A stretch of DNA of 64,000 nt from Botrimarina mediterranea (lineage in GTDB: Bacteria; Planctomycetota; Planctomycetia; Pirellulales; Lacipirellulaceae): assembly GCF_007753265.1 (NCBI RefSeq), contig NZ_CP036349.1, positions 1,459,363 to 1,523,362 of the forward strand, written 5' to 3'. Each line of letters starts with the position of its first letter. Position 1 is the first letter of the stretch. The notes beneath the pieces are model-generated. The model searched no databases and was not told the origin of the DNA. It saw only the letters and a list, made by a program, of their open reading frames with translations. Shown one piece after another: positions 1-64,000 of this stretch. A program made the translations under genes and the position numbers.

Positions 1-1087
1 TGAGCACGTCGGGGTCGAAGTGCTTACCGCGGCCCTCTTCGAGGATCTCGACGCACTTGGCGAACGGGAACGCCGCCTTGTAGGGGCGCCGACTGCTGAG
101 CGCGTCGAACACGTCGGCCACCGCGGTGATCCGGCCTTCGAGCGGGATGTCCGTGCCGGCGAGGCCGAGCGGATAGCCGCTGCCGTCCCAGCGCTCGTGG
201 TGCGTCAGCGAGATGCGGCTGGCGAGTTGCAGCACGGGTGATGTGCACTCGCCCAGCAGCGTCGAGCCTAGCTCGGCATGACCGACGAACGACGCGTACT
301 CCGTGGCGTCCATCGCGCTGACGATCTTGCGGCCGTACGCGGCGTGCTTCTGCATGAGCTCGAACTCTTCGGGGTCGAGCTTGCCGGGCTTGAGCAGGAT
401 GGCGTCGGGGATGCCGATCTTGCCGATGTCGTGGAGCGTGGCGGCGACTTCGAGTTGCTGCGCGTCGCGTTCGTTGAACCCCATCTGCCGGGCGAGGATG
501 CCGGCGTACTTGCCGACACGGATGACGTGGCGGCCGGTCTCGTTGTCACGGAACTCGGCGGCGCGGGCCAGGCAGTGGATCACCTCGCGGCGCGAGCGTT
601 CGAGCTCGGCCGTCCGCTTGGCGACGAGGTCCTCGAGCGCGTCCTCGCGGCCCTTCACGAGCAGGGCGTTCCGCACCCGCGGGATCAGTTCGGTCGGGTC
701 CACCGGCTTGGAGAGGAAGTCCGTGGCGCCCAGGTTGAGCGCTTCGATCTTCGTCTCGGCGTCGCAGCTGGCGGTGAGGATCAGCACCGGCACGCGGTCG
801 AGCGTCGGATCGGCGCGGACGGCCTCGAGGATGTCGAGCCCGCTCACCACCGGCATCATCAAGTCGAGCAGCAGCACGTCCGGCGGATTCGTGTAGATGT
901 GGCCGAGTGCCTGGGTCGAGTCGGTGATCTCGTCGAAGTTCCGGTAGCCCGAGCGCTGCAGGAACTTCCGCACCACGGTGACGTTGATCGGTTCGTCATC
1001 GATGATCATCACCCGCGCGTTCTGCGTGGCCGTGTTGGATTCGGCTTGGCTGGTAGATTCGCGCGAAAGCAGGGCGGAGTAAGGCAT
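1..1087 (-). CDS. Response regulator with HD-GYP phosphodiesterase domain (3' end outside window)
   Basis: The frame is open from an ATG at 1087 to the left edge, so the C-terminus is missing. Residues ~25-145 form a receiver domain: an acidic pair in VMIIDDEP, the phospho-acceptor Asp in VLLLDLMMPV, and a Lys in FLSKPVDPTEL. A helical linker leads into an HD-GYP domain with the metal-binding HDIGKIG motif and the signature HHERWDGSGYPLGLAG. HD-GYP domains of this type hydrolyse cyclic di-GMP. The protein is probably a cytoplasmic output regulator controlled by phosphorylation. The hybrid kinase ends only 20 bp upstream on the same strand, so the two are probably co-transcribed and form a phosphorelay. 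The true length is unknown; RpfG-type proteins of this layout usually run to about 350-400 residues. The domain call is secure; the specific c-di-GMP activity is inferred from the family. Confidence 0.9.
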   Translation of the reverse strand, partial: MPYSALLSRESTSQAESNTATQNARVMIIDDEPINVTVVRKFLQRSGYRNFDEITDSTQALGHIYTNPPDVLLLDLMMPVVSGLDILEAVRADPTLDRVPVLILTASCDAETKIEALNLGATDFLSKPVDPTELIPRVRNALLVKGREDALEDLVAKRTAELERSRREVIHCLARAAEFRDNETGRHVIRVGKYAGILARQMGFNERDAQQLEVAATLHDIGKIGIPDAILLKPGKLDPEEFELMQKHAAYGRKIVSAMDATEYASFVGHAELGSTLLGECTSPVLQLASRISLTHHERWDGSGYPLGLAGTDIPLEGRITAVADVFDALSSRRPYKAAFPFAKCVEILEEGRGKHFDPDVL

Positions 1088-1107
1088 GGAGCAACTCAGG
1101 GAAGCGA

Positions 1108-3978
<2,871 letters not shown>

Positions 3979-4113
3979 CGGCTCGGGGACGAAAAGGCTC
4001 AACGGGGCGCAGGGCGCGCAACACCAGAAGAAACCTAGCCCGCAAAGCATCGGTCCCACGGCCCGATACGCTAACTCGCAACAAGGCTGTCGCGCTGCGG
4101 CCGGACGACCGGA

Positions 4114-5010
4114 CTAATCGTTGCTATCGGAATCGTCGTCCGTCCCGAAGAGGCGCGCCGCGTCGCGCGGGTCGTCGAGGCTTGCGGCCATCTTGGCGAG
4201 GGCCTCGGTCTCAATCTGGCGGACCCGCTCACGGGTCAGGCCGAGTTGCTCGCCGATTTCTTTGAGCGTCTTGGGCTCAACGCCGCCCAGCCCGAAGCGG
4301 AGACGCAGGATCGTCGCCTCTCGCTCGTCCATCCGACCGAGCATCTTCAGCACGTGGCGGAGCGAGTCGCTCTCGACCATCCGCTCGTCGGGCGAGAGTT
4401 GCGTCTCGTCCATCACCATGTCGCCCAGCGTCCAGCCCGCCTCGGTCTGGTCGGTCTGCGGCGTCGCGTTGTAGATCTTGATCGCCTTCTTGATGATCGG
4501 CAGCTTCTTCTTCGGCAGCCCGAGCACCCGGGCGATCTCTTCGGGCGTCGGCGTGCGGTCCAGCTCTTCGGTGAGCCGGGCCGAAGCGCGGCGCCACTTG
4601 CTCAGCAACTCGACCATGTAGGCCGGGATGCGGATGGTCTTCCCCGTGTTGATCAGGGCGCGCTTGATCGACTGCTTGATCCAGTAACTGGCGTAGGTGC
4701 TGAACCGCGTGCCGACGGCGGGGTCGAAGCCCTCCACGGCGCGGAGCAAGCCGAGGTTGCCCTCTTCGATCAGGTCTTGCAGACCGAGGCCCTTGCCGGC
4801 GTAGCCACGGGCGATGTTGACCACCAGCCGCAGGTTGGCGCGGACCATCCGGTCGCGGGCGGCGAGGTTGCCGTTGCCGATCTGTACGGCGAGGTCGCGC
4901 TCTTCCTGGGCGGTGAGCAGCCGCGTCTCGTTGATCTCCCGTAGGTAGGTCTCCAGCGGGGTCTGGACGGCGGAGTCGGCGGTGGTGCGTTTCTTGGCGG
5001 CGGTAGGCAT
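4114..5010 (-). CDS. RNA polymerase sigma-70 family factor (group 2, RpoD/RpoS-like)
   Basis: 298 residues, directing RNA polymerase to a promoter class. Region 1.2 (TPLETYLREINETRLLTAQEE) is followed by region 2 with DLIEEGNLGLLRAVEGFDP and TYASYWIKQSIKRAL, the core-binding and -10-recognition part. Region 3 (RIPAYMVELL) follows, then region 4 with the helix-turn-helix TLKEIGEQLGLTRERVRQIE that reads the -35 element. There is no long region 1.1 or non-conserved insert, which fits a group-2 factor better than the primary vegetative sigma. The C-terminal tail is acidic (DDDSDSND). The start ATG is the only good one before region 1.2. The 135-bp gap to the kinase downstream makes co-transcription uncertain. 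Confidence 0.93.
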   Translation of the reverse strand: MPTAAKKRTTADSAVQTPLETYLREINETRLLTAQEERDLAVQIGNGNLAARDRMVRANLRLVVNIARGYAGKGLGLQDLIEEGNLGLLRAVEGFDPAVGTRFSTYASYWIKQSIKRALINTGKTIRIPAYMVELLSKWRRASARLTEELDRTPTPEEIARVLGLPKKKLPIIKKAIKIYNATPQTDQTEAGWTLGDMVMDETQLSPDERMVESDSLRHVLKMLGRMDEREATILRLRFGLGGVEPKTLKEIGEQLGLTRERVRQIETEALAKMAASLDDPRDAARLFGTDDDSDSND

Positions 5011-5228
5011 AGGTCGTCGACTGGCTTGGCGTGGCGCGCCGGGACGGGGTGCGGGCCGGGGTAGACCGGTGGCGATTCGCCGCGGGGCGAAGCGGTGGCT
5101 ACCGATTGCTATCGACGATCGAGCGAGAAGGCTTCACGCATAGGTAAGCGGCGCCGGGTGCGCCGCTTGTAGGGGTATCCCGATCCGAGCGGATTTGCCG
5201 CATGTGGAGTGGAAAAGGGCCTCTCTAC

Positions 5229-5305
5229 GTATCGACCTCAGCCGCGGGCGGAAGCCAGCGGTCGCACGTCGCTACAGGCCGATGGCTACCGCCCGCGGCT
5301 GAGGC
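5229..5305. repeat. REP-like palindromic repeat, GC-rich family (copy 1)
   Basis: The outer arms CAGCCGCGGGCGG and CCGCCCGCGGCTG are perfect inverse complements, and the inner part continues the pairing imperfectly (AAGCCAGCGG against CCGATGGCT). A related element lies at 42559-42630. It sits in the spacer downstream of rpsA. This has the appearance of a dispersed intergenic palindromic family; its function is unknown. Confidence 0.6.
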
Positions 5306-5320
5306 GCCCTTCAGTGGTCT

Positions 5321-5364
5321 ACCAAAAACACGACGCCACGCTCCCCGTAGGGAGCGTGGCGTCG
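5321..5364 (-). terminator. Rho-independent terminator downstream of rpsA
   Basis: A perfect 15-bp stem (5331-5345 with 5350-5364) closes a 4-nt loop. On the minus strand it is followed by TGTTTTTGGT, a U-rich tail. It lies 47 bp after the rpsA stop codon, in the right orientation for that gene. Confidence 0.85.
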
Positions 5365-5411
5365 TCGATGCTGCCATGGTATCGGTCGTAATGACGAGCC
5401 GTTCGAAAGGG

Positions 5412-7310
5412 TCAGTCTTCCGAACCGGAATCCGAGTCGGCGTCCGTGTCAGCGCCCACGTCCGCGGTGGGCGCCTTGAAGAGCGGGCCCTCGCCGGAGC
5501 CGATGCCGCCCTTGAGGTTCTCGTTGGAGGCCGACGAAGCCGTCGAGGTCGCGCCAACGGCTTCGGTCTCGCCCTCGGCGCCGGCTTCTTCCTCGGCCCA
5601 GTCGACCCGCTTGCGGCTGAGGCCGATCTTGCGCTCGTCGATATCGACGCGGAGGATCTTGACCTCCATCTCGTCACCGACGTTGCAGATCTCTTCGGGG
5701 TTCTCGATCTTCTGATCGGAGAGCTCCGAGACGTGCAGCAGGCCCTCGAGGCCGTCCTCCAGGCCGATGAAGACACCGAAGTTGGTGATCTTCGTGACCT
5801 TGCCCTTCACAAGGTCGCCGGGCTGGAAGCGGTTGGGGATGTCGCTGGACCACGGGTCCTCGTCGAGCTGCTTCATGCCCAGGGCGATCCGGCGGCGTTC
5901 GGTGTCGACCGAGAGGATCTTGCACTTGAGCAGCTCGCCCTTCTCGACGACCTCGCTCGGGTGGCTGACCTTGCGGGTCCAGCTCATGTCCGAGACGTGG
6001 AGCAGGCCGTCGATGCCCTCTTCGATCTCGATGAACGCGCCATAGTTGGTGAGGTTGCGGACACGGCCCTCGACGTCGGCGCCGGGCGGGTAACGGTCGG
6101 CGACACGGTCCCAGGGGTTGTCCTGGGTTTGCTTCATGCCGAGCGAGATCTCTTGCTTCTCTTGGTTGATGCCCAAGACAACGACCTCGACCTCGTCATC
6201 GACCTGCACCAACTCGCTGGGGTGGCTGATGCGCTTGGTCCAGCTCATCTCGGAGATGTGCACCAGGCCCTCGATGCCGTCCTCGAGCTTGACGAAGGCG
6301 CCGTAGCTCATGACGTTGACGACATGGCCCTTCACGCGGGTGCCGACCGGGTAGGTTGCCGGTACCTTCTCCCACGGGCTGGGCGACTTCTGCTTGAGGC
6401 CCAGGGCGATCTTCTCACGTTCGTAGTCGATGTGGAGGACCATCACCTCGAGGTTGTCCTCGATCTTCACCATCTCGCTGGGGTGATTGATCCGGCCCCA
6501 GCTCATGTCGGTGATGTGCAGCAGGCCGTCGATGCCGCCCAGGTCCACGAACGCGCCGAAGTCGGCGATGTTCTTGACGATGCCCTTGCGGATATCGCCC
6601 ACGGAGAGGGTCTTGAGCAGCTCGGCCTTCTTGGTGGCGCGCTCTTGCTCGATCAGGCTGCGGCGGCTGACGACGATGTTGCGGCGCTCCTCGTCGATCT
6701 TGAGCACCATGCACTTGATCTCTTTGCCGATGTACTCGCCGATGTCGTGCGGACGGCGGATATCGACCTGGCTGGCCGGCAAGAAGACGTTGACGCCGAT
6801 GTCCACCAGGAGGCCGCCCTTGATCTTGCGGATCACGGTGCCGGTGACGACGTCGCCCTCGTGGACGTCGGACATGACGCCCATCCACTGCTCGATCCGC
6901 TCGGCCTTACGCTTCGAGAGGACCAGCATGCCACGCTCGTCGTGGCGGCCGGCGACGTCCTCAACGTCCTCGACCAGCACGCGGATGATGTCGCCGGGCT
7001 TCGGCGGCTCTTCCGGCTCGGGCACGACCGGCGGCTCGAAGTCCGTCGCCTCGGGGTCGTTGCCATACGGGTCTTCCTCGATCTCCGGCTCCCACTCCGA
7101 CAGCGGGATCAGGCCTTCGCTCTTGTAGCCGACGTCGACGACGACGAACTCGTTGTCGATGCGGATGACCTTGCCTTCGACGATCTGGTTGATCGAGACG
7201 TCTTCGCCCTCAAGCCACGCTGTCTCGTCGATGAGCTCCTGATCGCCCATCACGGCGATGAGGTCGTCGTCGGAAACGTCGTACTGGTTGAGGAGGTTGC
7301 GGTTGACCAT
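5412..7310 (-). CDS. rpsA: 30S ribosomal protein S1
   Basis: 632 residues. S1 binds mRNA on the 30S subunit and helps start translation. Six S1 (OB-fold) repeats are visible, each ending in a variant of GLLHVSDMSW. Repeats 3-6 are closest to each other (GAFVDLGGIDGLLHITDMSW, GAFVKLEDGIEGLVHISEMSW type), while repeats 1 and 2 are more divergent, as expected for a full-length S1. The tail is acidic and Ser/Asp-rich. The start ATG at 7310 is chosen because AAGGA lies just upstream (TAAGGATTCC before ATG) and the protein then begins MVNRNLLNQYD. The frame stays open about 97 codons further upstream, but that part is Arg/Ser-rich and looks untranslated. A strong terminator follows the gene, so it is probably monocistronic. 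Confidence 0.96.
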   Translation of the reverse strand: MVNRNLLNQYDVSDDDLIAVMGDQELIDETAWLEGEDVSINQIVEGKVIRIDNEFVVVDVGYKSEGLIPLSEWEPEIEEDPYGNDPEATDFEPPVVPEPEEPPKPGDIIRVLVEDVEDVAGRHDERGMLVLSKRKAERIEQWMGVMSDVHEGDVVTGTVIRKIKGGLLVDIGVNVFLPASQVDIRRPHDIGEYIGKEIKCMVLKIDEERRNIVVSRRSLIEQERATKKAELLKTLSVGDIRKGIVKNIADFGAFVDLGGIDGLLHITDMSWGRINHPSEMVKIEDNLEVMVLHIDYEREKIALGLKQKSPSPWEKVPATYPVGTRVKGHVVNVMSYGAFVKLEDGIEGLVHISEMSWTKRISHPSELVQVDDEVEVVVLGINQEKQEISLGMKQTQDNPWDRVADRYPPGADVEGRVRNLTNYGAFIEIEEGIDGLLHVSDMSWTRKVSHPSEVVEKGELLKCKILSVDTERRRIALGMKQLDEDPWSSDIPNRFQPGDLVKGKVTKITNFGVFIGLEDGLEGLLHVSELSDQKIENPEEICNVGDEMEVKILRVDIDERKIGLSRKRVDWAEEEAGAEGETEAVGATSTASSASNENLKGGIGSGEGPLFKAPTADVGADTDADSDSGSED

Positions 7311-7603
7311 GGAATCCTTAGGAATGCGCCGTATGAACGGGCGGCTCGACTCGTGGACGGAAGGCGACCCAGGGGTGGTTGGGATCGACCGAAATCGGGC
7401 GGCCAGAGAGGCCAGACCCGACGCCGCGAGGAGACTACGCGAGCGGCGGCACAGGGGGCTAAAGGAACGAAATCGCCCTCGGGTTAACTCCCGACACACA
7501 CGGCCGGGCCCAAGGGAGCGGGTACAAGCTACGCATCGTACCGATTTTGCGGCGTTGCAGCAACGGCAAGCGGTGGTGGCGATAGATTTGTCACACCACA
7601 CGC
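7311..7603. other. Leader/promoter spacer upstream of rpsA
   Basis: Almost 300 bp with no supported gene. It must hold the rpsA promoter and 5' leader on the minus strand. I could not pick a convincing -35/-10 pair, and apart from the ribosome binding site next to 7310 I see no clear structure. Confidence 0.5.
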
Positions 7604-7636
7604 ATTTAACCCCCGGTCAATGACCGGGGGTTAAAT
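7604..7636. terminator. Perfect 16-bp inverted repeat after plsC; probable terminator
   Basis: The arms 7604-7619 (ATTTAACCCCCGGTCA) and 7621-7636 are perfect inverse complements around one base. The outer AT-rich pairs give a TTAAAT tail on either strand. It lies 30 bp after the plsC stop, so termination of the minus-strand cmk-plsC cluster is the simplest role. The near-zero loop would also suit a dimeric regulator upstream of rpsA. Confidence 0.55.
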
Positions 7637-7665
7637 GGGGCTGGGGAGCCAAACGCGGGCGGGAG

Positions 7666-8370
7666 CTAAATACGATTTAGCTCTCGCGCCCGCGCGACGC
7701 ATTCCGCGACGCGACGGTGCGCCAGTTCGACGAGCTCGTTGTCACTCAGCCCCGCGACTTCGGCGTAGGGGATCGGATCCCCGTAGTGGATCGCCACTTT
7801 GCCGAAGAGGCGGGGACGTCTAGCGCCCTTCGGCCAGATTCCGAACGGCCCATCGAAACCGATCGGCTGGATCGTCGCTTGCGCCCGGCGGACGAGGGAG
7901 ACGAAGCCCGGCTTGAAGGCTTTCATTTCGCCATCGTCCGAGCGGGTCCCCTCCGGGAAGAGGAGCATCGCGCCCCCTTGTTTGAGACGCTTGAGCGTCG
8001 CCTTGATGCCGGCGATGCCCGAGCCGTCGCGGTCCACGGGGACGGCGTCGTACGAGCGGATCAGCCAGCCCAGCGGGCCGACGAACAGCGTGTCGCGGGC
8101 CAGATAGCTGAGCTGTCGTCGCAGCGAACCGCCCACGAGTGGCGAGTCAAAATGGCTGGTGTGGTTGCCCAGCAGCACCAAAGGCCCCTCCATTGGCACC
8201 TTGCGGGCCCCCTCGTACCGCAGCCGGTAGAGGAGCTTGGCGGTGACCCAGATCGCGGTGCTGGAGAGCCAGTACCAGGCGGCTTTGGCGGGGCCGCGGC
8301 GGTAGGTGGGGGGCGGGGCCTCTTTGCCCGGTCGGGCGAGGCTAGGAGTAGGGCTCGATTCGGTGGCCAT
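7666..8370 (-). CDS. plsC: 1-acyl-sn-glycerol-3-phosphate acyltransferase family protein
   Basis: 234 residues of the PlsC/LPLAT family, which transfers an acyl chain to lysophosphatidate at the inner membrane to give phosphatidate. The catalytic HX4D box is visible as NHTSHFDSP, and the acceptor-binding block as FPEGTRSDDG. A hydrophobic segment near residues 30-45 would anchor it. Its ATG overlaps the stop of the small membrane protein upstream by one base (TGATG arrangement), so the two are translationally coupled. The family call is firm; the exact acyl acceptor is not proven, since paralogues act on other lysolipids. Confidence 0.88.
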   Translation of the reverse strand: MATESSPTPSLARPGKEAPPPTYRRGPAKAAWYWLSSTAIWVTAKLLYRLRYEGARKVPMEGPLVLLGNHTSHFDSPLVGGSLRRQLSYLARDTLFVGPLGWLIRSYDAVPVDRDGSGIAGIKATLKRLKQGGAMLLFPEGTRSDDGEMKAFKPGFVSLVRRAQATIQPIGFDGPFGIWPKGARRPRLFGKVAIHYGDPIPYAEVAGLSDNELVELAHRRVAECVARARELNRI

Positions 8371-8591
8371 CAGGCGTCATCACTCCCACCATGATGCCTG
8401 CCGAGGGTTTTGCTCACGCTTAGCGTTAGCGCTGAGGCGAGAAACAGCACAAGAATCGTGAGCCAAGACTTCCTTATCACCTCTTCCTCTGTCACTTCAA
8501 GCCAGATCATGGCGAGAGACAGGACCGTGCCGCTTACGATGCAGACGAGGCAGATTGTAAAGCAGATTTTCTCCAATTGCCTCAGCGACAT
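8370..8591 (-). CDS. Small two-TM membrane protein, function unknown
   Basis: 73 residues with two hydrophobic helices (about residues 11-30 and 43-60) separated by a short acidic stretch (EVTEEEV), and a polar tail ending GRHHGGSDDA. I do not recognise the family. It is probably real: its stop codon overlaps the plsC start by one base and the cmk stop lies 12 bp upstream, so it is embedded in a tight three-gene cluster. It may be an inner-membrane accessory to lipid synthesis, but only position suggests this. Base composition is a little lower in GC than its neighbours. Confidence 0.6.
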   Translation of the reverse strand: MSLRQLEKICFTICLVCIVSGTVLSLAMIWLEVTEEEVIRKSWLTILVLFLASALTLSVSKTLGRHHGGSDDA

Positions 8592-8603
8592 GACAGCTCC
8601 TGC

Positions 8604-9263
<660 letters not shown>

Positions 9264-9742
9264 AGCGGGGGCGATCAACGCAGAATGGGAGGGAGAGTCG
9301 AAGCCGACGGCGGCGGGTTTTTCCTGGCGATTGGCCACGTGGGCAATGTTACCAGCAGGCCCCCGGGGTGGACTACCCGCCCGCCGACACAAACCCCCGC
9401 GAAGCGGCAAGCCGAGGCGTCCAGCAGGGCGGTTTAGAGCGGCAGGGGCGGTATTTCGGTCGGATGGCCAGATTGAGCATCTTAGTGGCCAAGTTTGCTA
9501 CCAATAGGCGTCCTATCGATTAGAATAGGCGTGGACAGAAAGAGGCCGATCTGCCGTCTGCGCTGCGCGCCATGCTCCCAAGGGTGGGGGCGTGGCGGTG
9601 GTCGCATTCAGGGGTCGGCCAGCTTTCCGGCTAATCCCTTACCACGATTGCTGCGATGCGTTTGGCGCTGCGCGCCGTGCTTCGTCGCTGCTGACCCGTT
9701 TTCAAACCGTACAAGACGCCTCGATCCGAGGCCAAACGAGCG
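9264..9742. other. Divergent intergenic region between cmk and pilM
   Basis: About 480 bp without a supported gene. It must carry the promoters for cmk (minus) and the pil operon (plus). The notable structure is a short direct repeat at 9503-9532. Otherwise I see no coding pattern. Confidence 0.6.
9503..9532 (+). promoter_or_regulatory. AATAGGCGT direct repeat, possible operator for the pilus operon
   Basis: AATAGGCGT occurs at 9503-9511 and again at 9524-9532, 21 bp apart start to start, or two helical turns. The first copy is also part of a short palindrome (ATAGG-CGT-CCTAT). The pattern would suit a regulator binding one face of the DNA. TAGAAT at 9521 could be a -10 element, without a good -35. 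Confidence 0.3.
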
Positions 9743-11995
9743 ATGGCGAAATCCGGAGCCGCCTGGGGCATCGACATCGGCCAAAGCGCGCTGAAGGCGC
9801 TGCGTTGCCGTCCGCACGAGTCGGACGAGGGCCGCTTGGTGGTCGAGGCGTTCGACTACGTCGAGTACCCGAAGCTGCTGAGCCAGCCCGACGCCGACCC
9901 CGAGGAGATCGTCCGCGAAGCGATCGGCACGTTCCTCGAGCGCAATGAGCTCAAGGGCGACCGCGTCGCGATGAGCGTTCCCGGCCAAGCGGGCCTGGCG
10001 CGGTTCATCAAGCTGCCGCCCGTCGAAGCGAAGAAGATCCCCGACATCGTCAAGTACGAGGCCCGGCAACAGATCCCCTTCCAGCTGGAAGACGTTGTCT
10101 GGGACTACCAGGCCCTCGCCGGCGGCAACCAGGAAGAGGGCTACGCCCTCGAGACCGAGATCGGCCTGTTCGCGATGAAGCGCGACCAGGTCGCGCGGTC
10201 GCTCGAGCCGCTGCTTCGCGCCGGGGTCGAGATCGACTTCATCCAGCTGACGCCGCTGTCGCTCTACAACTACGCCTGCTTCGACCGCCTCGGCGAGGTG
10301 GTGAAGGAGTCGTACGACGCGGAGAACCCGCCGCAGTCGATCGCCATCCTGTCGATCGGCGTCGACACCACAGACCTCGTGGTCACCAACGGCTTCCGCG
10401 TCTGGCAACGCAGCATTCAGATCGGCGGCAGCCATTTCACTAAGGCGTTGACCAAGGAGCTGAAGCTCACCTTCGGTAAGGCCGAGCATCTGAAGAAGAA
10501 CGCCGCCAAGGCCGAGGACCCCAAGGCGGTGTTCCAGGCGATGCGGCCTGTGTTTAGCGACTTGGTCGCCGAGATCCAGCGGTCGATCGGCTTCTGCACG
10601 AGCAACAACAAGTGGGCCCGCGATCTGGGCGAGGTGGTCGCCGTCGGCAACGCGATGAAGTTGCCGGGCTTGCAGCGGTACCTAGCTCAGAACCTCGATA
10701 TCCCGGTCAAGATGGCCGAGGAGTTTGAGAACCTCGCCGGCGGCAGCGTCACCGCGCAGCCGGCGTTCCAGCAGAACCACCTGAGCTTCCCGGTCGCCTA
10801 CGGCCTGTGCGTGCAGGCGCTTGGCAAGGCGCAGATGTCGACCAATCTGCTGCCCGAAGACATCGTCATGCAGCGGATCATCCGAGCGAAGAAGCCGTGG
10901 GCGGTCGCGGCGGCGGCGGCACTGATGGCGGGTCTGGCGTTCAACTACAGCAGCTACGTCTCGGCGTATCAGACGGCCGACGTGGACAACGACTGGAAGC
11001 AGGCCCTCGGCCAAGCGGCTTCCACGAAGCAATTCACCGGGGGATTGGAATCGACCAACACCGATCTCAAGTCCAAGTTCGACAACATCTCGCAGATGGG
11101 TAAGAACCTGGCGAGCAACGTCGATGGCCGGCTCTTGTGGCCCGAGCTGTGGGCGGCGCTCAACGCAGCGATCCCCAAGGACACGCGCCCGGAGGAAGAG
11201 CGTCAGGAGACGCCCGAGGACGTGATGTCCCGCGAAGAGGTGCACATCACGTCGATGGATTGCACCCACATGGAAGACCTCTCGACGTGGTTCACCGCGG
11301 TCCAGCCGTTGTGGGAAGAGGCCCAGTCGGGGCGTGACATCGCCGACGAAGCCGAGGCTGCCGCCGCAACCGGAGAAGCCGACCCAAACGCGCCGCCGGA
11401 GGAAGGCGCCGCGGTCGAGGCGCCGCCCGTCGAAGCGGCGCCGGTTGATGAGTACGCCTTCGACGCGACAGGAGGCGCCGCAGCCGGCGACGGCACAGCG
11501 ACGGCGGGGCCCTCGGGTCCGGGCTGGGTGATCCAGCTCCGGGGCCACCACTTCCATAACGAGCGTGGCGGGCGCATCGGACAGCAGTTCCTCCGCGAGA
11601 CGCTGATCGAGAACTTAATGAACGGCAGCATCCAGCTGCCCGATGGACCTCCGGGCCCGGACGGCTCGCCGACCATGATTGACGTGTCGTTCGCCGAGCT
11701 GGGGATCAGCCACCCGGTCATCGTGACCAAGCGGCGGATTGTTGATGTGCAGTACGACCCCGAGGCGGTCGAAGGCGACGACGCCAACGCACGGGTGGCC
11801 CGTGGGCCGGCGATGGATCGGGGCGGTTTTGCCGCCGATGGCCAGCCCAAGCCGCCCGAGTTGTGGACGCTTCGCCGGCTGGACTTCGTCGTCCAGTTCG
11901 CTTGGAAGCCGACGCTGCGTCACTCGCGCGAACTCGCCCGCCAAGGTATTGTCGAAGGCGCCGCCGTCGATGGCGGCGGAGCCGGCACGCTCTGA
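9743..11995 (+). CDS. pilM: Type IV pilus assembly protein PilM, with long C-terminal membrane/periplasmic extension
   Basis: 750 residues. PilM is an actin-fold ATP-binding protein on the cytoplasmic side of the pilus inner-membrane platform. The N-terminus WGIDIGQSALKAL is the phosphate-1 loop, and KYEARQQIPF is highly typical of PilM. Classical PilM ends near residue 350. Here a TM helix follows (about residues 386-405, PWAVAAAAALMAGLAF), then ~340 residues rich in Glu/Ala/Pro with a structured tail, perhaps covering the PilN position, since no separate PilN is seen. Start ATG at 9743 opens directly into the actin fold. First gene of a four-gene plus-strand operon ending in the secretin. 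Confidence 0.88.
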   Translation: MAKSGAAWGIDIGQSALKALRCRPHESDEGRLVVEAFDYVEYPKLLSQPDADPEEIVREAIGTFLERNELKGDRVAMSVPGQAGLARFIKLPPVEAKKIPDIVKYEARQQIPFQLEDVVWDYQALAGGNQEEGYALETEIGLFAMKRDQVARSLEPLLRAGVEIDFIQLTPLSLYNYACFDRLGEVVKESYDAENPPQSIAILSIGVDTTDLVVTNGFRVWQRSIQIGGSHFTKALTKELKLTFGKAEHLKKNAAKAEDPKAVFQAMRPVFSDLVAEIQRSIGFCTSNNKWARDLGEVVAVGNAMKLPGLQRYLAQNLDIPVKMAEEFENLAGGSVTAQPAFQQNHLSFPVAYGLCVQALGKAQMSTNLLPEDIVMQRIIRAKKPWAVAAAAALMAGLAFNYSSYVSAYQTADVDNDWKQALGQAASTKQFTGGLESTNTDLKSKFDNISQMGKNLASNVDGRLLWPELWAALNAAIPKDTRPEEERQETPEDVMSREEVHITSMDCTHMEDLSTWFTAVQPLWEEAQSGRDIADEAEAAAATGEADPNAPPEEGAAVEAPPVEAAPVDEYAFDATGGAAAGDGTATAGPSGPGWVIQLRGHHFHNERGGRIGQQFLRETLIENLMNGSIQLPDGPPGPDGSPTMIDVSFAELGISHPVIVTKRRIVDVQYDPEAVEGDDANARVARGPAMDRGGFAADGQPKPPELWTLRRLDFVVQFAWKPTLRHSRELARQGIVEGAAVDGGGAGTL

Positions 11996-12034
11996 TCCCT
12001 TCCAACCTTTCCCACTAACGGCTCCCGCTCTCGC

Positions 12035-13420
12035 ATGGATCAGGTCAAAGTCGTCCTCGCCTGGCTTAAACAACATCACTTCTGGGTGTTGTCGGTCCTT
12101 GTCGTCGTGATCACGCTCGGCGTGTGGTACACCGCGTCGTCATCGGTCGCGAGTCAGACGAAGGCCAATATCTCGAAGATCGAAAGCGAGTTCTCGTCCA
12201 TCCAGCAGATCATTGGCAAGCCGTTCAAGCCGAACGACGGTGTCAATAAAGCGCAGAAAGAAGAAACAGAGAAGCTCGCCGAAGACGTGCTGCGTGAGTG
12301 GCAGGGGCTCTACAAGATTCAGAAAGAAGAAGTCTTGATCTGGCCGCCTGAGTTGGGCGATCGCTTCGTCAATGCGGTGAAGGACGCCAAGTTTGGCGAC
12401 CGGATCAGCCCCCGCAACCGTGAGATCTACGTCAACTACATCAAAGAGACCTTCCCGTCGCTGGTCGAGATCGTCGACGCCGAGTTGCTCGCCGAAGACG
12501 CTTCGGGCGGCGGCGGTCGCGCCTTTGGCGGCGGGCGTGGCGAGTTCGGTGGTCGTGGAGGTGAGTTCGCTGGCGGCGCCGACGGAGAGACGTCCAATCA
12601 TCTCGTCCAGTGGCTCGACCAAGGCGACCTCCGTGCGAGGTTGTCGCCCGAGTCGGTGACCGACCTCCAGGCCTGGGTGCTGCAGGAGGATCTGTGGGTC
12701 TACCGCACGCTGCTCCAGGCGATCGCGAACACCAACGAGGCGACCGGCGCCACGCGTCGCGACCGCGCCGCGATCCCGACCATCATCGAGATGAAGGTTG
12801 GCCGCGCCGCGAGTCAGAGGGACACGGCCCAACTCGTTCCGCCTGAGACGAGCGTCTCCTCAGGAAGTGAATTCGGCGGCGGCGGTGACTTCGGTCGTGG
12901 CGGCGGCGGCGAATTCGGCGGCGGCGGAGAATTTGGTCGCGGCGGCGGTGGTGGCGAGTTCGGCGGCGGGGGGGGCTTTGGCGGACGGGGCTCATTCGAA
13001 GAGGGAGGGACCGAGGGCGCCGATCCCAATACCGCCATGCTGGCCGGACGTTACCTCGGCGACGACGGCAAGCCACGGACGGACGTCCCCGCCGACCTCA
13101 ACTTCGGCGGTGAGTTCAAGCGACTGCCGGTGCGGATGGTCCTGGAGATGGACACCAAGTGGCTCGGCACGCTTATGTGGGAGCTGGCGAACGCCCCCTT
13201 GCAGGTGCAGGTCGAGCAGGTCCGCTTCAACCCCGAGGGTGAAGCTGGCCAAGCGGCGCGCGGATTCGCAGGCGGTGGCGAAGTCGCCGCTTTCGATCGG
13301 CGTCCGACCAAGGGGACCGTCATCCTGCACGGCATCGTGTACATTTTTAACCAGCCCGATCCGTCGATCCTGCCGTCCGAAGGGGCGGACGCGACCGACG
13401 CGATGGCGGCGGTTGAGTAA
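12035..13420 (+). CDS. Membrane-anchored Gly-rich protein of the pilus operon (PilN/PilO position)
   Basis: 461 residues with a short cytoplasmic start, one TM helix (about residues 14-33, FWVLSVLVVVITLGVWY), then a coiled-coil-like segment and a periplasmic body. Two Gly-rich blocks with GEFGG repeats interrupt it (about residues 155-180 and 275-325). The topology and position between pilM and the secretin match PilN or PilO, which form the inner-membrane alignment complex, but I see no residue-level signature. The next gene carries the same GEFGG repeats, suggesting the two proteins share a surface or a partner. The 39-bp gap to pilM supports one operon. Confidence 0.7.
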   Translation: MDQVKVVLAWLKQHHFWVLSVLVVVITLGVWYTASSSVASQTKANISKIESEFSSIQQIIGKPFKPNDGVNKAQKEETEKLAEDVLREWQGLYKIQKEEVLIWPPELGDRFVNAVKDAKFGDRISPRNREIYVNYIKETFPSLVEIVDAELLAEDASGGGGRAFGGGRGEFGGRGGEFAGGADGETSNHLVQWLDQGDLRARLSPESVTDLQAWVLQEDLWVYRTLLQAIANTNEATGATRRDRAAIPTIIEMKVGRAASQRDTAQLVPPETSVSSGSEFGGGGDFGRGGGGEFGGGGEFGRGGGGGEFGGGGGFGGRGSFEEGGTEGADPNTAMLAGRYLGDDGKPRTDVPADLNFGGEFKRLPVRMVLEMDTKWLGTLMWELANAPLQVQVEQVRFNPEGEAGQAARGFAGGGEVAAFDRRPTKGTVILHGIVYIFNQPDPSILPSEGADATDAMAAVE

Positions 13421-13491
13421 CCCGAATCTTTCGACCTAACCCGTCGCGGGGCCTTGTCAGGCGGCCCCCACCAACCCACACGGAATGCGGC

Positions 13492-15543
13492 ATGGCCGGG
13501 AACAACAAAGGCGGCGGCATCAAGCAGCTCGCCATTCAGCACGTCGAAAAAGTGGTCGCTGTCGTCCTCGTCGGCGCCGCGGGCTACTTGGCGTATTCGT
13601 CGCTGAGCGTGCAGGGGCTCTCCAAGGCGCCCAACGACTTGATGACGCAAGCCGGCACCGCCAAGACGTCGTGGGAGACGGCGCCGATATCGGAAGTCCC
13701 GGAAGGCGAGTTCAGGCCCGCTTACCCGATTGCGTCGCCCAACCTACTCAAGAACCTCCCGGAGAAACCGTACAAAGAGCCAAGCGGCCTCAACCGTTCG
13801 GTCGTGCCACCGGTGGTGGACCGGACCGACCCGAAGCTGCTCCCCGCCACGGACTTGGAAGGGGGCGCGGTGACAGCGATCTTTGCGTTCGAGAGCAAAG
13901 AAGAGGCCGAGAAGCGAATCCGTGAGGAGCGCGCCAGAGAACAGCGTGAGAAGCTGGAGCAAGAGGCGGCGCGCGAACGCAATGAGGGTGAACTCCTCGG
14001 CGGTGGCGGACGCGGCGGTCGAGGCGGCGGTTTCAACGATGCCGGCGAGCCGACCGTGGACGAGAAAGGTCGCAAGATTCGCCCGATCCCCGGCGGAGCC
14101 GTGCAGGAGGGCGTCGTTACCGGGGGCTACGAGCGTTTCCAGGCGTCGTCGGTCGCCTATGTGCTCGCCAAAGCGCCGGTCCTCGATCAGGCCAAGATCT
14201 ACGAAGAGGCCCTCCGCGATTCCAAGGGCTACAACCCGGCACTCGACGTCCCGCAGTACGCCGGCGTCATCGTCGAGCGTGCCGAAGTCACCGGCGATGA
14301 GGATGCCGAACTGAAGTGGGAGCAGGTCCAGTTCGGCGACGTGTCGGGCTCGAAGCCGCGCCGACCCTACTTGTCGGAGCGTTATCTGCTAGAGACGACC
14401 GCCGACTGGCTTCCCTGGCAGGAGCAGATCGTTGACGGACGCTATGTGCATCCGATCCTGACAATGCCGCTGCCGCCGCTGGTGCAACAGAATTGGAGTC
14501 CGGATGTCGTCCACAGCGACGCGCCGCTCCAAGCCGAGACCGACGCCAAGGCGGCGACCGCCAGCGCAACCGATCCCGGCGTCAACGAGCCGCTTCCCGA
14601 GATACGGGAAGGCGATTCGGGCTTCGGCCGGGTGGGCGGGACGGCCGGTCCCGGCGGCGAGTTCGGTGGCCGTGGTGGTCGCCAGCCGACGCCGCGCGGC
14701 TTTGGCGGGCGTGGTGAGTTCGGAGGTGGGGGCGAGTTCGGCGGGCGTGGCGGTCGCGGCGAGTTTGGCGGAGGAGCTTACGCGGGCCGCGGCGGCGGTC
14801 GTGGACCCGGCGCCATGGGCGACTTCACGATCGACCCGGACGTCCCCTTCGCGATGGTGCGAATCTTCGATTTCGGCGTGCAGCCGGGTCGTCAGTACCG
14901 CTACCGGGTGAAGCTCGTGCTGAGCGACGTCAACGACATTAGCCCCAGCACCGGCCGGCCCGACATCGCTGGCGCCCTCTCGTCGGAAGTAACCGCGCGG
15001 GTCCAAGGGAGTAGGAACCCCTACCTGCAGACCGAGTGGAGCGAGCCGAGCTCGATCATCTCGGTGCCGATGGCGGGTGACGCACTGGTTGAAGGGGCGA
15101 AGCTCCCCAGCGGCAAGTCGCTGCCTTCCGAGGGAACCGTCGATCTGCTGGTTCAGTCGTACGCGCTCGACGACGACCGCCGCGCAATCAAGGCGGGCGT
15201 CGAGGAGTCTTTCCGGATCGGCTCGGTGCTCAACCTCGTTGAGAACACCGAGGTCGTCAGCGCCGACGGGCAGAACCTTGTGGAGATGAAGTCGTTCAAG
15301 TTCCGCACGGGGCTCACCTTGTGCGACTTCCAGGGCGGCGAAGAGCTTCCTGGAAAGAAGACCGCGCCGGTGAAGGCGTTGTTCATGGATGCGGCGGGGC
15401 GACTCTTCGTCCACGACCAACTCGACGACCGCACGGCCGTGCAGAACTACAAGAACCTGTTCGATGAGAACGCCGCGAACGCTGGCGGCGGGTTTATGCC
15501 CCGCGGCGGCGGAGGGCGTGGCGGCCGCGGCGAATTCCGTTGA
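13492..15543 (+). CDS. Membrane-anchored Gly-rich protein of the pilus operon (PilP-like position)
   Basis: 683 residues. One TM helix lies near residues 19-38 (VVAVVLVGAAGYLAYSSL) after a basic start, followed by a long periplasmic part. A charged helix (EEAEKRIREERAREQREKL) precedes the first Gly-rich block. A larger block with GEFGG/GGRGG repeats covers about residues 385-440, and the tail is again GGGGRGGRG. The segments between, with FAMVRIFDFGVQPGRQYRYR, look like a beta domain. The gene lies directly before the secretin, where pilP normally is, and may link the inner-membrane complex to the secretin. Function by position only. Confidence 0.65.
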   Translation: MAGNNKGGGIKQLAIQHVEKVVAVVLVGAAGYLAYSSLSVQGLSKAPNDLMTQAGTAKTSWETAPISEVPEGEFRPAYPIASPNLLKNLPEKPYKEPSGLNRSVVPPVVDRTDPKLLPATDLEGGAVTAIFAFESKEEAEKRIREERAREQREKLEQEAARERNEGELLGGGGRGGRGGGFNDAGEPTVDEKGRKIRPIPGGAVQEGVVTGGYERFQASSVAYVLAKAPVLDQAKIYEEALRDSKGYNPALDVPQYAGVIVERAEVTGDEDAELKWEQVQFGDVSGSKPRRPYLSERYLLETTADWLPWQEQIVDGRYVHPILTMPLPPLVQQNWSPDVVHSDAPLQAETDAKAATASATDPGVNEPLPEIREGDSGFGRVGGTAGPGGEFGGRGGRQPTPRGFGGRGEFGGGGEFGGRGGRGEFGGGAYAGRGGGRGPGAMGDFTIDPDVPFAMVRIFDFGVQPGRQYRYRVKLVLSDVNDISPSTGRPDIAGALSSEVTARVQGSRNPYLQTEWSEPSSIISVPMAGDALVEGAKLPSGKSLPSEGTVDLLVQSYALDDDRRAIKAGVEESFRIGSVLNLVENTEVVSADGQNLVEMKSFKFRTGLTLCDFQGGEELPGKKTAPVKALFMDAAGRLFVHDQLDDRTAVQNYKNLFDENAANAGGGFMPRGGGGRGGRGEFR

Positions 15544-15999
15544 GGCTGGGCAGGCTCACGGCTGCGTGAGCCCGGTTAGGGTGAGAACCATGAGGCCCTC
15601 TTCGTGGGGGCGCCGTTGCGTAGCGGCTCCTACGGCTCAGGCGTTATGGCGAGGAAGAGCTTGCTCTGCCGCCCGTTGAGTCCGCTTCTTTCTGAGCGTC
15701 AGTACGGGGCTCAAGCGTCGTGGACGGGGTTACCGGCGAGATTTTTCTAGAAACTGGCGTTGACCGGTTTTCTCGTAGCGGTTAATCACCCGCCGCTCTT
15801 CTACCCAGCCGCTGACCACTGGCCCGCACACGCAGGAGGCGTCGTGAGGACCAGCGGGCGTTCGCGCCCGAGGGAGGCGGCCGCAGGAGCACGCCCAACG
15901 ACCGCCCCCCGCTGCGCCGATTGCGTCGCGTCGTGGAGGTTCGCCCGACTAATGCGCGCTTCGGAACGGAAGCGATCCAACGCAACAAGGAGAGTTGAG
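15544..15999 (+). other. Spacer upstream of the secretin gene
   Basis: About 456 bp without a supported gene, unusually long inside an operon. The frame is open back to 15760 but there is no start with a ribosome binding site before 16000. A candidate internal promoter lies at 15760-15788. The rest shows no clear structure. Confidence 0.5.
15760..15788 (+). promoter_or_regulatory. Candidate sigma-70 promoter for the secretin gene
   Basis: TTGACC (15760-15765) and TAATCA (15783-15788) are 17 bp apart. This would give the secretin its own promoter and a leader of roughly 200 nt. It is a match by eye only. Confidence 0.35.
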
Positions 16000-18900
16000 T
16001 TGAACGCGACACGGAAGTTTGCCGCCCTGGCGGCCGCCCTGGCGGCCCTGGCTAGCGGCCCGGCACTCGCCCAACAACCTGCAACGAGCGCTACGCAGCC
16101 ACGAGCGCTGCCGAAGCCGACCGATGCGTCGGCGGTGGGTCAGCGCTACACGCTCACCCCGGCCACGCCCACCGTCGGCGAGGCGACCGACAAGAAGGCC
16201 GTCTGTAAGCGGCTGTTGGTCGACGCCCGTGCGGCGATGACCGCCGGCGACACGGACAGGGCGCAGCAGTTGGTGGCGCGAGCCAGCCAGCTCGAAGTGC
16301 CCGCTTCGGCGTTCGCCAAGGGCGAGGACACGCCGGCGAAGCTGGCCCTCGAGCTCCGTCAGCCGGCGCGTCACTACGACACCGCCGTGATGACAACCGG
16401 CGCGGCCTGGGAACAGACGGGCGCCGATTACGCCCGGCAAGCGATGCACGTCCCCGAGACGGACGGCACCGAACTCCAGCCCGCGGCCGCGATGGTCGGC
16501 GGCGACAACGTCCCGCGTCTGGCGCAGTTGCCGCTGACGGGCGAGTCCGTCCAGGCCGAGCCGGCCGCGGCGGCGCGTCTGCTTGCCGAGGGCGAGCAGA
16601 AGCTCCGTGAGGGCGACCTCGACAGCGCCTTCGAAAAGTTCCAAGCCGCCAGCGATGGCCGCAGCGGCCTCGACGCCGGCGCCCAGCGTCGCCTCGACGA
16701 CCACCTGCGGATGTTCGGTGGAGTTGCGTCCGGTGAGCCGGCGCCGCTCAGTGTGCCGGCGGTGGACGCGTCGATGATCGATCAGACGGACCAGGACCAG
16801 CAGGTGCTGGCCCGCAAGCTCGCCTCGACCGTGGGACAGGCCCAGGTCGAGTCGCGCGAGATCCGCGAATCCGACCCGCGGCGTTCGTTGGAGATTCTCG
16901 AGACCGCGCGACAAGAGGTTGAGGCCTCGGGCATCAACCAAGAGTACCGGGATCAACTGGTACGCCGCGTCGATCGGTCGATCGACGACGCCAACAAGTA
17001 CATCGAAGCGAACAAGGCGCAGATCGAACTCGACGAGACGAACGCCGCCGTTCTCGATGAAATCGACAGCGAGAATCTCGCTGAGCAGCGCAAGCGCGAG
17101 AAGATGCAGCAGCTGATCGAGGAGTACAACGACCTGCAAGGCGAGTACCGCATCGAAGAAGCCGAGGTCGTCGCCAAGCGGCTCAAAGAGCTGGCCCCGG
17201 ATGACCCGGTTGCGATTCAGGTGTGGGAATTCGCGAAGCTCCAACGTCGCAACGCAATCAATAACGGCCTCCGCGATCAGCGTGATATCGCGAACTGGGA
17301 AGCTTGGAAGGGCGTCGATGAGGCCGCTATCCCCAACGTCTTCGACGGGCAAGAAATGAAGTTCGCCAAGGACTGGGATCAGCTAAGGCGGCGCAAGGGA
17401 CTGGCCGACGGGCGTAACCAGCTTTCGCCTCGTGAGCAGGACATCCGCCGCAAGCTGAAGACGCCGGTGCAGCTTCGCTACACCGACCGTCCGCTGGCGG
17501 AGGTGATGGACGCGCTGGCCAAGATGACCGGAGTCGACATCTACCTCGACCCGCGCGGCATGAACCAAGAGGGTGTCTCGAGCGACACGCCCGTCACGAT
17601 CAACATCAACAGCGAGATCTCGCTGGAGAGCGCGCTAAACCTGATCCTCGATCCCCTGCACATGGGTTTCACGGTGAAGGACGAGGTGCTCAAGGTCACC
17701 AGCATCTCGCTCCGCGACGGCGAGCTGCAGCGTGAGGTGTACTACGTCGCGGATTTGGTGATTCCGATCCCCAACTTCCTGCCGAGCAACAACATCGGCC
17801 TGCAAGGGCTGATCAACGACGCTCTGGCGGTGACCAGCGCCGGCGCCGGTGGCCTCGGTGGCCCCGGGCCGATCTCGCTGGCGGGACCGACCGGCGCCCC
17901 CGGCGGCGCCCAGAACCCGAACGTCCTGGCGCAGAACTTCGCCCCCTCGGGCCAGATCGGCGCGGCGCCGGGTCAGTTGACCACGGGCCCCGGCGGCCTC
18001 GGTGGCGCGGCGTCGGCGGACTTCGATTCGCTGATCGAGTTGATCACCTCGACGATCGCCTCGGACACCTGGGCCGAGAACGGCGGCGGCGAGGCGGAGA
18101 TCCGCCCGTTCCCGACGAACCTCAGCCTCGTCGTAAGCCAGACGCAGTCGGTCCACGAAGAGATCGCCGACCTGCTCGAGCAGTTGCGTCGTCTGCAAGA
18201 CCTGCAGGTGACGATCGAGGTCCGCTTTATCCGTCTCAGCGACGACTTCTTCGAGCGGATCGGCATCGACTTCGACATGAACATCAACGACAAAATCCTC
18301 GGCACCGACGAGCTCACGCAGACGTCGAACCCGGTCGCCGCGGCGTCGTTCGGTGAGAGCGTCCGCAACGGCATCCAACGCACCCGTACGGGGGCCACGG
18401 TAGGCGTGCAGGCGCCACTGGTAGGCGACTTAGCGCAGGTGACCGCGGACCTCGACATACCGTTCCGGCAAGGGAGTTTCAACGTCGCGCAGCCACAGTT
18501 CGGCGGGTTCAACCCCTCCACGGCGGCGACGTTCGGCTTCGCGATCCTCAGTGACATCGAGGCGTACTTCTTGATCAACGCCGCTCAGGGCGACACGCGC
18601 ACCAACGTGCTCAACGCCCCGAAGGTGACGTTGTTCAACGGTCAGCAGGCCTTCGTGTCGGACACGTCGCAGTCGCCGTTCGTGATCAGCGTGATCCCGG
18701 TGGTCGGCGAGTTCGCCGCCGCCCAGCAGCCGGTGATCGTGGTGCTCAACGAAGGGACACTGATGTCGATCCAAGCGGTCGTCTCCGAAGACCGGCGTTA
18801 CGTCCGGTTGACGGTCGTGCCGTTCTTTAGCGAGATCGGTGATGTCGACGTCTTCACGTTCGATGGCTCGACGACGACGAACGCGTCGGCGTCTAGCAAC

Positions 18901-19248
18901 ACGACGGACGGCGACGACGACGGCACCAACGAGTCGGCCAACCTGTCGGAGAACCGGCAGATCACGACGGCCGGCACCACGGTGCAGCTGCCAACGTTCC
19001 AGTTCGTGTCGGTGACGACCACCGTTAGCGTGCCCGACGGCGGCACGGTGCTGTTGGGTGGAATTAAACGGCTGAGCGAAGGGCGCCGTGAGTTCGGCGT
19101 GCCGTTGCTGTCGAAGGTTCCCTACATCAACCGCCTGTTCCGCAACGTCGGCATCGGCCGCGAGACGGACAGCCTGATGATGATGGTCACGCCGCGGATC
19201 ATCATCCAGGAAGAGGAAGAGCAGAAGCTCGGCCTCGCGGGGAATTAG
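16000..19248 (+). CDS. Secretin of the type II/IV secretion-pilus family (PilQ/GspD-like)
   Basis: 1082 residues, an outer-membrane secretin ring that lets the pilus or substrate exit. I start it at the TTG at 16000: AAGGAGAG lies 5 nt upstream, and the protein then opens with a clear signal peptide (KFAALAAALAALASGPALAQQ). Residues ~30-480 are helical and Glu/Ala-rich with possible TPR-like units. An STN-like domain begins near 485 (TPVQLRYTDRPLAEVMDALA). A Gly/Pro-rich loop covers about 605-670. The secretin core covers about 750-1080, with VPDGGTVLLGGIKR near 1010 and VPLLSKVPYINRLF after it, both diagnostic. The domain order and operon position support PilQ, but the long N-terminal half is unusual. 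Confidence 0.9.
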   Translation: MNATRKFAALAAALAALASGPALAQQPATSATQPRALPKPTDASAVGQRYTLTPATPTVGEATDKKAVCKRLLVDARAAMTAGDTDRAQQLVARASQLEVPASAFAKGEDTPAKLALELRQPARHYDTAVMTTGAAWEQTGADYARQAMHVPETDGTELQPAAAMVGGDNVPRLAQLPLTGESVQAEPAAAARLLAEGEQKLREGDLDSAFEKFQAASDGRSGLDAGAQRRLDDHLRMFGGVASGEPAPLSVPAVDASMIDQTDQDQQVLARKLASTVGQAQVESREIRESDPRRSLEILETARQEVEASGINQEYRDQLVRRVDRSIDDANKYIEANKAQIELDETNAAVLDEIDSENLAEQRKREKMQQLIEEYNDLQGEYRIEEAEVVAKRLKELAPDDPVAIQVWEFAKLQRRNAINNGLRDQRDIANWEAWKGVDEAAIPNVFDGQEMKFAKDWDQLRRRKGLADGRNQLSPREQDIRRKLKTPVQLRYTDRPLAEVMDALAKMTGVDIYLDPRGMNQEGVSSDTPVTININSEISLESALNLILDPLHMGFTVKDEVLKVTSISLRDGELQREVYYVADLVIPIPNFLPSNNIGLQGLINDALAVTSAGAGGLGGPGPISLAGPTGAPGGAQNPNVLAQNFAPSGQIGAAPGQLTTGPGGLGGAASADFDSLIELITSTIASDTWAENGGGEAEIRPFPTNLSLVVSQTQSVHEEIADLLEQLRRLQDLQVTIEVRFIRLSDDFFERIGIDFDMNINDKILGTDELTQTSNPVAAASFGESVRNGIQRTRTGATVGVQAPLVGDLAQVTADLDIPFRQGSFNVAQPQFGGFNPSTAATFGFAILSDIEAYFLINAAQGDTRTNVLNAPKVTLFNGQQAFVSDTSQSPFVISVIPVVGEFAAAQQPVIVVLNEGTLMSIQAVVSEDRRYVRLTVVPFFSEIGDVDVFTFDGSTTTNASASSNTTDGDDDGTNESANLSENRQITTAGTTVQLPTFQFVSVTTTVSVPDGGTVLLGGIKRLSEGRREFGVPLLSKVPYINRLFRNVGIGRETDSLMMMVTPRIIIQEEEEQKLGLAGN

Positions 19249-19331
19249 TTAGTGGGCAGGGGGCGGTCGGCAGTGGGCAGTTGTGAGGGCCTGACGCCGC
19301 GAGCCTGACGCCAGTGCGAAACGACAATTTG

Positions 19332-19367
19332 GGGCCGTCGGTGAGCGATCACCGGCGGCCCTTTTTT
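19332..19367 (+). terminator. Rho-independent terminator of the pilus operon
   Basis: A 13-bp stem with one G-U pair (19332-19344 with 19349-19361) closes a GCGA tetraloop and is followed by six T. It lies about 85 bp after the secretin stop on the plus strand. Confidence 0.9.
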
Positions 19368-19390
19368 ATTGCTTGCGACGAAAAGCCGCC

Positions 19391-19460
19391 CCTTTGCGCC
19401 TCGGCGGCTTTGCGTGAGGCTACGCTGGTTGACTCACGCAAAGGCGCCGAGGCGCAAAGG
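19391..19460. repeat. Inverted repeat, CTTTGCG/CGCAAAG word family
   Basis: Arms 19391-19418 and 19433-19460 pair almost perfectly over 28 bp. Each arm contains variations of CTTTGCG joined to CCTCGGCG. The right arm ends 10 bp before the start of the DUF423 gene and is adjacent to its ribosome binding site. Confidence 0.75.
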
Positions 19461-19470
19461 AAACCGAAGG

Positions 19471-20100
19471 ATGTCGAAGTTGTTGGCGGCGGCGGGACTG
19501 CTGGGGGCGACGGCCGTAGGGCTGGGCGCTTACGCGGCGCATGGGCTCGATGACGCGCTCGCGGGCTTCGGCTATGCGGGCGATGAGCTAACGCACCGCG
19601 TCGATAACTTCGTGACGGCTTCGCGCTACCAATTGACGACCGCCGCGGCCGTGCTGGCGATCGCGCTGGCCGGCGCCGGGCGGCCGCTGCTGGCGAAGGC
19701 GGCCTGGCTGCTGGTGGCGGGGGTCGTCGTTTTCTCGGGGCTGCTCTACGTGCTGGCGTTCGTTGGCGACGGCATGCGCTGGCTCGGCGCGATCGTCCTG
19801 CTCGGCGGCTTAGCGATGATCGTCGGCTGGCTGCTGGCGGGGTTCGCCGCATTCACGCCCAGCAAACCTTCGGGATCAACCGAGTCCCGCGACCTCGCCG
19901 CCGAGTTGAATCGCTTGCAAGAAGTCATCAGCCATCAGCAGCAACTGGTGAATGACCTCAACGAAGCCGTCACCGCGGCGCGCGATGAGGTCGATGCAAC
20001 GGCGCGGCGTCAGCACGGCGTCGAGCTGACGGTCCGTCGCTTGGTGGACCTGCAAACAGCGGCCGAGGACTTGCCCGACGAGAAGCCGCCGCATTATTGA
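19471..20100 (+). CDS. DUF423-family membrane protein with C-terminal coiled coil
   Basis: 209 residues. The first ~125 are a DUF423 (YgdD/TMEM256-like) membrane domain: a conserved GAYAAHGL near the N-terminus, four hydrophobic segments, and the GDGMRWLGAIVLLGGLAMIVGWLL block typical of the family's end. DUF423 proteins usually stop there at about 120-130 residues. Here ~80 more follow as a coiled coil (AAELNRLQEVISHQQQLVND), which resembles the SlyX type in pattern. The start ATG at 19471 follows GAAGG closely. The function of DUF423 is unknown; I do not assign one. Confidence 0.75.
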   Translation: MSKLLAAAGLLGATAVGLGAYAAHGLDDALAGFGYAGDELTHRVDNFVTASRYQLTTAAAVLAIALAGAGRPLLAKAAWLLVAGVVVFSGLLYVLAFVGDGMRWLGAIVLLGGLAMIVGWLLAGFAAFTPSKPSGSTESRDLAAELNRLQEVISHQQQLVNDLNEAVTAARDEVDATARRQHGVELTVRRLVDLQTAAEDLPDEKPPHY

Positions 20101-20102
20101 AA

Positions 20103-20222
20103 GCGGTGGGTTACAACCGACCCTATGAACTGCCGGCGCCGCGATCGACCGAATACTTGTAGGGTGGGTCATGACCCACCGTTTACCGGGATATGTCGAG
20201 CGGTGGGTTGTTACCCACCCTA
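20103..20222. repeat. Inverted repeats, GGTGGGT/ACCCACC word family
   Basis: Three units: a degenerate one at ~20103-20125, a perfect 18-bp palindrome at 20163-20180 (GGTGGGTCA-TGACCCACC), and a hairpin at 20202-20218 (GGTGGGT-TGT-TACCCACC). They fill the spacer between convergent genes and may terminate both. The last bases touch the methyltransferase stop. Confidence 0.7.
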
Positions 20223-20957
20223 CGGAGCTGCGTTAGCCCAAGCTTTCAAATCGACTTCTTCCAGTGGTGAATCGTCGCGCGCGAAGAACAGCACGTGTTG
20301 CCAGGGTAGCTCGTCGAACTGGCCGACGAGCTTGTAGCCGTTGGCCTCGAACTCTTTGAGGCACTGCGCCTGTGTCATCTTGTGCAGCGGCTTGATGGGG
20401 ACGGCGGGGTCTTCGGCGCGGAACTCGACTAGCGCGACGCGTCCCTCGGGCCGGAGGCTCTCACGCATCTTGGCGAGCATCTCTGCGGGGTGAGAGAACT
20501 CGTGGTACACGTCCACGAGCAGCACGAGGTCCACCTCTCCCACTGGCAGACGCGGGTCGTTGACCTTCCCCTTGATGGTCTTGATGTTGGGGACGCTCCG
20601 CGCCTCGGCCCGCTCCTTGAGCATCTGCAGCATCTCGCGCTGGATATCGACCGCAAGGATTTTCCCTTTCGGGCCGACCTGCTCCGCCAGCGCCAGCGAG
20701 TAGAAGCCGTTGCCGCAACCGAGGTCGCAGACGGTTTGGCCGGGCCGGATGTCGAGGGCGGCGAGCAGCTTGGCGGGCTCTTCCTCACGCTCGCGCGACT
20801 CACGCACTAGCCACGGCGCGCCGAGGTAGTGCATCGTCTGCGCGATCGGCCTGCCGAGGTACTCGTCGCGGCCACGCTCGGGCCGCTGGGCTTCGGCGTT
20901 GCTAAAGAGGATGGAACCACAAAGGAACAAAGGAACGAAGTATCGGCTCGCCTTCAT
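20220..20957 (-). CDS. Class I SAM-dependent methyltransferase-like protein with signal peptide
   Basis: 245 residues. Residues 1-24 form a signal peptide (SRYFVPLFLCGSILFSNAEA). The rest is a class I methyltransferase fold: motif I VCDLGCGNGFYSLALAE, motif II acidic end LAVDIQREML, and LVLLVDVYHEF in the motif IV place. Export is odd because S-adenosylmethionine is cytoplasmic; the protein could be exported with a different activity, or the hydrophobic start could act as an anchor. The hydrophobic core of the signal is encoded by one arm of an intergenic inverted repeat (20917-20996), so this start may have been acquired secondarily. Start ATG at 20957 is preceded by AAGGGG. Substrate unknown. 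Confidence 0.8.
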   Translation of the reverse strand: MKASRYFVPLFLCGSILFSNAEAQRPERGRDEYLGRPIAQTMHYLGAPWLVRESREREEEPAKLLAALDIRPGQTVCDLGCGNGFYSLALAEQVGPKGKILAVDIQREMLQMLKERAEARSVPNIKTIKGKVNDPRLPVGEVDLVLLVDVYHEFSHPAEMLAKMRESLRPEGRVALVEFRAEDPAVPIKPLHKMTQAQCLKEFEANGYKLVGQFDELPWQHVLFFARDDSPLEEVDLKAWANAAP

Positions 20958-20996
20958 GCCCCTTGTTCCTTCGTTCCTTTGCGGTTCATTCTTCAT
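20917..20996. repeat. Inverted repeat, AAGGAACGA word family, overlapping a gene start
   Basis: The left arm (about 20917-20940) and right arm (about 20959-20996) are built from AAGGAAC/GTTCCTT words with GGAACCAC or GCGGTTC at the outer ends. The left arm lies inside the signal-peptide codons of the minus-strand methyltransferase; the right arm lies in its upstream region. Confidence 0.75.
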
Positions 20997-21092
20997 AGTC
21001 ACTACTTTACCACACCGCTCAAGTTGGCGAGGGCGGGCGAGCAGGGCATAATCGGGCGAATCTTTGGGACCTCTCCTCGCCTGGACGCCGCC

Positions 21093-22385
21093 ATGATTCG
21101 CTTGCTGAGTTTGCTATTGGTCGCTGGCTTTGCCGTTCGTTCCGTAGCGGCGGACGAGGTCGTCGAGTGGGTCGATGCTCAGACGCCCTCGCTGGTGGAG
21201 TTCTACAAGGAGTTGCACGCGGCGCCGGAGCTGTCGCTCGAAGAGCACAAGACGGCCGCTAAGATCGCCGACGCCTGGGAAGCGGCCGGGTACACGGTCA
21301 CGCGCGGCGTTGGCGGGACGGGCGTCGTCGCGGTGCTCGAGAACGGCGACGGGCCGACCGTGATGCTCCGCACCGACCTCGACGGTCTGCCGGTCGTTGA
21401 GCAGACGGGGCTCGACTACGCCTCGACGGTCCGCACGACCGACAAGCGAGGCGCCGTGGTGGGCGTCATGCACGCCTGTGGGCACGACGTCCATATGACC
21501 AACTTGGTGGGCGTGTCGCGTTGCCTCACCGAAAACAAGAACTTATGGAAGGGAACGCTCGTCTGTATCGCCCAGCCCGCCGAGGAGCTCGGCGCGGGCG
21601 CGGAGGCGATGCTCGCCGACGGCCTGTTCGCACGCTTCCCGCGGCCTGATTACGCCATCGCGTTGCACGCCGCGAACGACCTGGAGGCCGGCAAGGTGAG
21701 CACGTGCCCGGGCTTCTTCGGCGCCAACGTCGATTCGGTCGACATCACCGTCCGCGGCAAAGGGGGACACGGCGCGGCGCCGCACACGGCGATCGACCCC
21801 GTGGTGATCGCGGCGAGGCTGGTGCTCGACTTGCAGACGATCGTGTCGCGCGAGTTGAAGCCGACCGAGCCGGCGGTCATCACGGTCGGCTCGATCCACG
21901 GCGGCACAAAGCACAACGTCATCGGCGACGACGTGAAGCTACAGCTCACAGTGCGCACCTACTCCGCCGACATCCGCAAGCAGATCGCCGAGGCGATCGA
22001 GCGCAAGGCGAAGGCCGCCGCCGCGAGCGCCGATGCGCCCGACCCGGAGATTGTCTACAGCGAGGGGACGCCGTCACTGTACAACGACCCGGACCTGACG
22101 ACGCGCGTCGATGGCGTGCTCCGCAAGACGCTCGGCGACGGCTCGGTCAACAAGGCCGAGCCGATGATGGGCGCCGAGGACTTCAGCCGCTACGGCAAGG
22201 CGGGCGTGCCGATCTGCATGTTCCGCCTGGGGACGATCAGCAAAGAACGCCTCGACGCCTGGAAGGCGGCCGGCGAGACGCCGCCGTCGATGCACTCGTC
22301 CCTCTACTGGCCGAACCCCGAGCCGACGCTGCGCACGGGGGTACAAGCGATGACGGCGATCGTGCTGGACTTGATGCCGCGGTAG
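21093..22385 (+). CDS. M20D-family amidohydrolase (hippurate/IAA-amino acid hydrolase-like), exported
   Basis: 430 residues. A metallo-amidohydrolase that cleaves an acyl-amino acid or related amide. A signal peptide is clear (LLSLLLVAGFAVRSVAADE). Metal ligands are visible in HACGHDVHM and QPAEELGAGA; GKGGHGAAPHTAIDP opens the dimerisation domain, and MMGAEDFSRYG near the C-terminus supplies the last ligand region. Length is typical once the signal peptide is included. Start ATG at 21093 is chosen because the signal peptide follows directly; the frame is open farther upstream through a repeat. The exact substrate cannot be told from sequence. No operon partner: neighbours are on the other strand. 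Confidence 0.9.
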   Translation: MIRLLSLLLVAGFAVRSVAADEVVEWVDAQTPSLVEFYKELHAAPELSLEEHKTAAKIADAWEAAGYTVTRGVGGTGVVAVLENGDGPTVMLRTDLDGLPVVEQTGLDYASTVRTTDKRGAVVGVMHACGHDVHMTNLVGVSRCLTENKNLWKGTLVCIAQPAEELGAGAEAMLADGLFARFPRPDYAIALHAANDLEAGKVSTCPGFFGANVDSVDITVRGKGGHGAAPHTAIDPVVIAARLVLDLQTIVSRELKPTEPAVITVGSIHGGTKHNVIGDDVKLQLTVRTYSADIRKQIAEAIERKAKAAAASADAPDPEIVYSEGTPSLYNDPDLTTRVDGVLRKTLGDGSVNKAEPMMGAEDFSRYGKAGVPICMFRLGTISKERLDAWKAAGETPPSMHSSLYWPNPEPTLRTGVQAMTAIVLDLMPR

Positions 22386-22414
22386 TGTCTTAACTTGGAA
22401 GTACGCGGCAATTG

Positions 22415-22503
22415 TTAACCACGGAGGCACAGACGGCGCCGAGGGACGGCGCCGAGGAACTTTTCTCTGTGCGTCCTCTGTTTTCTCAGTGCCTCAGTGG
22501 TTA
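22415..22503. repeat. Inverted repeat, CCAC-GAGGCACAGA word family
   Basis: The arms TTAACCACGGAGGCACAGA and TCAGTGCCTCAGTGGTTAA close an imperfect hairpin of about 90 bp. The inner part holds a second palindrome (GGCGCCGAGGGACGGCGCCG) and TCTCTGTGCG / CCTCTGTTTTCTCAG words. It lies between the convergent amidohydrolase and yihY genes and may act as a two-way terminator (a T-run follows at 22504). Confidence 0.75.
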
Positions 22504-22523
22504 ATTTTTTCTAGAACGACCTT

Positions 22524-23426
22524 CTATTCCATGACTTTGGCGATGCGTACGGCGCGGCTCTTGGGCTGTATGTCGCGGCCGCGGCGGCGGGCGTAGACCT
22601 CGGTCGCTTCGGCGCCGAAGAGCAGGATCATCGCTGAGTAATAGACCCAAGCGAACACGGCGGCCAGCGACGCCGCGGCGCCGCCGAGCTGGGCGCCCGG
22701 CGGGCTGAGGACGAAGAATTGCTGGATGGCGATGCGGCCGACCAGGAACAGTGCGGTCGTGATCAGCGCGCCGATGAACGTGTCACGCCAAGTGACGTGG
22801 GCGTCGGGGAGCACCTTGAAGACCACGGCGAAGACGATGAAGGCCACGAGGGACTGCACCGCGTAGTTGATCCAGGCCGCTGGGAGGGGATCGACGCCGG
22901 CCAGCTCGTTCAGTTGGTCGCCGAGGTACGCGATGGCGCCGGAAACCGTCATCGAGACCAGCAGCAAGACGCCCAGCCCCAGCACCAAGGCGAACGAGAC
23001 GGCCCGCTTCCGCACCAAGTAACGGACTTGCGACCGATCGGGGTCGGGCCTGACCGCCCAAACCACGTTGAGCGCCGTCTGCAAAGCGCCCATCAGACCG
23101 GTGACGGCGAGCAGCACGCCGGCGACGCTGAGCGTCACTTTCCACCAGGCGCCCTCCGTTTGGCGGCTGCGCTGGATCATCGCGGCGATGCTATCGACAG
23201 CCGCTTCGTCGCCGATGAGCTGGGTCGCCTGCTCTTCGAGGACTTCGCCGGCTTTCTCTTCGGCGACCTGCGAGTCGTAGGCGAGCGACAGTCCGGCCGT
23301 CACCACCATCATCAGCAGGTAGAGCAGCGGCGGCAGCGCGAAGACCGTGTAGTACGAAATCGCCGCGGCCAGCGTCGTGCACTGGTCCGCGGCGAATTCG
23401 GTGAAGACCTGCCGGAAGTAGCTCAT
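22524..23426 (-). CDS. YihY/BrkB-family inner membrane protein
   Basis: 300 residues with six hydrophobic helices. The N-terminal AISYYTVFALPPLLYLL is the family's most conserved part, and the C-terminal AAASLAAVFAWVYYSAMILLFGAEATEVY is equally diagnostic. Members were once called ribonuclease BN, a label not supported for the family as a whole; a transport or envelope role is more likely but unproven. A loop of ~55 residues after the first helix is rich in Glu and Gln (VAEEKAGEVLEEQA). I start at the ATG at 23426, just before the conserved start, rather than at 23480. There is no clear ribosome binding site for either. Confidence 0.88.
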   Translation of the reverse strand: MSYFRQVFTEFAADQCTTLAAAISYYTVFALPPLLYLLMMVVTAGLSLAYDSQVAEEKAGEVLEEQATQLIGDEAAVDSIAAMIQRSRQTEGAWWKVTLSVAGVLLAVTGLMGALQTALNVVWAVRPDPDRSQVRYLVRKRAVSFALVLGLGVLLLVSMTVSGAIAYLGDQLNELAGVDPLPAAWINYAVQSLVAFIVFAVVFKVLPDAHVTWRDTFIGALITTALFLVGRIAIQQFFVLSPPGAQLGGAAASLAAVFAWVYYSAMILLFGAEATEVYARRRGRDIQPKSRAVRIAKVME

Positions 23427-23506
23427 GACAATAGCTGGGCGGTTGAGGCTCCGTGGGCGGAGCGCCATTCTACCCAACAACCGCCGGCCCGACTCCGCGC
23501 AACGCT

Positions 23507-24277
23507 CTACTTCTCGCCGAGCAAGCGGGCGATCGGCTCTTCGATGGCGTCAGCCCACAGCTTGTAGCCGTGCTCGTTCGGGTGGAGCAGGTCGGGCATG
23601 ACGCTCTTGGGGAGCGTGCCGTCGTCGTCGAGGAAGACGTCGTTGATGTCGAGGAACTCGACGTTGTCACGCTCGCCAAGCCCCGCGATCCGCTCGTTGA
23701 CGTCGTCGTTGATCTGGCGGAGTTCGTCGTCGGGCTTCTCGCCGCGGGCGAAGACCGCCAGCAGCAGCACCTTACTCTCGGGCGCCAGTTCGAGCAGGCG
23801 ATCGACGACCATCTCAACGCCCTTGGCGGTGGCGCCGGGGTCGCCCTTGCGATGGCCCGTGTTGTTGGTGCCGATCATCACGACGAACAACTCGGGCTCG
23901 AGACCGGCGATCTCGTTGTTGTCTTTCCCGGCCTCGCCCATGCCGAGCCGCCAGAGGACATGCTCGGTGCGGTCACCGCTGAAGCCGATGTTGAAGGCGC
24001 CGCGCGGGGCGTACCGCTCTTCCCAGAGCTGCTTGCCGCCATTCTCCCAGCCGTGGGTGATCGAGTCGCCGACGAAGACCAGCCGGACTTCCTTATCGGA
24101 ATCGAGCAGCCGCTTCTTAGCGTCGAGCTTCTCGTCGTGCCGGTTACGCCACCAACGGTCGCGGAGGCGATGGTCCGGTGTTGTGGCGAGCTTCATGCCC
24201 TCGGTAGGCGTATCTTTGGCGAAACCTACCGAAGCCGATCCTAGAACCATCGCAACGCAGAAAGCGATCTTGAGCAT
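23507..24277 (-). CDS. Exported SGNH/GDSL-family hydrolase
   Basis: 256 residues. An esterase or acetylhydrolase of the SGNH fold, close to the platelet-activating-factor acetylhydrolase type. A signal peptide is visible (KIAFCVAMVLGSASVGFA). The blocks are in order: block I VFVGDSITHGW with the nucleophile Ser, block II Gly in NIGFSGDRTEHVLWRLG, block III VVMIGTNNTGH, and block V LLHPNEHGY with the catalytic Asp/His region (PDLLHPNEHGY). In planctomycetes such proteins often act on sulfated or acetylated polysaccharides, but nothing here shows the substrate. Start ATG at 24277 is set by the signal peptide. A single gene flanked by unrelated neighbours. Confidence 0.9.
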   Translation of the reverse strand: MLKIAFCVAMVLGSASVGFAKDTPTEGMKLATTPDHRLRDRWWRNRHDEKLDAKKRLLDSDKEVRLVFVGDSITHGWENGGKQLWEERYAPRGAFNIGFSGDRTEHVLWRLGMGEAGKDNNEIAGLEPELFVVMIGTNNTGHRKGDPGATAKGVEMVVDRLLELAPESKVLLLAVFARGEKPDDELRQINDDVNERIAGLGERDNVEFLDINDVFLDDDGTLPKSVMPDLLHPNEHGYKLWADAIEEPIARLLGEK

Positions 24278-24377
24278 GACAATCGTGTTGGTAATCGAAG
24301 GAGGAGGATAGGGAATCGACAAGTTGAAGAGCAATGATAACCAGAACCGCGTCGATCCGGTTAATCCTGTCTAAATC

Positions 24378-25604
24378 CTAACGTCCCTTCATCCGCGGGT
24401 CGAAGGCGTCGCGGAGGCCGTCGCCGAGAAAGTTGAGCGCGAACAGCGTGGCGCCAATGGCGACGCTCGGAAAGACGATCAGCCACCAGTAGATCTTTAC
24501 AGGCGTGATGACCTGGATACCCTCGTTCGCCAAGAGGCCCCAGGAGACATCGGGCGGCTCGACGCCCAGGCCGAGGAACGACAGGAAGGCTTCGAAGAGG
24601 ATCACACGTGGGATGGTGAGCGTCAGGTACACCAGCACGATGCTGAGCAGGTTCGGCACGAGGTGGCGGAAGACGATCGCTGTCTGCGACACGCCCAGCG
24701 AGCGGGCCGCCTCGACGTACTGCTCGTTGCGGAGCGAGACGACTTGGCCGCGGACGACGCGGGCCATCGTCAGCCAATAAATGGCGCCGACGACGAAGTA
24801 GAAGATCGTGATCCGGTCGATCCCGTACCCGGCGAGGCGCTCTTTGACCGACTCTTCGCTGAGGATCGAGATGATGAAGATCACCAGGAAGACGAACGGG
24901 ATGCTGTAGAGCACATCCACGATGCGCATCATCAGGTCATCGACCCAGCCGCCAGCGTAACCCGAGACGGCGCCGTAGGTGACGCCGATCACCAGCGACA
25001 CCAGCGTCGCCACGAAGCCGACGATCAGCGACACCCGCGCGCCCCAGAAGATGCGGCTCAACAGATCGCGGCCGAGCTTGTCACGGCCGCAAACGCTGTT
25101 GAGCTCCCACTCGCCAAAGATCGCGTAACGGGCGCAGACCATCAGACGGGCGAGCGGACCGAGCTTCGGGAAGCCGGCGCTGGCGTAGGGCCGCTGCACC
25201 TGCGAATCCACCGCCGCGCGGGCGAGCAGCACTTGGCGGGCCTTCTCCTCCACTTCGTCGTCGGTCGCGTCGGTCGAACGGCGAGTCGCCGAGTACTCGC
25301 CGAGGGCTTCTCTGAGCTTGGACTTCGCTTCGGCGATCGGTTCCGCAAGCGTTTCAATCTGCGCCGCATCGAACTTAAACGCCTCCACCAGCGGTGGCCA
25401 CACCACCGGCCCCGTGAGCATTAGCGGCGTCTCATCCCGGTCGGGCGGCGCCAGCGGCAAGAGCGGCGTAAAGAACGCGAGCAGCACCACCGCCACGAGC
25501 GTCCCCAGCGACGCCATCGCCGCCCAGCTCTTCTTCAGCCGACGCCAAGCGTCCTGGGTGAGGGAGACGCCGGTTTCCGTTGGTTGGGTGGGCGTGGGGG
25601 TCAT
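24378..25604 (-). CDS. Peptide/nickel-type ABC transporter permease, OppC/DppC-like
   Basis: 408 residues, an inner-membrane channel subunit of an oligopeptide importer. The first TM (AWRRLKKSWAAMASLGTLVAVVLLAFF) is the family start, followed by an unusually long periplasmic insert of ~120 residues rich in Glu/Ala (EPIAEAKSKLREALGEY). Then VCGRDKLGRDLLSRIFWGARVSL, typical of OppC, and the cytoplasmic EAA loop (EAARSLGVSQTAIVFRHLVPN). The end is GDGLRDAFDPRMKGR, exact family style. The long insert makes the protein about 100 residues longer than E. coli OppC. It follows oppB after a 109-bp spacer filled with an inverted repeat. Confidence 0.93.
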   Translation of the reverse strand: MTPTPTQPTETGVSLTQDAWRRLKKSWAAMASLGTLVAVVLLAFFTPLLPLAPPDRDETPLMLTGPVVWPPLVEAFKFDAAQIETLAEPIAEAKSKLREALGEYSATRRSTDATDDEVEEKARQVLLARAAVDSQVQRPYASAGFPKLGPLARLMVCARYAIFGEWELNSVCGRDKLGRDLLSRIFWGARVSLIVGFVATLVSLVIGVTYGAVSGYAGGWVDDLMMRIVDVLYSIPFVFLVIFIISILSEESVKERLAGYGIDRITIFYFVVGAIYWLTMARVVRGQVVSLRNEQYVEAARSLGVSQTAIVFRHLVPNLLSIVLVYLTLTIPRVILFEAFLSFLGLGVEPPDVSWGLLANEGIQVITPVKIYWWLIVFPSVAIGATLFALNFLGDGLRDAFDPRMKGR

Positions 25605-25616
25605 GGGGCCTCCTCA

Positions 25617-25712
25617 GCGAAGTGGGAAGTTGGAAGTGCGAAGTGGGAATAGGCCCACGCTGAACGCGCCAGCGCTTCCTTCCCACTTCCGACTTCCCAC
25701 TTCCTACTTCCG
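25617..25712. repeat. Inverted repeat, AAGTGGGAA word family, inside the opp operon
   Basis: The left arm (about 25617-25650) repeats GAAGTGGGAA / GAAGTTGGAAGTGCG; the right arm (about 25677-25712) repeats TTCCCACTTCC / GACTTCCCACTTCC. The arms pair imperfectly because the words can slip. It fills the spacer between two co-directional permease genes. Confidence 0.75.
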
Positions 25713-25713
25713 A

Positions 25714-26628
25714 TCATTTCCACTCCACCCGCGGATCGAGCACGCCGTACAGCAAGTCGACGATCAGGTTCATCACGTACAGCAGCGTCGTATAGAGCAG
25801 CACGAGGCCCATCGCGATCGGATAGTCCTTGTCGATCGCCGCCTGGACGAAGTGCCAGCCGAGGCCGGGGATGGCGAAGATCTGCTCGATCACCGGCGAG
25901 CCCGTCAGAATGCCTGCCACCGCGGGGCCGAGGAATGACACCACCGGCAGCAGCGCCGTCGGCAGCGCGTGCTTGGCGACGACCACAAATGGCGAGAGCC
26001 CTTTCGCCCGCGCGGTGCGGATGTGGTCTTGGCCGAGCACGTCGAGCATGCCGGTCCGCGCGATGCGGGCGACGTACGCGGCGTACGGCGCGCCGAGGCA
26101 CAGGGCCGGCAGCACCAATTGGTCGAGCGACCCCCATCCCGCCGCCGGGAGCCACTGCAAGATGAACACGAACAGGATGATCGCAAAACCGGCGACGACG
26201 AAGTTCGGTAGCGCGATGCCGACAGTCGCGATCGACATCAACGCGAAGTCGGCGAAAGTCCCGCGGAAGACGGCCGAGACCACGCCCGCGACCAACCCGA
26301 TGCTGAACGCAAACGCCAACGCCAACAGCCCCAGCGCCGCCGACACCGGCAGGGCCTCACTCACCAGGCGGTTGGTTGTGTAGTCCTTCTTCATCGAGAC
26401 GCCGAGGTCGCCCGACAGGGTCTCGCCGAGGTTGTAGACGTACTGCTCGGTAAGCGGCAGGTCGAGGCGGTACTTCTTCTTGATGTTCGCTTCGATCTCT
26501 GGCTCGAGCGCTCGCTCGGAGTCGTAGGGCCCGCCGGGCACCGATCGCATCAGAAAGAACGAGACCGTGAACACCACCCAGAGGGTGATAAGCATCCAGC
26601 CGAAGCGGCGCAGCAGGAACGTGGTCAC
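25714..26628 (-). CDS. Peptide/nickel-type ABC transporter permease, OppB/DppB-like
   Basis: 304 residues with six TM helices. The start FLLRRFGWMLITLWVVFTVSFFLMR and the following SVPGGPYDSERALEPE match OppB closely. The EAA loop is visible as VLGQDHIRTARAKGLSPFVV. The end (DLLYGVLDPRVEW) is the standard OppB tail. It pairs with the OppC-like protein to form the import channel. Its ATG overlaps the stop of the binding protein by four bases (ATGA), so the two are translationally coupled. No ATP-binding subunits are in the window. Confidence 0.95.
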   Translation of the reverse strand: MTTFLLRRFGWMLITLWVVFTVSFFLMRSVPGGPYDSERALEPEIEANIKKKYRLDLPLTEQYVYNLGETLSGDLGVSMKKDYTTNRLVSEALPVSAALGLLALAFAFSIGLVAGVVSAVFRGTFADFALMSIATVGIALPNFVVAGFAIILFVFILQWLPAAGWGSLDQLVLPALCLGAPYAAYVARIARTGMLDVLGQDHIRTARAKGLSPFVVVAKHALPTALLPVVSFLGPAVAGILTGSPVIEQIFAIPGLGWHFVQAAIDKDYPIAMGLVLLYTTLLYVMNLIVDLLYGVLDPRVEWK

Positions 26629-28574
26629 GGCGTCGCGGCCTCCGTGCGGCGGGGCTTCATCGTGATCTCACGCACGGGCTTGGAAGCCATGAAGTCGTTC
26701 GGCCCCGAGGCGTCGCGGCGGATCGACAGCGTCCACAGCGGGTGGCGGTCTTCGAGGTTGTTGTACCAACCGTAGACGTACGGCTTGAGCATGCTCCGCG
26801 ACACGTAGTAGTAGATCGGCATGACGGGGCCCTCCCGCATCAGGATGCGTTCGGCGTCGGCGAGCATCTCGAGACGCTTGTCGGCGTCGGGCTCGGCCTT
26901 GGCGTCCTGGATCAGTTTGTCGAACTCGGCGTTGCTCCAGCCGGTCGAGTTGTTCTCCCCGCCGGTGACCCACAGGTCGAGCATCGAGTTGGGGTCGAGG
27001 TAGTCGCCGATCCACGCCCGCCGGACGACGTCATACTTCTGCTGCCGTTGGCTCGAGAGATAGCTCCCCCACTCTTCGTTGCGAGTGGCGACATCGATCC
27101 CCAGGTTGCGGCGCCACTGCTTGCGGATCAGCTCGGCGATCGTCTGGTGCTGCTGCTCGTAGTTGTAGAGGATCTCGATCTTGGGGAACCCGGTTCCGTC
27201 GGGGTAGCCGGCTTCGGCGAGCAATTCCTTCGCTCTTGTGATGTTCATCGGCTCGCACTCGGGCGCCTTGTATTCCGGCAGCCCCGGGGGCGTCATCGAT
27301 AGCGCCGGCAATTCGCCCGCACAAGCGGTGGTGACGATCTCTTCGCGGTCGATCGCCAGCATCAACGCCTGGCGGACCCGGACATCGTCGAACGGCTTGC
27401 GCGACGTGTTGAACGTGTAGAAGTAGGTGCCGAACTGCGCGTCGGGGTTGAAATCGGGACGCGGTGGATCGGCCTCGAACAGCTCACGGGCGATCAGCGG
27501 CGTCACCTTGGTGATCCAATCGACCTTGCCGGTCTCGTAGAGATTGAACGATGTCGTGAGCGCCTGCACCGCTAGGGCGTCGATTGTTTCCAAGGCGACG
27601 TTGTCGCGGTTCCAGTAGTGCTCGTTCTTCCGCAGTCGGATGCGGTCGCGGATGCGGTGGAACTCGAGCTTGAACGGGCCGTTGGTGACGATGTTCTCGA
27701 CCTCGGTCCATTGGCCCGGGCCGTGCGTCTCGACACACTTCTGGTTGACCGGCGCCAGCGGGTAGAAGCCCAGCAGGTTGAGCCAGTAGGGTGTCGGCGA
27801 CTCCAGCACCGTCTCGACCGTGTAGTCGTCGATCGCGCGGAAGCCAACCTCGCTGAAGTCGAGCAGCACCTGCCGGCACGGCTCGGCGCCCTCCGGCGCG
27901 GTGGTGGGGACGTTGTCGCCTACGCGGAACAACCGCTCCTCGCCATCGATCGAAACGACGAACGTGCGGTGATCGACAAACTTCATCGGATCGTCGAGCA
28001 TCTCTTGATCGACGCCCTCATCCGTCTCGATACGCACCAGCTCGCCGCGGAGCACCGCGCCACGGGCGAACGGCAGGGCGCCGTCCGGTCGCTCGACCAG
28101 TTCTACTTCGACCTTGTCGCCGGGCTCGACGCCGCGGGCCGCGCGGCTGTAGCGGCGGCCGTTCTTCAGGTACCAAGCTTGGTAGGCGTATTCCGCGAAC
28201 GTCTGCGGGTCGAGGAACCGCCGCATGCTGTAGACCATGTCATGAGCGTTCAGCGGCGATCCGTCGCTCCACTTCGCGTCGTGGCGGAGGTGGAACGTGT
28301 AGGTGCGGCCGTCCTCGGAGATGTCCCAGCTCTCGGCGACGCCGGGGATCGGCTCGCGGTCCTTCGGGCCGAGACGCACGAGCCCTTCGTAGAGCTCGTC
28401 GATGATCCGTCCCTCGGGCTGCCCCGTGACGACGGCCGGGTCGAGCGACTCGACCTCGGTGTCGTTGTTGAACGTGAAGTCCGCCGGCGGGAGCTGGCCC
28501 TCTTTCACCACAGCGATAATGCCGCCGACGAGCAGCACGAAGATCGCGATGGCAAGGGCGAGGCGTGGGGGCAT
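26625..28574 (-). CDS. Peptide ABC transporter substrate-binding protein (OppA/DppA family)
   Basis: 649 residues, longer than the usual 500-550. A single hydrophobic segment at the N-terminus (LALAIAIFVLLVGGIIAVV) without a lipobox suggests a membrane-tethered periplasmic receptor. Family blocks are clear: TEVESLDPAVVTGQPEGRI, then GVAESWDISEDGRTYTFHL with DAKWSDGSPLNAHD, and near the end WIGDYLDPNSMLDLW. A ~100-residue insert after YQAWYLKNGRR may explain the length. First gene of the binding protein-oppB-oppC operon; the region upstream is almost entirely one large inverted repeat, which must contain or overlap its promoter. Confidence 0.93.
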   Translation of the reverse strand: MPPRLALAIAIFVLLVGGIIAVVKEGQLPPADFTFNNDTEVESLDPAVVTGQPEGRIIDELYEGLVRLGPKDREPIPGVAESWDISEDGRTYTFHLRHDAKWSDGSPLNAHDMVYSMRRFLDPQTFAEYAYQAWYLKNGRRYSRAARGVEPGDKVEVELVERPDGALPFARGAVLRGELVRIETDEGVDQEMLDDPMKFVDHRTFVVSIDGEERLFRVGDNVPTTAPEGAEPCRQVLLDFSEVGFRAIDDYTVETVLESPTPYWLNLLGFYPLAPVNQKCVETHGPGQWTEVENIVTNGPFKLEFHRIRDRIRLRKNEHYWNRDNVALETIDALAVQALTTSFNLYETGKVDWITKVTPLIARELFEADPPRPDFNPDAQFGTYFYTFNTSRKPFDDVRVRQALMLAIDREEIVTTACAGELPALSMTPPGLPEYKAPECEPMNITRAKELLAEAGYPDGTGFPKIEILYNYEQQHQTIAELIRKQWRRNLGIDVATRNEEWGSYLSSQRQQKYDVVRRAWIGDYLDPNSMLDLWVTGGENNSTGWSNAEFDKLIQDAKAEPDADKRLEMLADAERILMREGPVMPIYYYVSRSMLKPYVYGWYNNLEDRHPLWTLSIRRDASGPNDFMASKPVREITMKPRRTEAATP

Positions 28575-28589
28575 GGACTTAAGCTTAGG

Positions 28590-28775
28590 AAGCTAACGGC
28601 GGAGACGCCAGACACTGGGGAGTGACGAAACTCGAATGACGAATGACGAAGCACGAATGACGAACCTGTCGGAGGGCGCTAGCAGCCACCGGCAGGTTCG
28701 TCATTCGTCATTCGGATTTCGTCATTCTCACGACTCCCCTTGGCGCTCCTGGCGTCTTGGCGGTTCTCTGTACGT
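28590..28775. repeat. Large compound inverted repeat spanning a divergent promoter region
   Basis: The left half (28590-28671) reads gcGGAGACGCCAGA words, then GAGT, then repeated GAATGACGAA words, then ACCTGTCGG; the right half (28690-28775) reads the inverse in the same order. The arms are about 80 bp. Nearly the whole spacer between the divergent binding-protein and RNA-methyltransferase genes is this repeat. Confidence 0.8.
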
Positions 28776-28777
28776 CT

Positions 28778-29272
28778 ATGGAGCACACCCGCCACCGCCC
28801 GCCGCGCGAACTGACCCAGCCCCGTGAGCTGGTGGTCGTGTGCGCGCCGTTGCGCAGCAATGTCAATCTGTCGCGCATCGCCCGCGCGGCTGGGTGCTGT
28901 GGCGTGACGCGGATCATCGCCACGGGCCGGCCGATGAAGCTCGACCCCGAGGTCGCCCGCGACGCGGCCGACACGATCACGCTCGAGAACCGCCGCTCGC
29001 TCGAGCCGGTGCTCAAGGAGCTACGCAAAGAGGGTTATCGCCTCGTGGGCCTCGAACAGACGACCAACTCGCACGACATCCACCACTACAACTTCCCAAG
29101 GCGGACAGCCTTGGTGATCGGCAACGAGCGCACCGGCCTCACCGACGAAGAGCTGGCCCTGCTCGACGAGGCGATCGAGATCCCCGTCTGGGGCCTGCCG
29201 CACAGCTACAACGCCGCCACGGCGACGTGCATGGCGCTGTACGAGTACTGCCGGCAGTGGCCTGAGGGGTGA
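28778..29272 (+). CDS. SpoU/TrmH-family RNA 2'-O-methyltransferase
   Basis: 164 residues, a minimal SPOUT (alpha/beta-knot) methyltransferase acting on tRNA or rRNA ribose. Motif 1 is NVNLSRIARAAGCCGV with the conserved Asn and Arg. Motif 2 is ALVIGNERTGLTDEELALLD, and motif 3 is IPVWGLPHSYNAATATCMALYEYCRQ, where the Asn-containing PHSYNAATA matches the family's LNVSVA position. There is no N-terminal RNA-binding extension. I start at the ATG at 28778; an in-frame TTG at 28757 lies inside a repeat arm. Spacer upstream is the compound repeat. The exact target nucleotide is not readable; a TrmL- or TrmH-like role is plausible. Confidence 0.85.
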   Translation: MEHTRHRPPRELTQPRELVVVCAPLRSNVNLSRIARAAGCCGVTRIIATGRPMKLDPEVARDAADTITLENRRSLEPVLKELRKEGYRLVGLEQTTNSHDIHHYNFPRRTALVIGNERTGLTDEELALLDEAIEIPVWGLPHSYNAATATCMALYEYCRQWPEG

Positions 29273-29278
29273 CAGAGT

Positions 29279-29437
29279 TGAACCACGAAGGAACGAAGGA
29301 ACAAAGGAATGAGACGAAATAAGAGAGCCCGCGAATGACGCGAATAAGCACGAATGAAGAGTAGATCATTCGCCTTTATTCGCGTCATTCGCGGGCGCTT
29401 ACCTCTTTCATTGTTCCTTAGTTCCTTCGCGGTTCCA
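29279..29437. repeat. Nested inverted repeats, AAGGAACGA and GAATGACGCGAAT word families
   Basis: The outer arms (29279-29307, GAACCACGAAGGAACG type; 29411-29437, GTTCCTTAGTTCCTTCGCGG type) enclose inner arms (29326-29358, CCCGCGAATGACGCGAAT; 29366-29398, ATTCGCGTCATTCGCGGG). It lies between convergent genes, and the right outer arm contains the stop and last codons of mtaB. Confidence 0.8.
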
Positions 29438-30698
29438 TTCCTTCAATCTGACCGCTAGCAACGGGTCCGGCGATCACGTCAACGAACTGGGCGAGGGGAT
29501 TGCCCGTTGCCGATAGTTCGACCGGCGCGTAGCGGCAGGACGAGCCGACGTAGCGGTCTTCGCCGACTCGGCCCTCGACCAGGACTCGCAGTGGCATGCC
29601 GGTTAGTGAGCGGTAGTAGTCGTCTCGCAGCTCCGCTTCCAATTCGGCTAGTCGCTGCATCCGTTCTTGTTTGACGTGCTTCTCGATTTGATGGGGCATG
29701 TCCCATGCCGGGGTGCCACGGCGGCGGCTGAAGGGGAAGGCGTGGATCTTTGAAAAACCCGCTTCGCGGCAGGCGGCGAGGGTTTCTTCGAACTCCGCGT
29801 CGGTCTCGCCGGGGAAGCCGACGATCACGTCGGTTGTGATGGCGGGGCGGTCGAGGCGCTCGCGCAGCAAATGGCAGCGGTCGAGAAACCGCCGGCTGCC
29901 CCAACGCCGCCGCATCCGCCGCAAGACGCCGTCGGAGCCTGATTGCATCGAGAGGTGCAAATGCGGGCAGACCTTCTGCGGGTTCTCCGCCATCACGTCG
30001 ATGAGTTCGTGCGTAACTTCGGTGGCTTCGATACTAGAGAGACGCAGCCTGAAGTCGCCGGGGATTTCTGCTAACCGCCGAAGGAGGTCCGACAGTCGGA
30101 CCCACGCCGACTTGTCGCGAAGGTTCTCACGATTGAAATCGACGCCGTAGTGGCCGAGATGGATCCCTGTCAGCACGATCTCACGCCGGCCGTGGGCGAC
30201 AAGGTTCTCGACTTCGTTGACGATTTCCTCGAGCGGCCGGCTGGCGAGGTTCGGCCTCACCGAAGGGATGATGCAGAAGCTGCACCGCAGCAGGCAGCCG
30301 TCTTGCACCTTTACATAAGCGCGCTTGCGGGTGCCGATGCCGGTGACGCCGGTCGGGATGTCGGTGACGCCGAAGCGGCCCAAGAGGTCGGGGAGCTCAC
30401 GCTTGTCGGTGAGCACCTCGGTGACGCCCGGCAGCGCCTTCACTTCCTCGGGCGCCCGCGTCGCGTAGCAGCCCATGACGACAAGCTTCGCCGACGGGTT
30501 CTCCCGCGCCAGTCGCCGAATCACCTGCCGGCTCTTCGAGTCCCCCTCGGCGGTGACGGTGCACGTGTTGACGACGCACAAGTCCGCCGCCTCGCCCTCC
30601 GCCGTGTCTTGCCAGCCGATCGACGCGAGCCCTTCGCGGAGGTACTCGGTCTCGTACTGGTTGACTTTGCAACCGAGGGTGTGGGTCTTGAGCTTCAA
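29418..30698 (-). CDS. mtaB: tRNA threonylcarbamoyladenosine methylthiotransferase, MtaB type
   Basis: 426 residues. A radical SAM enzyme that adds a methylthio group to t6A37 of tRNAs decoding ANN codons. The N-terminal MTTase domain shows its three Cys in TLGCKVNQYE, VVNTCTVTAEGD and VMGCYATRAP. The radical SAM cluster motif follows as DGCLLRCSFCIIPSVR. TTDVIVGFPGETDAEFEET is the usual later block, and a TRAM-like tail (PLRVLVEGRV) ends it. The TLGCKVNQ start and compact length favour MtaB over MiaB. The start ATG at 30698 opens directly into the motif. The last codons (GMEPRRN stop) are encoded inside a repeat arm. Confidence 0.93.
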   Translation of the reverse strand: MKLKTHTLGCKVNQYETEYLREGLASIGWQDTAEGEAADLCVVNTCTVTAEGDSKSRQVIRRLARENPSAKLVVMGCYATRAPEEVKALPGVTEVLTDKRELPDLLGRFGVTDIPTGVTGIGTRKRAYVKVQDGCLLRCSFCIIPSVRPNLASRPLEEIVNEVENLVAHGRREIVLTGIHLGHYGVDFNRENLRDKSAWVRLSDLLRRLAEIPGDFRLRLSSIEATEVTHELIDVMAENPQKVCPHLHLSMQSGSDGVLRRMRRRWGSRRFLDRCHLLRERLDRPAITTDVIVGFPGETDAEFEETLAACREAGFSKIHAFPFSRRRGTPAWDMPHQIEKHVKQERMQRLAELEAELRDDYYRSLTGMPLRVLVEGRVGEDRYVGSSCRYAPVELSATGNPLAQFVDVIAGPVASGQIEGMEPRRN

Positions 30699-30701
30699 AA
30701 T

Positions 30702-30788
30702 TGCGGACTGGGGATTGCGGGATGCAGATTACTAGCAGGACGGGCTCGACGCGAAGGAATTCGCGATACGAAATCCCCAATCCGCAAT
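30702..30788. repeat. Inverted repeat, GGATTGCGGA word family
   Basis: ATTGCGGACTGGGGATT (30702-30718) is matched by AATCCCCAATCCGCAAT (about 30771-30787). GGATTGCGGG and GATACGAAATCCCC variants lie between. It fills the spacer between clpS and mtaB. Confidence 0.75.
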
Positions 30789-30792
30789 CAAC

Positions 30793-31155
30793 CTACTCAG
30801 TTTCTTCGATCGACGCTGACATCGACCCCTGGCTCGATGCGATCGACTCGTCCTTGCCGTAGGCGTGGATTTGGTCGCGTTTTAGTTCGGCATGCTCTTT
30901 GGTGGTGGTGAGGACGACGACCTTGCCCTCGCTGTCGACGGTCTGGGCGAGCTTGAAGCCAGTGGTCTCGGAATGGCCGAACAGCTCTTTGAGCATTCGG
31001 ATGACGTATTCGTACGAATGGTCTTCGTCGTTCCAGAGGATGACGTGGTAGCGGGGGATCTTGTACTTCTTCTTTTCCTTCTGCGGCGGCCGCTCGGGGC
31101 GCACAACGGTCGCAGTCCCGTCGCCGGGGTCGTCTTCGAAGGAGGGCTCATCCAT
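30793..31155 (-). CDS. clpS: ATP-dependent Clp protease adaptor ClpS
   Basis: 120 residues. ClpS brings N-degron substrates to ClpA/ClpC-ClpP. The N-terminus is a flexible acidic/Pro tail (DEPSFEDDPGDG, then KEKKKYKIPRYHVILWNDEDHS), and the core block YHVILWNDEDHSYEYVIRML includes the hydrophobic pocket and DD/DE acidic residue that bind the substrate N-terminus. AQTVDSEGKVVVLTTTKEHAELKRDQI matches the rest of the fold. Start ATG at 31155 gives family length. The frame is open to 31377 but that part overlaps the divergent peptidase gene. A separate clpA/C gene is not in view. Confidence 0.92.
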   Translation of the reverse strand: MDEPSFEDDPGDGTATVVRPERPPQKEKKKYKIPRYHVILWNDEDHSYEYVIRMLKELFGHSETTGFKLAQTVDSEGKVVVLTTTKEHAELKRDQIHAYGKDESIASSQGSMSASIEETE

Positions 31156-31272
31156 GGGCGGGTCGGTGGTTAGACGGGGGGTTGAGAAGTATATTCGCCG
31201 GCATGGCGGCTGGCCAACGAGGGTCCAGCCGCCGCGACGACACCGCCCCATCGAGACGCCCCCACGCTCGCC

Positions 31273-32643
31273 ATGAGCCAAACCGACACTTCTGCCGTCC
31301 CCTCCGAGTCGGCCCAACACGAAGCGGCCCTGTTCGAGCTGCTGCGGATCCCCAGCGTCAGCGCCGATTCGCGGCACAAGCCCGATGTCGCCCGGGCCGC
31401 CGACTGGGTCGAAGCCCGGCTGCGTGGCATGGGGCTGGCCGTCGAGAGGCTTGCGACCCCCGGGGCGCCGATCTTATTCGCTCAGTCGCCGCCTGTGCCA
31501 GGCAAGCCCGTAGCGCTCATCTACGGGCACTACGACGTGCAGCCGCCCGACCCGCTCGACGAGTGGCAGTCGCCGCCGTTCGAACCGACGGTGCGTGACG
31601 GCAACGTCTACGCTCGTGGCGCCACCGACGACAAGGGGCAGATGCTGACGCACGTGTTGGGCGTCGAATCATTGCTTAAGGCCGAAGACAAGCTCCCGAT
31701 CCAAGTGAAGTTCCTCATCGAGGGGGAGGAGGAAGTTGGCAGCGAGCACCTCGAAGCCGCTGTTGGCGCCAATCGCGACAAACTCGCTTGCGACGTCGTG
31801 GTGGTGAGCGACAGCTCGCAGTTCGCCCCCGGCGTTCCGGCGATCACCTACGGCCTACGCGGCATCGCTTACTACGAGCTCTTCGTCGAAGGCCCCAAGC
31901 AAGACCTGCACTCGGGCTCGTTCGGTGGCGGTGTGACCAATCCCGTCAATACGCTGGCGAAGCTGCTGGCGGCGCTCGTGGATAGCGACGGCCGCATTCA
32001 GGTCCCCGGTTTCTACGACAATGTCGAGCCGCTCACCGACCGCGAGCGCGCCGAGTTCGCGCGGCTGCCCTTCGACGAAGAGCGGTTCAAGAAGCAGCTC
32101 AATGTGGATGGCGTCACGGGCGAGAAGGGCTTCACCACGCTCGAACGTCGCTGGGCCCGCCCGACGTGCGACGTCAACGGCATCTGGGGCGGTTACCAGG
32201 GCGAGGGCGCGAAGACCGTGCTCCCGGCGCGTGCTGGCGCCAAGGTGAGTTTCCGACTCGTACCGAACCAAGACCCCGAGAAGATCACCGCGGGACTGCG
32301 GAAATTGCTCGAACCGCTCGTCCCCCCCGGCGCCAAACTAACCATCAAGCCGCACCACGGCGCCCCGGGCGTCAAGTTCTCACTCGAAAGCCCCTACATG
32401 GCCGCTGCCACCGCCGCGATCGAAGCCGGCTTCGGCGCCAAGCCCGTCTTCATGCGCGAAGGCGGCTCGATCCCGATTGTCGGCACGTTTGCTCGGGAGC
32501 TAGATGCGGATGTGCTACTACTCGGCTGGGGACTGGACGACGACAACACTCATAGCCCCAACGAGAAATTCAACCTCGGTGACTTCCACCGAGGAATCAA
32601 GGCGTCAGCCGCGCTTTGGACACACTTAGCTAATTGTGGATAG
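31273..32643 (+). CDS. M20-family dipeptidase (ArgE/DapE/ACY1/CPG2 superfamily)
   Basis: 456 residues, a cytoplasmic two-metal peptidase that cleaves dipeptides or related short substrates. Metal ligands: GHYDVQPPDP, RGATDDKGQML, and the Glu pair in IEGEEEVGSEH. The dimerisation domain follows (FVEGPKQDLHSGSFGG). Later REGGSIPIVGTF and the final HSPNEKFNLGDF block with the last His ligand are typical of the dipeptidase branch. No signal peptide. Start ATG at 31273; the clpS gene is divergent with 117 bp between. The spacer to serS is a repeat. Exact substrate unknown. Confidence 0.93.
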   Translation: MSQTDTSAVPSESAQHEAALFELLRIPSVSADSRHKPDVARAADWVEARLRGMGLAVERLATPGAPILFAQSPPVPGKPVALIYGHYDVQPPDPLDEWQSPPFEPTVRDGNVYARGATDDKGQMLTHVLGVESLLKAEDKLPIQVKFLIEGEEEVGSEHLEAAVGANRDKLACDVVVVSDSSQFAPGVPAITYGLRGIAYYELFVEGPKQDLHSGSFGGGVTNPVNTLAKLLAALVDSDGRIQVPGFYDNVEPLTDRERAEFARLPFDEERFKKQLNVDGVTGEKGFTTLERRWARPTCDVNGIWGGYQGEGAKTVLPARAGAKVSFRLVPNQDPEKITAGLRKLLEPLVPPGAKLTIKPHHGAPGVKFSLESPYMAAATAAIEAGFGAKPVFMREGGSIPIVGTFARELDADVLLLGWGLDDDNTHSPNEKFNLGDFHRGIKASAALWTHLANCG

Positions 32644-32710
32644 CGGATTGCCAGCCGAACACGCGTCGCATTAAATCCAATCCGCATTCCGCAATCCGAA
32701 TTCCGCAATC
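32644..32710. repeat. Degenerate inverted repeat, GGATTGCGGA word family (copy 2)
   Basis: GCGGATTGCC on the left and AATCCGCATTCCGCAATCCG on the right are variations on GGATTGCGGAAT, the same word as at 30702-30788. The right arm is longer and more regular; the left arm is partly eroded. It lies just upstream of the serS start. Confidence 0.65.
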
Positions 32711-32715
32711 TCATC

Positions 32716-34008
32716 ATGCTCGACAAACGCTTCGTTCTCGAAAACGCCGAACTCGTCCAACAGAACTGCGTCGATCGCGGCGTGAAGGCCGATGTTTCGC
32801 GGTTTGTGGAGCTCGAGACGCAGCGCCGCACGCTGTTGCAGGAGGCCGAGGACCTTAATCGGCAGGCGAACGAGGTCAGCAAGTCGATCGGCAAAGCCAA
32901 GGACGACGCCGAGCGCGAGGCCCGCAAGGAAGAGGGCCGCCAGCTCCGCGAAGCGAAGGACGCCAAGCAGTCCGAGGTCGATCGCGTCGGCCTCGAGGCG
33001 GACCGCATCCTCCGCGGGCTGCCGAACATGACCCACCCCGAATCGCCGCGCGGCGACGAGGCCGCCAGCCACGAACTGCGCAAGGGGGAGTCGAAGCCGC
33101 CCAAGTTCAACTTCAAGCCGCTCGATCATCTGGCGCTCGCCGAGCAGCATGACCTGATCGACTTCGAGGGGGGCAGCCGCGTCTCTGGCAACGGCTTCTA
33201 CTACCTGCGGAACGAAGCGGTGCTGCTGGAGTTTGCGCTGCAGCGTTACGCGCTCGACCGGCTGATGCGCGAAGGCTTCACACCGACGATGACGCCGGAC
33301 CTGGCGCGCAACGAGATCGTGCAGGGCATCGGCTTCATCCCGCGTGGCCCGGAGACGCAGATCTATTCGATCGAGAACTCCGACCTGAACCTCGTCGCCA
33401 CGGCGGAGATCACCCTCGGCGGGCTTCATGCCGGCCAGGTGCTCGACGAATCGCAGCTGCCGATCAAACTCGCCGGCGTGAGCCACTGCTTCCGCACCGA
33501 GGCGGGCGCGGCCGGTCGGGCGGGGCGTGGCCTGTACCGCGTCCATCAGTTCACGAAGGTCGAGATGTTCGCCTTCACGACGCCCGATCAGAGCGAGGAT
33601 ATGCACAACCTGTTCCTCGAACTGGAGTGCGAAATCTTCGATGGGCTGGGCGTTCCGTTCCGGGTGCTCGACATCGCGTCGGGCGACCTCGGCGGGCCGG
33701 CCTACCGCAAGTTCGACCTCGAAGCCTGGATGCCCGGCCGCGGCCAGGGGGGCGAGTACGGCGAGGTCACCAGCACCAGCAACTGCACCGACTACCAATC
33801 GCGGCGGCTCGACATCCGCTACAAGAAGCCCGGCGAGAAGGGGACACACTTCGTCCACACGCTCAACGGCACCGCCGTGGCCTGCGGCCGGGCGATGATC
33901 GCGATCCTCGAGAACTGCCAACAAGCGGACGGTTCGATCCTCGTGCCCGAGGTGCTGCGGGTGTACGTCGGCAAAGACCGCATCGGCGCACCGGACGACG
34001 CCGAGTAA
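32716..34008 (+). CDS. serS: Seryl-tRNA synthetase
   Basis: 430 residues, family length. Residues ~30-105 form the long antiparallel coiled-coil arm that grips tRNA-Ser (ARKEEGRQLREAKDAKQSE). The class II catalytic core follows: motif 2 with CFRTEAGAAGRAGRGLYRVH and HQFTKVEMF, and motif 3 with GTAVACGRAMIAILENCQQ. TSTSNCTDYQSRR and GGEYGEVTS are the usual Ser-AMP site blocks. It charges tRNA-Ser (and tRNA-Sec if present). The start ATG at 32716 opens MLDKRFVLENAE, typical of the family. Flanked by repeats on both sides. Confidence 0.97.
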   Translation: MLDKRFVLENAELVQQNCVDRGVKADVSRFVELETQRRTLLQEAEDLNRQANEVSKSIGKAKDDAEREARKEEGRQLREAKDAKQSEVDRVGLEADRILRGLPNMTHPESPRGDEAASHELRKGESKPPKFNFKPLDHLALAEQHDLIDFEGGSRVSGNGFYYLRNEAVLLEFALQRYALDRLMREGFTPTMTPDLARNEIVQGIGFIPRGPETQIYSIENSDLNLVATAEITLGGLHAGQVLDESQLPIKLAGVSHCFRTEAGAAGRAGRGLYRVHQFTKVEMFAFTTPDQSEDMHNLFLELECEIFDGLGVPFRVLDIASGDLGGPAYRKFDLEAWMPGRGQGGEYGEVTSTSNCTDYQSRRLDIRYKKPGEKGTHFVHTLNGTAVACGRAMIAILENCQQADGSILVPEVLRVYVGKDRIGAPDDAE

Positions 34009-34031
34009 CGCGGTGCTGTACCGACCAAAGT

Positions 34032-34199
34032 AGGGTCCGCTGTGCGGACCGTAGTTACGAGTCAGCAGTACGCAGTACGCGACCGCCTCTACCAAGATTA
34101 TGGAGAGCCCACGACGCGCGTCGTGGGCTCTCCATGTAATTAGTGGTGAGCGACCACTTAACGGTGGACCTGTCCCACGGTCCGCCCAGCGGACCCTAC
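34032..34199. repeat. Inverted repeat, GGGTCCGC word family, enclosing a terminator
   Basis: The outer arms 34032-34052 (AGGGTCCGCTGTGCGGACCGT) and 34179-34199 pair at 19 of 21 positions, and each arm is itself a short palindrome. They enclose the serS terminator palindrome and AGTACGCAGTACGC words. Confidence 0.75.
34100..34135 (+). terminator. Perfect 36-nt palindrome, probable serS terminator
   Basis: Eighteen bases pair perfectly with the next eighteen (ATGGAGAGCCCACGACGC and inverse). The stem would close with a small CGCG loop. It lies 90 bp after the serS stop. The T-tail is weak, so termination efficiency is uncertain. Confidence 0.6.
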
Positions 34200-34451
34200 G
34201 CACGTCCGCAGCATCGACACAGCCGTTATAAGCGGCTGTTCTATCTGGGAAAGTGGGGCGAATTGGCTCGGCTGGTCAAAGGGCGCCGATTGCGTTGTCG
34301 ATATCGGAGGGCAGACAGACCAAGCGAACGTCGTCCGCTGGGTCGCCGCGAGAGTTCGGGTGCATGGCTGAGGCCGGCCCCCTCTCGACGGAGAAAGCAG
34401 GCGACGGAAGCGCGTGATTCCCCCCCTCCCCGTTTCGTGAAGGAGTCCCTC
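34200..34451 (+). other. Leader region of the Cys-rich protein gene
   Basis: No gene. A hairpin at 34219-34239 (ACAGCCG-TTATAAG-CGGCTGT) stands out, and AGGAG at 34441 is the ribosome binding site for the next gene. A promoter is likely here, but I cannot choose one. Confidence 0.45.
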
Positions 34452-34991
34452 ATGAACCTGCGTTTTGCTGCGGCCGCCCTGTGTACGGTCGCCCTGATGT
34501 CGTCGGGCGCCTCGAGCGCCAACGCCTTTGGCTTCGGCCTCCTCGGTGGTCACGGCTGTGGCTGTGCGACCGACTGCTGCGAGCCGACCTGCGGCTGTGA
34601 GCCGTCGTGCTGCGTCGCCGAGCCGGTGTGCTGCGATCCTTGCTGCAAGCCGCGTTGCGGCCTGTTCAGTGGCCTGAAGGGTATGTTCCACCGTCACCAC
34701 TGCTGTGCTGACGCGTGCTGCGAGCCGAGCTGCTGTGCCGCTGAGCCCTCTTGCTGTGCCCCCGAGCCCAGCTGCTGCGTTGCTGAGCCGTCGTGCTGTG
34801 CCGCTGAGCCCAGCTGTGGCTGCGAGCCCGCTTGCTGCGATCCTTGCTGCGGTGGTCACCGCTGCAAGCTGTTCGGTGGCCTGAAGGGTCTCTTCAAGCG
34901 TCACTGCTGTGCCCCTTCGTGCTGCGAGCCGACCTGCGGCTGCGAGCCGTCGTGCTGTGCCGTTGAGCCCAGCTGCGGTTGCGCTGGCTGA
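34452..34991 (+). CDS. Exported Cys-rich repeat protein, function unknown
   Basis: 179 residues. A signal peptide (RFAAAALCTVALMSSGASSANA) is followed by a mature part with about 42 Cys in ~155 residues, mostly in CCxPSCC and CGCEPSCC units. The mature part has an internal duplication: PCCKPRCGLFSGLKGMFHRH and PCCGGHRCKLFGGLKGLFKRH, each followed by HCC and CCEP repeats. The two LFxGLKGxFxRH segments are the only non-Cys elements. It would be cell-surface or periplasmic, held by disulfides or binding metal; neither is shown. AGGAG lies 7 nt before the ATG. A strong terminator follows, so it is a single-gene unit, perhaps highly expressed. Confidence 0.85.
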   Translation: MNLRFAAAALCTVALMSSGASSANAFGFGLLGGHGCGCATDCCEPTCGCEPSCCVAEPVCCDPCCKPRCGLFSGLKGMFHRHHCCADACCEPSCCAAEPSCCAPEPSCCVAEPSCCAAEPSCGCEPACCDPCCGGHRCKLFGGLKGLFKRHCCAPSCCEPTCGCEPSCCAVEPSCGCAG

Positions 34992-35062
34992 GCTGTGACT
35001 CCCTCACGGTAGCCGGCACTCCAACCGGGCGCCGCCGAGGTAGCTGAGAAACGAAACGATTC

Positions 35063-35102
35063 ACCGCCGCCGGGCCACCGTCAGGTCCGGCGGCGGTTTT
35101 TT
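35063..35102 (+). terminator. Rho-independent terminator of the Cys-rich gene
   Basis: An 11-bp perfect stem (ACCGCCGCCGG with its inverse at 35087-35097) is followed by TTTTTT. It lies about 70 bp after the stop of the Cys-rich gene on the plus strand. Confidence 0.9.
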
Positions 35103-35220
35103 GTTGAACGAAGAGAACTTGGGCGAGCCGTGAGCGTGAGCGACCGGGGTTGAGCCGGGTAGCCATGTCACTCCGGTCGCTGACGCTATCGGCTCGGCGA
35201 TAATCGTGACGGCTACAACG

Positions 35221-35970
35221 CTACATCGACACGTCGTTCGGCTGGTCACTTTCCGACGCCAACGCGCCGTTGGTCGAGGGGATCGGTTGAGCGCCGCGGC
35301 CAGACGCCGCGATGCGTTCTTCCTCTCGCTCGTGGGCGGCCTCTTCGAGGTCTTTTTCGGTGATGTCCTCGAGCGCCTCGGCGACGCGGGCCGTTTGCTT
35401 CTTGTAGAGAAAGTAGATGCCCGCCGACATCAGGCCGAGCACCACCACGGCGGTGGCGACCTCTTCGGCGTCGCCAATGATCTTGGCGATGCCGTTGCCG
35501 AACTTGTAGCCGAGCCCGAAAATCACGGCGACGACGATCGTCGCGCCGATCAGGTCCCAGAGCAGAAACCGCAGGTAAGGGACCTTCGCCGCCCCGGCGG
35601 CAAAGTAGACGGGCCCACGGACGCCCACCAGAAACCGCGTCAGCACCAGCATCTTGAAGCCGTGGCGGTGGACGGCGTGCTCGAACTTCTCTTCCTTCTT
35701 CGAGTCAATAAACCTAGCGAGGCTCGGGTGCTTGGTGAGCCAGGCGTGGCCGAAGTAGCGGCCGAGCATGTACATCACCGAATCGCCCAGCAGGGCGCCG
35801 ATCAGGCACGACGAAAACGCCATCCAGGGATCGAGCGTCCCCTGCGAGCTGAGCACGCCCGCCAGGACAAGCGGGACCTCTTCAGGAATCGGGATGCCGC
35901 ACCCGCATAGGGCAAGGAACAGGACGATCCCCAGGTAGCCGAGCTGATGGTCAACAAAAAACTGCAGCAC
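35221..35970 (-). CDS. DedA-family membrane protein
   Basis: 249 residues with the VTT/SNARE-associated (DedA) fold. The N-terminal re-entrant region is GCGIPIPEEVPLVLAGVLSS, where the acidic residue after Pro is conserved. RFLVGVRGPVYFAAGAAKVPYLRF carries the conserved Arg pair. DedA proteins are needed for membrane homeostasis; recent work links members to lipid scrambling or undecaprenyl phosphate recycling, which I do not assign here. The C-terminal ~50 residues are a charged cytoplasmic coil (EDITEKDLEEAAHEREEE) not usual in the family. Start ATG at 35970 precedes the first hydrophobic segment. Confidence 0.9.
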   Translation of the reverse strand: MLQFFVDHQLGYLGIVLFLALCGCGIPIPEEVPLVLAGVLSSQGTLDPWMAFSSCLIGALLGDSVMYMLGRYFGHAWLTKHPSLARFIDSKKEEKFEHAVHRHGFKMLVLTRFLVGVRGPVYFAAGAAKVPYLRFLLWDLIGATIVVAVIFGLGYKFGNGIAKIIGDAEEVATAVVVLGLMSAGIYFLYKKQTARVAEALEDITEKDLEEAAHEREEERIAASGRGAQPIPSTNGALASESDQPNDVSM

Positions 35971-36125
35971 TTCGCTAAGCCGTCGTTCGTCGGGCCGTAG
36001 GCGTCAGCGGGGCGACAGGTTCCGCCTGTGTCGCTTCCGCCGGCCTTGGGGGCCGTGGTTTGGTAGCAGCCGATTGTAGCTGCCCACACGCTCGGCCAGT
36101 AGCGGCGTCCAACACGGCAACCGCG

Positions 36126-37253
36126 TCATCTTGACCGGGGCCGCCAATCCGACTCGTTGAAATTGAAGGCGTGGATAACCGCATCACCCTCATTGCCTGG
36201 CGAAAGCAACAGGGCACGCAGCCCGGGCCGGCGGTCGCAGAGCCGCTGGGTCCCCTCGACGCCGAGGATCGAGGCAGCCGTTGAAAGGGCGTCGGCCTCG
36301 CCGGCCGTGGGGGCGACCACCGTCGCCGAATAGAGCCCCGCGGCGGGCCAGCCCGTCCGGGGGTCGATCAGGTGGCCGTAGCGGCGGCCCTCGTGTTCGA
36401 AGAACTGCGTCCCCGAACCGCTGGTGCTGAGCGCTTCGTCGCGCAGGACAATCTCCGCCAAGCGCCGTTCGGGCCGCAGCGGGTCCCGGATCCCCGCCAG
36501 CCAGCCGCCCTCCGCTTGCAGCCGATTGTCGCCACGGGCCAGGAGCGTGCTCCGCCCGCCGTGCATCAACGAATCAGCGACGCCGCGCGCCGTCAGCTCT
36601 TCGCCGACGCGATCGAGGGCATAGCCCTTGCCCGAGCTGTTGAGGTTGATTTCGATTCCATCGCGGCTGAACCGGATCGTTTGGTTTGCCGGGTCGAGTT
36701 CCACGTGGCGCCAACCGACGCGCTGGAGGGCGTCGTCGATCTCCTCCGGTGAGGGCATGCGTCCTTCACGGCGGTAGAACCCCCACACCCGCGACAGCGG
36801 GCCGCTGGTCGGATCGAACGCCCCGTCGCTGGCGGCGTGAATCCTGCCACAGAGTTCGAGGAGGGCGAACAGCCGCTCTTCAACCTCGACGGGCCCGCCT
36901 GCGGCTTGGCGATTGATCGAGATGAGCTCGCTGTGCTCCCGATATACCGTCAGCTGATCCTCGAGCCGCTCGACTAGGTCGAGCGCCGCCATCCCTTCGG
37001 CGACCGCATTCTCGTCGGCCGACGCGTTGAGCGTCAGCTCGAAGTCGCACGCCATCGCCCGGCGGGAGAGCGTGAGGTTGCGTAGCCCTCGACGCTTCGC
37101 TTCGGGCGAACCCGTCCCGCCGAGCTGCTGGTCCACGGCGACGCCCACCGCCTCGGCCGCTGTTTCGACAACGGCTTCGACGACGTCCGCCGCGGCCGCG
37201 AGGGCGGCTTTGCCGCGGAGGAAGTCGCGTCGGCTGTGGCGGGATGAAGACAT
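36126..37253 (-). CDS. apbE: FAD:protein FMN transferase (ApbE family)
   Basis: 375 residues. It transfers FMN from FAD to a Thr of target proteins such as Nqr/Rnf subunits. Family signs: RRAMACDFELTL near the start, INLNSSGKGYALDRV (the GKGYAVD block), MHGGRSTLLARG in the place of GGN, and YGHLIDPRTGWPA. The N-terminus has SRRDFLRG, which matches the Tat motif S-R-R-x-F-L, but the following segment is Ala-rich rather than plainly hydrophobic (KAALAAAADVVEAVVE). Start ATG at 37253 places that motif at the N-terminus; the frame stays open farther upstream. ApbE is usually periplasmic, so Tat export would fit. Confidence 0.9.
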   Translation of the reverse strand: MSSSRHSRRDFLRGKAALAAAADVVEAVVETAAEAVGVAVDQQLGGTGSPEAKRRGLRNLTLSRRAMACDFELTLNASADENAVAEGMAALDLVERLEDQLTVYREHSELISINRQAAGGPVEVEERLFALLELCGRIHAASDGAFDPTSGPLSRVWGFYRREGRMPSPEEIDDALQRVGWRHVELDPANQTIRFSRDGIEINLNSSGKGYALDRVGEELTARGVADSLMHGGRSTLLARGDNRLQAEGGWLAGIRDPLRPERRLAEIVLRDEALSTSGSGTQFFEHEGRRYGHLIDPRTGWPAAGLYSATVVAPTAGEADALSTAASILGVEGTQRLCDRRPGLRALLLSPGNEGDAVIHAFNFNESDWRPRSR

Positions 37254-37510
37254 GATTAACAGTGTAGCAGGCCGTTGATCTATCGTAGGCCTGCCTGTCG
37301 CATGGAGGCGACGACGAAACCGCGCCGCGGTTTCGCGAGCCGTGAGCAGTTTCGCTGCGAACTTGGCGAGGTTGAAGAATGCCACGAGGGCATTCTTTAA
37401 CAGGCAGACAGACGGGCCGCAGACGGTGGCGGGCGTGTGGAGTAAAACTGGCGGGAACTCCGGGGGCTGACGCTTCCCGGCTCGCAGGCGACTGTTCTCT
37501 TTAGGTTAAC

Positions 37511-38854
37511 ATGTCAGAACCGATCATTAGTGTGTCTGGGTTGCGGGGCGTTATTGGCGAGTCGCTGACGCCGGCCGTCGCCGCGCGTTACGTCGCCGCG
37601 TTTGCCGGGGCGTTGCCCGAAGGAAAAGTCCTTGTCACGCGCGACGGGCGGGCGACGGGGCCGATGATTGCCGATGCGGTCCGCGCGGCGATCGCCGCCG
37701 CGGGGCGCACGCCGCTCGACGCCGGGGTCGCCTCGACGCCAACGGCCGGCGTGCTCGTCCGTAGCGAAGGCTGCGTCGGCGGCGTGCAGATCTCCGCCAG
37801 TCACAACCCGGCCGAGTACAACGGCCTCAAGCTCTTCGGCGGCGACGGCCGGATCATCCCGGCGCCCCGTGGCGAAGAGGTGAAGCAGCGCTACTTCGAC
37901 GGCCCGATCCCCTGGGCCACGCACGACAAGATCGGCGCCGCCGAGACGCTCGCCGACTCGACAAGCGAGCACCTACGGTTGGTCTTAGCGATCGTCGATG
38001 TTGAGCTTATCCGCGCGAAGCGGTTCAAGGTTCTGCTCGACGCCAACCACGGTTCGGGCGCTGTGCTCGGCAAGCCCTTGCTCGAGGCGCTGGGTTGTGA
38101 CGTGACGGTCTTCGGCGCGGCGCCAACGGGCTTGTTCGTGCATCCGCCGGAGCCGACCGAGACCAACCTGACGCTCGTCGCCGAGCAGGGCGCGCAAGGG
38201 GGCTACGACGCGGTCTTCTGCCAAGACCCCGACGCCGACCGGCTGGCGATCATCGACGGCGCCGGGCGTTACCTTGGCGAAGAGTTGACGCTCGCCCTGT
38301 GCGTCGAACACCTGCTGCGGCAGACGCCGGGGCCGATCGTGTCGAACTGCTCCTCGAGCCGCGTCACGCAGGACCTCGCCGAGAAGCACGGCGTACCGTT
38401 CCATCGCTCGGCGGTAGGCGAGGCGAACGTCGTCGATGCGATGCTGGCGTGCGGCGCCGTGCTGGGCGGTGAAGGGGCAGGGGGGGTGATCCACCCGCAG
38501 GTGGTTCTCGTGCGCGACAGCTTTGTCGGAATGGCGATGGTGCTCGACGCGATGGCGTCGCGCGGCCTGTCGCTGGCCCAGCTCGCCGACGAACTGCCCG
38601 CCTACGCGATCCACAAGACCAAGGCGACGGTCGCGCCGGCCCAACTCGCCGCGACCCTGGCGAAGATCGAGAAGCACTTCGCCGACGCCGAAGTCGACAA
38701 GATGGACGGCCTGCGACTCGACTGGCCTGCCGAAAAGAAATGGCTCCTCGTCCGCGCGAGCAACACCGAGCCGATCGTGCGTCTGATCGCCGAGGCACCC
38801 GACAAGGCCGCGGCCGTGGCGGTTTGTGAGGAAGCCGCCGCGTTGATCGATTGA
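37511..38854 (+). CDS. glmM: Phosphoglucosamine mutase-type phosphohexomutase (GlmM-like)
   Basis: 447 residues of the alpha-D-phosphohexomutase family. The phospho-Ser loop is VQISASHNPAEYNG (Ser at about residue 97), the Mg-binding loop is DPDADRLAIID, and the C-terminal phosphate-binding loop is RASNTEPIVRLIAEA. The N-terminus SEPIISVSGLRGVIG is short, as in GlmM. GlmM converts glucosamine-6-P to glucosamine-1-P for peptidoglycan and LPS; the family also contains phosphomannomutases, and the sugar-binding loop GGEGAGGVIHP here differs from the bacterial GlmM GGEQSGH, so the substrate is not fixed by sequence. The next gene starts 24 bp after the stop. Confidence 0.85.
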   Translation: MSEPIISVSGLRGVIGESLTPAVAARYVAAFAGALPEGKVLVTRDGRATGPMIADAVRAAIAAAGRTPLDAGVASTPTAGVLVRSEGCVGGVQISASHNPAEYNGLKLFGGDGRIIPAPRGEEVKQRYFDGPIPWATHDKIGAAETLADSTSEHLRLVLAIVDVELIRAKRFKVLLDANHGSGAVLGKPLLEALGCDVTVFGAAPTGLFVHPPEPTETNLTLVAEQGAQGGYDAVFCQDPDADRLAIIDGAGRYLGEELTLALCVEHLLRQTPGPIVSNCSSSRVTQDLAEKHGVPFHRSAVGEANVVDAMLACGAVLGGEGAGGVIHPQVVLVRDSFVGMAMVLDAMASRGLSLAQLADELPAYAIHKTKATVAPAQLAATLAKIEKHFADAEVDKMDGLRLDWPAEKKWLLVRASNTEPIVRLIAEAPDKAAAVAVCEEAAALID

Positions 38855-38878
38855 ATGGCGAAGTTTAGGGAGACAGCG

Positions 38879-39778
38879 ATGCGATACTCGGTCGTCTTAC
38901 TGGCGATGTTGACGACGCTGTTGGGCGTCGCCGACGCCGAAATGCGCCTGCCACAGTGGCCGCGATGCGTGGTATGGGAGCCGCAGTTTGTTGGCGTCGG
39001 CATGGCGAACATCACGCTTGCCCGTCCGCGGCCGTTGCGGGTGCATGCTTTGCGGGTCGACCTCGACGCTCAGGGGCTCTCGCTCGTCACCGATCAGGAC
39101 AACGGCGACCGAGAACTCGAGGTCGATGGCCTGCGGACCAGTTCGTTCCTCTTACGGAACGGTTGCCAGGCGGCGATCAACGCCAGCGCGTTCTGGCCGC
39201 TTCACAAAGAAGACGGCGGCGAGCAGGACATCCGCGGGTTGGTGATTGCTGAGGGCGAGGTTGTCTCGCGCATCGACGAAGACAAGCCTCGCTCAGCCGT
39301 CGTGTTCCGCGCCGACCGCCGCGCGGCGATTGTTGATCCCCCCGTCGATATCGACGGCGTCGTCACGGCGATTGGCGGCTACGGCGACTTGTTGCGAAAC
39401 GGCGCCGCCGTTCCCACCCACGAGTACGACGAGTTCGTCGAGAACCAGCACCCGCGGACGGCGCTGGGAATTAGCGAAGGCGGTCGGACGCTGATCCTCG
39501 TTGTGGTTGACGGGCGCCAGCCGGGGTACAGCGAGGGGGTGAGTCTTCCCGAGCTGAGCGAAATTATGCGGCTTTTCGGCGCCGAGGACGCGGTTAATCT
39601 CGACGGCGGCGGGACGTCGACGATGGTCATCGAACGACCAGTTGAACGACGGGGCGCCGGCGGTTTCCAGCTCGTGAATCGACCGATCCAAGGCGGCGTT
39701 CCCGGAACCGAGCGGGTTTCCGCGAGCCATCTCGGCGTTCGGGCGACGCGGTTGCCGTATTCTCCGCAGGTTCGCTAG
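38879..39778 (+). CDS. Exported phosphodiester glycosidase (NAGPA-domain) protein
   Basis: 299 residues with a signal peptide (RYSVVLLAMLTTLLGVADA). The body matches the NAGPA (phosphodiester glycosidase) domain: QAAINASAFWP for the xxGGYF block, HPRTALGISEGGRTLILVVVDGRQPGYSEG, and DAVNLDGGGTSTMVIE, which is the most conserved part (the LDGGGSTTM motif). Members remove N-acetylglucosamine-phosphodiester or related caps, and bacterial ones process envelope polymers. Start ATG at 38879 follows AGGGAG with good spacing; an in-frame ATG directly after the glmM stop (38855) is possible but adds 8 residues before the signal. The close spacing suggests an operon with glmM. Confidence 0.87.
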   Translation: MRYSVVLLAMLTTLLGVADAEMRLPQWPRCVVWEPQFVGVGMANITLARPRPLRVHALRVDLDAQGLSLVTDQDNGDRELEVDGLRTSSFLLRNGCQAAINASAFWPLHKEDGGEQDIRGLVIAEGEVVSRIDEDKPRSAVVFRADRRAAIVDPPVDIDGVVTAIGGYGDLLRNGAAVPTHEYDEFVENQHPRTALGISEGGRTLILVVVDGRQPGYSEGVSLPELSEIMRLFGAEDAVNLDGGGTSTMVIERPVERRGAGGFQLVNRPIQGGVPGTERVSASHLGVRATRLPYSPQVR

Positions 39779-39946
39779 TCTTCCTGTTGGCCATATCCCC
39801 GCACAGGATGCGCTTTTGAGGGGTTTGGTTGCTTGCGGCGACCTTGGCAATCTTGCGGGGCAGGTATAGGTTCGGGGATTCGCAACTGCCCTGCCTGGGG
39901 CCGCCAATCGGTAGCGCCCCGACTTCCCCGCCACCTACACGCCGTT

Positions 39947-42367
39947 ATGTTCGCCGAGCGGATCGCCGCGCTGATCAACCGCCACTGGATGTGGCTCTTG
40001 ATTGGCTGGGTGGTGCTGGCTGTGGGCCTAAAGCTGGTGGCGCCGACATGGGACTCGATCGCTAAAGACGGTGACCTGGAGTATCTGCCGGCCAATGTGC
40101 CGAGCCTCCGCGGCGAGCGGCTGTTGCAGGAGTCCTTTCCCAACGAGAAGGCGCACAGCCAAGTCAGCCTTGTTCTGTCGCGCGACGGCGAACAGCTGAC
40201 CGCGGATGATCGACGCTTCGGACTCTTGCTCGCTGAAGCGATCCGCAACGACGAGGAGCTCCCGCTCGTTGATGTGTGGGACGAGACGACCCAAGTCGTC
40301 GGCGACATGCTGCTTGCCAATGAGGGCAAGGCGTCGATGGTCGTCGCCCGACTCACTAGCGGGCTTATGGATGTCGGCAACGTCCGACTCTTGCGGCAGA
40401 TGGAACAGCTGATCGCCGAACACGAGGACAAGCGGCCGGAGGGGCTCGTCGTCGATCTCACCGGTTCGGCGATGATCGGCGGCGACATGCGGGCGTCGAT
40501 CGCCGAAAGCCTCGCCAGCACCGAGATGACAACGGTCCTGCTGGTGCTCGGCTGTCTGATCGTCATCTACCGCGCGCCCGTGCTGGTGCTGATCCCGCTG
40601 GCGACGATCGGCGTGTCGCTGTCGGTGGCGACCGATACGGTGGCCCTGCTCGCCCAGAACTTCGGCGCCGACGCCTTCGACTGGTCGCAGTTCAAGATCT
40701 TCACGACGACCAAGATCTTTGTCGTGGTGATCCTCTTCGGCGCCGGCACCGACTTCTGCCTGTTCCTGATCGCCCGTTACAAGGAAGAGCTCGCGAGCGG
40801 CGTCCCCCGCAGTGAGGCGGCGGGTCGCGCCCTGGCGAATGTCTCCGACGCGCTCTTCGGCAGCGCCATGACGACGATCCTCGGTCTGGCGACGATGGTC
40901 TTCGCGCAGTACGGCAAGTTCGTCAGCAGCGGGCCGATCGTCGCCGTATGCCTGTTCATCGCGCTCATCGCAAGCGTCACCTTCGCGCCGGCGCTGTTGC
41001 GGGCGCTGGGGCCGCTGGTTTTCTGGCCATACGGCAGAAAGCTTCTCGAACGTGAGAGAACCGACTCGGGCGAACAGGCCGAAGCGCGGGTCTGGGGCTG
41101 GGTCGCCGATATGGTGATGCGCCGCCCCGCCACCATCCTGGCGTTGTCGGTCTGGCTGGCGGCTCCGCTGGTTTACTTCGGCGCGAACGTTGGCGTCACG
41201 CACGACTTGATGGCCGACCTCGCTCCGGACCGCGTGTCGGTTGTCGGCGCCGAGGCGATCGGTCGCTACTACGACGAAGGGACGATCGCCCCGATGAAGG
41301 TCGTCGCCAAGTTGTCGGACGACGTCGTCGCGGGCAAGGGCGAGGGCGCCGAGCCGCTCGACCTGCGGACCGCCGACGGTAGGTTCGCGATCGCGCCGCT
41401 GCACTCGATGCTCCACGACCTGGGTCAAGTCGCCGACGTCCGCAGCCTCTACCTGCCGACGGGCGGCGACCCACGCAACCGCAGCTTCCTCGGCGGCGCC
41501 GCGTTCCGTGATCTGGCGGCGGCGGGGAGCCCGATCACCGCCGACACATTCGTCTCGCACACGGCGCCCAACGAGGGTCGCGTCACGCAGCTCTCCTTGA
41601 TCCTTTCGGACAATCCGTTCAGCAAGACGGCCCGCGACAAGATCCCCGCCATGCAAGCGGCGCTCGCCGAGTTTGCCAAGCAGAAGACCGTCAACGACGC
41701 GCCCAACCCGTGGTACGGCGCCACGTTCGAGCTGGTGGGCACCACGCCCGGCATGCGTGATCTCGAGCTCATCACGAACAGCGACAACGTCCGCATCCAG
41801 GTGCTGACGGTCGCCGCGGTCTACATGGTGCTGCTGGTGATCCTTCGGCGACCGATGACGTGCGCGTTCCTGATCGTCTCGGTGTTGGTCAGCTATTGGG
41901 TGACCCTCGGCGCCACGAGCCTGTTCTTCGAGTGGTGCTACGGCGACACGTTCCGCGGCCTCGATTGGAAGGTGCCGATCTTCTTGTTCGTGATCCTGAT
42001 CGCGGTCGGTCAGGACTACAACATCTACTTGGTGACCCGCGTCTATGAAGAGCAACGCACGCACGGGCTCCGTGAAGGCTTGCGGCGAGCGATCGTCCAA
42101 ACGGGCGGCATCATCACCAGCTGCGGCGTCATCATGGCCGGGACCTTCATCGCGATGGCCACCGGCACGCTCCGCGGCATGATCGAGCTCGGCTTCGCGC
42201 TGGCCCTGGGCGTGCTGCTCGATACCTTCTTTGTCCGCACGGTGGTGGTGCCGTGCTACTTCGCGCTGCTCGCCCGCAACGAGCGGGCCAAGCCGACGCC
42301 CGCCGAAGCCATCGAGACGACGACCCCGATGTCCCGCCGCCACCACGCCAAAGCCGGCGTCTCTTGA
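39947..42367 (+). CDS. MMPL/RND-family transporter
   Basis: 806 residues. The RND topology is duplicated: TM1 (MWLLIGWVVLAVGLKLVAP), periplasmic loop, TM2-6 with GAGTDFCLFLIARYKEEL, then TM7, loop, and TM8-12 with VGQDYNIYLVTRVYEEQRTHG. The two internal-TM motifs with GTDF and GQDY are diagnostic of MMPL proteins, which export lipids or glycolipids and lack a partner in the outer membrane. Start ATG at 39947 (MFAERIAALINRHW) is chosen because the preceding in-frame 38 residues are Arg/Pro-rich. The C-terminus is a short cytoplasmic tail with His (SRRHHAKAG). No partner gene nearby; substrate unknown, possibly hopanoid or other lipid. Confidence 0.9.
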   Translation: MFAERIAALINRHWMWLLIGWVVLAVGLKLVAPTWDSIAKDGDLEYLPANVPSLRGERLLQESFPNEKAHSQVSLVLSRDGEQLTADDRRFGLLLAEAIRNDEELPLVDVWDETTQVVGDMLLANEGKASMVVARLTSGLMDVGNVRLLRQMEQLIAEHEDKRPEGLVVDLTGSAMIGGDMRASIAESLASTEMTTVLLVLGCLIVIYRAPVLVLIPLATIGVSLSVATDTVALLAQNFGADAFDWSQFKIFTTTKIFVVVILFGAGTDFCLFLIARYKEELASGVPRSEAAGRALANVSDALFGSAMTTILGLATMVFAQYGKFVSSGPIVAVCLFIALIASVTFAPALLRALGPLVFWPYGRKLLERERTDSGEQAEARVWGWVADMVMRRPATILALSVWLAAPLVYFGANVGVTHDLMADLAPDRVSVVGAEAIGRYYDEGTIAPMKVVAKLSDDVVAGKGEGAEPLDLRTADGRFAIAPLHSMLHDLGQVADVRSLYLPTGGDPRNRSFLGGAAFRDLAAAGSPITADTFVSHTAPNEGRVTQLSLILSDNPFSKTARDKIPAMQAALAEFAKQKTVNDAPNPWYGATFELVGTTPGMRDLELITNSDNVRIQVLTVAAVYMVLLVILRRPMTCAFLIVSVLVSYWVTLGATSLFFEWCYGDTFRGLDWKVPIFLFVILIAVGQDYNIYLVTRVYEEQRTHGLREGLRRAIVQTGGIITSCGVIMAGTFIAMATGTLRGMIELGFALALGVLLDTFFVRTVVVPCYFALLARNERAKPTPAEAIETTTPMSRRHHAKAGVS

Positions 42368-42558
42368 GGCTGGATGCCCCCTGGAAAACACGGGGTTTTC
42401 CGCGGCGCCCTCTGTGAGCCGCATAGAGGGGTCGCCTGTGCGTTCCTCCTCGGGGTCGACGAAGATGTCGAGGAACCGAAAAAGTCGCGTCCTAGGGCCC
42501 TCCTGTCGCTTCTGGACGCATGTCCAGAGGTCTCGCCCCCGCCGAACCCCACCGAGAC

Positions 42559-42630
42559 GCCGGAGCCGGGGGCGCGAGCCCTCGGTGGGAAGCGCGTACC
42601 CGGCGGCCACCGAGGGCTTGCGCCCACGGC
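42559..42630. repeat. REP-like palindromic repeat, GC-rich family (copy 2)
   Basis: GAGCCGGGGGCGCGAGCC followed by CTCGGTGG on the left and CCACCGAGGG followed by CTTGCGCCCACGGCTCAG on the right. It shares the outline of the element at 5229-5305 (AGCCGCGGGCG ... CGCCCGCGGCT). It abuts the stop codon of the SSS transporter gene and may serve as its terminator. Confidence 0.65.
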
Positions 42631-44571
42631 TCAGACGCTCTCTTTTTTGCGCTGGGTTAGGAGGGAGACGACCACCAGCGTTGCGAACCCCAGCGGGATC
42701 GTCACCAAGCCCGGTTGGCTGAATGGCATCGGCGCGTCGGCGGCGGGGAGGCCGTAGACCTTCGAGAACGTGTCGGCGGAGAGCAGGATCCAGGTCAGCG
42801 AGCTGACCATCCCCACCGCGACCGCGGCGATGATCCCTTGCTTGGTGACCCGCGGCCAGAAGAGCAGCATCACCAGCGCCGGCAGGTTCGCCGACGCCGC
42901 CACGCTGAACGCCCAGCCGACCAGGTAGCTGACGTTCATCCCCTTGAAGAGGATCCCCAGCGCCACCGCGATCAGGCCGACGGCGACCGACGCGAACTTG
43001 GCGACGGTGACCTTGGTGCGGTCGTCGAGCGGCTCGCTACGGAAGCTGTCCACCAGGTCGTGCGTCACGGCGCCGGCCGAGGCCAAGATCAAGCCGCTGA
43101 CCGTGCCAAGCACCGTCGTAAAAGCGATCGCCGAGATCACCGCGAAGAGCGTCTCGCCGACGCTCCGCGCCAAGAGCGGCGCCGCCATGTTGGTGTCGAC
43201 CGGGTCGAGCGCGCCGCTGGTCATCGCGCCGAGGCCGAGATACAGCGTCAGCACGTAGAAGAAGCCGATGCAACCGATGCCGACGATCGTGCTCTTCCGC
43301 GCGGCGGCCTCGTCCTTGACCGTGTAGTAACGGATTAAGATGTGCGGCAGCGACGCGGTGCCGCCGAACAGCGCGAGCATCAGCGACAGGAAGTCGAGCT
43401 TGTCGAGCCAGCGGCCGCTGCGGATGCCGGCGAACGTCGGGTGCTCGCCGGGACGCAGCACTTTCGAGCCCGGCGTCACCTGTGGGTAGTAAACGACGCT
43501 CTTGCCGCCGTCGGCCTCGGCGATCGTTTGGTTACGCCACAGCTTGATGTCGCTGTCGCCGATCGTGCGGAAGAACTCCAGCGGACCGAGTGGCCCGGTC
43601 TCGGCGACGCCGCCCGGCAAACGGGCGATGCTGCCGACCGGCAGCAGTTCGGCCTCTCCCTCACCGCGTCCCTTCGGCAGGCCGGCGACAAGCGTCTTGC
43701 CCTCGGGCGTGGTGGTGACGATCTGCGCCTCGTCGAGGTACGTGGCGCCGTCGGCGTCGGTGCGCGGCTTCCATACCGAGAGCCGGCTTGTCGCCTCGTC
43801 GCGCGTCACGATGAACGGCGTTCCGACCCAGCCGGCGGCGGGTTCGAGGACGGTTTCGTCGGGAAGCCCCGGGATGGTCGTGCCGTCGGCAATCGCTGTC
43901 GGCAACGGGCCGAGCGTCCGCAAGGCGACTTCGTTGTTCACAGAGCCCCCCGTCGTCAGCCCGCGGCTGAGCACGATGATCGAGAGGACGGCGCTGAAGA
44001 TCACCAGCAGGGCGCCCTTCAGGAACTGCACCCACGTCGTCGAGACCATCCCCGCCGTGACAACGATCAGGATCACGATCGCGCCCACCAGCACCACGCC
44101 TTGCCAATGCGGCAGTCCCAGCAGCGGCTGCACCAATGCCCCCGCTCCGACCATCTGCGGGATCAGGTAAAAGACGCTCACCGCCAGCGTGCTGACGCCA
44201 GCGACGATGCGGATGCCGCGCGATTGAAAGCTCGAGTTTAGCGCGTCGGCGAACGTGTAACGCCCCAGCCGCCGCATCGGCTCGGCGACAACGAACAACG
44301 CGACAATCCATCCCGCCAGGTAGCCGATCGAGTAGAGGAAGCCGTCGTAGCCATAGAACGCGATCATCCCGCAGATGCCGAGGAACGACGCGGCCGACAG
44401 GTAGTCGCCGGCGAACGCGACGCCGTTCACGAACCAGGGGATCTGCCCGTGGGCTGCGAAGTACCCGGCCGACGATTTGGCGCCGCGGCCGAGATAAAAA
44501 CTCAGCCCGAGCGTGACGACCACGAACGCCAAGAAAACGCCAAACGCCAGCAGCGAAAAGTCGTAGATCAT
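42631..44571 (-). CDS. Sodium:solute symporter family permease (ActP/acetate-type)
   Basis: 646 residues with ~13 hydrophobic segments. The N-terminus GRGAKSSAGYFAAHGQIPWFVNGVAFAGDYLSAASFLG is a close match to ActP-type cation/acetate symporters. A long loop of ~130 residues in the middle (around residues 215-370) carries no TM and is not in E. coli ActP. The conserved LPHILIRYYTVKDEAAARKST block follows it, then SAIAFTTVLGTVSGLILASAGAVTHDLVDS, again ActP-like. The upstream gene is a DUF485 protein, the usual partner (yjcH-actP pair), overlapped by ATGA. Short-chain carboxylate uptake is the likely role. Confidence 0.93.
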   Translation of the reverse strand: MIYDFSLLAFGVFLAFVVVTLGLSFYLGRGAKSSAGYFAAHGQIPWFVNGVAFAGDYLSAASFLGICGMIAFYGYDGFLYSIGYLAGWIVALFVVAEPMRRLGRYTFADALNSSFQSRGIRIVAGVSTLAVSVFYLIPQMVGAGALVQPLLGLPHWQGVVLVGAIVILIVVTAGMVSTTWVQFLKGALLVIFSAVLSIIVLSRGLTTGGSVNNEVALRTLGPLPTAIADGTTIPGLPDETVLEPAAGWVGTPFIVTRDEATSRLSVWKPRTDADGATYLDEAQIVTTTPEGKTLVAGLPKGRGEGEAELLPVGSIARLPGGVAETGPLGPLEFFRTIGDSDIKLWRNQTIAEADGGKSVVYYPQVTPGSKVLRPGEHPTFAGIRSGRWLDKLDFLSLMLALFGGTASLPHILIRYYTVKDEAAARKSTIVGIGCIGFFYVLTLYLGLGAMTSGALDPVDTNMAAPLLARSVGETLFAVISAIAFTTVLGTVSGLILASAGAVTHDLVDSFRSEPLDDRTKVTVAKFASVAVGLIAVALGILFKGMNVSYLVGWAFSVAASANLPALVMLLFWPRVTKQGIIAAVAVGMVSSLTWILLSADTFSKVYGLPAADAPMPFSQPGLVTIPLGFATLVVVSLLTQRKKESV

Positions 44572-44819
44572 CGCGACGCCCCCTCACGGCCGTTTGCAAG
44601 GTCGCGTGGCCCACGGTCGGCCATCACGCCGTAGATGAGGGCCAGCACCAAGGCGAGCACGATCAGCCCGAACCCGCTGAGGATGGCGAGGTTGAGCCCC
44701 GCAACGGGTTTGACGTCCATCCAGTCGGGCGCAAAAGCGCTGACGAACACAAACGCCGCGTAACACGCCGCATAGACGATAAAGAGACCCAACCCAATCC
44801 GGGCGTTGCGGCCAGCCAT
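44568..44819 (-). CDS. DUF485-family small membrane protein (YjcH-like)
   Basis: 83 residues with two TM helices (GLGLFIVYAACYAAFVFVSAF and LAILSGFGLIVLALVLALIYG). This is the standard layout of DUF485, which is always found next to acetate/SSS permeases and is thought to assist them. Its stop overlaps the permease start (ATGA at 44568-44571), so the two are translationally coupled. Start ATG at 44819 is preceded by GAGG at about -10; an in-frame TTG one codon earlier is possible. Confidence 0.88.
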   Translation of the reverse strand: MAGRNARIGLGLFIVYAACYAAFVFVSAFAPDWMDVKPVAGLNLAILSGFGLIVLALVLALIYGVMADRGPRDLANGREGASR

Positions 44820-44940
44820 CAAGGGAGCCTCAGAGCAACAAGAGGAGCGAACCGGCGAGAGCCCAACGGCAAAGCCGACGGGGACAGATTAGCGGTTGGG
44901 GCCCGGAGATAGAACCGGGGAAGAGGCCTGAGAAAACCTG

Positions 44941-46020
44941 CTAGGCGTTTGAGCCAGCCAGGTCGGCGGACTTCTTAGCTTGCTTAGCGCGCCATGTCGC
45001 AGAAAGTCGCCTCGGCTCGTCTCTGCCTTGAGTAGAATTAACGTACCACCACTTGTTGCCCTTGGCACTCAAGTCCATGGACTGGAGCTTGCGGAGTACA
45101 TGGCGATCACCGGCTTCAAGTTGCTGTCGAACGGTCTTAGCTGGCCCAAAGTCCGCTTGTCGGCAGTAGTTCAACCAGCCTTGGATCGTCGCTCGCTTAG
45201 AGGCGACGGATTGAATGGAGTTCGCCGAAACAGAACGTGACGCTGCGACAAAGATTCTGCATAGCTCTAGGGCCTCTCGGGCGTGCAGCCGGCATACTCC
45301 GGTACCCCTTCGCCGGGATACAGCGATGCTGTGGACGAGTCGTTCATCCGACGCCGTTTGATGGCCGCTCTCTTCCTTCTTCTTCCGATTGATTTTCATC
45401 CCTCGGTTCAAGAGCTCATTTTCGAGACAAGCAGTAATCTGATCGCCCGCATCTCGATCATCGCCGGAGAATACAAAGTCGTCGGCTGAACGGCTGTAAC
45501 CAAGCTTTAGGCTACCTGCCATTGAGGCGAGCAGCTGGTCGAGTCTCCAAAAGAAGATGTTAAGAGCATCGCCGCTAATAGGCGATCCTTGTGGGACCGC
45601 GCCTCTGTAGGTGAAAAGCAATACTAGAGCTTTGGACGTATCGTTGCGAAAACTTAGCGCCTGCAATTCCTTCTGCATCGCCTCTGGAGCGATAGATGGG
45701 TAGCAATCCTTCGCGTCACGAGTCCAAACATTGCGGGCGCCAAGGTGCACTCTGGCGCTCGTAAAGCATGAACGTCCCTTTATCCCGCCGTGAGCCGCCG
45801 GATGGCAAAGTCGATTTCGCTGCAAGAAGCGATGAAGTCTACGAAGGACTTTCTTCGCCATCGGCTTAAGTGGATCTATTGGGCGGTGCTTCTTACCGTC
45901 CCACCGCATCCGGCGCGGCTTGTATGCGTTATCGATATTCCTGGCAAAGAACCAGAAGGCGTTGATGCTAAGCCCCATCGCTTCAGCGAGGTGCTCTACG
46001 CGAATCTCGCTTGGTTTCAA
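44941..46020 (-). CDS. Retron-like reverse transcriptase, divergent
   Basis: 359 residues. Retron RTs copy a structured ncRNA into branched msDNA. RT0/1 is intact: LAEAMGLSINAFWFFARN, then YKPRRMRWDGKKHRPID. A SARVHLG segment sits where retrons have NAxxH. Motif A (TRDAKDCYPSI) has its Asp; the GAVPQGSPISG block is good. The catalytic box reads RSADDFVFSG, with Ser where YxDD has Tyr. The Y-region VTG is not found; VHSI stands near that place. It starts with TTG at 46020 (GGAG upstream), because this keeps RT0 whole; its first 38 bases overlap the HTH gene. GC is visibly below the surroundings. Fit to retrons is good overall, but key motifs deviate, so activity is uncertain. Confidence 0.75.
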   Translation of the reverse strand: MKPSEIRVEHLAEAMGLSINAFWFFARNIDNAYKPRRMRWDGKKHRPIDPLKPMAKKVLRRLHRFLQRNRLCHPAAHGGIKGRSCFTSARVHLGARNVWTRDAKDCYPSIAPEAMQKELQALSFRNDTSKALVLLFTYRGAVPQGSPISGDALNIFFWRLDQLLASMAGSLKLGYSRSADDFVFSGDDRDAGDQITACLENELLNRGMKINRKKKEESGHQTASDERLVHSIAVSRRRGTGVCRLHAREALELCRIFVAASRSVSANSIQSVASKRATIQGWLNYCRQADFGPAKTVRQQLEAGDRHVLRKLQSMDLSAKGNKWWYVNSTQGRDEPRRLSATWRAKQAKKSADLAGSNA

Positions 46021-46339
46021 GGCGGTACTCCATTCCCATTAGGCTTTCGAGCTTCCGTTCCATAGCCATTAAGCGATTAACCGTGTCGGTCAAATCGGCA
46101 GTTCGCTTGTCGGCCGACTTGAGCGTGTCATCGTTCATCCCAAGTATGAGTAATGCATCGGAGGGAACTCCGAGCTTGGCGGCTATACGCTTCAAGACTT
46201 CGATAGACGGTTGCCGATCGCCGCTCTCCACTAAACTGATGTACGGTACGCTGACCTCACTTAGCTTTGCTAATTCGCTGACCTTCAGCGACTTCGCTTG
46301 ACGCAATATGCGAATGGTCTTTCCCAGCTTGTTGTCCAC
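45983..46339 (-). CDS. XRE-family helix-turn-helix DNA-binding protein in the RT island
   Basis: 118 residues. The HTH covers about residues 5-60: GKTIRILRQAKSLKVSELAK, then LSEVSVPYISLVESGDRQPS, the Cro/CI recognition helix, then IEVLKRIAAKLGVPSDALL. A coiled-coil tail follows (DKRTADLTDTVNRLMAMERKLES). I start at the GTG at 46339 (AAGGA upstream); the frame is open to a TTG at 46411, which would overlap the preceding gene. The 3' end overlaps the RT start by 38 bp in another frame, so the two are coupled. Some retron types carry an HTH protein as accessory or toxin; here it may regulate the island or act as effector, which sequence cannot decide. Confidence 0.8.
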   Translation of the reverse strand: MDNKLGKTIRILRQAKSLKVSELAKLSEVSVPYISLVESGDRQPSIEVLKRIAAKLGVPSDALLILGMNDDTLKSADKRTADLTDTVNRLMAMERKLESLMGMEYRLETKRDSRRAPR

Positions 46340-46392
46340 GCGGAAAGATTCCTTGTATTCAGTATGTTGGACAGATCGTTCGTTCGCCGACC

Positions 46393-46689
46393 TTATGACA
46401 TCAAGACGCAAAAGATTTGGTCAACCTTGCCTTCCAGGAGAGACGTGAAAGCCTCGACTTGAAATTCAACATTCACCACATCCACCGCGGGGCAAGTCTG
46501 TCCCCACCGAGCAACATGCTCGATGGTTTCAGCAAGCTTAGCCGCGTCATCCATAACCCCCCGCAGCTCACGACCTTTTCCCTGCTCAATTTTTTTGAGC
46601 AGTTTGCGAAGGGTAACCGCACGCCTTTCGGCATCGCGGAACACGTCGCGGGGTCGAGTTGCGGAACCTCGAAGCGTTTTTGCTTTCAT
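46393..46689 (-). CDS. Small protein of unknown function in the RT island
   Basis: 98 residues, no family recognised. The N-terminal half is basic and helical (RDAERRAVTLRKLLKKIEQGKG), the middle helical (LAETIEHVARWG), the end hydrophobic-acidic (VEFQVEAFTSLLEGKVDQIF). There is no signal or TM. It has the best ribosome binding site in the window (AAAGGAG, 7 nt before ATG), which argues it is real and well translated. First gene of the island operon, 53 bp before the HTH start. It lies directly after the candidate ncRNA. A role as retron effector or antitoxin is possible but not supported by motif. Confidence 0.65.
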   Translation of the reverse strand: MKAKTLRGSATRPRDVFRDAERRAVTLRKLLKKIEQGKGRELRGVMDDAAKLAETIEHVARWGQTCPAVDVVNVEFQVEAFTSLLEGKVDQIFCVLMS

Positions 46690-46710
46690 GGAAAAACTCC
46701 TTTGTTGAAA

Positions 46711-46902
46711 GCGGGCTCCAGGAACGATTAACGGATAGGCACGGGAGCCGATCCGTTTGGGGAGTCATGGCCATCTGCGACGACGTTCGTCGCAGTCCTC
46801 AACCGCTGCCACCCTTGGGGTGGAGGTGCGGCGGTCCCGCCATGCCAGCGGCACGGCAGGCTCGCCTCCGGCACTTAGCCGGCGGGTTTGGTCAGAGCCC
46901 AC
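46711..46902 (-). ncRNA. Candidate retron ncRNA (msr-msd), structured leader of the RT island
   Basis: On the minus strand, three hairpins with 3-nt loops follow each other: 46837-46859 (10-bp stem, two G-U), 46809-46823 (perfect 6-bp) and 46775-46795 (perfect 9-bp), then a 7-bp hairpin at 46730-46757 with a 14-nt loop. The ends can pair: GTGGGCTCTG at 46902-46893 with TGGAGCCCGC at 46720-46711 (10 pairs, three G-U), an a1/a2-like closing helix. Short stems with 3-nt loops and flanking a1/a2 are retron msr features. Pairing is by eye only; no branching G was located. Confidence 0.45.
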
Positions 46903-46957
46903 GCAATGAGGTTCAGCGAATTGTCAAAGAACAAGCCTGTTGATTCAGGCGTAGCGG

Positions 46958-46986
46958 ATGATGAGCTTTGCCGATCGCGTTGTCAA
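46958..46986 (-). promoter_or_regulatory. Candidate promoter for the RT island
   Basis: On the minus strand TTGACA (46986-46981) is followed after 17 bp by CATCAT (46963-46958). A perfect -35 and a weak -10. Transcription would start near 46951 and begin with a 5-bp hairpin (46935-46950). Confidence 0.45.
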
Positions 46987-47105
46987 CAGCAGTGAAATTA
47001 TTAACTGACCTACTGCTTCGCCCCCTCCTGTGAGGCATCGTCTAGAACGAAGCCCCAGTTGGCCCCCACGCCGATCCAACGTAACCTGTGACGTCCACTA
47101 CCTTT

Positions 47106-47179
47106 GGCCCGGTAGCTCAGTTGGTTAGAGCAGGGAACTCATAATTCCTTGGTCGGGGGTTCAAGTCCCTCCCGGGCTA
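47106..47179 (+). tRNA. tRNA-Met (CAT), elongator type
   Basis: A complete cloverleaf of 74 nt: acceptor GGCCCGG pairs with CCGGGCT, D-arm GCTC...GAGC, anticodon loop CTCATAA, T-arm with GGTTCAAGT. The CCA end is not encoded. The G-U first pair and the AGTTGGTTAGAGC D-arm match elongator Met rather than initiator; a lysidine-modified Ile tRNA with the same anticodon cannot be fully excluded. Confidence 0.93.
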
Positions 47180-47444
47180 CTTTTGCCGTGACGGCACGCC
47201 CTCTCCCCGATTTCCGGGGGCTCGTGCGTCGCGCCCCCGTGGCGTCTTCTCGTTGGGCGCTGGCGGTTCTGATGACCCGACGCCGTTGGTGGATGGCGAT
47301 GTGGTGGCGAGAGCCCGGTCGTCGGGTTCGTGCCGGTTGTTGGGGTGATGCGCTGTTGCTCGACAACTTCGGGGCGTTCAAGCACGATGGAGGCTTCTTT
47401 GCCCTCCCACGATTGACCCGTCACGACCCAGGTCTGCCGTCGCG

Positions 47445-49112
47445 ATGAAGGTGGAACGCCCCGCCGTTTTGATCGGACTTCTGGCCCTGCTGGCTGTCGC
47501 GATCACGGCGGCGTACGGGCCGTTGTTGATGGAGGAGGCCGGCAATCTCTGGCGGCGGTCGCACTACCAGCACTTCCCGTTCGTGTTGTTGGCGTCGGTG
47601 TTGCTCTTCGCCCGCGGATTGGCGGACCCCGGTCCGGACGAGCCGCCGCACAAGGCGTGGGCTTGGGTGGGGGGGATCGCCTCGTGGCTGCTCCTGGGAT
47701 TGGCGTCCTTGATCCCCTCGCCGCTGTTCGCGTCCGCGTCGCTGTTGCTCCTTCTCGGTGCGGGCGGCTGTGTGCTTGCTCGCAGGGCCGACGCGCCGTT
47801 CCCCCTGGCTTCGTGGGCGCTGGCGTGGCTCGTGCTGCCGCCGCCGCTAGGGCTCGACCACAAGCTGATCGGCACGTTGCAGCGCTCCAGCAGTTGGCTC
47901 GCCGGGAAGGCGCTGGATGTGATGGGCGTCAACCACCTGATGGACGGCAACGCCCTGGTGCTCATCGACAAGACGTTGTTCGTTGACGAGGCGTGCAGCG
48001 GAATCGTATCGGCTATTTCGATCGTCACGTGCGCCGCGATGTACGCCGTCTGGCGCCGCCGTGGACTGGCGCATGGCCTCTTGTTGATGGCTACAGCCGC
48101 GGGGTGGTCCGTGCTGATCAACGTCATGCGGATCGTCAGCATCGCGCTGGCGCACCGGTGGGCGGGCGCCGACTGGGCCGAGGGTCTGCCGCACACGATG
48201 GTCGGTATTGCCGCGTTCGCGCTCAGCCTCCTGACGCTTGTGGCGACCGATTGGCTGCTCAAGGCGGCGCTGGCAGAGGTCGGCCCGCGATGGCGCCAAC
48301 TGACGGGCGAACCGCTGCGGTTTGGCTCGCTGTTGGTGAACGCCTGGGACCGCTTCATCGCGACCTCCGGTCGGCCTGTCGAGAAGCCCGCCTACGCGGG
48401 GTCGTTCAGTTGGGGCTGGCTGCTGACCGGTTCGGTAGGGCTCGGAGCGACGCTCGTCGCCACGCTGGCCTTCGCCTCCCTCGGCGCGGCGCAGCTCGTG
48501 TGGCTTACCACTCCCGAGCGGGCCAAGCTTAACTTCCCGGACGTCGGGGCGTTCGCCGCCGGGCTTCAGAACGGGGCGATGCCCGACCGGTTGCTTGGAA
48601 TGCAGCTCATCCATACCGAGCACCAACAGCGCGACAGAGATTCGATCTTCGGCGCTAACTCGGTGATCTACGAGTACAAGCACGGGAACGGCGATGTCTA
48701 TCTTGTGTCGTGTGACTTCCCGTTCGTGGGGGGATGGCACGAACTGTCGGTCTGTTATCGGGGCATCGGGTGGCGCCTCGATGGCCGAGAGGTCGAAGTC
48801 GTGAGCGCCGGTGGGGAGGCCTACGAATTCGCCCGGCTTGAACTCACAAGACCGGACGGCCGATCGGCGCTTGTCGACTTCTGCGCGACGGGCATCGACG
48901 GCGCTCCGATCAAGGCGCCGGCCTTGACGCTCGTTGAGAGCCTCTTCGAAGCCTTCTCACGCCGCGAGTCGTACGCCGACGCACGACAGACGTACCAGGT
49001 GCAGGTTCTTACCGAACGGATCGAAGAGATCTCCGACGCCGACCGCGAGGTCGCTAAAAACCTGCTGGACGAGGCGCGGAAGCGCGTCGCAGCGGTCGCC
49101 GAATCCCTGTGA
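47445..49112 (+). CDS. xrtU: Exosortase (XrtU-type) with C-terminal EpsI-like domain
   Basis: 555 residues. A multi-TM transpeptidase-like enzyme that sorts PEP-CTERM proteins to the cell surface. About eight TM helices cover residues 1-270. The catalytic set is all present: Cys184 in VDEACSG, Arg229 in INVMRIVS, and His250 in GLPHTMVG. After residue ~325 there is one further TM (GSVGLGATLVATLAFASL) and a ~200-residue extracytoplasmic domain like EpsI, a protein often encoded beside exosortases. Such fusions are typical of planctomycete XrtU. Two probable substrates lie downstream, at 49298 and 55658. Start ATG at 47445. Confidence 0.9.
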   Translation: MKVERPAVLIGLLALLAVAITAAYGPLLMEEAGNLWRRSHYQHFPFVLLASVLLFARGLADPGPDEPPHKAWAWVGGIASWLLLGLASLIPSPLFASASLLLLLGAGGCVLARRADAPFPLASWALAWLVLPPPLGLDHKLIGTLQRSSSWLAGKALDVMGVNHLMDGNALVLIDKTLFVDEACSGIVSAISIVTCAAMYAVWRRRGLAHGLLLMATAAGWSVLINVMRIVSIALAHRWAGADWAEGLPHTMVGIAAFALSLLTLVATDWLLKAALAEVGPRWRQLTGEPLRFGSLLVNAWDRFIATSGRPVEKPAYAGSFSWGWLLTGSVGLGATLVATLAFASLGAAQLVWLTTPERAKLNFPDVGAFAAGLQNGAMPDRLLGMQLIHTEHQQRDRDSIFGANSVIYEYKHGNGDVYLVSCDFPFVGGWHELSVCYRGIGWRLDGREVEVVSAGGEAYEFARLELTRPDGRSALVDFCATGIDGAPIKAPALTLVESLFEAFSRRESYADARQTYQVQVLTERIEEISDADREVAKNLLDEARKRVAAVAESL

Positions 49113-49234
49113 ACGCGGCCGCGGCGAGTCCGCGACGCGAGTGACAGGAGGGGAACGGGCTATTGGCCCTTCAAGAGTCGCGTCATGGCCTCGCCAGTAT
49201 CGCCATGGTGTCGCTCACCAAGGCATCCATGAAG

Positions 49235-49267
49235 AAAGCCACCCGTGCGAATCACGCGGGTGGCTTT
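49235..49267. terminator. Bidirectional terminator between xrtU and a PEP-CTERM gene
   Basis: An 11-bp perfect stem, AAAGCCACCCG with CGGGTGGCTTT, and a short loop. On both strands T-rich sequence follows (TTTGTTGT plus strand, TTTCTTCAT minus strand). It lies between convergent genes. Confidence 0.85.
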
Positions 49268-49297
49268 GTTGTAATGCTAGAGCGGGTATTCAGAGGA

Positions 49298-49966
49298 TCA
49301 GCCGCGGTCGGCAGGCCGACGAGCGACCATCAAGCCAAGGCCGCCAGCGACCAGGCTGCCGAACAGAGCGGCCGTGGGCTCGGGGATCGCGGCCGGAGCA
49401 ATTCCGAATCCAGTCAACAGGCCAGCGCCGGTCGTGCCAATCGTCTCAAAGCGAATCGACGGGTCCGTGAAGGAGGTAAAGGATACTGAATCCAGATCGA
49501 CAGGCTCGATCAGGGCAAGGTTGCTGTTGGCAGTAGAAACGCCGCCGCCCGACCAAGCCGATCCGGGGTCGCTGCCGGGCATGCCGAACGTGTCAGTTGT
49601 CATGCCGCCCAATTGCACGACGAGGGAATCGTCGCCATTGAATGTGTAGCCCCTCTCATAATAAGTAGCGCCATTTCCTACGGCAGTAGCTTCCATGTCC
49701 GGCGTACCAATCACAATAACGCTGCCCGCTGCAAGCGTGCCGGTGTTTAGCGTAAATCCGGCTGCCGGGGCGCCGCCATTCGTTCCCTGCAACACCGAAA
49801 GTCCTGTCACCGCGAAATCAATCGTCGCTCCGGAGATATTCCAAAGCTCAATACCCTTCGGAGAGGTGCCGGAGTTAGTTTCGACGTACTGGCTTATGAC
49901 GAGGTTACCGTTCGCAGATGACGCTGCGGCGACACACGCAAGAGCAGCCAACAAGGTGCGATTCAT
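49298..49966 (-). CDS. PEP-CTERM sorting-domain protein with lamin-tail-like domain
   Basis: 222 residues. N-terminal signal peptide (MNRTLLAALACVAAASSANG). The mature part starts LVISQYVETNSGTSPKGIELWN, the pattern of a lamin-tail (LTD) beta domain. The end is a PEP-CTERM signal: IPEP, then a TM segment (TAALFGSLVAGGLGLMV), then the basic ARRPADRG. This should be a substrate of the exosortase 190 bp away. The ATG at 49966 has no strong ribosome binding site. GC is a little lower than in neighbours. Confidence 0.9.
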   Translation of the reverse strand: MNRTLLAALACVAAASSANGNLVISQYVETNSGTSPKGIELWNISGATIDFAVTGLSVLQGTNGGAPAAGFTLNTGTLAAGSVIVIGTPDMEATAVGNGATYYERGYTFNGDDSLVVQLGGMTTDTFGMPGSDPGSAWSGGGVSTANSNLALIEPVDLDSVSFTSFTDPSIRFETIGTTGAGLLTGFGIAPAAIPEPTAALFGSLVAGGLGLMVARRPADRG

Positions 49967-50327
49967 AGCGGAGAGTGCCTCGCGGTGAGGTTACGAGAGC
50001 GGGCGCAGCCACTCATTGGGGACATTACTGTTCGGTGAGCAGAATCCTTACGACCATCCCGTCCGTCAATTATTTCGGCCTCGATAGTGAGAAGTTTCTC
50101 CAACTCTTCATTGCCGAGTGACCAGAATCCCCCCGGTAGGAGGGTTTCGTGCCGCGAAACATCGCAGTCAGCCGGAGTAAGCCGCTCGATCTTTAGGCAC
50201 AGGCCGCTGTGGCTCGAGAGCGTACAGAGTGCTGGTGGCACGCTTTAAGAAGTTTTTGGCAGTGACAAAGTCGCGATTAACCTAGAGCTTTCTGTTCGCT
50301 CGCCTACCGCTGGGGCGGTTCTCGCAC
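49967..50327. other. Divergent intergenic region, no supported gene
   Basis: About 360 bp between the PEP-CTERM gene (minus) and the O-antigen-ligase gene (plus), lower in GC than the genes around. It should contain both promoters. A GTG-initiated minus-strand frame (49963-50241, 92 codons) is present but has no ribosome binding site or recognisable motif, so I do not call it a gene. Confidence 0.5.
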
Positions 50328-52865
50328 GTGTCCCGCAGGTCCAGATCCGCGCCGATCCCGTTGCCACCTGACCCCGCCATGCGGCGGTGGTCGCTGGCGG
50401 TCGTTACGACGATCGTATCGGTTGTCGGCCTCTCCACGTTCGCCTACGGCGGCGTAGAGGCGTGGGTCCAACCGCTGTTGATCGCCGCCGCCGGGTTTCT
50501 AGCGGTCGTGTCAGCGCGGGCCGGAGGGTACCCCCGGCCTGGCTGGATTTCGGTCTCGCTTGCTCTACTCGTGGCTATCGCCGCGGTTCAATTGGTTCCG
50601 TTGCCGCTAGGGGTACTCAACCTGCTTTCTCCTGCTCGGGCCCAGGTCTTAAGCGAGCTCGGCGACGGGTCGTTGGACGGAGCGCCGGCGTGGGCGCCAT
50701 TGAGCTACTACTCTCCCTCCACCCGGCAAGCGCTCGCCAGTCTGCTGGTCGCGAGCGCTGTCTTTGCGTCCGTAGCGACAACGGTTCGATCCGCGGAATC
50801 CATAACGTGGCTGCTTACGGGACTGTTCGCCGTTGGCGTCGCGCAGTCGTTGCTGGCGATCCTGCAAATGGCGACAGAAGCGCCGGGGGTCTACTGGGAC
50901 GCCTCCCTCGGCGTCGGTCCGTGGACCGGCAGCTTCGTCAATCACAGTAATTTCAGCCAACTGGTCAACGCGACGTTCGGAGCGGGATTGGGATTGCTGC
51001 TGATGCGTTCCAGTGCCGAACGTCGCCTCGCTGGGCGATTGAGTCATGGGTTCAGCTTGCCATCCTATCTGCAGAAGCATGGCAGCGTGCTTGTTGGACT
51101 CGCGGTCCAAGCCGTAGCCATCGCCTTATCGCTCAGCCGGGGCGGCGTTATCGGAGTGGCCGCGGCGGCGGCGGTTGTAGCGTTGACGCTGGGTCGACAT
51201 CGGCGGCTAGGGCCGACGGCATGGGGCCTGCTGGCGGTCCCCGCCATCTCGATCGCCGGCCTGCTTGCTGTCGGCGCCGACGCTCTGTTCGACCGCATTG
51301 ATACGCTTGACGAGCGCTCCTCCTACGCCGACCGCATCGAGCTCTCGAAAGCGACGTTGCGGGTCGGCCTCTATCATCCCGTAGCCGGGACCGGATTAGG
51401 GACGCATCGCTATGTGTTCCCCGCTTACGACACGACGAATTCATCCGCCCTCGCCGAGCAGGCGGACAACGACTACGCCCAGCTCTTCGAGGAAATGGGG
51501 GCGCCCGGCGCCGCCCTGGCGGCGATTCTCGTAGTTGTGCTGCTCTTCGCGTTGGAGCGGATCACCCGCACGAGTCGGTCTTCGGTCCGCTACGCCCTCT
51601 ATGGGGTGCTCTACGCCATCGTGGCTTGTGGCGCGCAAAGCCTGACAGACTTCGGCTTGCGGCTGCCGGCAGTGTATTGCACGATACCCGCGTTAGCAGG
51701 CTTGGTCCCGGCGGTGTCGGGGATCGCTGCCGGCAAGACGCCGACGTTCATCGCTCGACCGAACCTGTCGACACTTGGCGTCGTCGCGACAGCGCTGGGG
51801 GCTGCCGGGTGGCTAAGCTACCAAGCGTGGCTCGACTATCGCGGAGAACGCTGGTTCTCCGTTGCCCAGGCGACGGAGCGGCTCATCCACCGCGACGACT
51901 GGGAGCCGACGCAGAACGATTACATCAACCTGTTGGCCGCCTCGGAAACGGCCTACGCGATCCGACCGCACGACGTTGAATACGCCTATTGGCTCAACGC
52001 CTATCGCTGGGAGGCGTTTACGGTCGGCGTCGATGCCACTCAGGTGGTTCAGTCACCCGTCGGCGCCAAAGTCGCCGAGCGCCTGGTCGCCGAGATCGCG
52101 TCGGCGCGGCGATTGTGCCCGACTTTCGGGCCGTTATACACGCTCGAAGGACAGGTGCTTCTAACGATGCAAGACCCGCGGGCGTTTGCACGCATCGAAG
52201 AGGGGCGCGAGCTTTCTCCAGGCGATCCTGAGGCAAGTTATATCGCCGGCTACGCCGCATGCTTGCAGGACCCGCCCGACCATTTGCGGGCGGAACAGCT
52301 GTTGAGCCGGGCCGTCGCCCTCCGTCCCCCCTTGTTTGTCGATACGGTGCGGGTCTGGGTCAACACCTTCGGAGACGAAGAGTTCCCGATCCGCCTCGCC
52401 GACGACAACCCAGAACGCCTCAGGCAAGTCGCGCAAGTGCTCCGTGAGGTTGGGGGTCACAACGAAACGGTCGAGGAAGTCTTACAGAGTGCGGCGGTGG
52501 TTTCCCGAGAGCGGGTCGCCGCCGGTAAGGCCAGTCCGTCTCAAATCGCCGCGACGGCGGAGTGCTCGGCGGCGGAAGGGGCCTTGGAAGAAGCGGCACA
52601 GCTTTACCGCCAGGCGCTGGCTCGTAGTCACGCCAATGTGAACTGGCGGCTCGCGCTAACCGACGTGCTGACGAAACTCCAACGGTACGACGAGGCATTC
52701 CGCGAAGCGCGGCTTTGCCTGCGGATCAAGCCGGGTTGGCAGCCGGCGATCCAGCGGATGGAGCAGCTCAGTCTGCTCGCGCCTCCCGATGAACCGTTGC
52801 AGCCGACACCGGCAATGCCCGTCAGAAGCGAAGGCGCTGATGCCGTGCCGCCCCCCGCGGGTTGA
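50328..52865 (+). CDS. O-antigen ligase/polymerase-family membrane protein with TPR C-terminus
   Basis: 845 residues. Residues ~20-500 hold about 12 TM helices with the ligase-family loop GTGLGTHRYVFPAYDTTNSS and ADNDYAQLFEEMG (Wzy_C). It would polymerise or ligate polysaccharide repeat units at the outer face of the inner membrane. After a last TM (LGVVATALGAAGWLSYQAWL) about 330 residues of helical repeats follow with TPR pattern (LEEAAQLYRQALARSHANVN). The GTG at 50328 or the ATG at 50379 are both possible starts; neither has a clear ribosome binding site. Next gene: the tyrosine autokinase, so a polysaccharide operon is likely. Confidence 0.88.
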   Translation: MSRRSRSAPIPLPPDPAMRRWSLAVVTTIVSVVGLSTFAYGGVEAWVQPLLIAAAGFLAVVSARAGGYPRPGWISVSLALLVAIAAVQLVPLPLGVLNLLSPARAQVLSELGDGSLDGAPAWAPLSYYSPSTRQALASLLVASAVFASVATTVRSAESITWLLTGLFAVGVAQSLLAILQMATEAPGVYWDASLGVGPWTGSFVNHSNFSQLVNATFGAGLGLLLMRSSAERRLAGRLSHGFSLPSYLQKHGSVLVGLAVQAVAIALSLSRGGVIGVAAAAAVVALTLGRHRRLGPTAWGLLAVPAISIAGLLAVGADALFDRIDTLDERSSYADRIELSKATLRVGLYHPVAGTGLGTHRYVFPAYDTTNSSALAEQADNDYAQLFEEMGAPGAALAAILVVVLLFALERITRTSRSSVRYALYGVLYAIVACGAQSLTDFGLRLPAVYCTIPALAGLVPAVSGIAAGKTPTFIARPNLSTLGVVATALGAAGWLSYQAWLDYRGERWFSVAQATERLIHRDDWEPTQNDYINLLAASETAYAIRPHDVEYAYWLNAYRWEAFTVGVDATQVVQSPVGAKVAERLVAEIASARRLCPTFGPLYTLEGQVLLTMQDPRAFARIEEGRELSPGDPEASYIAGYAACLQDPPDHLRAEQLLSRAVALRPPLFVDTVRVWVNTFGDEEFPIRLADDNPERLRQVAQVLREVGGHNETVEEVLQSAAVVSRERVAAGKASPSQIAATAECSAAEGALEEAAQLYRQALARSHANVNWRLALTDVLTKLQRYDEAFREARLCLRIKPGWQPAIQRMEQLSLLAPPDEPLQPTPAMPVRSEGADAVPPPAG

Positions 52866-53103
52866 TCGTCACCGCCGAGGGTCGTGACCGCCTGCGTAAC
52901 CGACAGAATCAGACCGTGCGCAGCGAGTCTTGGTATCGGCTGCGTAACGTGGAATGAAACTTTGGCCTTCACTTCGGCTCAACGTTATGATGCGAGTCGG
53001 CGAAATCGTCTCCCCGCCGGCGCCCTCGTCCGCAGGACGCCTACGCATTTGACCGGCCCCCCGACACCGCAGGCCCACCGCCTTCAACTAGCGTAGGAAC
53101 GTG

Positions 53104-55365
53104 ATGGCGTCGTCTCCCGCTAATCCCTACGCGCCGACGCCTGTCGCTATGAGCCACGTAAGTCCGCTGGCGACGGCGGCCATGAGCGTGGATCAAGAGG
53201 ACGACTCGGATGGCGTGAACGTCTTGGCGGTCGCGTGGCAGAGCCGTTGGCTGATTCTGCTCTTCACCCTGCTGGGCGGCGTGGCGGCGTGGGCGTACCT
53301 GCAACAGGCCACCCCGCGGTACACCAGTCTGTCTCGTATCTTCGTCGAGCAGAAGCTGCCGAGCGTTCTCGCCGGCGAGTCACTCGGCGCCTTCTCCACC
53401 AAGCACCTGTATACCCAAGCCCAGTTGATCTGCTCGCCTTCGGTTCTCAACGCCGCAATTGAAGCGCCAGAGAACGTCGGCATTGAGACTTTCCGCAACA
53501 CCGATAACCCACTCGCACTGCTGCGAGAAGAGATCGAGGTTGTTGTCGGTGAACGCGACGACATCATCAACATCTCGATCGAACTGGAGAACCCGACCGA
53601 CGCGGCCCAGATCGTGAATTCGGTGGTCGACGCTTACATCACCAAGTACGCCGAAGAGCGTCGTTCCGATGTTGTTGATGTGGTGAACATCCTCCGCAGT
53701 GAGAAACAGCGCAGCGACCAAGACCTCGAAGAACGCCGCCAAGCGCTCGACGAGTTCCGACGCGACCATGTCACGCTCGCCGTGCAATCGAAAGAGGGGC
53801 GAGAGGGCAACGTCGTCACCGAGTTGTTCGCAGCGCTGTCGCGTGAACTAAACGCGACTCAGATCGAGCTGCTCGAAGCGAAGACACGCTATGCCCGTGC
53901 CCAGAAGATGCTCGAGAACCCCGACCAGATTCCCTTCTTGATGGAGCTGGCCCGCACTGCCCAGGCAGGCTCGCGTAGCGGTGACCTCGACGGTCAAATC
54001 CAGATGATGGAGCAGAACCTCATTGCCCAGCAGGCGAAGTGGGGGCCGGGTTACCCCGCGGTGCGGCTGCTAGAGGAGTCGCTGGCGAAACTCCGAGAAC
54101 GTCGCGCCGAACAGCAGCAAGCGACCCTTAACGCCTATGTCGATGGCCTGCGTCAAAACTACGAACTCCTCGCGCAGCGTCGTGACGAACTCCAGAAGGC
54201 CTACGACAAGCAATTCGCTCTAGCGACTGAAGTCAGCCAACAGGCGGCTAAGTTGGCCGATCTGCAAGAGGCCTACGAACAGACCTCCGAGTACTGCGAC
54301 ACGCTCAACAAGCAGATCCGCGAGGTGAATCTCAGCGAGAATGTTGGGGCCATGAACGTGTCGATCCTCGAAGTCGCCACGCCCGGCATCCAGACATTCC
54401 CGGGTCGTCGCAAGACGCTCTCGCTAGGCCTGGCGTTCGGCAGCATGCTGGGTTTCGGATTGGCGTGGCTCCGCAGCATGCTCGACCAGCGGCTTAAGTC
54501 CATCGAAGAGATCGCTTCGGTGATGCAGCTTCCGGTGATCGGCGCCGTACCGCTCATGGCGGGGTCGCGCGGTCGAGAGGGTGATCGCAGTGTCGGCGGA
54601 CGGCTTGTCGCGCTGCAGCCGCGTTCGACCGCGGCCGAGGCGATCCGCACATTACGGACTGCGCTGTACTTTGGGATTGGCGGGGAATCCAAGACCTTCG
54701 TGGTGACCTCACCCGCTCCCGGTGACGGCAAGTCCACGGTGGCGAGCAATCTGGCGATTGCTATGGCCCAGGCGAACCAGCGGGTGCTGCTAATCGACGC
54801 TGATATGCGGAAGCCGACACAGCACGAGACCTTTGGCATGACGCCGACCACCGGGTTTTCGGACGTGCTGACGGGCGCTGTTCTCGCGATCGAGGCGGTC
54901 GTTTCCGGCGTTGCGCCCAACTTGGACCTCTTGCCGTGCGGCCCGATCCCGCCGAATCCCGTCGAGTTGCTTAACAACGGCATGTTTAGCGAAGTGCTAG
55001 AGCAGTTGTTGCGGCAATACGACCAAATTGTCATCGACTCGCCGCCGGTGATGCCCGTCGCTGACTCCCGGATGATCTCAGCGATGGTGGACTGCTCGCT
55101 CCTAGTCTTGCGTGCCGAGCGCTCGACACGGCGGATAAGTGTTGGCGCCCGCGACGAACTGCTTCGAGTACGGACCCAGCGGCTTGGCGTTGTGGTCAAC
55201 GCGGCGCCGATCCACCGGTCGAACTTTGGAGGCTACTCCGGTTACGGCTACGGGAGCTACGGCCAAGTTGCGTATGGGCATGAGGACGCCGCTGAAGCGC
55301 GTCCAGCCGTGCGGCGGCGCCTCAAATCGATGGCCGATGAGGACCTGACGTCTATCGACGGTTAG
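53104..55365 (+). CDS. Polysaccharide biosynthesis tyrosine autokinase (Wzz/BY-kinase, Wzc-like)
   Basis: 753 residues. An inner-membrane co-polymerase that controls exopolysaccharide length and export. TM1 lies near residue 45-62 (WLILLFTLLGGVAAW), then a Wzz periplasmic domain with long coiled coil (QRSDQDLEERRQALDEFRR), TM2 near 440 (LSLGLAFGSMLGFGLAW). The cytoplasmic BY-kinase follows: Walker A SPAPGDGKSTVASN, Walker A' VLLIDADMRKP, Walker B IVIDSPPVM. The C-terminus has the Tyr cluster (GGYSGYGYGSYGQVAYG), the autophosphorylation site. Start at the ATG at 53104 (AGGA upstream). Acts with the Wza-like protein at 57197. Confidence 0.94.
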   Translation: MASSPANPYAPTPVAMSHVSPLATAAMSVDQEDDSDGVNVLAVAWQSRWLILLFTLLGGVAAWAYLQQATPRYTSLSRIFVEQKLPSVLAGESLGAFSTKHLYTQAQLICSPSVLNAAIEAPENVGIETFRNTDNPLALLREEIEVVVGERDDIINISIELENPTDAAQIVNSVVDAYITKYAEERRSDVVDVVNILRSEKQRSDQDLEERRQALDEFRRDHVTLAVQSKEGREGNVVTELFAALSRELNATQIELLEAKTRYARAQKMLENPDQIPFLMELARTAQAGSRSGDLDGQIQMMEQNLIAQQAKWGPGYPAVRLLEESLAKLRERRAEQQQATLNAYVDGLRQNYELLAQRRDELQKAYDKQFALATEVSQQAAKLADLQEAYEQTSEYCDTLNKQIREVNLSENVGAMNVSILEVATPGIQTFPGRRKTLSLGLAFGSMLGFGLAWLRSMLDQRLKSIEEIASVMQLPVIGAVPLMAGSRGREGDRSVGGRLVALQPRSTAAEAIRTLRTALYFGIGGESKTFVVTSPAPGDGKSTVASNLAIAMAQANQRVLLIDADMRKPTQHETFGMTPTTGFSDVLTGAVLAIEAVVSGVAPNLDLLPCGPIPPNPVELLNNGMFSEVLEQLLRQYDQIVIDSPPVMPVADSRMISAMVDCSLLVLRAERSTRRISVGARDELLRVRTQRLGVVVNAAPIHRSNFGGYSGYGYGSYGQVAYGHEDAAEARPAVRRRLKSMADEDLTSIDG

Positions 55366-55657
55366 CACTCAGGTACGCGAGTGAGTCGGGTTGGTTCCGC
55401 GGCGAGTTAGCAGCTCGCAGCCCCTTGCTTTGTGCATAACATTTGCGATTTGGGTTGCCCGCTAATGGCGCAGGGTCCACGGTTTTTAGACGTTCTTGCA
55501 GGTTTATCGTTGACCACCATTTGACGCCCAAATAGCCTCGACCAAGTGCTCGACTCTGCCAAGCAGTAGACGGCGTGCCCTCGTGCTTGCTGGTCGAAGA
55601 GGGAATGCGCATCAGAGATAACAACCGGCGAAAGACACCTTCAGTAGGACCGCGCTA
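55366..55657. other. Spacer before the second PEP-CTERM gene
   Basis: Just under 300 bp, visibly lower in GC, without a supported gene on either strand. It should contain the promoter of the gene at 55658. Confidence 0.5.
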
Positions 55658-56530
55658 GTGAACGCCTCCATCCCAGCGACCTTCCGCCTGCCGGCGGCCG
55701 TGGGCGCACTGGCCTTTGCAGGCCTTCTTGCCATGCCGGCCGCCACCTGCGCAGCGCCTTTCACTGTCATTGATGGCGAGGGCTTCGAAGCTCCCAACTA
55801 CTCCACGACCTTCCTCGGTTCCGGCCAGCTCGAAGGCCAATTCGCCTCGATCGATGGCGGCTTTGGATCGACTCAATGGAAACGCAGCCCGAACACCGGC
55901 GCGGGCACGGCAGTCGTTCAGGACTCGGTGGTGGCTTCGGGTTCGCAAGCTGTTCGAGTTGACCGTGCCGCTGGCTCGGATGATCGCTGGGCCGTTCCTG
56001 TGACGGGTTATCCAGCGGAACGTTACGTCTGCATCGGCTGGGACATGCTCGTCGAACCGACCGTCTCCGCCGGCTTTGGACCGTTCTTTGGCGTCGAAGC
56101 CTACGACGACGCTACCTCGCTGATTCGCATGGGCATGCTGGGCGTTGACGCATCGACCGGCGAAGTCCTCTACGGCGACGCCGTCGACGCCTTGCAACCA
56201 ACCCCCGGTGGCGAGACGGTTGCTTTCGGCAGTTGGAATAGCTTTCACATTCAGCTGGACTTCCTCACACAGACTTACTCGGGCTACGTCAACGGCGCCT
56301 TGGTCATTGATACGGACTTCGAGTTCCCCGGCGCAGCACAATTCACCGATGCGGACATCGCTGCCCTTGCCGCCGCGGGCGACGCGATTTCGCAGAGCCT
56401 CACTGGCACGGCGTACTTCGACAACTACCACGTGACGGAGTCGGATGCCCCCTGCTTCATCCCCGAGCCCAGCGCCATGATGGCAGGGTTGGTTGGGATC
56501 GCGGTGCTGGCGGTTCGCTGCAGGGTCTGA
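55658..56530 (+). CDS. PEP-CTERM sorting-domain protein
   Basis: 290 residues. Signal peptide (RLPAAVGALAFAGLLAMPAATCAAP). The mature part is a beta-rich domain (GEGFEAPNYS...FGSWNSFHIQLDFLTQTY...AYFDNYHV), similar to concanavalin-A-like or carbohydrate-binding folds, which I infer only from pattern. The end is FIPEP, then a short TM (SAMMAGLVGIAVLAV) and RCRV, a PEP-CTERM signal with a minimal basic tail. Starts with GTG. Presumed exosortase substrate, displayed on the surface or in the polysaccharide. Confidence 0.88.
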   Translation: MNASIPATFRLPAAVGALAFAGLLAMPAATCAAPFTVIDGEGFEAPNYSTTFLGSGQLEGQFASIDGGFGSTQWKRSPNTGAGTAVVQDSVVASGSQAVRVDRAAGSDDRWAVPVTGYPAERYVCIGWDMLVEPTVSAGFGPFFGVEAYDDATSLIRMGMLGVDASTGEVLYGDAVDALQPTPGGETVAFGSWNSFHIQLDFLTQTYSGYVNGALVIDTDFEFPGAAQFTDADIAALAAAGDAISQSLTGTAYFDNYHVTESDAPCFIPEPSAMMAGLVGIAVLAVRCRV

Positions 56531-56679
56531 TTTCCTCAAGGATGGGGTGGCCGCGGTATTTGTGCCGTGACTGACGGCTGGCTACAATCGCATAGCACGT
56601 CGGGCGGACGCTATCGATTTCACTCCCAGCTTCGCCTAGTGAAACTCCTGGCGTCGCCCAAAAAGAAGAGTGCCCACCT

Positions 56680-57054
56680 ATGCCTAACTACCTCTTGCGG
56701 AGTGTGGCGCTGCTGACGGTGAGCGTCGCCTTCTCAAGCGACGCCTTCGCGGCTGAACGCACCGGCAGGTCCACCGGTCAGAAGCGTGTCACCAATCCAT
56801 TTGCCGTGTCGATCTACAGCCGACTAGTGAGCAACCCGTTTGGGCTGCCCGCCCTCTCGGCAGCGCCGGGAACCGTCCCGGCGACGGAGACAGCATCCGA
56901 CCCCGTAACGCCCGCGCCATTAATCGCTCAGGAACCCGTGGCGTCGCTTGACGCCATCGAGCTCACGCCGGCGTCGATCGCGACTCGTCCGCCGTACCGC
57001 CCGCCGGTCCGGAGCCCCTTCCGTCCGCCGCCGCGTCCGCCTTTCGCCCCATGA
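56680..57054 (+). CDS. Small exported Pro-rich protein, function unknown
   Basis: 124 residues. Signal peptide (YLLRSVALLTVSVAFSSDAFA), then a short low-complexity body and a C-terminal Pro/Arg-rich tail made of PPYRPPVRSPFRPPPRPPF units. There are no Cys. I know no family. The tail could span or bind the cell wall or a polyanion. It sits alone before a strong two-way terminator, in the middle of the exopolysaccharide region, which suggests an envelope role. Confidence 0.65.
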   Translation: MPNYLLRSVALLTVSVAFSSDAFAAERTGRSTGQKRVTNPFAVSIYSRLVSNPFGLPALSAAPGTVPATETASDPVTPAPLIAQEPVASLDAIELTPASIATRPPYRPPVRSPFRPPPRPPFAP

Positions 57055-57114
57055 TAGCCAGCGACGCTCGACAAGTGTGCCCTGTTTGATGGTCGAGTGT
57101 TGAGGATAGCGTCC

Positions 57115-57160
57115 AAAGCCGAGCAGCCGTGGCGAGCATTCGCCACGGCTGCTCGGCTTT
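57115..57160. terminator. Strong bidirectional terminator
   Basis: A 21-bp perfect stem with a 4-nt loop (GCAT): AAAGCCGAGCAGCC... and its inverse. Outer A/T pairs give T-runs on both strands. It separates the convergent Pro-rich and Wza-like genes. Confidence 0.9.
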
Positions 57161-57196
57161 GGTATCGGCTGCTTGTTGACGTTGCGACGTTATGGG

Positions 57197-58579
57197 TTAT
57201 GGGAACCCAAGTGTCGCCGAGCCTTGCCCGTCGTTGCGATTCAAGATTCGGAAGAAGAAATCCATCCGGAACACACTGTTGAAGAAGTACCGGCTGAAGG
57301 CTTCGTCCCGGTTCTCTTGTAGCAAGAGGATGTCATCCGCTTGAACCAGGATGTTGTACCGCGGGTCTTTCAACGCTTCGTTAAGATTGACGTTGATATT
57401 CACCTGCTGGCCGTTGGGCAGTTTACGCAGGACCGATAGCTGACTCGGAGACGGGTTACCAAGCCCCGAACCAACAATGTTGCCGTTTAGGTTGCTGCTA
57501 TTGACGCCACCGTTGATCAACGGTCCGCTCGATTTGAGGATGGCTTCGATAACCGTCAAGTCGTAGTCGGGCGGCAAGAACTGCTCGCTGGGAGGCAGCA
57601 GGCCGCCGGTGTAAAAGCGGTCGAGTTCACGGGAACGCAGCGTGACGATGTCGCCGTCTCGGAGGATGATTTCATCGCGGGGGATTGCGACTTGCTGCCC
57701 ACACCTCTTCCTTAACGGAATGCGGATCACTTGGCGGCCATCGTTGCTGGCGTCTTCGCACAGGCACTGGTCTGGCGAGGGAAGCTGGCTCGCATAGACC
57801 TCGTCTAGGTCTCCGCCCTTAGCGTACCCACGGTAGATCACCACTTCCGGCGTGCGCGCGTTGTTTGGGACGCCGCCGGTGCTCGTCAGCGCGTTGAGTA
57901 GGTCGTTTTCGTAAATCGGCAGTTCCAGGGCGTTGCCGGTCGGCGTTGCGCCGCCGCCGATCGTTGTGCTTGACGCGCCGATGCCGCGTAGCCCTGGGTT
58001 GCGGATCGTGACACTGGGTTCGACCTGATCCTCACGCACCACGAGCACCCGCACCGTCCGCGGACGCAGCAGGGTGACGATGATTCGGAAGTCTTCTTCG
58101 CGGATGATCTCTTTGTCGAGGAAGGCCCGCACCACCGCGTGCTCGGCTTGTTCAATGGTCATGCCAGAGACTTTCACCGATCCAGCCAATGGCAGTGAGA
58201 TTGTGCCGTCGTCGCGGATCGGGAAGGGGTAGCCTATCGCCGGAGGCAACTCGGACGACGAAGGCAGATTGACCGGCGGCGGCGTGCTCTCGTCGCCAAT
58301 GATTCCCTCGATATAAATCCCCAAGGTGTCGCCGACGTCGAGCAGGAAAATCTCCGGCGGTTTTGTCCGCAGCAGAGCGAGGTTGATCGGCTCGAAGCCC
58401 TCCCGAGATGGCGCAAGCATATCGTCAGGAAGCATCCGCACCGGGATGCCGTTTGCCACCGGGTTAGTGAAAGCCGCGCAGCCCGAAAGTGTGGCGATCA
58501 CAGTGGCCACTAGACCCACCAGCAGACATGGCGATACGCGATGAGGGCGCCGGGCAATTGCGCTGCTGCGTGTGGTCAT
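57197..58579 (-). CDS. Polysaccharide export outer-membrane lipoprotein (Wza-like)
   Basis: 460 residues. A signal peptide with lipobox (LVATVIATLSGCAAF, Cys acylated). The Poly_export domain begins at FLLDVGDTLGIYIEGI and includes RDDGTISLPLAGSVKVSGMTIEQAEHAV, which is diagnostic. SLBB-like segments follow (LTSTGGVPNNARTPEVVIYRG; PRDEIILRDGDIVTLR). The end FNSVFRMDFFFRIL may be an amphipathic helix of the outer-membrane barrel. It forms the export channel for the polymer handled by the Wzc-like kinase. The lipoprotein gene lies 9 bp upstream on the same strand. Confidence 0.94.
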   Translation of the reverse strand: MTTRSSAIARRPHRVSPCLLVGLVATVIATLSGCAAFTNPVANGIPVRMLPDDMLAPSREGFEPINLALLRTKPPEIFLLDVGDTLGIYIEGIIGDESTPPPVNLPSSSELPPAIGYPFPIRDDGTISLPLAGSVKVSGMTIEQAEHAVVRAFLDKEIIREEDFRIIVTLLRPRTVRVLVVREDQVEPSVTIRNPGLRGIGASSTTIGGGATPTGNALELPIYENDLLNALTSTGGVPNNARTPEVVIYRGYAKGGDLDEVYASQLPSPDQCLCEDASNDGRQVIRIPLRKRCGQQVAIPRDEIILRDGDIVTLRSRELDRFYTGGLLPPSEQFLPPDYDLTVIEAILKSSGPLINGGVNSSNLNGNIVGSGLGNPSPSQLSVLRKLPNGQQVNINVNLNEALKDPRYNILVQADDILLLQENRDEAFSRYFFNSVFRMDFFFRILNRNDGQGSATLGFP

Positions 58580-58588
58580 GTCGCTCTC

Positions 58589-59347
58589 TTACCTCACGAT
58601 ATGGAAGAGAGCGGTTCGGACACGCCCCTGATCCGCGGCATTCATGGCCGGTGGCTCAAGGCGCCCCGTTGGCAATGGCGCCGGCTTCGCAACGCCGCTG
58701 TCTAGCGAGGGAAGTAAGAACTCATCATCGTCGTCGCCATACGCCGGCCCGGAGGCGTCGGGCCTTTCGAACGGGATCACGATCTCCGCGGGCGGAGGGA
58801 TGACGCTAGGGGCATCGAGGACCGGGCCGCTTTCATCTGCCGGCTCGGTAGCCTGAACACCACACAATTCATTGTCCTGACATCCGCAAGCGTCGCAATC
58901 TCGTAGCGAACCCGAGAGCTTGAGAGTGGTCGCCGCGCGGTAGCCACCGTCGCGAGCCACGCGGGCGCCGTGGCGGTATCCCGCGAACCAACTCGAAGCG
59001 GCGGCGGCGCCTTCGTGGCTCCGCAGGTCGGCCTGCCAGTAGGGACGAGGCGGCATCGCCGGTGGCTCGCCATTGCCGCCGGCATAGACATACTCAGCAA
59101 ATCCTTCGCGGAATCCCCATGCATAGTCCGCAGCGAGGCAGTCCTCGGGGCAACAGGCGCCTGCATCGGCCCAAGCCTGGTCCGCCCAAGAGCGGTACGT
59201 CGCCAGACTGACTTCGTTGTCTTCTTCCAGGCAGAAGAGCTTTCGCTCAGAGACGTTTACACGCCACGCATAGCTCCATACGGAGCACCCCGACGTCCCG
59301 AGGCACCCGACGACAGCGAGAACAGCGGCAGAGAGCCTGCAATGCAT
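58589..59347 (-). CDS. Lipoprotein of unknown function, partner of the Wza-like protein
   Basis: 252 residues. Signal peptide with lipobox (LAVVGCLGTSGCSVWS). The conserved-looking block is ADYAWGFREGFAEYVYAGGNGEPPAMPPRPYW, followed by a second GY/G motif (SSWFAGYRHGARVARDGGYR). Several Cys pairs (ACCPEDC, CDACGCQDNELC) may form disulfides. The C-terminal 90 residues are acidic and low in complexity. I know no function. It ends 9 bp before the Wza-like gene, so the two are co-transcribed and it probably sits at the same outer membrane. Confidence 0.8.
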   Translation of the reverse strand: MHCRLSAAVLAVVGCLGTSGCSVWSYAWRVNVSERKLFCLEEDNEVSLATYRSWADQAWADAGACCPEDCLAADYAWGFREGFAEYVYAGGNGEPPAMPPRPYWQADLRSHEGAAAASSWFAGYRHGARVARDGGYRAATTLKLSGSLRDCDACGCQDNELCGVQATEPADESGPVLDAPSVIPPPAEIVIPFERPDASGPAYGDDDDEFLLPSLDSGVAKPAPLPTGRLEPPAMNAADQGRVRTALFHIVR

Positions 59348-59589
59348 GCAGCGATCTGTCTGGGCACAATGCGAATACCTCGGGACGCAATGCGGCCCTT
59401 AACGTTGATATCGGGAGTAACGATTAACAGGTTTAGGTAAAACGGGAGAGACGTGGGGGCGCCCCAGCATTCATGGAAACACGGACGCCGGTTGCGAGGT
59501 AGCGCACCGAGAAGTGTGAATGGCTGGCTGACCTCGCTACGGTGTGGATTTCACGGTGGCTTTCCGTCACGATCGTTTACCGTCGGGTG

Positions 59590-61254
59590 TCACTGCTTCG
59601 CGTACGGACGATACAGCGGGTCGCCAATAAGGGTCATCATCCAGCTGTTGAATGGCTTCGTCCGGTAGTAAACCTCTACCAGCGGCAGTTCACCCTGGAC
59701 CAGTAAGGCGAAGAACTCATTCGGTCGCGGAAACGCGACGAGGTACGGTTCGTTGACCGGACCGATCGTTGCAGCGACGCCGTCTTCAAGCAACTTCTTG
59801 CACCACGCTTGGCTATCGACTTCCTTGAGCGTATTGGCTTCTGCGCTCGCTAGATGGTAGGCGATAGCGCCCCGCTTCCACTCGAACGCATCGACGTACT
59901 TCGCCAAGCTGTACCAGCCGCAGTACAGGGCCGCGTCGGGGCACTGGCCGGGCGCGAACAACTCGGGTTCGTCGTTCAGAACCACCTCGAACCGCGATTC
60001 GTCGGCCTCGTCCTTCAGATTTTCGAGGCCCTTGGCCGTGACAAGGAGCGCGCGGTCGTAGTCGGGGTAACTACCCGGCTCGAGCGGCGGGCCTTCGAGC
60101 GTCGTCAGGCCCCGCGCGTCGATGTAGGCCTTGCCGGTGAGGCCGCCCGTCTTCTCGACGGCGATAGCGTCGTCGATCAGCCGCTTGGCGGTCTTTAGGT
60201 CGGGGCCGTCGAGACGGGCGACCATGAGCGTTGGGAACGCCTTCCTCAATTGACTGCTATCGTACGCGCCGCGTAGATAGTTCGGTTGCCAACGGAGTAA
60301 CTCGTACCCGTCGGGCCAGTAAACAAGACTCAGCTCGCTGTCGAAGGACGCGCCGCGTTCGTTGCGCTTAGCGACGCCTTCTTGCGTCTTAAGCCAATCG
60401 ATACAGGCCAACAGACCGCCCGTCTGCTCCAAAAGACGCAGCGTGGTCTCATCGCGTTCAAAGCTCGGCGGACGCCCATCGAGCAGGATTTTCAGCTCGG
60501 TGAAGGCCGACGTACGGCCACGGAGCAATTCGAACTGCTGCAACAGCTGCGTGGGGACCGTTTCGCCGGCGGCTTCGCGAGCGCGGATCTGTTGGTTGAT
60601 GGCTTGAAGCAGCACCGTCGCCCCGCCCGCGGCGGTGGTTAGCTGTTGAAGCTGCGCCTCTTGTGTCCGCCGCGTTTCGGCCGGCAACTTGACGATGCGT
60701 TCTTGCGCCGAGCGGAGAGCCGCTTCAAGTTGCGTCTTGAGTTTGTCGACATTCGACGAGGCGTCAGCGGTGGGTTCCTCGGTTGGCAGCGACTCGAGGG
60801 CGTCTGTCAGCGGCGACCCGCCCGCCAATCGATCCAATGCCGACGCGATCTGTCTCAGCTTCTGCGTACGGGAGGTTAGTTCGTTGGTGAGGTACTTCCG
60901 GTATTCGGCGTCCATGCCGCTCGGCTTGCCGGCGCTGATCTTGAGCGGGATGCCCCAGGTCGTCACCAAGCAACGGACCTTCTGGTCGGGGTCGTTCTTC
61001 TTGAGCCACTTCTGAATCTCTGGCCGCACGGCGAATCGCCATTTATCGCGGTCGAGCGTTTCGTCGGGCGAAATATCGATCTCGATGATCTGCGACTCTG
61101 GCACGCCGCGTTGGCGGCAATAGTATTTAGCGAGGCCCACCGATTCGCGATTGCCACGGGCGGCGACGAGGGCAATCTCGCTCGGCTCAAGGCCGAACGA
61201 ACTTGTAGCGGGCGCCGATAGGAGAGCCGCTAGGATCGCAAGAAGAGTTCGCAT
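59590..61254 (-). CDS. TIGR03790-family protein, exported, function unknown
   Basis: 554 residues. Signal peptide (RTLLAILAALLSAPATSSFG). Body matches the TIGR03790 family in its opening (EIALVAARGNRESVGLAKYYCRQRGVPESQIIEID) and in VRCLVTTWGIPLKI. Near the C-terminus GPVNEPYLVAFPRPNEF and TLIGDPLYRPY, also typical, are peptidase-like in style, though no catalytic set is proven. A coiled-coil insert sits near residues 120-250. Start ATG at 61254 is preferred to the GTG at 61263. It precedes the exopolysaccharide lipoproteins and is followed by nothing in 240 bp. The frame to the TPR protein upstream is separate, with 62 bp between. Confidence 0.85.
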   Translation of the reverse strand: MRTLLAILAALLSAPATSSFGLEPSEIALVAARGNRESVGLAKYYCRQRGVPESQIIEIDISPDETLDRDKWRFAVRPEIQKWLKKNDPDQKVRCLVTTWGIPLKISAGKPSGMDAEYRKYLTNELTSRTQKLRQIASALDRLAGGSPLTDALESLPTEEPTADASSNVDKLKTQLEAALRSAQERIVKLPAETRRTQEAQLQQLTTAAGGATVLLQAINQQIRAREAAGETVPTQLLQQFELLRGRTSAFTELKILLDGRPPSFERDETTLRLLEQTGGLLACIDWLKTQEGVAKRNERGASFDSELSLVYWPDGYELLRWQPNYLRGAYDSSQLRKAFPTLMVARLDGPDLKTAKRLIDDAIAVEKTGGLTGKAYIDARGLTTLEGPPLEPGSYPDYDRALLVTAKGLENLKDEADESRFEVVLNDEPELFAPGQCPDAALYCGWYSLAKYVDAFEWKRGAIAYHLASAEANTLKEVDSQAWCKKLLEDGVAATIGPVNEPYLVAFPRPNEFFALLVQGELPLVEVYYRTKPFNSWMMTLIGDPLYRPYAKQ

Positions 61255-61316
61255 AACTGACACCGTGAGTTCCGAAGGGAACGAAAGATGGTTTGAGCAA
61301 CGGGCGGGGGCGCCGT

Positions 61317-63149
61317 CTAGAATCCGGCTTGTCGTCGGTGGACCTCAGCGAGTTGAGGTTGCGCTGTGGCTTCGTAAGCCTTTGCGAGCGATCGATGAAC
61401 GTCAACGGCGTCGGGCAGCCCGTTGAGGGCGTATTCGAGGTCCGCGATGGCGTCTTCCCAACGGCCCAGGGCGAGCAGCGCCTGACCACGGGTTTCGCGG
61501 AAACGGAAATCGTCCGGCGCCAGATCGAGCGCGCGACCGACCGCCTCCAACGCCGCTTGGGGGTCGGGATTGGGCTCTTGAAGAAGGGTCCACGCGTAGT
61601 TGTTCCAGACCACTGCCTTGGCGTTCTCGTGCTCGATCGCCCGCTGGAAGGCGGCGCGGGCGCTGACGATGTCGCCCCGGGCCGCGGCGATGGTCGCCAT
61701 CGCCGTGGTGAGCGGTTCGGGCGTTGCATCAGAAGACGACAGTTCGTCCCAAACCCGTTCGACATAGCGAGAAGTGGTCCGATCTTGCACGATCCGTCCG
61801 ATGAGGGCGTTCGTCCATGTGTCCGGGGCGCCGAGTCGAATGGCTTCGACGATGATCGTTGCCGTTTTCGCCGGCGCCGTCGTCGGGGAGTTGAGGAGTT
61901 GCTCGGCTTCTTCGCGCCGGTGCTTCGACAACAGCTTTCGTGGCTCTTGATCGTCAGGACGAGACATTAGCCACGCGCTAAGCGCCGCTTCTAGTTGATC
62001 CTCTTCGCCCAGCACCTCGGCGGCGAGAGCCCAGGATTCGAAGTCGTCGGTCCTAGCCGTATCCCGCCACTTGCGATCGGCGGCCATTTCCAAGACGACG
62101 CGGGCCTGATCGCGCGCTGCCATAAGGTCGCGGACCTGCGTCAAGAGCCGTAGGCGCAGAACAGCCGCAGGCCCCGGGTTGTCGGAGTAGGGCTCCAGCA
62201 ACTCAATTGCAGTCACCATGCGACCGGTCGACGCCAAGACATAGGCACGCAAGAGAGCGATCCCGTCGCTGGCGATGTCGAGCTTCATGAGTTGTTCAAG
62301 ATGCTGCTCGGCGAGAGCCAGGGAAGCCAGGCGATCGGTTGAATCGGAGGGTGCGCCCGCGACATCGACTCGACCAGACGCCAAATGCCGGGCGATCCAC
62401 AAGTGCGCCGGGGCGTAGCCAGGGCTATCGAGCGTCGCCAACCGCTGCATCCTCATGTAGGCTTCTTGCAGGTCGCCGTCGTCTGCCAGCTTCAATGCCG
62501 TTCGATAGTCGGTGCGTCGCGTGTCGATTCCGAGTTGCGCGAGCTTTCGCTCAAAGAGCTCGACCATCGCGTAGTCGCCCGCATTTGCCGCGTCGCGTAC
62601 CGCGATCTTGTAGCGTTCGGCGATGTCCTCCTTGCCGATCATCGCGCCATGTACCGCGACGAACGCGAATGGCAGGGCGAACACCAAGGCCGGCGCTGCG
62701 AGCAGCAGTTCGTGCGGCCGCCGTGTCGCGAGCCAAGCGTTCGCAAATCCCAAGAGGCTTGCGATGGGCAGCCACAGGGGTTTCGAGATTGTGGCCAAGA
62801 AGACGAGAACGCCGTCGAGATTCAGCCGCTCGGCGAGACCGTAGATCGCCGCGCCGGTGCGGCCAAGGAATCGTCCGATGACATAAAGCGGTCCGCGTCC
62901 AGTTCCAGATGGAAGGAACCGCCCCACCAATCGCCCAAAGAAGATCAGCGGCCAGAGAACGATGCGGACGGTCTGCACCACAAAGGACTCGAGGCCCTCG
63001 AAGCTGTCGAAAGCTGAAAGTACCCCTTCCCCGGCGCGTCCGATGAGGTTCTCAATCGGCCCGATCACCGAATCCCAGGCCGCGCCGATCTGGCGGCCAC
63101 GCGTTGCGCACCAATCGGCGATTCGGTAGCGGAGGGGAGGGCGGGACAT
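61317..63149 (-). CDS. Membrane TPR-repeat protein, function unknown
   Basis: 610 residues. The N-terminal ~170 hold three hydrophobic stretches (VRIVLWPLIFFGRLVGRFL; DGVLVFLATISKPLWLPIAS; LLLAAPALVFALPFAFVAV). The remaining part is a long helical repeat array with clear TPRs near the C-terminus (ALDLAPDDFRFRETRGQALLALGRWEDAIADLEYAL). It probably scaffolds a complex at the inner membrane, perhaps the polysaccharide machinery around it. The downstream TIGR03790 gene lies 62 bp away on the same strand. Confidence 0.8.
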   Translation of the reverse strand: MSRPPLRYRIADWCATRGRQIGAAWDSVIGPIENLIGRAGEGVLSAFDSFEGLESFVVQTVRIVLWPLIFFGRLVGRFLPSGTGRGPLYVIGRFLGRTGAAIYGLAERLNLDGVLVFLATISKPLWLPIASLLGFANAWLATRRPHELLLAAPALVFALPFAFVAVHGAMIGKEDIAERYKIAVRDAANAGDYAMVELFERKLAQLGIDTRRTDYRTALKLADDGDLQEAYMRMQRLATLDSPGYAPAHLWIARHLASGRVDVAGAPSDSTDRLASLALAEQHLEQLMKLDIASDGIALLRAYVLASTGRMVTAIELLEPYSDNPGPAAVLRLRLLTQVRDLMAARDQARVVLEMAADRKWRDTARTDDFESWALAAEVLGEEDQLEAALSAWLMSRPDDQEPRKLLSKHRREEAEQLLNSPTTAPAKTATIIVEAIRLGAPDTWTNALIGRIVQDRTTSRYVERVWDELSSSDATPEPLTTAMATIAAARGDIVSARAAFQRAIEHENAKAVVWNNYAWTLLQEPNPDPQAALEAVGRALDLAPDDFRFRETRGQALLALGRWEDAIADLEYALNGLPDAVDVHRSLAKAYEATAQPQLAEVHRRQAGF

Positions 63150-63359
63150 CGCGGAGGCGGAATCCGGTCGGGAGTGGCGACTGGTAAAACGGCCAGTTTA
63201 CTTCGCTGCCCGGAGCGGCGGCAAACAGACTGACCACACCTCCCGCGGTCGCCCCAACCGACCGCCGATACCCCTACAGGCGGTGTATCCGTCTCCAGGG
63301 ACAGACGCCTTCCACCTCCATCGATTTGGTCGCGTTTCAACGGGGCTGGTTACGTCCGG

Positions 63360-64000
63360 CTAGGGTTGGCGCCAAGTGATGGCCTTAGCATCGTTAGCCC
63401 ATCGCCAAGCAACAACACTGTGGGAGCCGGTTCGGATCGGCGTCCCCTCACGGAGCACGGGAAGTAGTGGTGATTCGGAAAGCAGCGGTCCACTGAACTC
63501 CAACGCCCCATAACTCCGTTCTGCCTTTTCGACCTCCAACCAATGGGCGCCGAAACCCTCGACACCGGGAACCTCGACGGCGACCTGGAGTCGTTGGCCA
63601 GGGCTTGATTTCAGAGTGCGAAACGCGGCGAAGAGACCATCCACGAAGACTCGCTCGGCAGCGATATCCGACTCATCGAAGTACTTCAGTTCGACCCGGT
63701 CGTCGACAGAATCTTCTAGTTCGCCGGCTTTCCCCCAAGCGCTGAGCAAGTCGGCTTGGTTGCGGTAGACGACGGACATGAGGTAACCGCCCGGCGGCTT
63801 GAGTCGGACAGCTCCCTCATGACCCGAAAAGAGACGAGCCGCAAGTTGCCGAGCGACGACCTCTCCCCCCTCACGGCCGCCATTGGTCCAAGCCGAGACG
63901 CCCACCGCCACCCAACTCGGGGGCGCATCGACGAGGGTCGCCCACGGAGGACTTCCATCGTTGACGCGGAAGCCCTCATTAGGTCGCGAGCTTCTCGTCA
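63360..64000 (-). CDS. Unknown protein, 5' end outside window
   Basis: The minus-strand frame is open from its stop at 63360 to the right edge, so only ~213 C-terminal residues are visible. They include APPSWVAVGVSAWTNGGREG, GYLMSVVYRNQADLLSAWGK and LQVAVEVPGVEGFGAHWLE, with no TM and no motif I recognise. The block AARLFSGHEGAVRLKPPGG may be a nucleotide- or sugar-binding loop, but this is a guess. Its stop lies 210 bp before the TPR gene on the same strand. Its place suggests it belongs to the exopolysaccharide region. Confidence 0.6.
   Translation of the reverse strand, partial: TRSSRPNEGFRVNDGSPPWATLVDAPPSWVAVGVSAWTNGGREGGEVVARQLAARLFSGHEGAVRLKPPGGYLMSVVYRNQADLLSAWGKAGELEDSVDDRVELKYFDESDIAAERVFVDGLFAAFRTLKSSPGQRLQVAVEVPGVEGFGAHWLEVEKAERSYGALEFSGPLLSESPLLPVLREGTPIRTGSHSVVAWRWANDAKAITWRQP

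Follow-up and report, generated by a model that had tools for sequence, protein, structure and literature searches.

MITEs are short, non-autonomous elements with inverted ends that reach high copy numbers and lie nested in one another. Repeats of the REP (GTAG) superfamily combine a GTAG-type foot with a short, adjacent self-complementary stem and often form inverted dimers (PMC3733652), and GTAG-headed REPs and REP dimers accompany RAYT/TIRYT genes (excerpts of PMC3733652; PMC6006769). Repeats built from short words are also on record. The GGGAATC heptamers of Xanthomonas form degenerate arrays with fixed and free positions, with 70 and 75 convergent pairs in two strains, mostly intergenic, and the excerpt of that account used here presents them as generally lacking mobile-element association and stresses G-quadruplexes (PMC4692102). 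TAACTGA heptamer arrays, mostly intergenic, occur in Beggiatoaceae, Cyanobacteria and Bacteroidetes, with arrays before start codons in Beggiatoaceae, and the corresponding excerpt suggests horizontal transfer without naming a mechanism (PMC4679880). According to the same two excerpts, long simple repeats are most often heptamers in the majority of the genomes surveyed earlier, and slippage has been proposed for them (PMC4679880, PMC4692102).

The word repeats of the window, by which we mean the whole 64-kb stretch of DNA analysed, resemble TAACTGA in being intergenic heptamer arrays common to distant lineages; they differ in their word, and TAACTGA arrays are direct, with one inverted case in the genome tabulated in the excerpt (PMC4679880). 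Degenerate 7-bp units in convergent intergenic pairs, the feature typical of Xanthomonas, are found in our AAGTNGG and GAATGAC families; however, GGGAATC is one word per genome in the part of the study cited, whereas here several words coexist and are nested, the copies of one family are scattered as a block, and a single super-word reaches across phyla (PMC4692102). P6b of the Nostoc tRNA-Leu intron is likewise a degenerate heptanucleotide hairpin with varying copy number and inserted pieces, but as excerpted it concerns RNA pairing within one intron, unlike the dispersed spacer family here (PMC3488679). A literature search for the words of the window returned no report of them, and as far as our searches showed, paired short-word arrays have been described for few genomes only.

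When the self-complementarity of each of ten spacers, named below by their start positions, was set against 300 dinucleotide shuffles, inverted repeats beyond chance emerged in nine (Table 1), with the scores of 20103 and 22415 each equalled by 1 of the 300 shuffles. The exception is 32644, in which the words are present while the inverted repeat is not convincing (76 of 300 shuffles equal it); the sequence-only reading, which had described all ten as imperfect inverted repeats, was thus right for nine. Across 464 kb of the genome, spacers contained 64 inverted repeats scoring at least 18, a density of 788 per Mb of spacer; coding DNA contained 3 (7.8 per Mb), 2 more lay in mixed positions, and five rounds of shuffling the spacers longer than 60 bp produced none. 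An Rfam search of the window matched one tRNA and nothing else.

Table 1. Repeat features of the window; z is the complementarity score of the spacer against 300 dinucleotide shuffles
Feature	Position	Basis or remark
Word hairpin CGCAAAGGCGC / CTTTGCG family, CRCNNAK group by letters	19391..19460	z 16.7
GTAG-headed REP dimer GTAGGGTGGGT ... ACCCACCCTAC	20159..20223	arms self-complementary; z 5.1; GTAG head as in PMC3733652
Word hairpin AACCACAAAGGAACAAAGGAACGAAG	20907..20994	z 6.5; overlaps 5' end of ORF 20220-20957 (-)
Word hairpin AACCACGGAGGCACAGA ... CTCAGTGGTT	22417..22502	sequence; z 5.4
Word hairpin AAGTNGG	25619..25710	z 8.9
Outer word hairpin, CGCC(A/G)AG type	28595..28765	by sequence
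Middle word hairpin GAATGACGAATGACGAA, inside outer hairpin	28620..28727	z 17.2 for whole spacer
Innermost palindrome CCTGTCGGAGGGCGCTAGCAGCCACCGGCAGG	28665..28697	by sequence
Outer word hairpin AACCACGAAGGAACGAAGGAACAAAGG	29280..29437	z 21.8 for whole spacer
Inner hairpin GCCCGCGAATGACGCGAATAAGCACGAATGA	29324..29399	inverted-repeat scan
Word hairpin ATTGCGGACTGGGGATTGCGG	30700..30788	z 5.2
GGATTGC / GCAATCC words	32640..32711	inverted repeat not significant, z 0.5
GTAG-headed REP dimer GTAGGGTCCGCTGTGCGGACCGT ... ACGGTCCGCCCAGCGGACCCTAC	34030..34199	z 17.7
Perfect palindrome ATGGAGAGCCCACGACGC / GCGTCGTGGGCTCTCCAT within REP dimer, 18-bp arms	34100..34135	inverted-repeat scan

Two things are mixed in these spacers: REP dimers and palindromes (20103, 34032 and some inner pieces) on the one hand, and inverted word arrays (the rest) on the other, with three hairpins nested at 28590 and two at 29279. 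The GGTGGGT and GGGTCCGC words belong to the GTAG-headed REP dimers, and the earlier statement that the repeats are no standard REP therefore fails for 20103 and 34032. Palindrome families also flank three of the five Y1 (RAYT/TIRYT-like) matches of the genome to which the window belongs, hereafter the home genome (L002, L003, L004). By eye, the 34100–34135 palindrome is related to the Y1-flanking repeats of L003 and to L011:19264–19339. The word elements, paired inverted arrays of 7–9-bp words, differ from GTAG REPs in several respects. Their arms fold weakly (median -0.067 vs -0.186 kcal/mol per nt, n = 29 and 65, a fold and orientation comparison that sets one place, entered as both L005 and L012, against itself), inspection by eye revealed no GTAG foot in them, and they were not seen adjoining Y1 genes. 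Among 136 Y1 loci, a count that includes one gene twice (L303/L313), 98 have flanking inverted repeats, and in none was a word array the innermost listed repeat. Where such arrays do occur at these loci, namely L002, L039, L310 and L294 (GTTTCC words), they are outer repeats; at L002 a CGCC(A/G)AG-type hairpin, like the outer one at 28590, encloses a Y1 transposase unit. In the random sample, word-hairpin loops contained no excess of REPs, with 1 of 50 REP-type elements lying there as against 1.2 expected; a TGTGGGAGGGGTCTCC-type repeat was recognised by eye in four AACCAC loops (L256, L258, L267 and L269, the last being the same place as that random-sample case) in the 20 loci examined, from 32 matches in the genome of which 26 were listed.

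The words themselves are fewer than they first appear. By a grouping of our own, read off the sequences, CTTTGCG, GAGGCACAGA, AAGGAACGA and the CGCCAAG of the outer 28590 hairpin, a word that the sequence-only reading had not listed, fit CRCNNAK, and in most of them the outer end is AACC; the repeats at 19391, 20917 and 22415 and the outer hairpins of 29279 and 28590 are, judged by their letters, variants of one super-word, (AACC)-CRCNNAK. The 19391 hairpin fails a tandem-periodicity test (p 0.62) and was placed in the group by its letters. AAGTNGG, GAATGAC and GGATTGC are words separate from this group. The sequence-only reading had assigned a different word to each family and the same architecture to unrelated words: this stands for these three words as against CRCNNAK, whereas three of the six non-REP words that it listed, CTTTGCG, GAGGCACAGA and AAGGAACGA, collapse into the one super-word. 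Its underlying observation of several multi-copy families with a common architecture is borne out, that architecture being the inverted word array. Among 29 periodic arms the best lag was 7 or 8 in 20, and the AACCAC array consists of 7-bp words with 1–3-bp inter-word spacers and a period of 8–10. Arms are paired at 8 of 10 AAGTNGG loci and at all 10 GAATGAC loci. The polarity of the AACCAC family is fixed, with 22 of 23 home-genome arms having an inward partner and none an outward one; of 92 arms in AACCAC loci from many phyla, 65 have an inward partner and 9 an outward one, and 32 arms without a partner occur there beside 58 elements.

Shape and sequence can be told apart by comparing the left arm with the reversed right arm, one entry per element, which was done for the AACCAC and AAGTNGG families. 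In elements that had been picked by those letters or by their pairing, the fixed word letters of AACCAC agree between arms in 97–100% of cases and the inter-word spacer letters in 41–52%: 342/351 against 33/63 in 21 home-genome elements, 216/217 against 12/29 in 13 elements of genome G097, and 919/947 against 89/190 in 58 elements from many phyla. AAGTNGG arms give 160/162 and 14/27. Thus, in these two families it is the letters rather than the shape that are conserved, and pairing irrespective of letters, as expected of a hairpin recognised by shape, is found in neither. Neither shape-only recognition, one of the two possibilities raised by the sequence-only reading, nor arm-to-arm correction would produce this contrast. 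Within the 21 home-genome elements, word position 5 agrees in 59 of 61 cases and is uniform within elements (0.939 vs 0.573 when shuffled; 0 of 1000 shuffles as good), and an element therefore keeps one dialect; position 4 agrees in 32 of 61 and is uncoordinated (596 of 1000 shuffles as good).

All tested families proved to be multi-copy and dispersed in a genome search, and therefore the outcome that would, on its own terms, have refuted the sequence-only reading, that each repeat is a single-copy simple terminator, did not come about. In pattern-match counts where matches may overlap and the two arms of an element may each be counted, the home genome has 43 matches to the GAATGACG 17-mer of the middle 28590 hairpin, 18 to a three-word AAGTNGG array (12 places) and 32 to the AACCAC arm, while genome G097 has 162 CACGGAG arms. 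A 550-kb home-genome sample contains CGCAAAGGCGC at 13 places and GTAGGGTCCGC, from the 34032 REP dimer, at 9. One family is copied as a discrete block: a CGCAGAG hairpin enclosing a CGCAAAG hairpin recurs at five places (L007, L008 twice, L010, L012) in both orientations, over 238–277 aligned bp at 83–95% pairwise identity, and the alignments end at the block although 400 bp of flank was supplied. A sixth place, L022, shares 64–179 bp at 80–89% identity. This composite family and that of G097 are, like MITEs, discrete multi-copy blocks with inverted ends and no gene; the comparison differs in that no parent transposon or autonomous word element was seen and no target-site duplication was recognised by eye in the composite-family flanks. 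In both families the arrays lie inside the element, flanked by other sequences that differ between array families, and may therefore be binding sites or passengers and not the ends of a transposon. Inner parts also recur: the CCTGTCGG inner end of the innermost 28590 palindrome recurs in other GAATGACG elements, and at L266 an AACCAC hairpin encloses an inner hairpin similar to 29324..29399, with a related one at L260.

The corresponding spacers of relatives reveal both persistence and turnover. Some word elements are old, for 19391 (a diverged copy), 25617 (an AAGTNGG hairpin with altered words, absent from the G003 spacer) and parts of 20917 (one arm) and 32644 (related words, also in a G007 spacer) are common to the relative G001. 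By comparison, the 22415 counterpart in G001 is a 40-bp spacer without the word hairpin. Remnants of the outer 28590 hairpin are recognisable by eye in G001 and G003, and its loop contains a GAATGACG element in the window and a TGTGGGAGGCGTCTCC element in G001, while both are missing from G003. The variation in word number and order, as at L263 with nine words in the left arm and three in the right, or in GAATGACG arms that differ in unit order, suggests slippage.

The families also differ in reach. Within the phylum, 32 of 149 genomes have the AACCAC array, against 0 for the control; among the matches listed, it is also present in phage contigs and in many phyla, archaea among them. Some widespread protein may therefore read one word across distant bacteria, archaea and phages. 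GAATGACG occurs in 4 of the 149 genomes including the home genome (backwards control 4) and AAGTNGG in 5 including it (backwards control 3), and since they are so rare and near the control both are close to lineage-specific. Of 20 patterns sought in 80 many-phyla loci, matches came only from CRCNNAK variants, the words of L189 (TAGGGC and GAATTACG) and one REP word (L127 and L189), with the backwards control giving two matches for CGCAGAG and one for GTAGGGTGGG. One word element searched against plasmids gave weak short matches (E 0.02 to 3) to 12 records, 9 of them cyanobacterial, and none against phage records.

Several other accounts of the arrays have to be weighed. They might serve a regulatory or RNA-binding protein as binding sites, in DNA or in RNA, kept for expression control and carried by other mobile elements, with pairing common though not required; we regard this as somewhat unlikely. 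The phage contigs speak for it, for 65 of 101 deduplicated arrays there are unpaired, and 20 of these 65 are followed within 22 nt by an ATG that opens a frame of at least 60 aa, whereas the opposite side has one in 8 of 65 cases (Fisher 0.018) and random positions in 10.2%; the Beggiatoaceae arrays before start codons, as excerpted (PMC4679880), and the differing outer sequences of array families point the same way. Paired phage arms, however, lack the ATG pattern (2/36 inward, 12/36 outward), only 2 of 26 single arrays from many phyla have such an ATG (a figure without a separate control), home-genome arms are nearly all paired, and the word elements, with 16 in tandem, 7 in convergent and 4 in divergent spacers (n = 27), have no clear gene-start bias. 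That heptamer slippage and template switching at hairpins make and keep the arrays with no reader at all is improbable in our estimate. Varying word number and order, the prevalent lag of 7 or 8 and the slippage proposed for heptamers elsewhere (excerpts of PMC4679880, PMC4692102) accord with it, but template switching would yield complementary inter-word spacers; since theirs agree at only 41–52% in AACCAC and in 14/27 cases in AAGTNGG, this account is already weakened, and an AACCAC super-word in unrelated phyla with fixed polarity is not expected from it.

Still more doubtful is the possibility that all elements, word ones included, are REPIN or TIR elements moved by Y1 (RAYT/TIRYT) transposases. 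Two of the ten spacers are indeed GTAG REP dimers, palindromes flank most home-genome Y1 matches, and Y1 genes occur in 28 of the 32 genomes that carry the AACCAC pattern as against 66 of the 117 that lack it (Fisher 0.0009, with size and relatedness not controlled); yet in the 136 Y1 loci no word array was seen as the innermost repeat listed, word arms self-fold less, and four pattern-bearing genomes have no Y1 match (G054, G108, G144, G168, where a completeness of 76–88% makes the point weak). As the mover of word elements the Y1 transposase found no support in the 136 loci, and no other moving enzyme was found for them. Transcription terminators, which in their intrinsic form follow genes and have a GC-rich stem with a run of T, would, finally, explain hairpins in spacers, 7 of 27 of them between convergent genes. 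We consider this very improbable given that the families are multi-copy, that divergent genes flank 4 of the 27 word elements and that conservation falls on the word letters and not on the pairing of the stem.

The reading that we favour, with moderate confidence, is that these are MITE-like elements that move, and that a protein would read their inverted word arrays. With the same moderate confidence, we take the spacers to be places where small dispersed elements of two kinds accumulate, often one within another: REP dimers and palindromes like those around the Y1 genes of the home genome, and MITE-like word elements with two arrays of about 3–5 words, their outer ends facing outwards, around a short loop. 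A sequence-specific protein, either a transposase or a factor used by one, would read the fixed letters and ignore the inter-word ones; the inverted arrays would mark the two ends of the element or subterminal sites, copies would be pasted into spacers, slippage would lengthen, shorten and reorder the arrays, and the hairpin would be a by-product of inverting the same sites. More tentatively, tandem CRCNNAK words that have AACC at one end, in dialects specific to an element or a genome, may constitute a prokaryote-wide word-reading system that marks mobile elements in many phyla, some archaea and phages, its reader being one undescribed protein family whose specificity co-evolves with the dialect.

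The comparison of word with inter-word letters offers a simple test for separating repeats that are read by sequence from those read by shape. A super-word found across phyla, archaea and phages raises the question of which protein reads it, and whether that protein moves DNA or controls genes. In the home genome itself, such a system would account for a good share of the hairpins in its spacers.

The spacers of the Botrimarina mediterranea genome (5.87 Mb, a single contig, with the window at 1459363-1523362) are rich in hairpins. Of the ten window spacers described as inverted repeats in the sequence-only reading, nine bear this out, scoring clearly above shuffles, and one (32644) does not. 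In a 464-kb sample, made up of the window and 20 evenly spaced stretches, inverted repeats with a score of at least 18 lie in spacers (64), coding DNA (3) or a mixture of both (2), and five rounds of shuffling the spacers >60 bp gave none. Therefore, hairpin-rich spacers can be seen as a feature of the whole genome rather than of the window alone. The products of ten window genes lying among the hairpins are unremarkable, e.g., a methyltransferase, M20 peptidases and a peptide-transport permease and binding protein; the others of the ten code for a SpoU methylase, a radical-SAM protein, ClpS, seryl-tRNA synthetase and a DUF423/SlyX protein. An open frame rich in repeated Cys-Cys motifs (window 34453-34992), absent from the simple gene model's calls, has a resembling stretch in the nearest relative, G001.

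When 102 spacer hairpins from 550 kb were examined at a lower threshold, 29 had tandem periodicity in their arms (p<0.05 against shuffled arms), with a best lag of 7 or 8 in 20, by a test that misses window 19391 (p 0.62) and admits a few hairpins unlike word arrays, e.g., window 35124. Relative to 65 hairpins with p>=0.2, for the most part REP-like palindromes, the arms of the 29 show lower self-folding (Mann-Whitney 0.003) and higher purine bias (Mann-Whitney 2e-5). The earlier view that the described inverted repeats are not standard REPs is contradicted by the window's GTAG-headed dimers (table). Palindrome families surround three own-genome matches to Y1 (RAYT/TIRYT-like) transposases (L002, L003, L004), an arrangement reported for RAYT and TIRYT genes (PMC3733652); none surround L001 and L005. 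Elsewhere, five near-perfect palindromes with a common GTATA centre occupy L098:12990-13444 in one 1040-bp spacer, and a separate family has long inverted ends round an inner hairpin.

REP dimers of the window and loci of the separate long-ended family
Feature	Location	Basis
GTAG-headed REP dimer	window 20159-20223	sequence
GTAG-headed REP dimer	window 34030-34199	sequence
215-260-bp family with GGATGTTGGTGATAGGGGGGATCGCAAGCGG ends	L013:3535-3763, L016:17373-17625, L018:2155-2412, L018:12599-12813	

On our reading of the letters, CTTTGCG (CGCAAAG), GAGGCACAGA (CACAGAG), AAGGAACGA (AACCACAAAGGAACGAAGG) and the outer hairpin at 28590 (CGCCAAG) are variants of one form, CRCNNAK, and most of these have AACC at the outer end. 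The claim that words differ per family thus holds for AAGTNGG, GAATGAC and GGATTGC, which lie outside this form, and fails for CTTTGCG, GAGGCACAGA and AAGGAACGA. The genome-wide word search that had been proposed returned multiple copies: 32 matches for three-word AACCAC arms (20 forward, 12 reverse), 43 for GAATGACGAATGACGAA (22 and 21 by strand) and 18, at 12 places, for three-word AAGTNGG arrays, the match counts including overlaps and both arms of single elements. In a 9.4% genome sample, CGCAAAGGCGC, GGAACRAAGGAAC, GTAGGGTCCGC and GTAGGGTGGGT were found at 13, 6, 9 and 2 places, with 2, 0, 0 and 0 matches for their backwards controls.

If shape were important, or if one arm were copied from the other, pairing should be equally good at every position, and this is not observed. 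In 21 own-genome AACCAC elements, the arms agree at 342/351 fixed word letters and 33/63 spacer letters, and at 59/61 for word position 5 and 32/61 for position 4. The figures are 216/217 fixed versus 12/29 spacer letters in 13 elements of G097, a genome rich in CACGGAG arms, and 919/947 versus 89/190 in 58 elements from many phyla; each element was entered once, and an earlier count with some double entries gave the same picture. AAGTNGG, recognisable as an inverted repeat at 8 of 10 fetched loci, agrees at 160/162 fixed letters versus 14/27 at the free letter; elements in these comparisons were found via left-arm letters or pairing, which somewhat inflates the fixed-letter figures and leaves the fixed-versus-free contrast unaffected. 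Within elements, position 5 is uniform both in the own genome (0.939 vs 0.573 shuffled, 0/1000 as good) and across phyla (0.948 vs 0.517, 0/1000). Position 4 is uncoordinated in the own genome (596/1000 shuffles as good) and coordinated in the many-phyla set, whose genomes differ in dialect (0.822 vs 0.558, 0/1000). Among the places listed, one dialect is often common to a genome's copies (CACGAAG in G066, CACGGAG in G097, mostly CACAGAG in G130), and G000 is mixed. The sequence-only interpretation is supported as to multi-copy families of inverted word arrays; its recognition of shape rather than sequence is not supported in the two families compared.

Partner arms point inwards, with AACC ends outside, in 22/23 own-genome arms and 14/18 in G097 (none outward in either), 65/92 across many phyla (9 outward) and 36/102 in viruses (0 outward). 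A composite element, with a CGCAGAG hairpin outside and a CGCAAAG hairpin inside, aligns over 238-277 bp at five sample places, in both orientations and at 83-95% identity; similarity ends at the block although the comparison covered 400 bp of flank, and a sixth place (L022) shares it partially. In 15 of 17 G097 loci, counted by eye, the words are flanked on one or both sides by a hairpin CGCCTTCGGCG and then GATG. Thus, elements are copied whole, and an array may be part of the interior of a larger unit. At L263, one arm has grown to nine words, against three in its partner. By eye, L133:6029-6668 (Thermoanaerobaculales) holds three concentric word hairpins (CACAGAG, CACGAAG, CGCAGAT) in 640 bp. 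A Bacteroidales contig has a cluster of ten AACCAC arrays in two regularly spaced series (L179:5258-5791).

In the suggested comparison of orthologous spacers, G001 retains, in altered wording, 19391 and 25617, a single arm of 20917 and, at 32644, GGATTGC words; it lacks 22415 and 34032, 20103 not being comparable there. By eye, the outer 28590 hairpin can be made out in G001 and another relative, G003; its loop holds GAATGACG in the window, a TGTGGGAGGCGTCTCC repeat in G001 and neither in G003.

Y1 transposases were considered as the mover at 136 loci, drawn from this genome, other members of its family and genomes rich in words (L303 and L313 being the same gene twice). Flanking inverted repeats are present at 98, and among the two or three best repeats per locus no word array is innermost, so that this candidate is not supported. 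At L002, L039 and L310, a word array encloses a different repeat pair, which indicates that Y1 units sit inside word hairpins without using them; a heptamer-like GTTTCC array likewise forms the outer inverted repeat round the Y1 gene unit at L294:116-1781. Genomes with the AACCAC pattern have Y1 genes more often than those without it (28/32 vs 66/117; Fisher 0.0009), in raw counts uncontrolled for genome size, relatedness and assembly quality. At L005:1501-1659 (the same region as L012), a decayed Y1 fragment directly adjoins one composite copy.

The pattern AACCACRRAGN{1,3}CACRRAGN{1,3}CACRRAG occurs in at least 118 stretches of a species-genome collection, where about one is expected by our own arithmetic if all four bases were equally frequent. 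The 80 records listed belong to what we take to be Cyanobacteriota, Pseudomonadota, Bacteroidota, Acidobacteriota, Planctomycetota, Chloroflexota, Verrucomicrobiota, Spirochaetota, Cloacimonadota, Myxococcota, Gemmatimonadota, Desulfobacterota, Elusimicrobiota and Aminicenantes, and presumably two archaeal lineages, Methanothrix and Ethanoperedens. Binning errors are possible, since 71 of the 80 are MAG-titled; the other nine include Sorangium cellulosum, Magnetospirillum, Pedobacter and Phormidium. In the window's phylum, 32 of 149 genomes have the pattern, with 0/149 for the unreversed complement and 0 for the built-in backwards control. It is also found in at least 120 viral-contig stretches, some of them in real phages, as shown by a portal protein (L426), tape-measure and virion proteins (L409) and polymerase and clamp-loader matches (L383). 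Unpaired AACCAC arrays stand just 5' of start codons in L426, L433, L409, L383 and other viral contigs, with several such arrays in some.

Such unpaired arrays, 65 of 101 in viral contigs, are the chief support for the alternative that word arrays serve regulation. An ATG opening a frame follows within 22 nt of 20 of these 65, whereas the opposite side has one in 8/65 and randomly chosen positions in 10.2%; however, among the 36 paired viral arms, such an ATG lies inward in 2 and outward in 12. The best reading, to which we give an even chance, is of mobile, MITE-like inverted word arrays that are read by sequence and mixed with ordinary REP dimers.

The words themselves are named in no paper found in the open-licence PMC literature. 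Convergent pairs of degenerate GGGAATC heptamer arrays, mostly intergenic, are reported to number 70 and 75 in two Xanthomonas strains, with 83% of the repeats in the same gene context, varying length and generally no mobile-element association (PMC4692102); TAACTGA arrays are described as common to distant lineages (PMC4679880). The word class therefore extends something already known, to which, as far as those accounts go, the present elements add coexisting vocabularies, nesting, block dispersal and a cross-phylum super-word.
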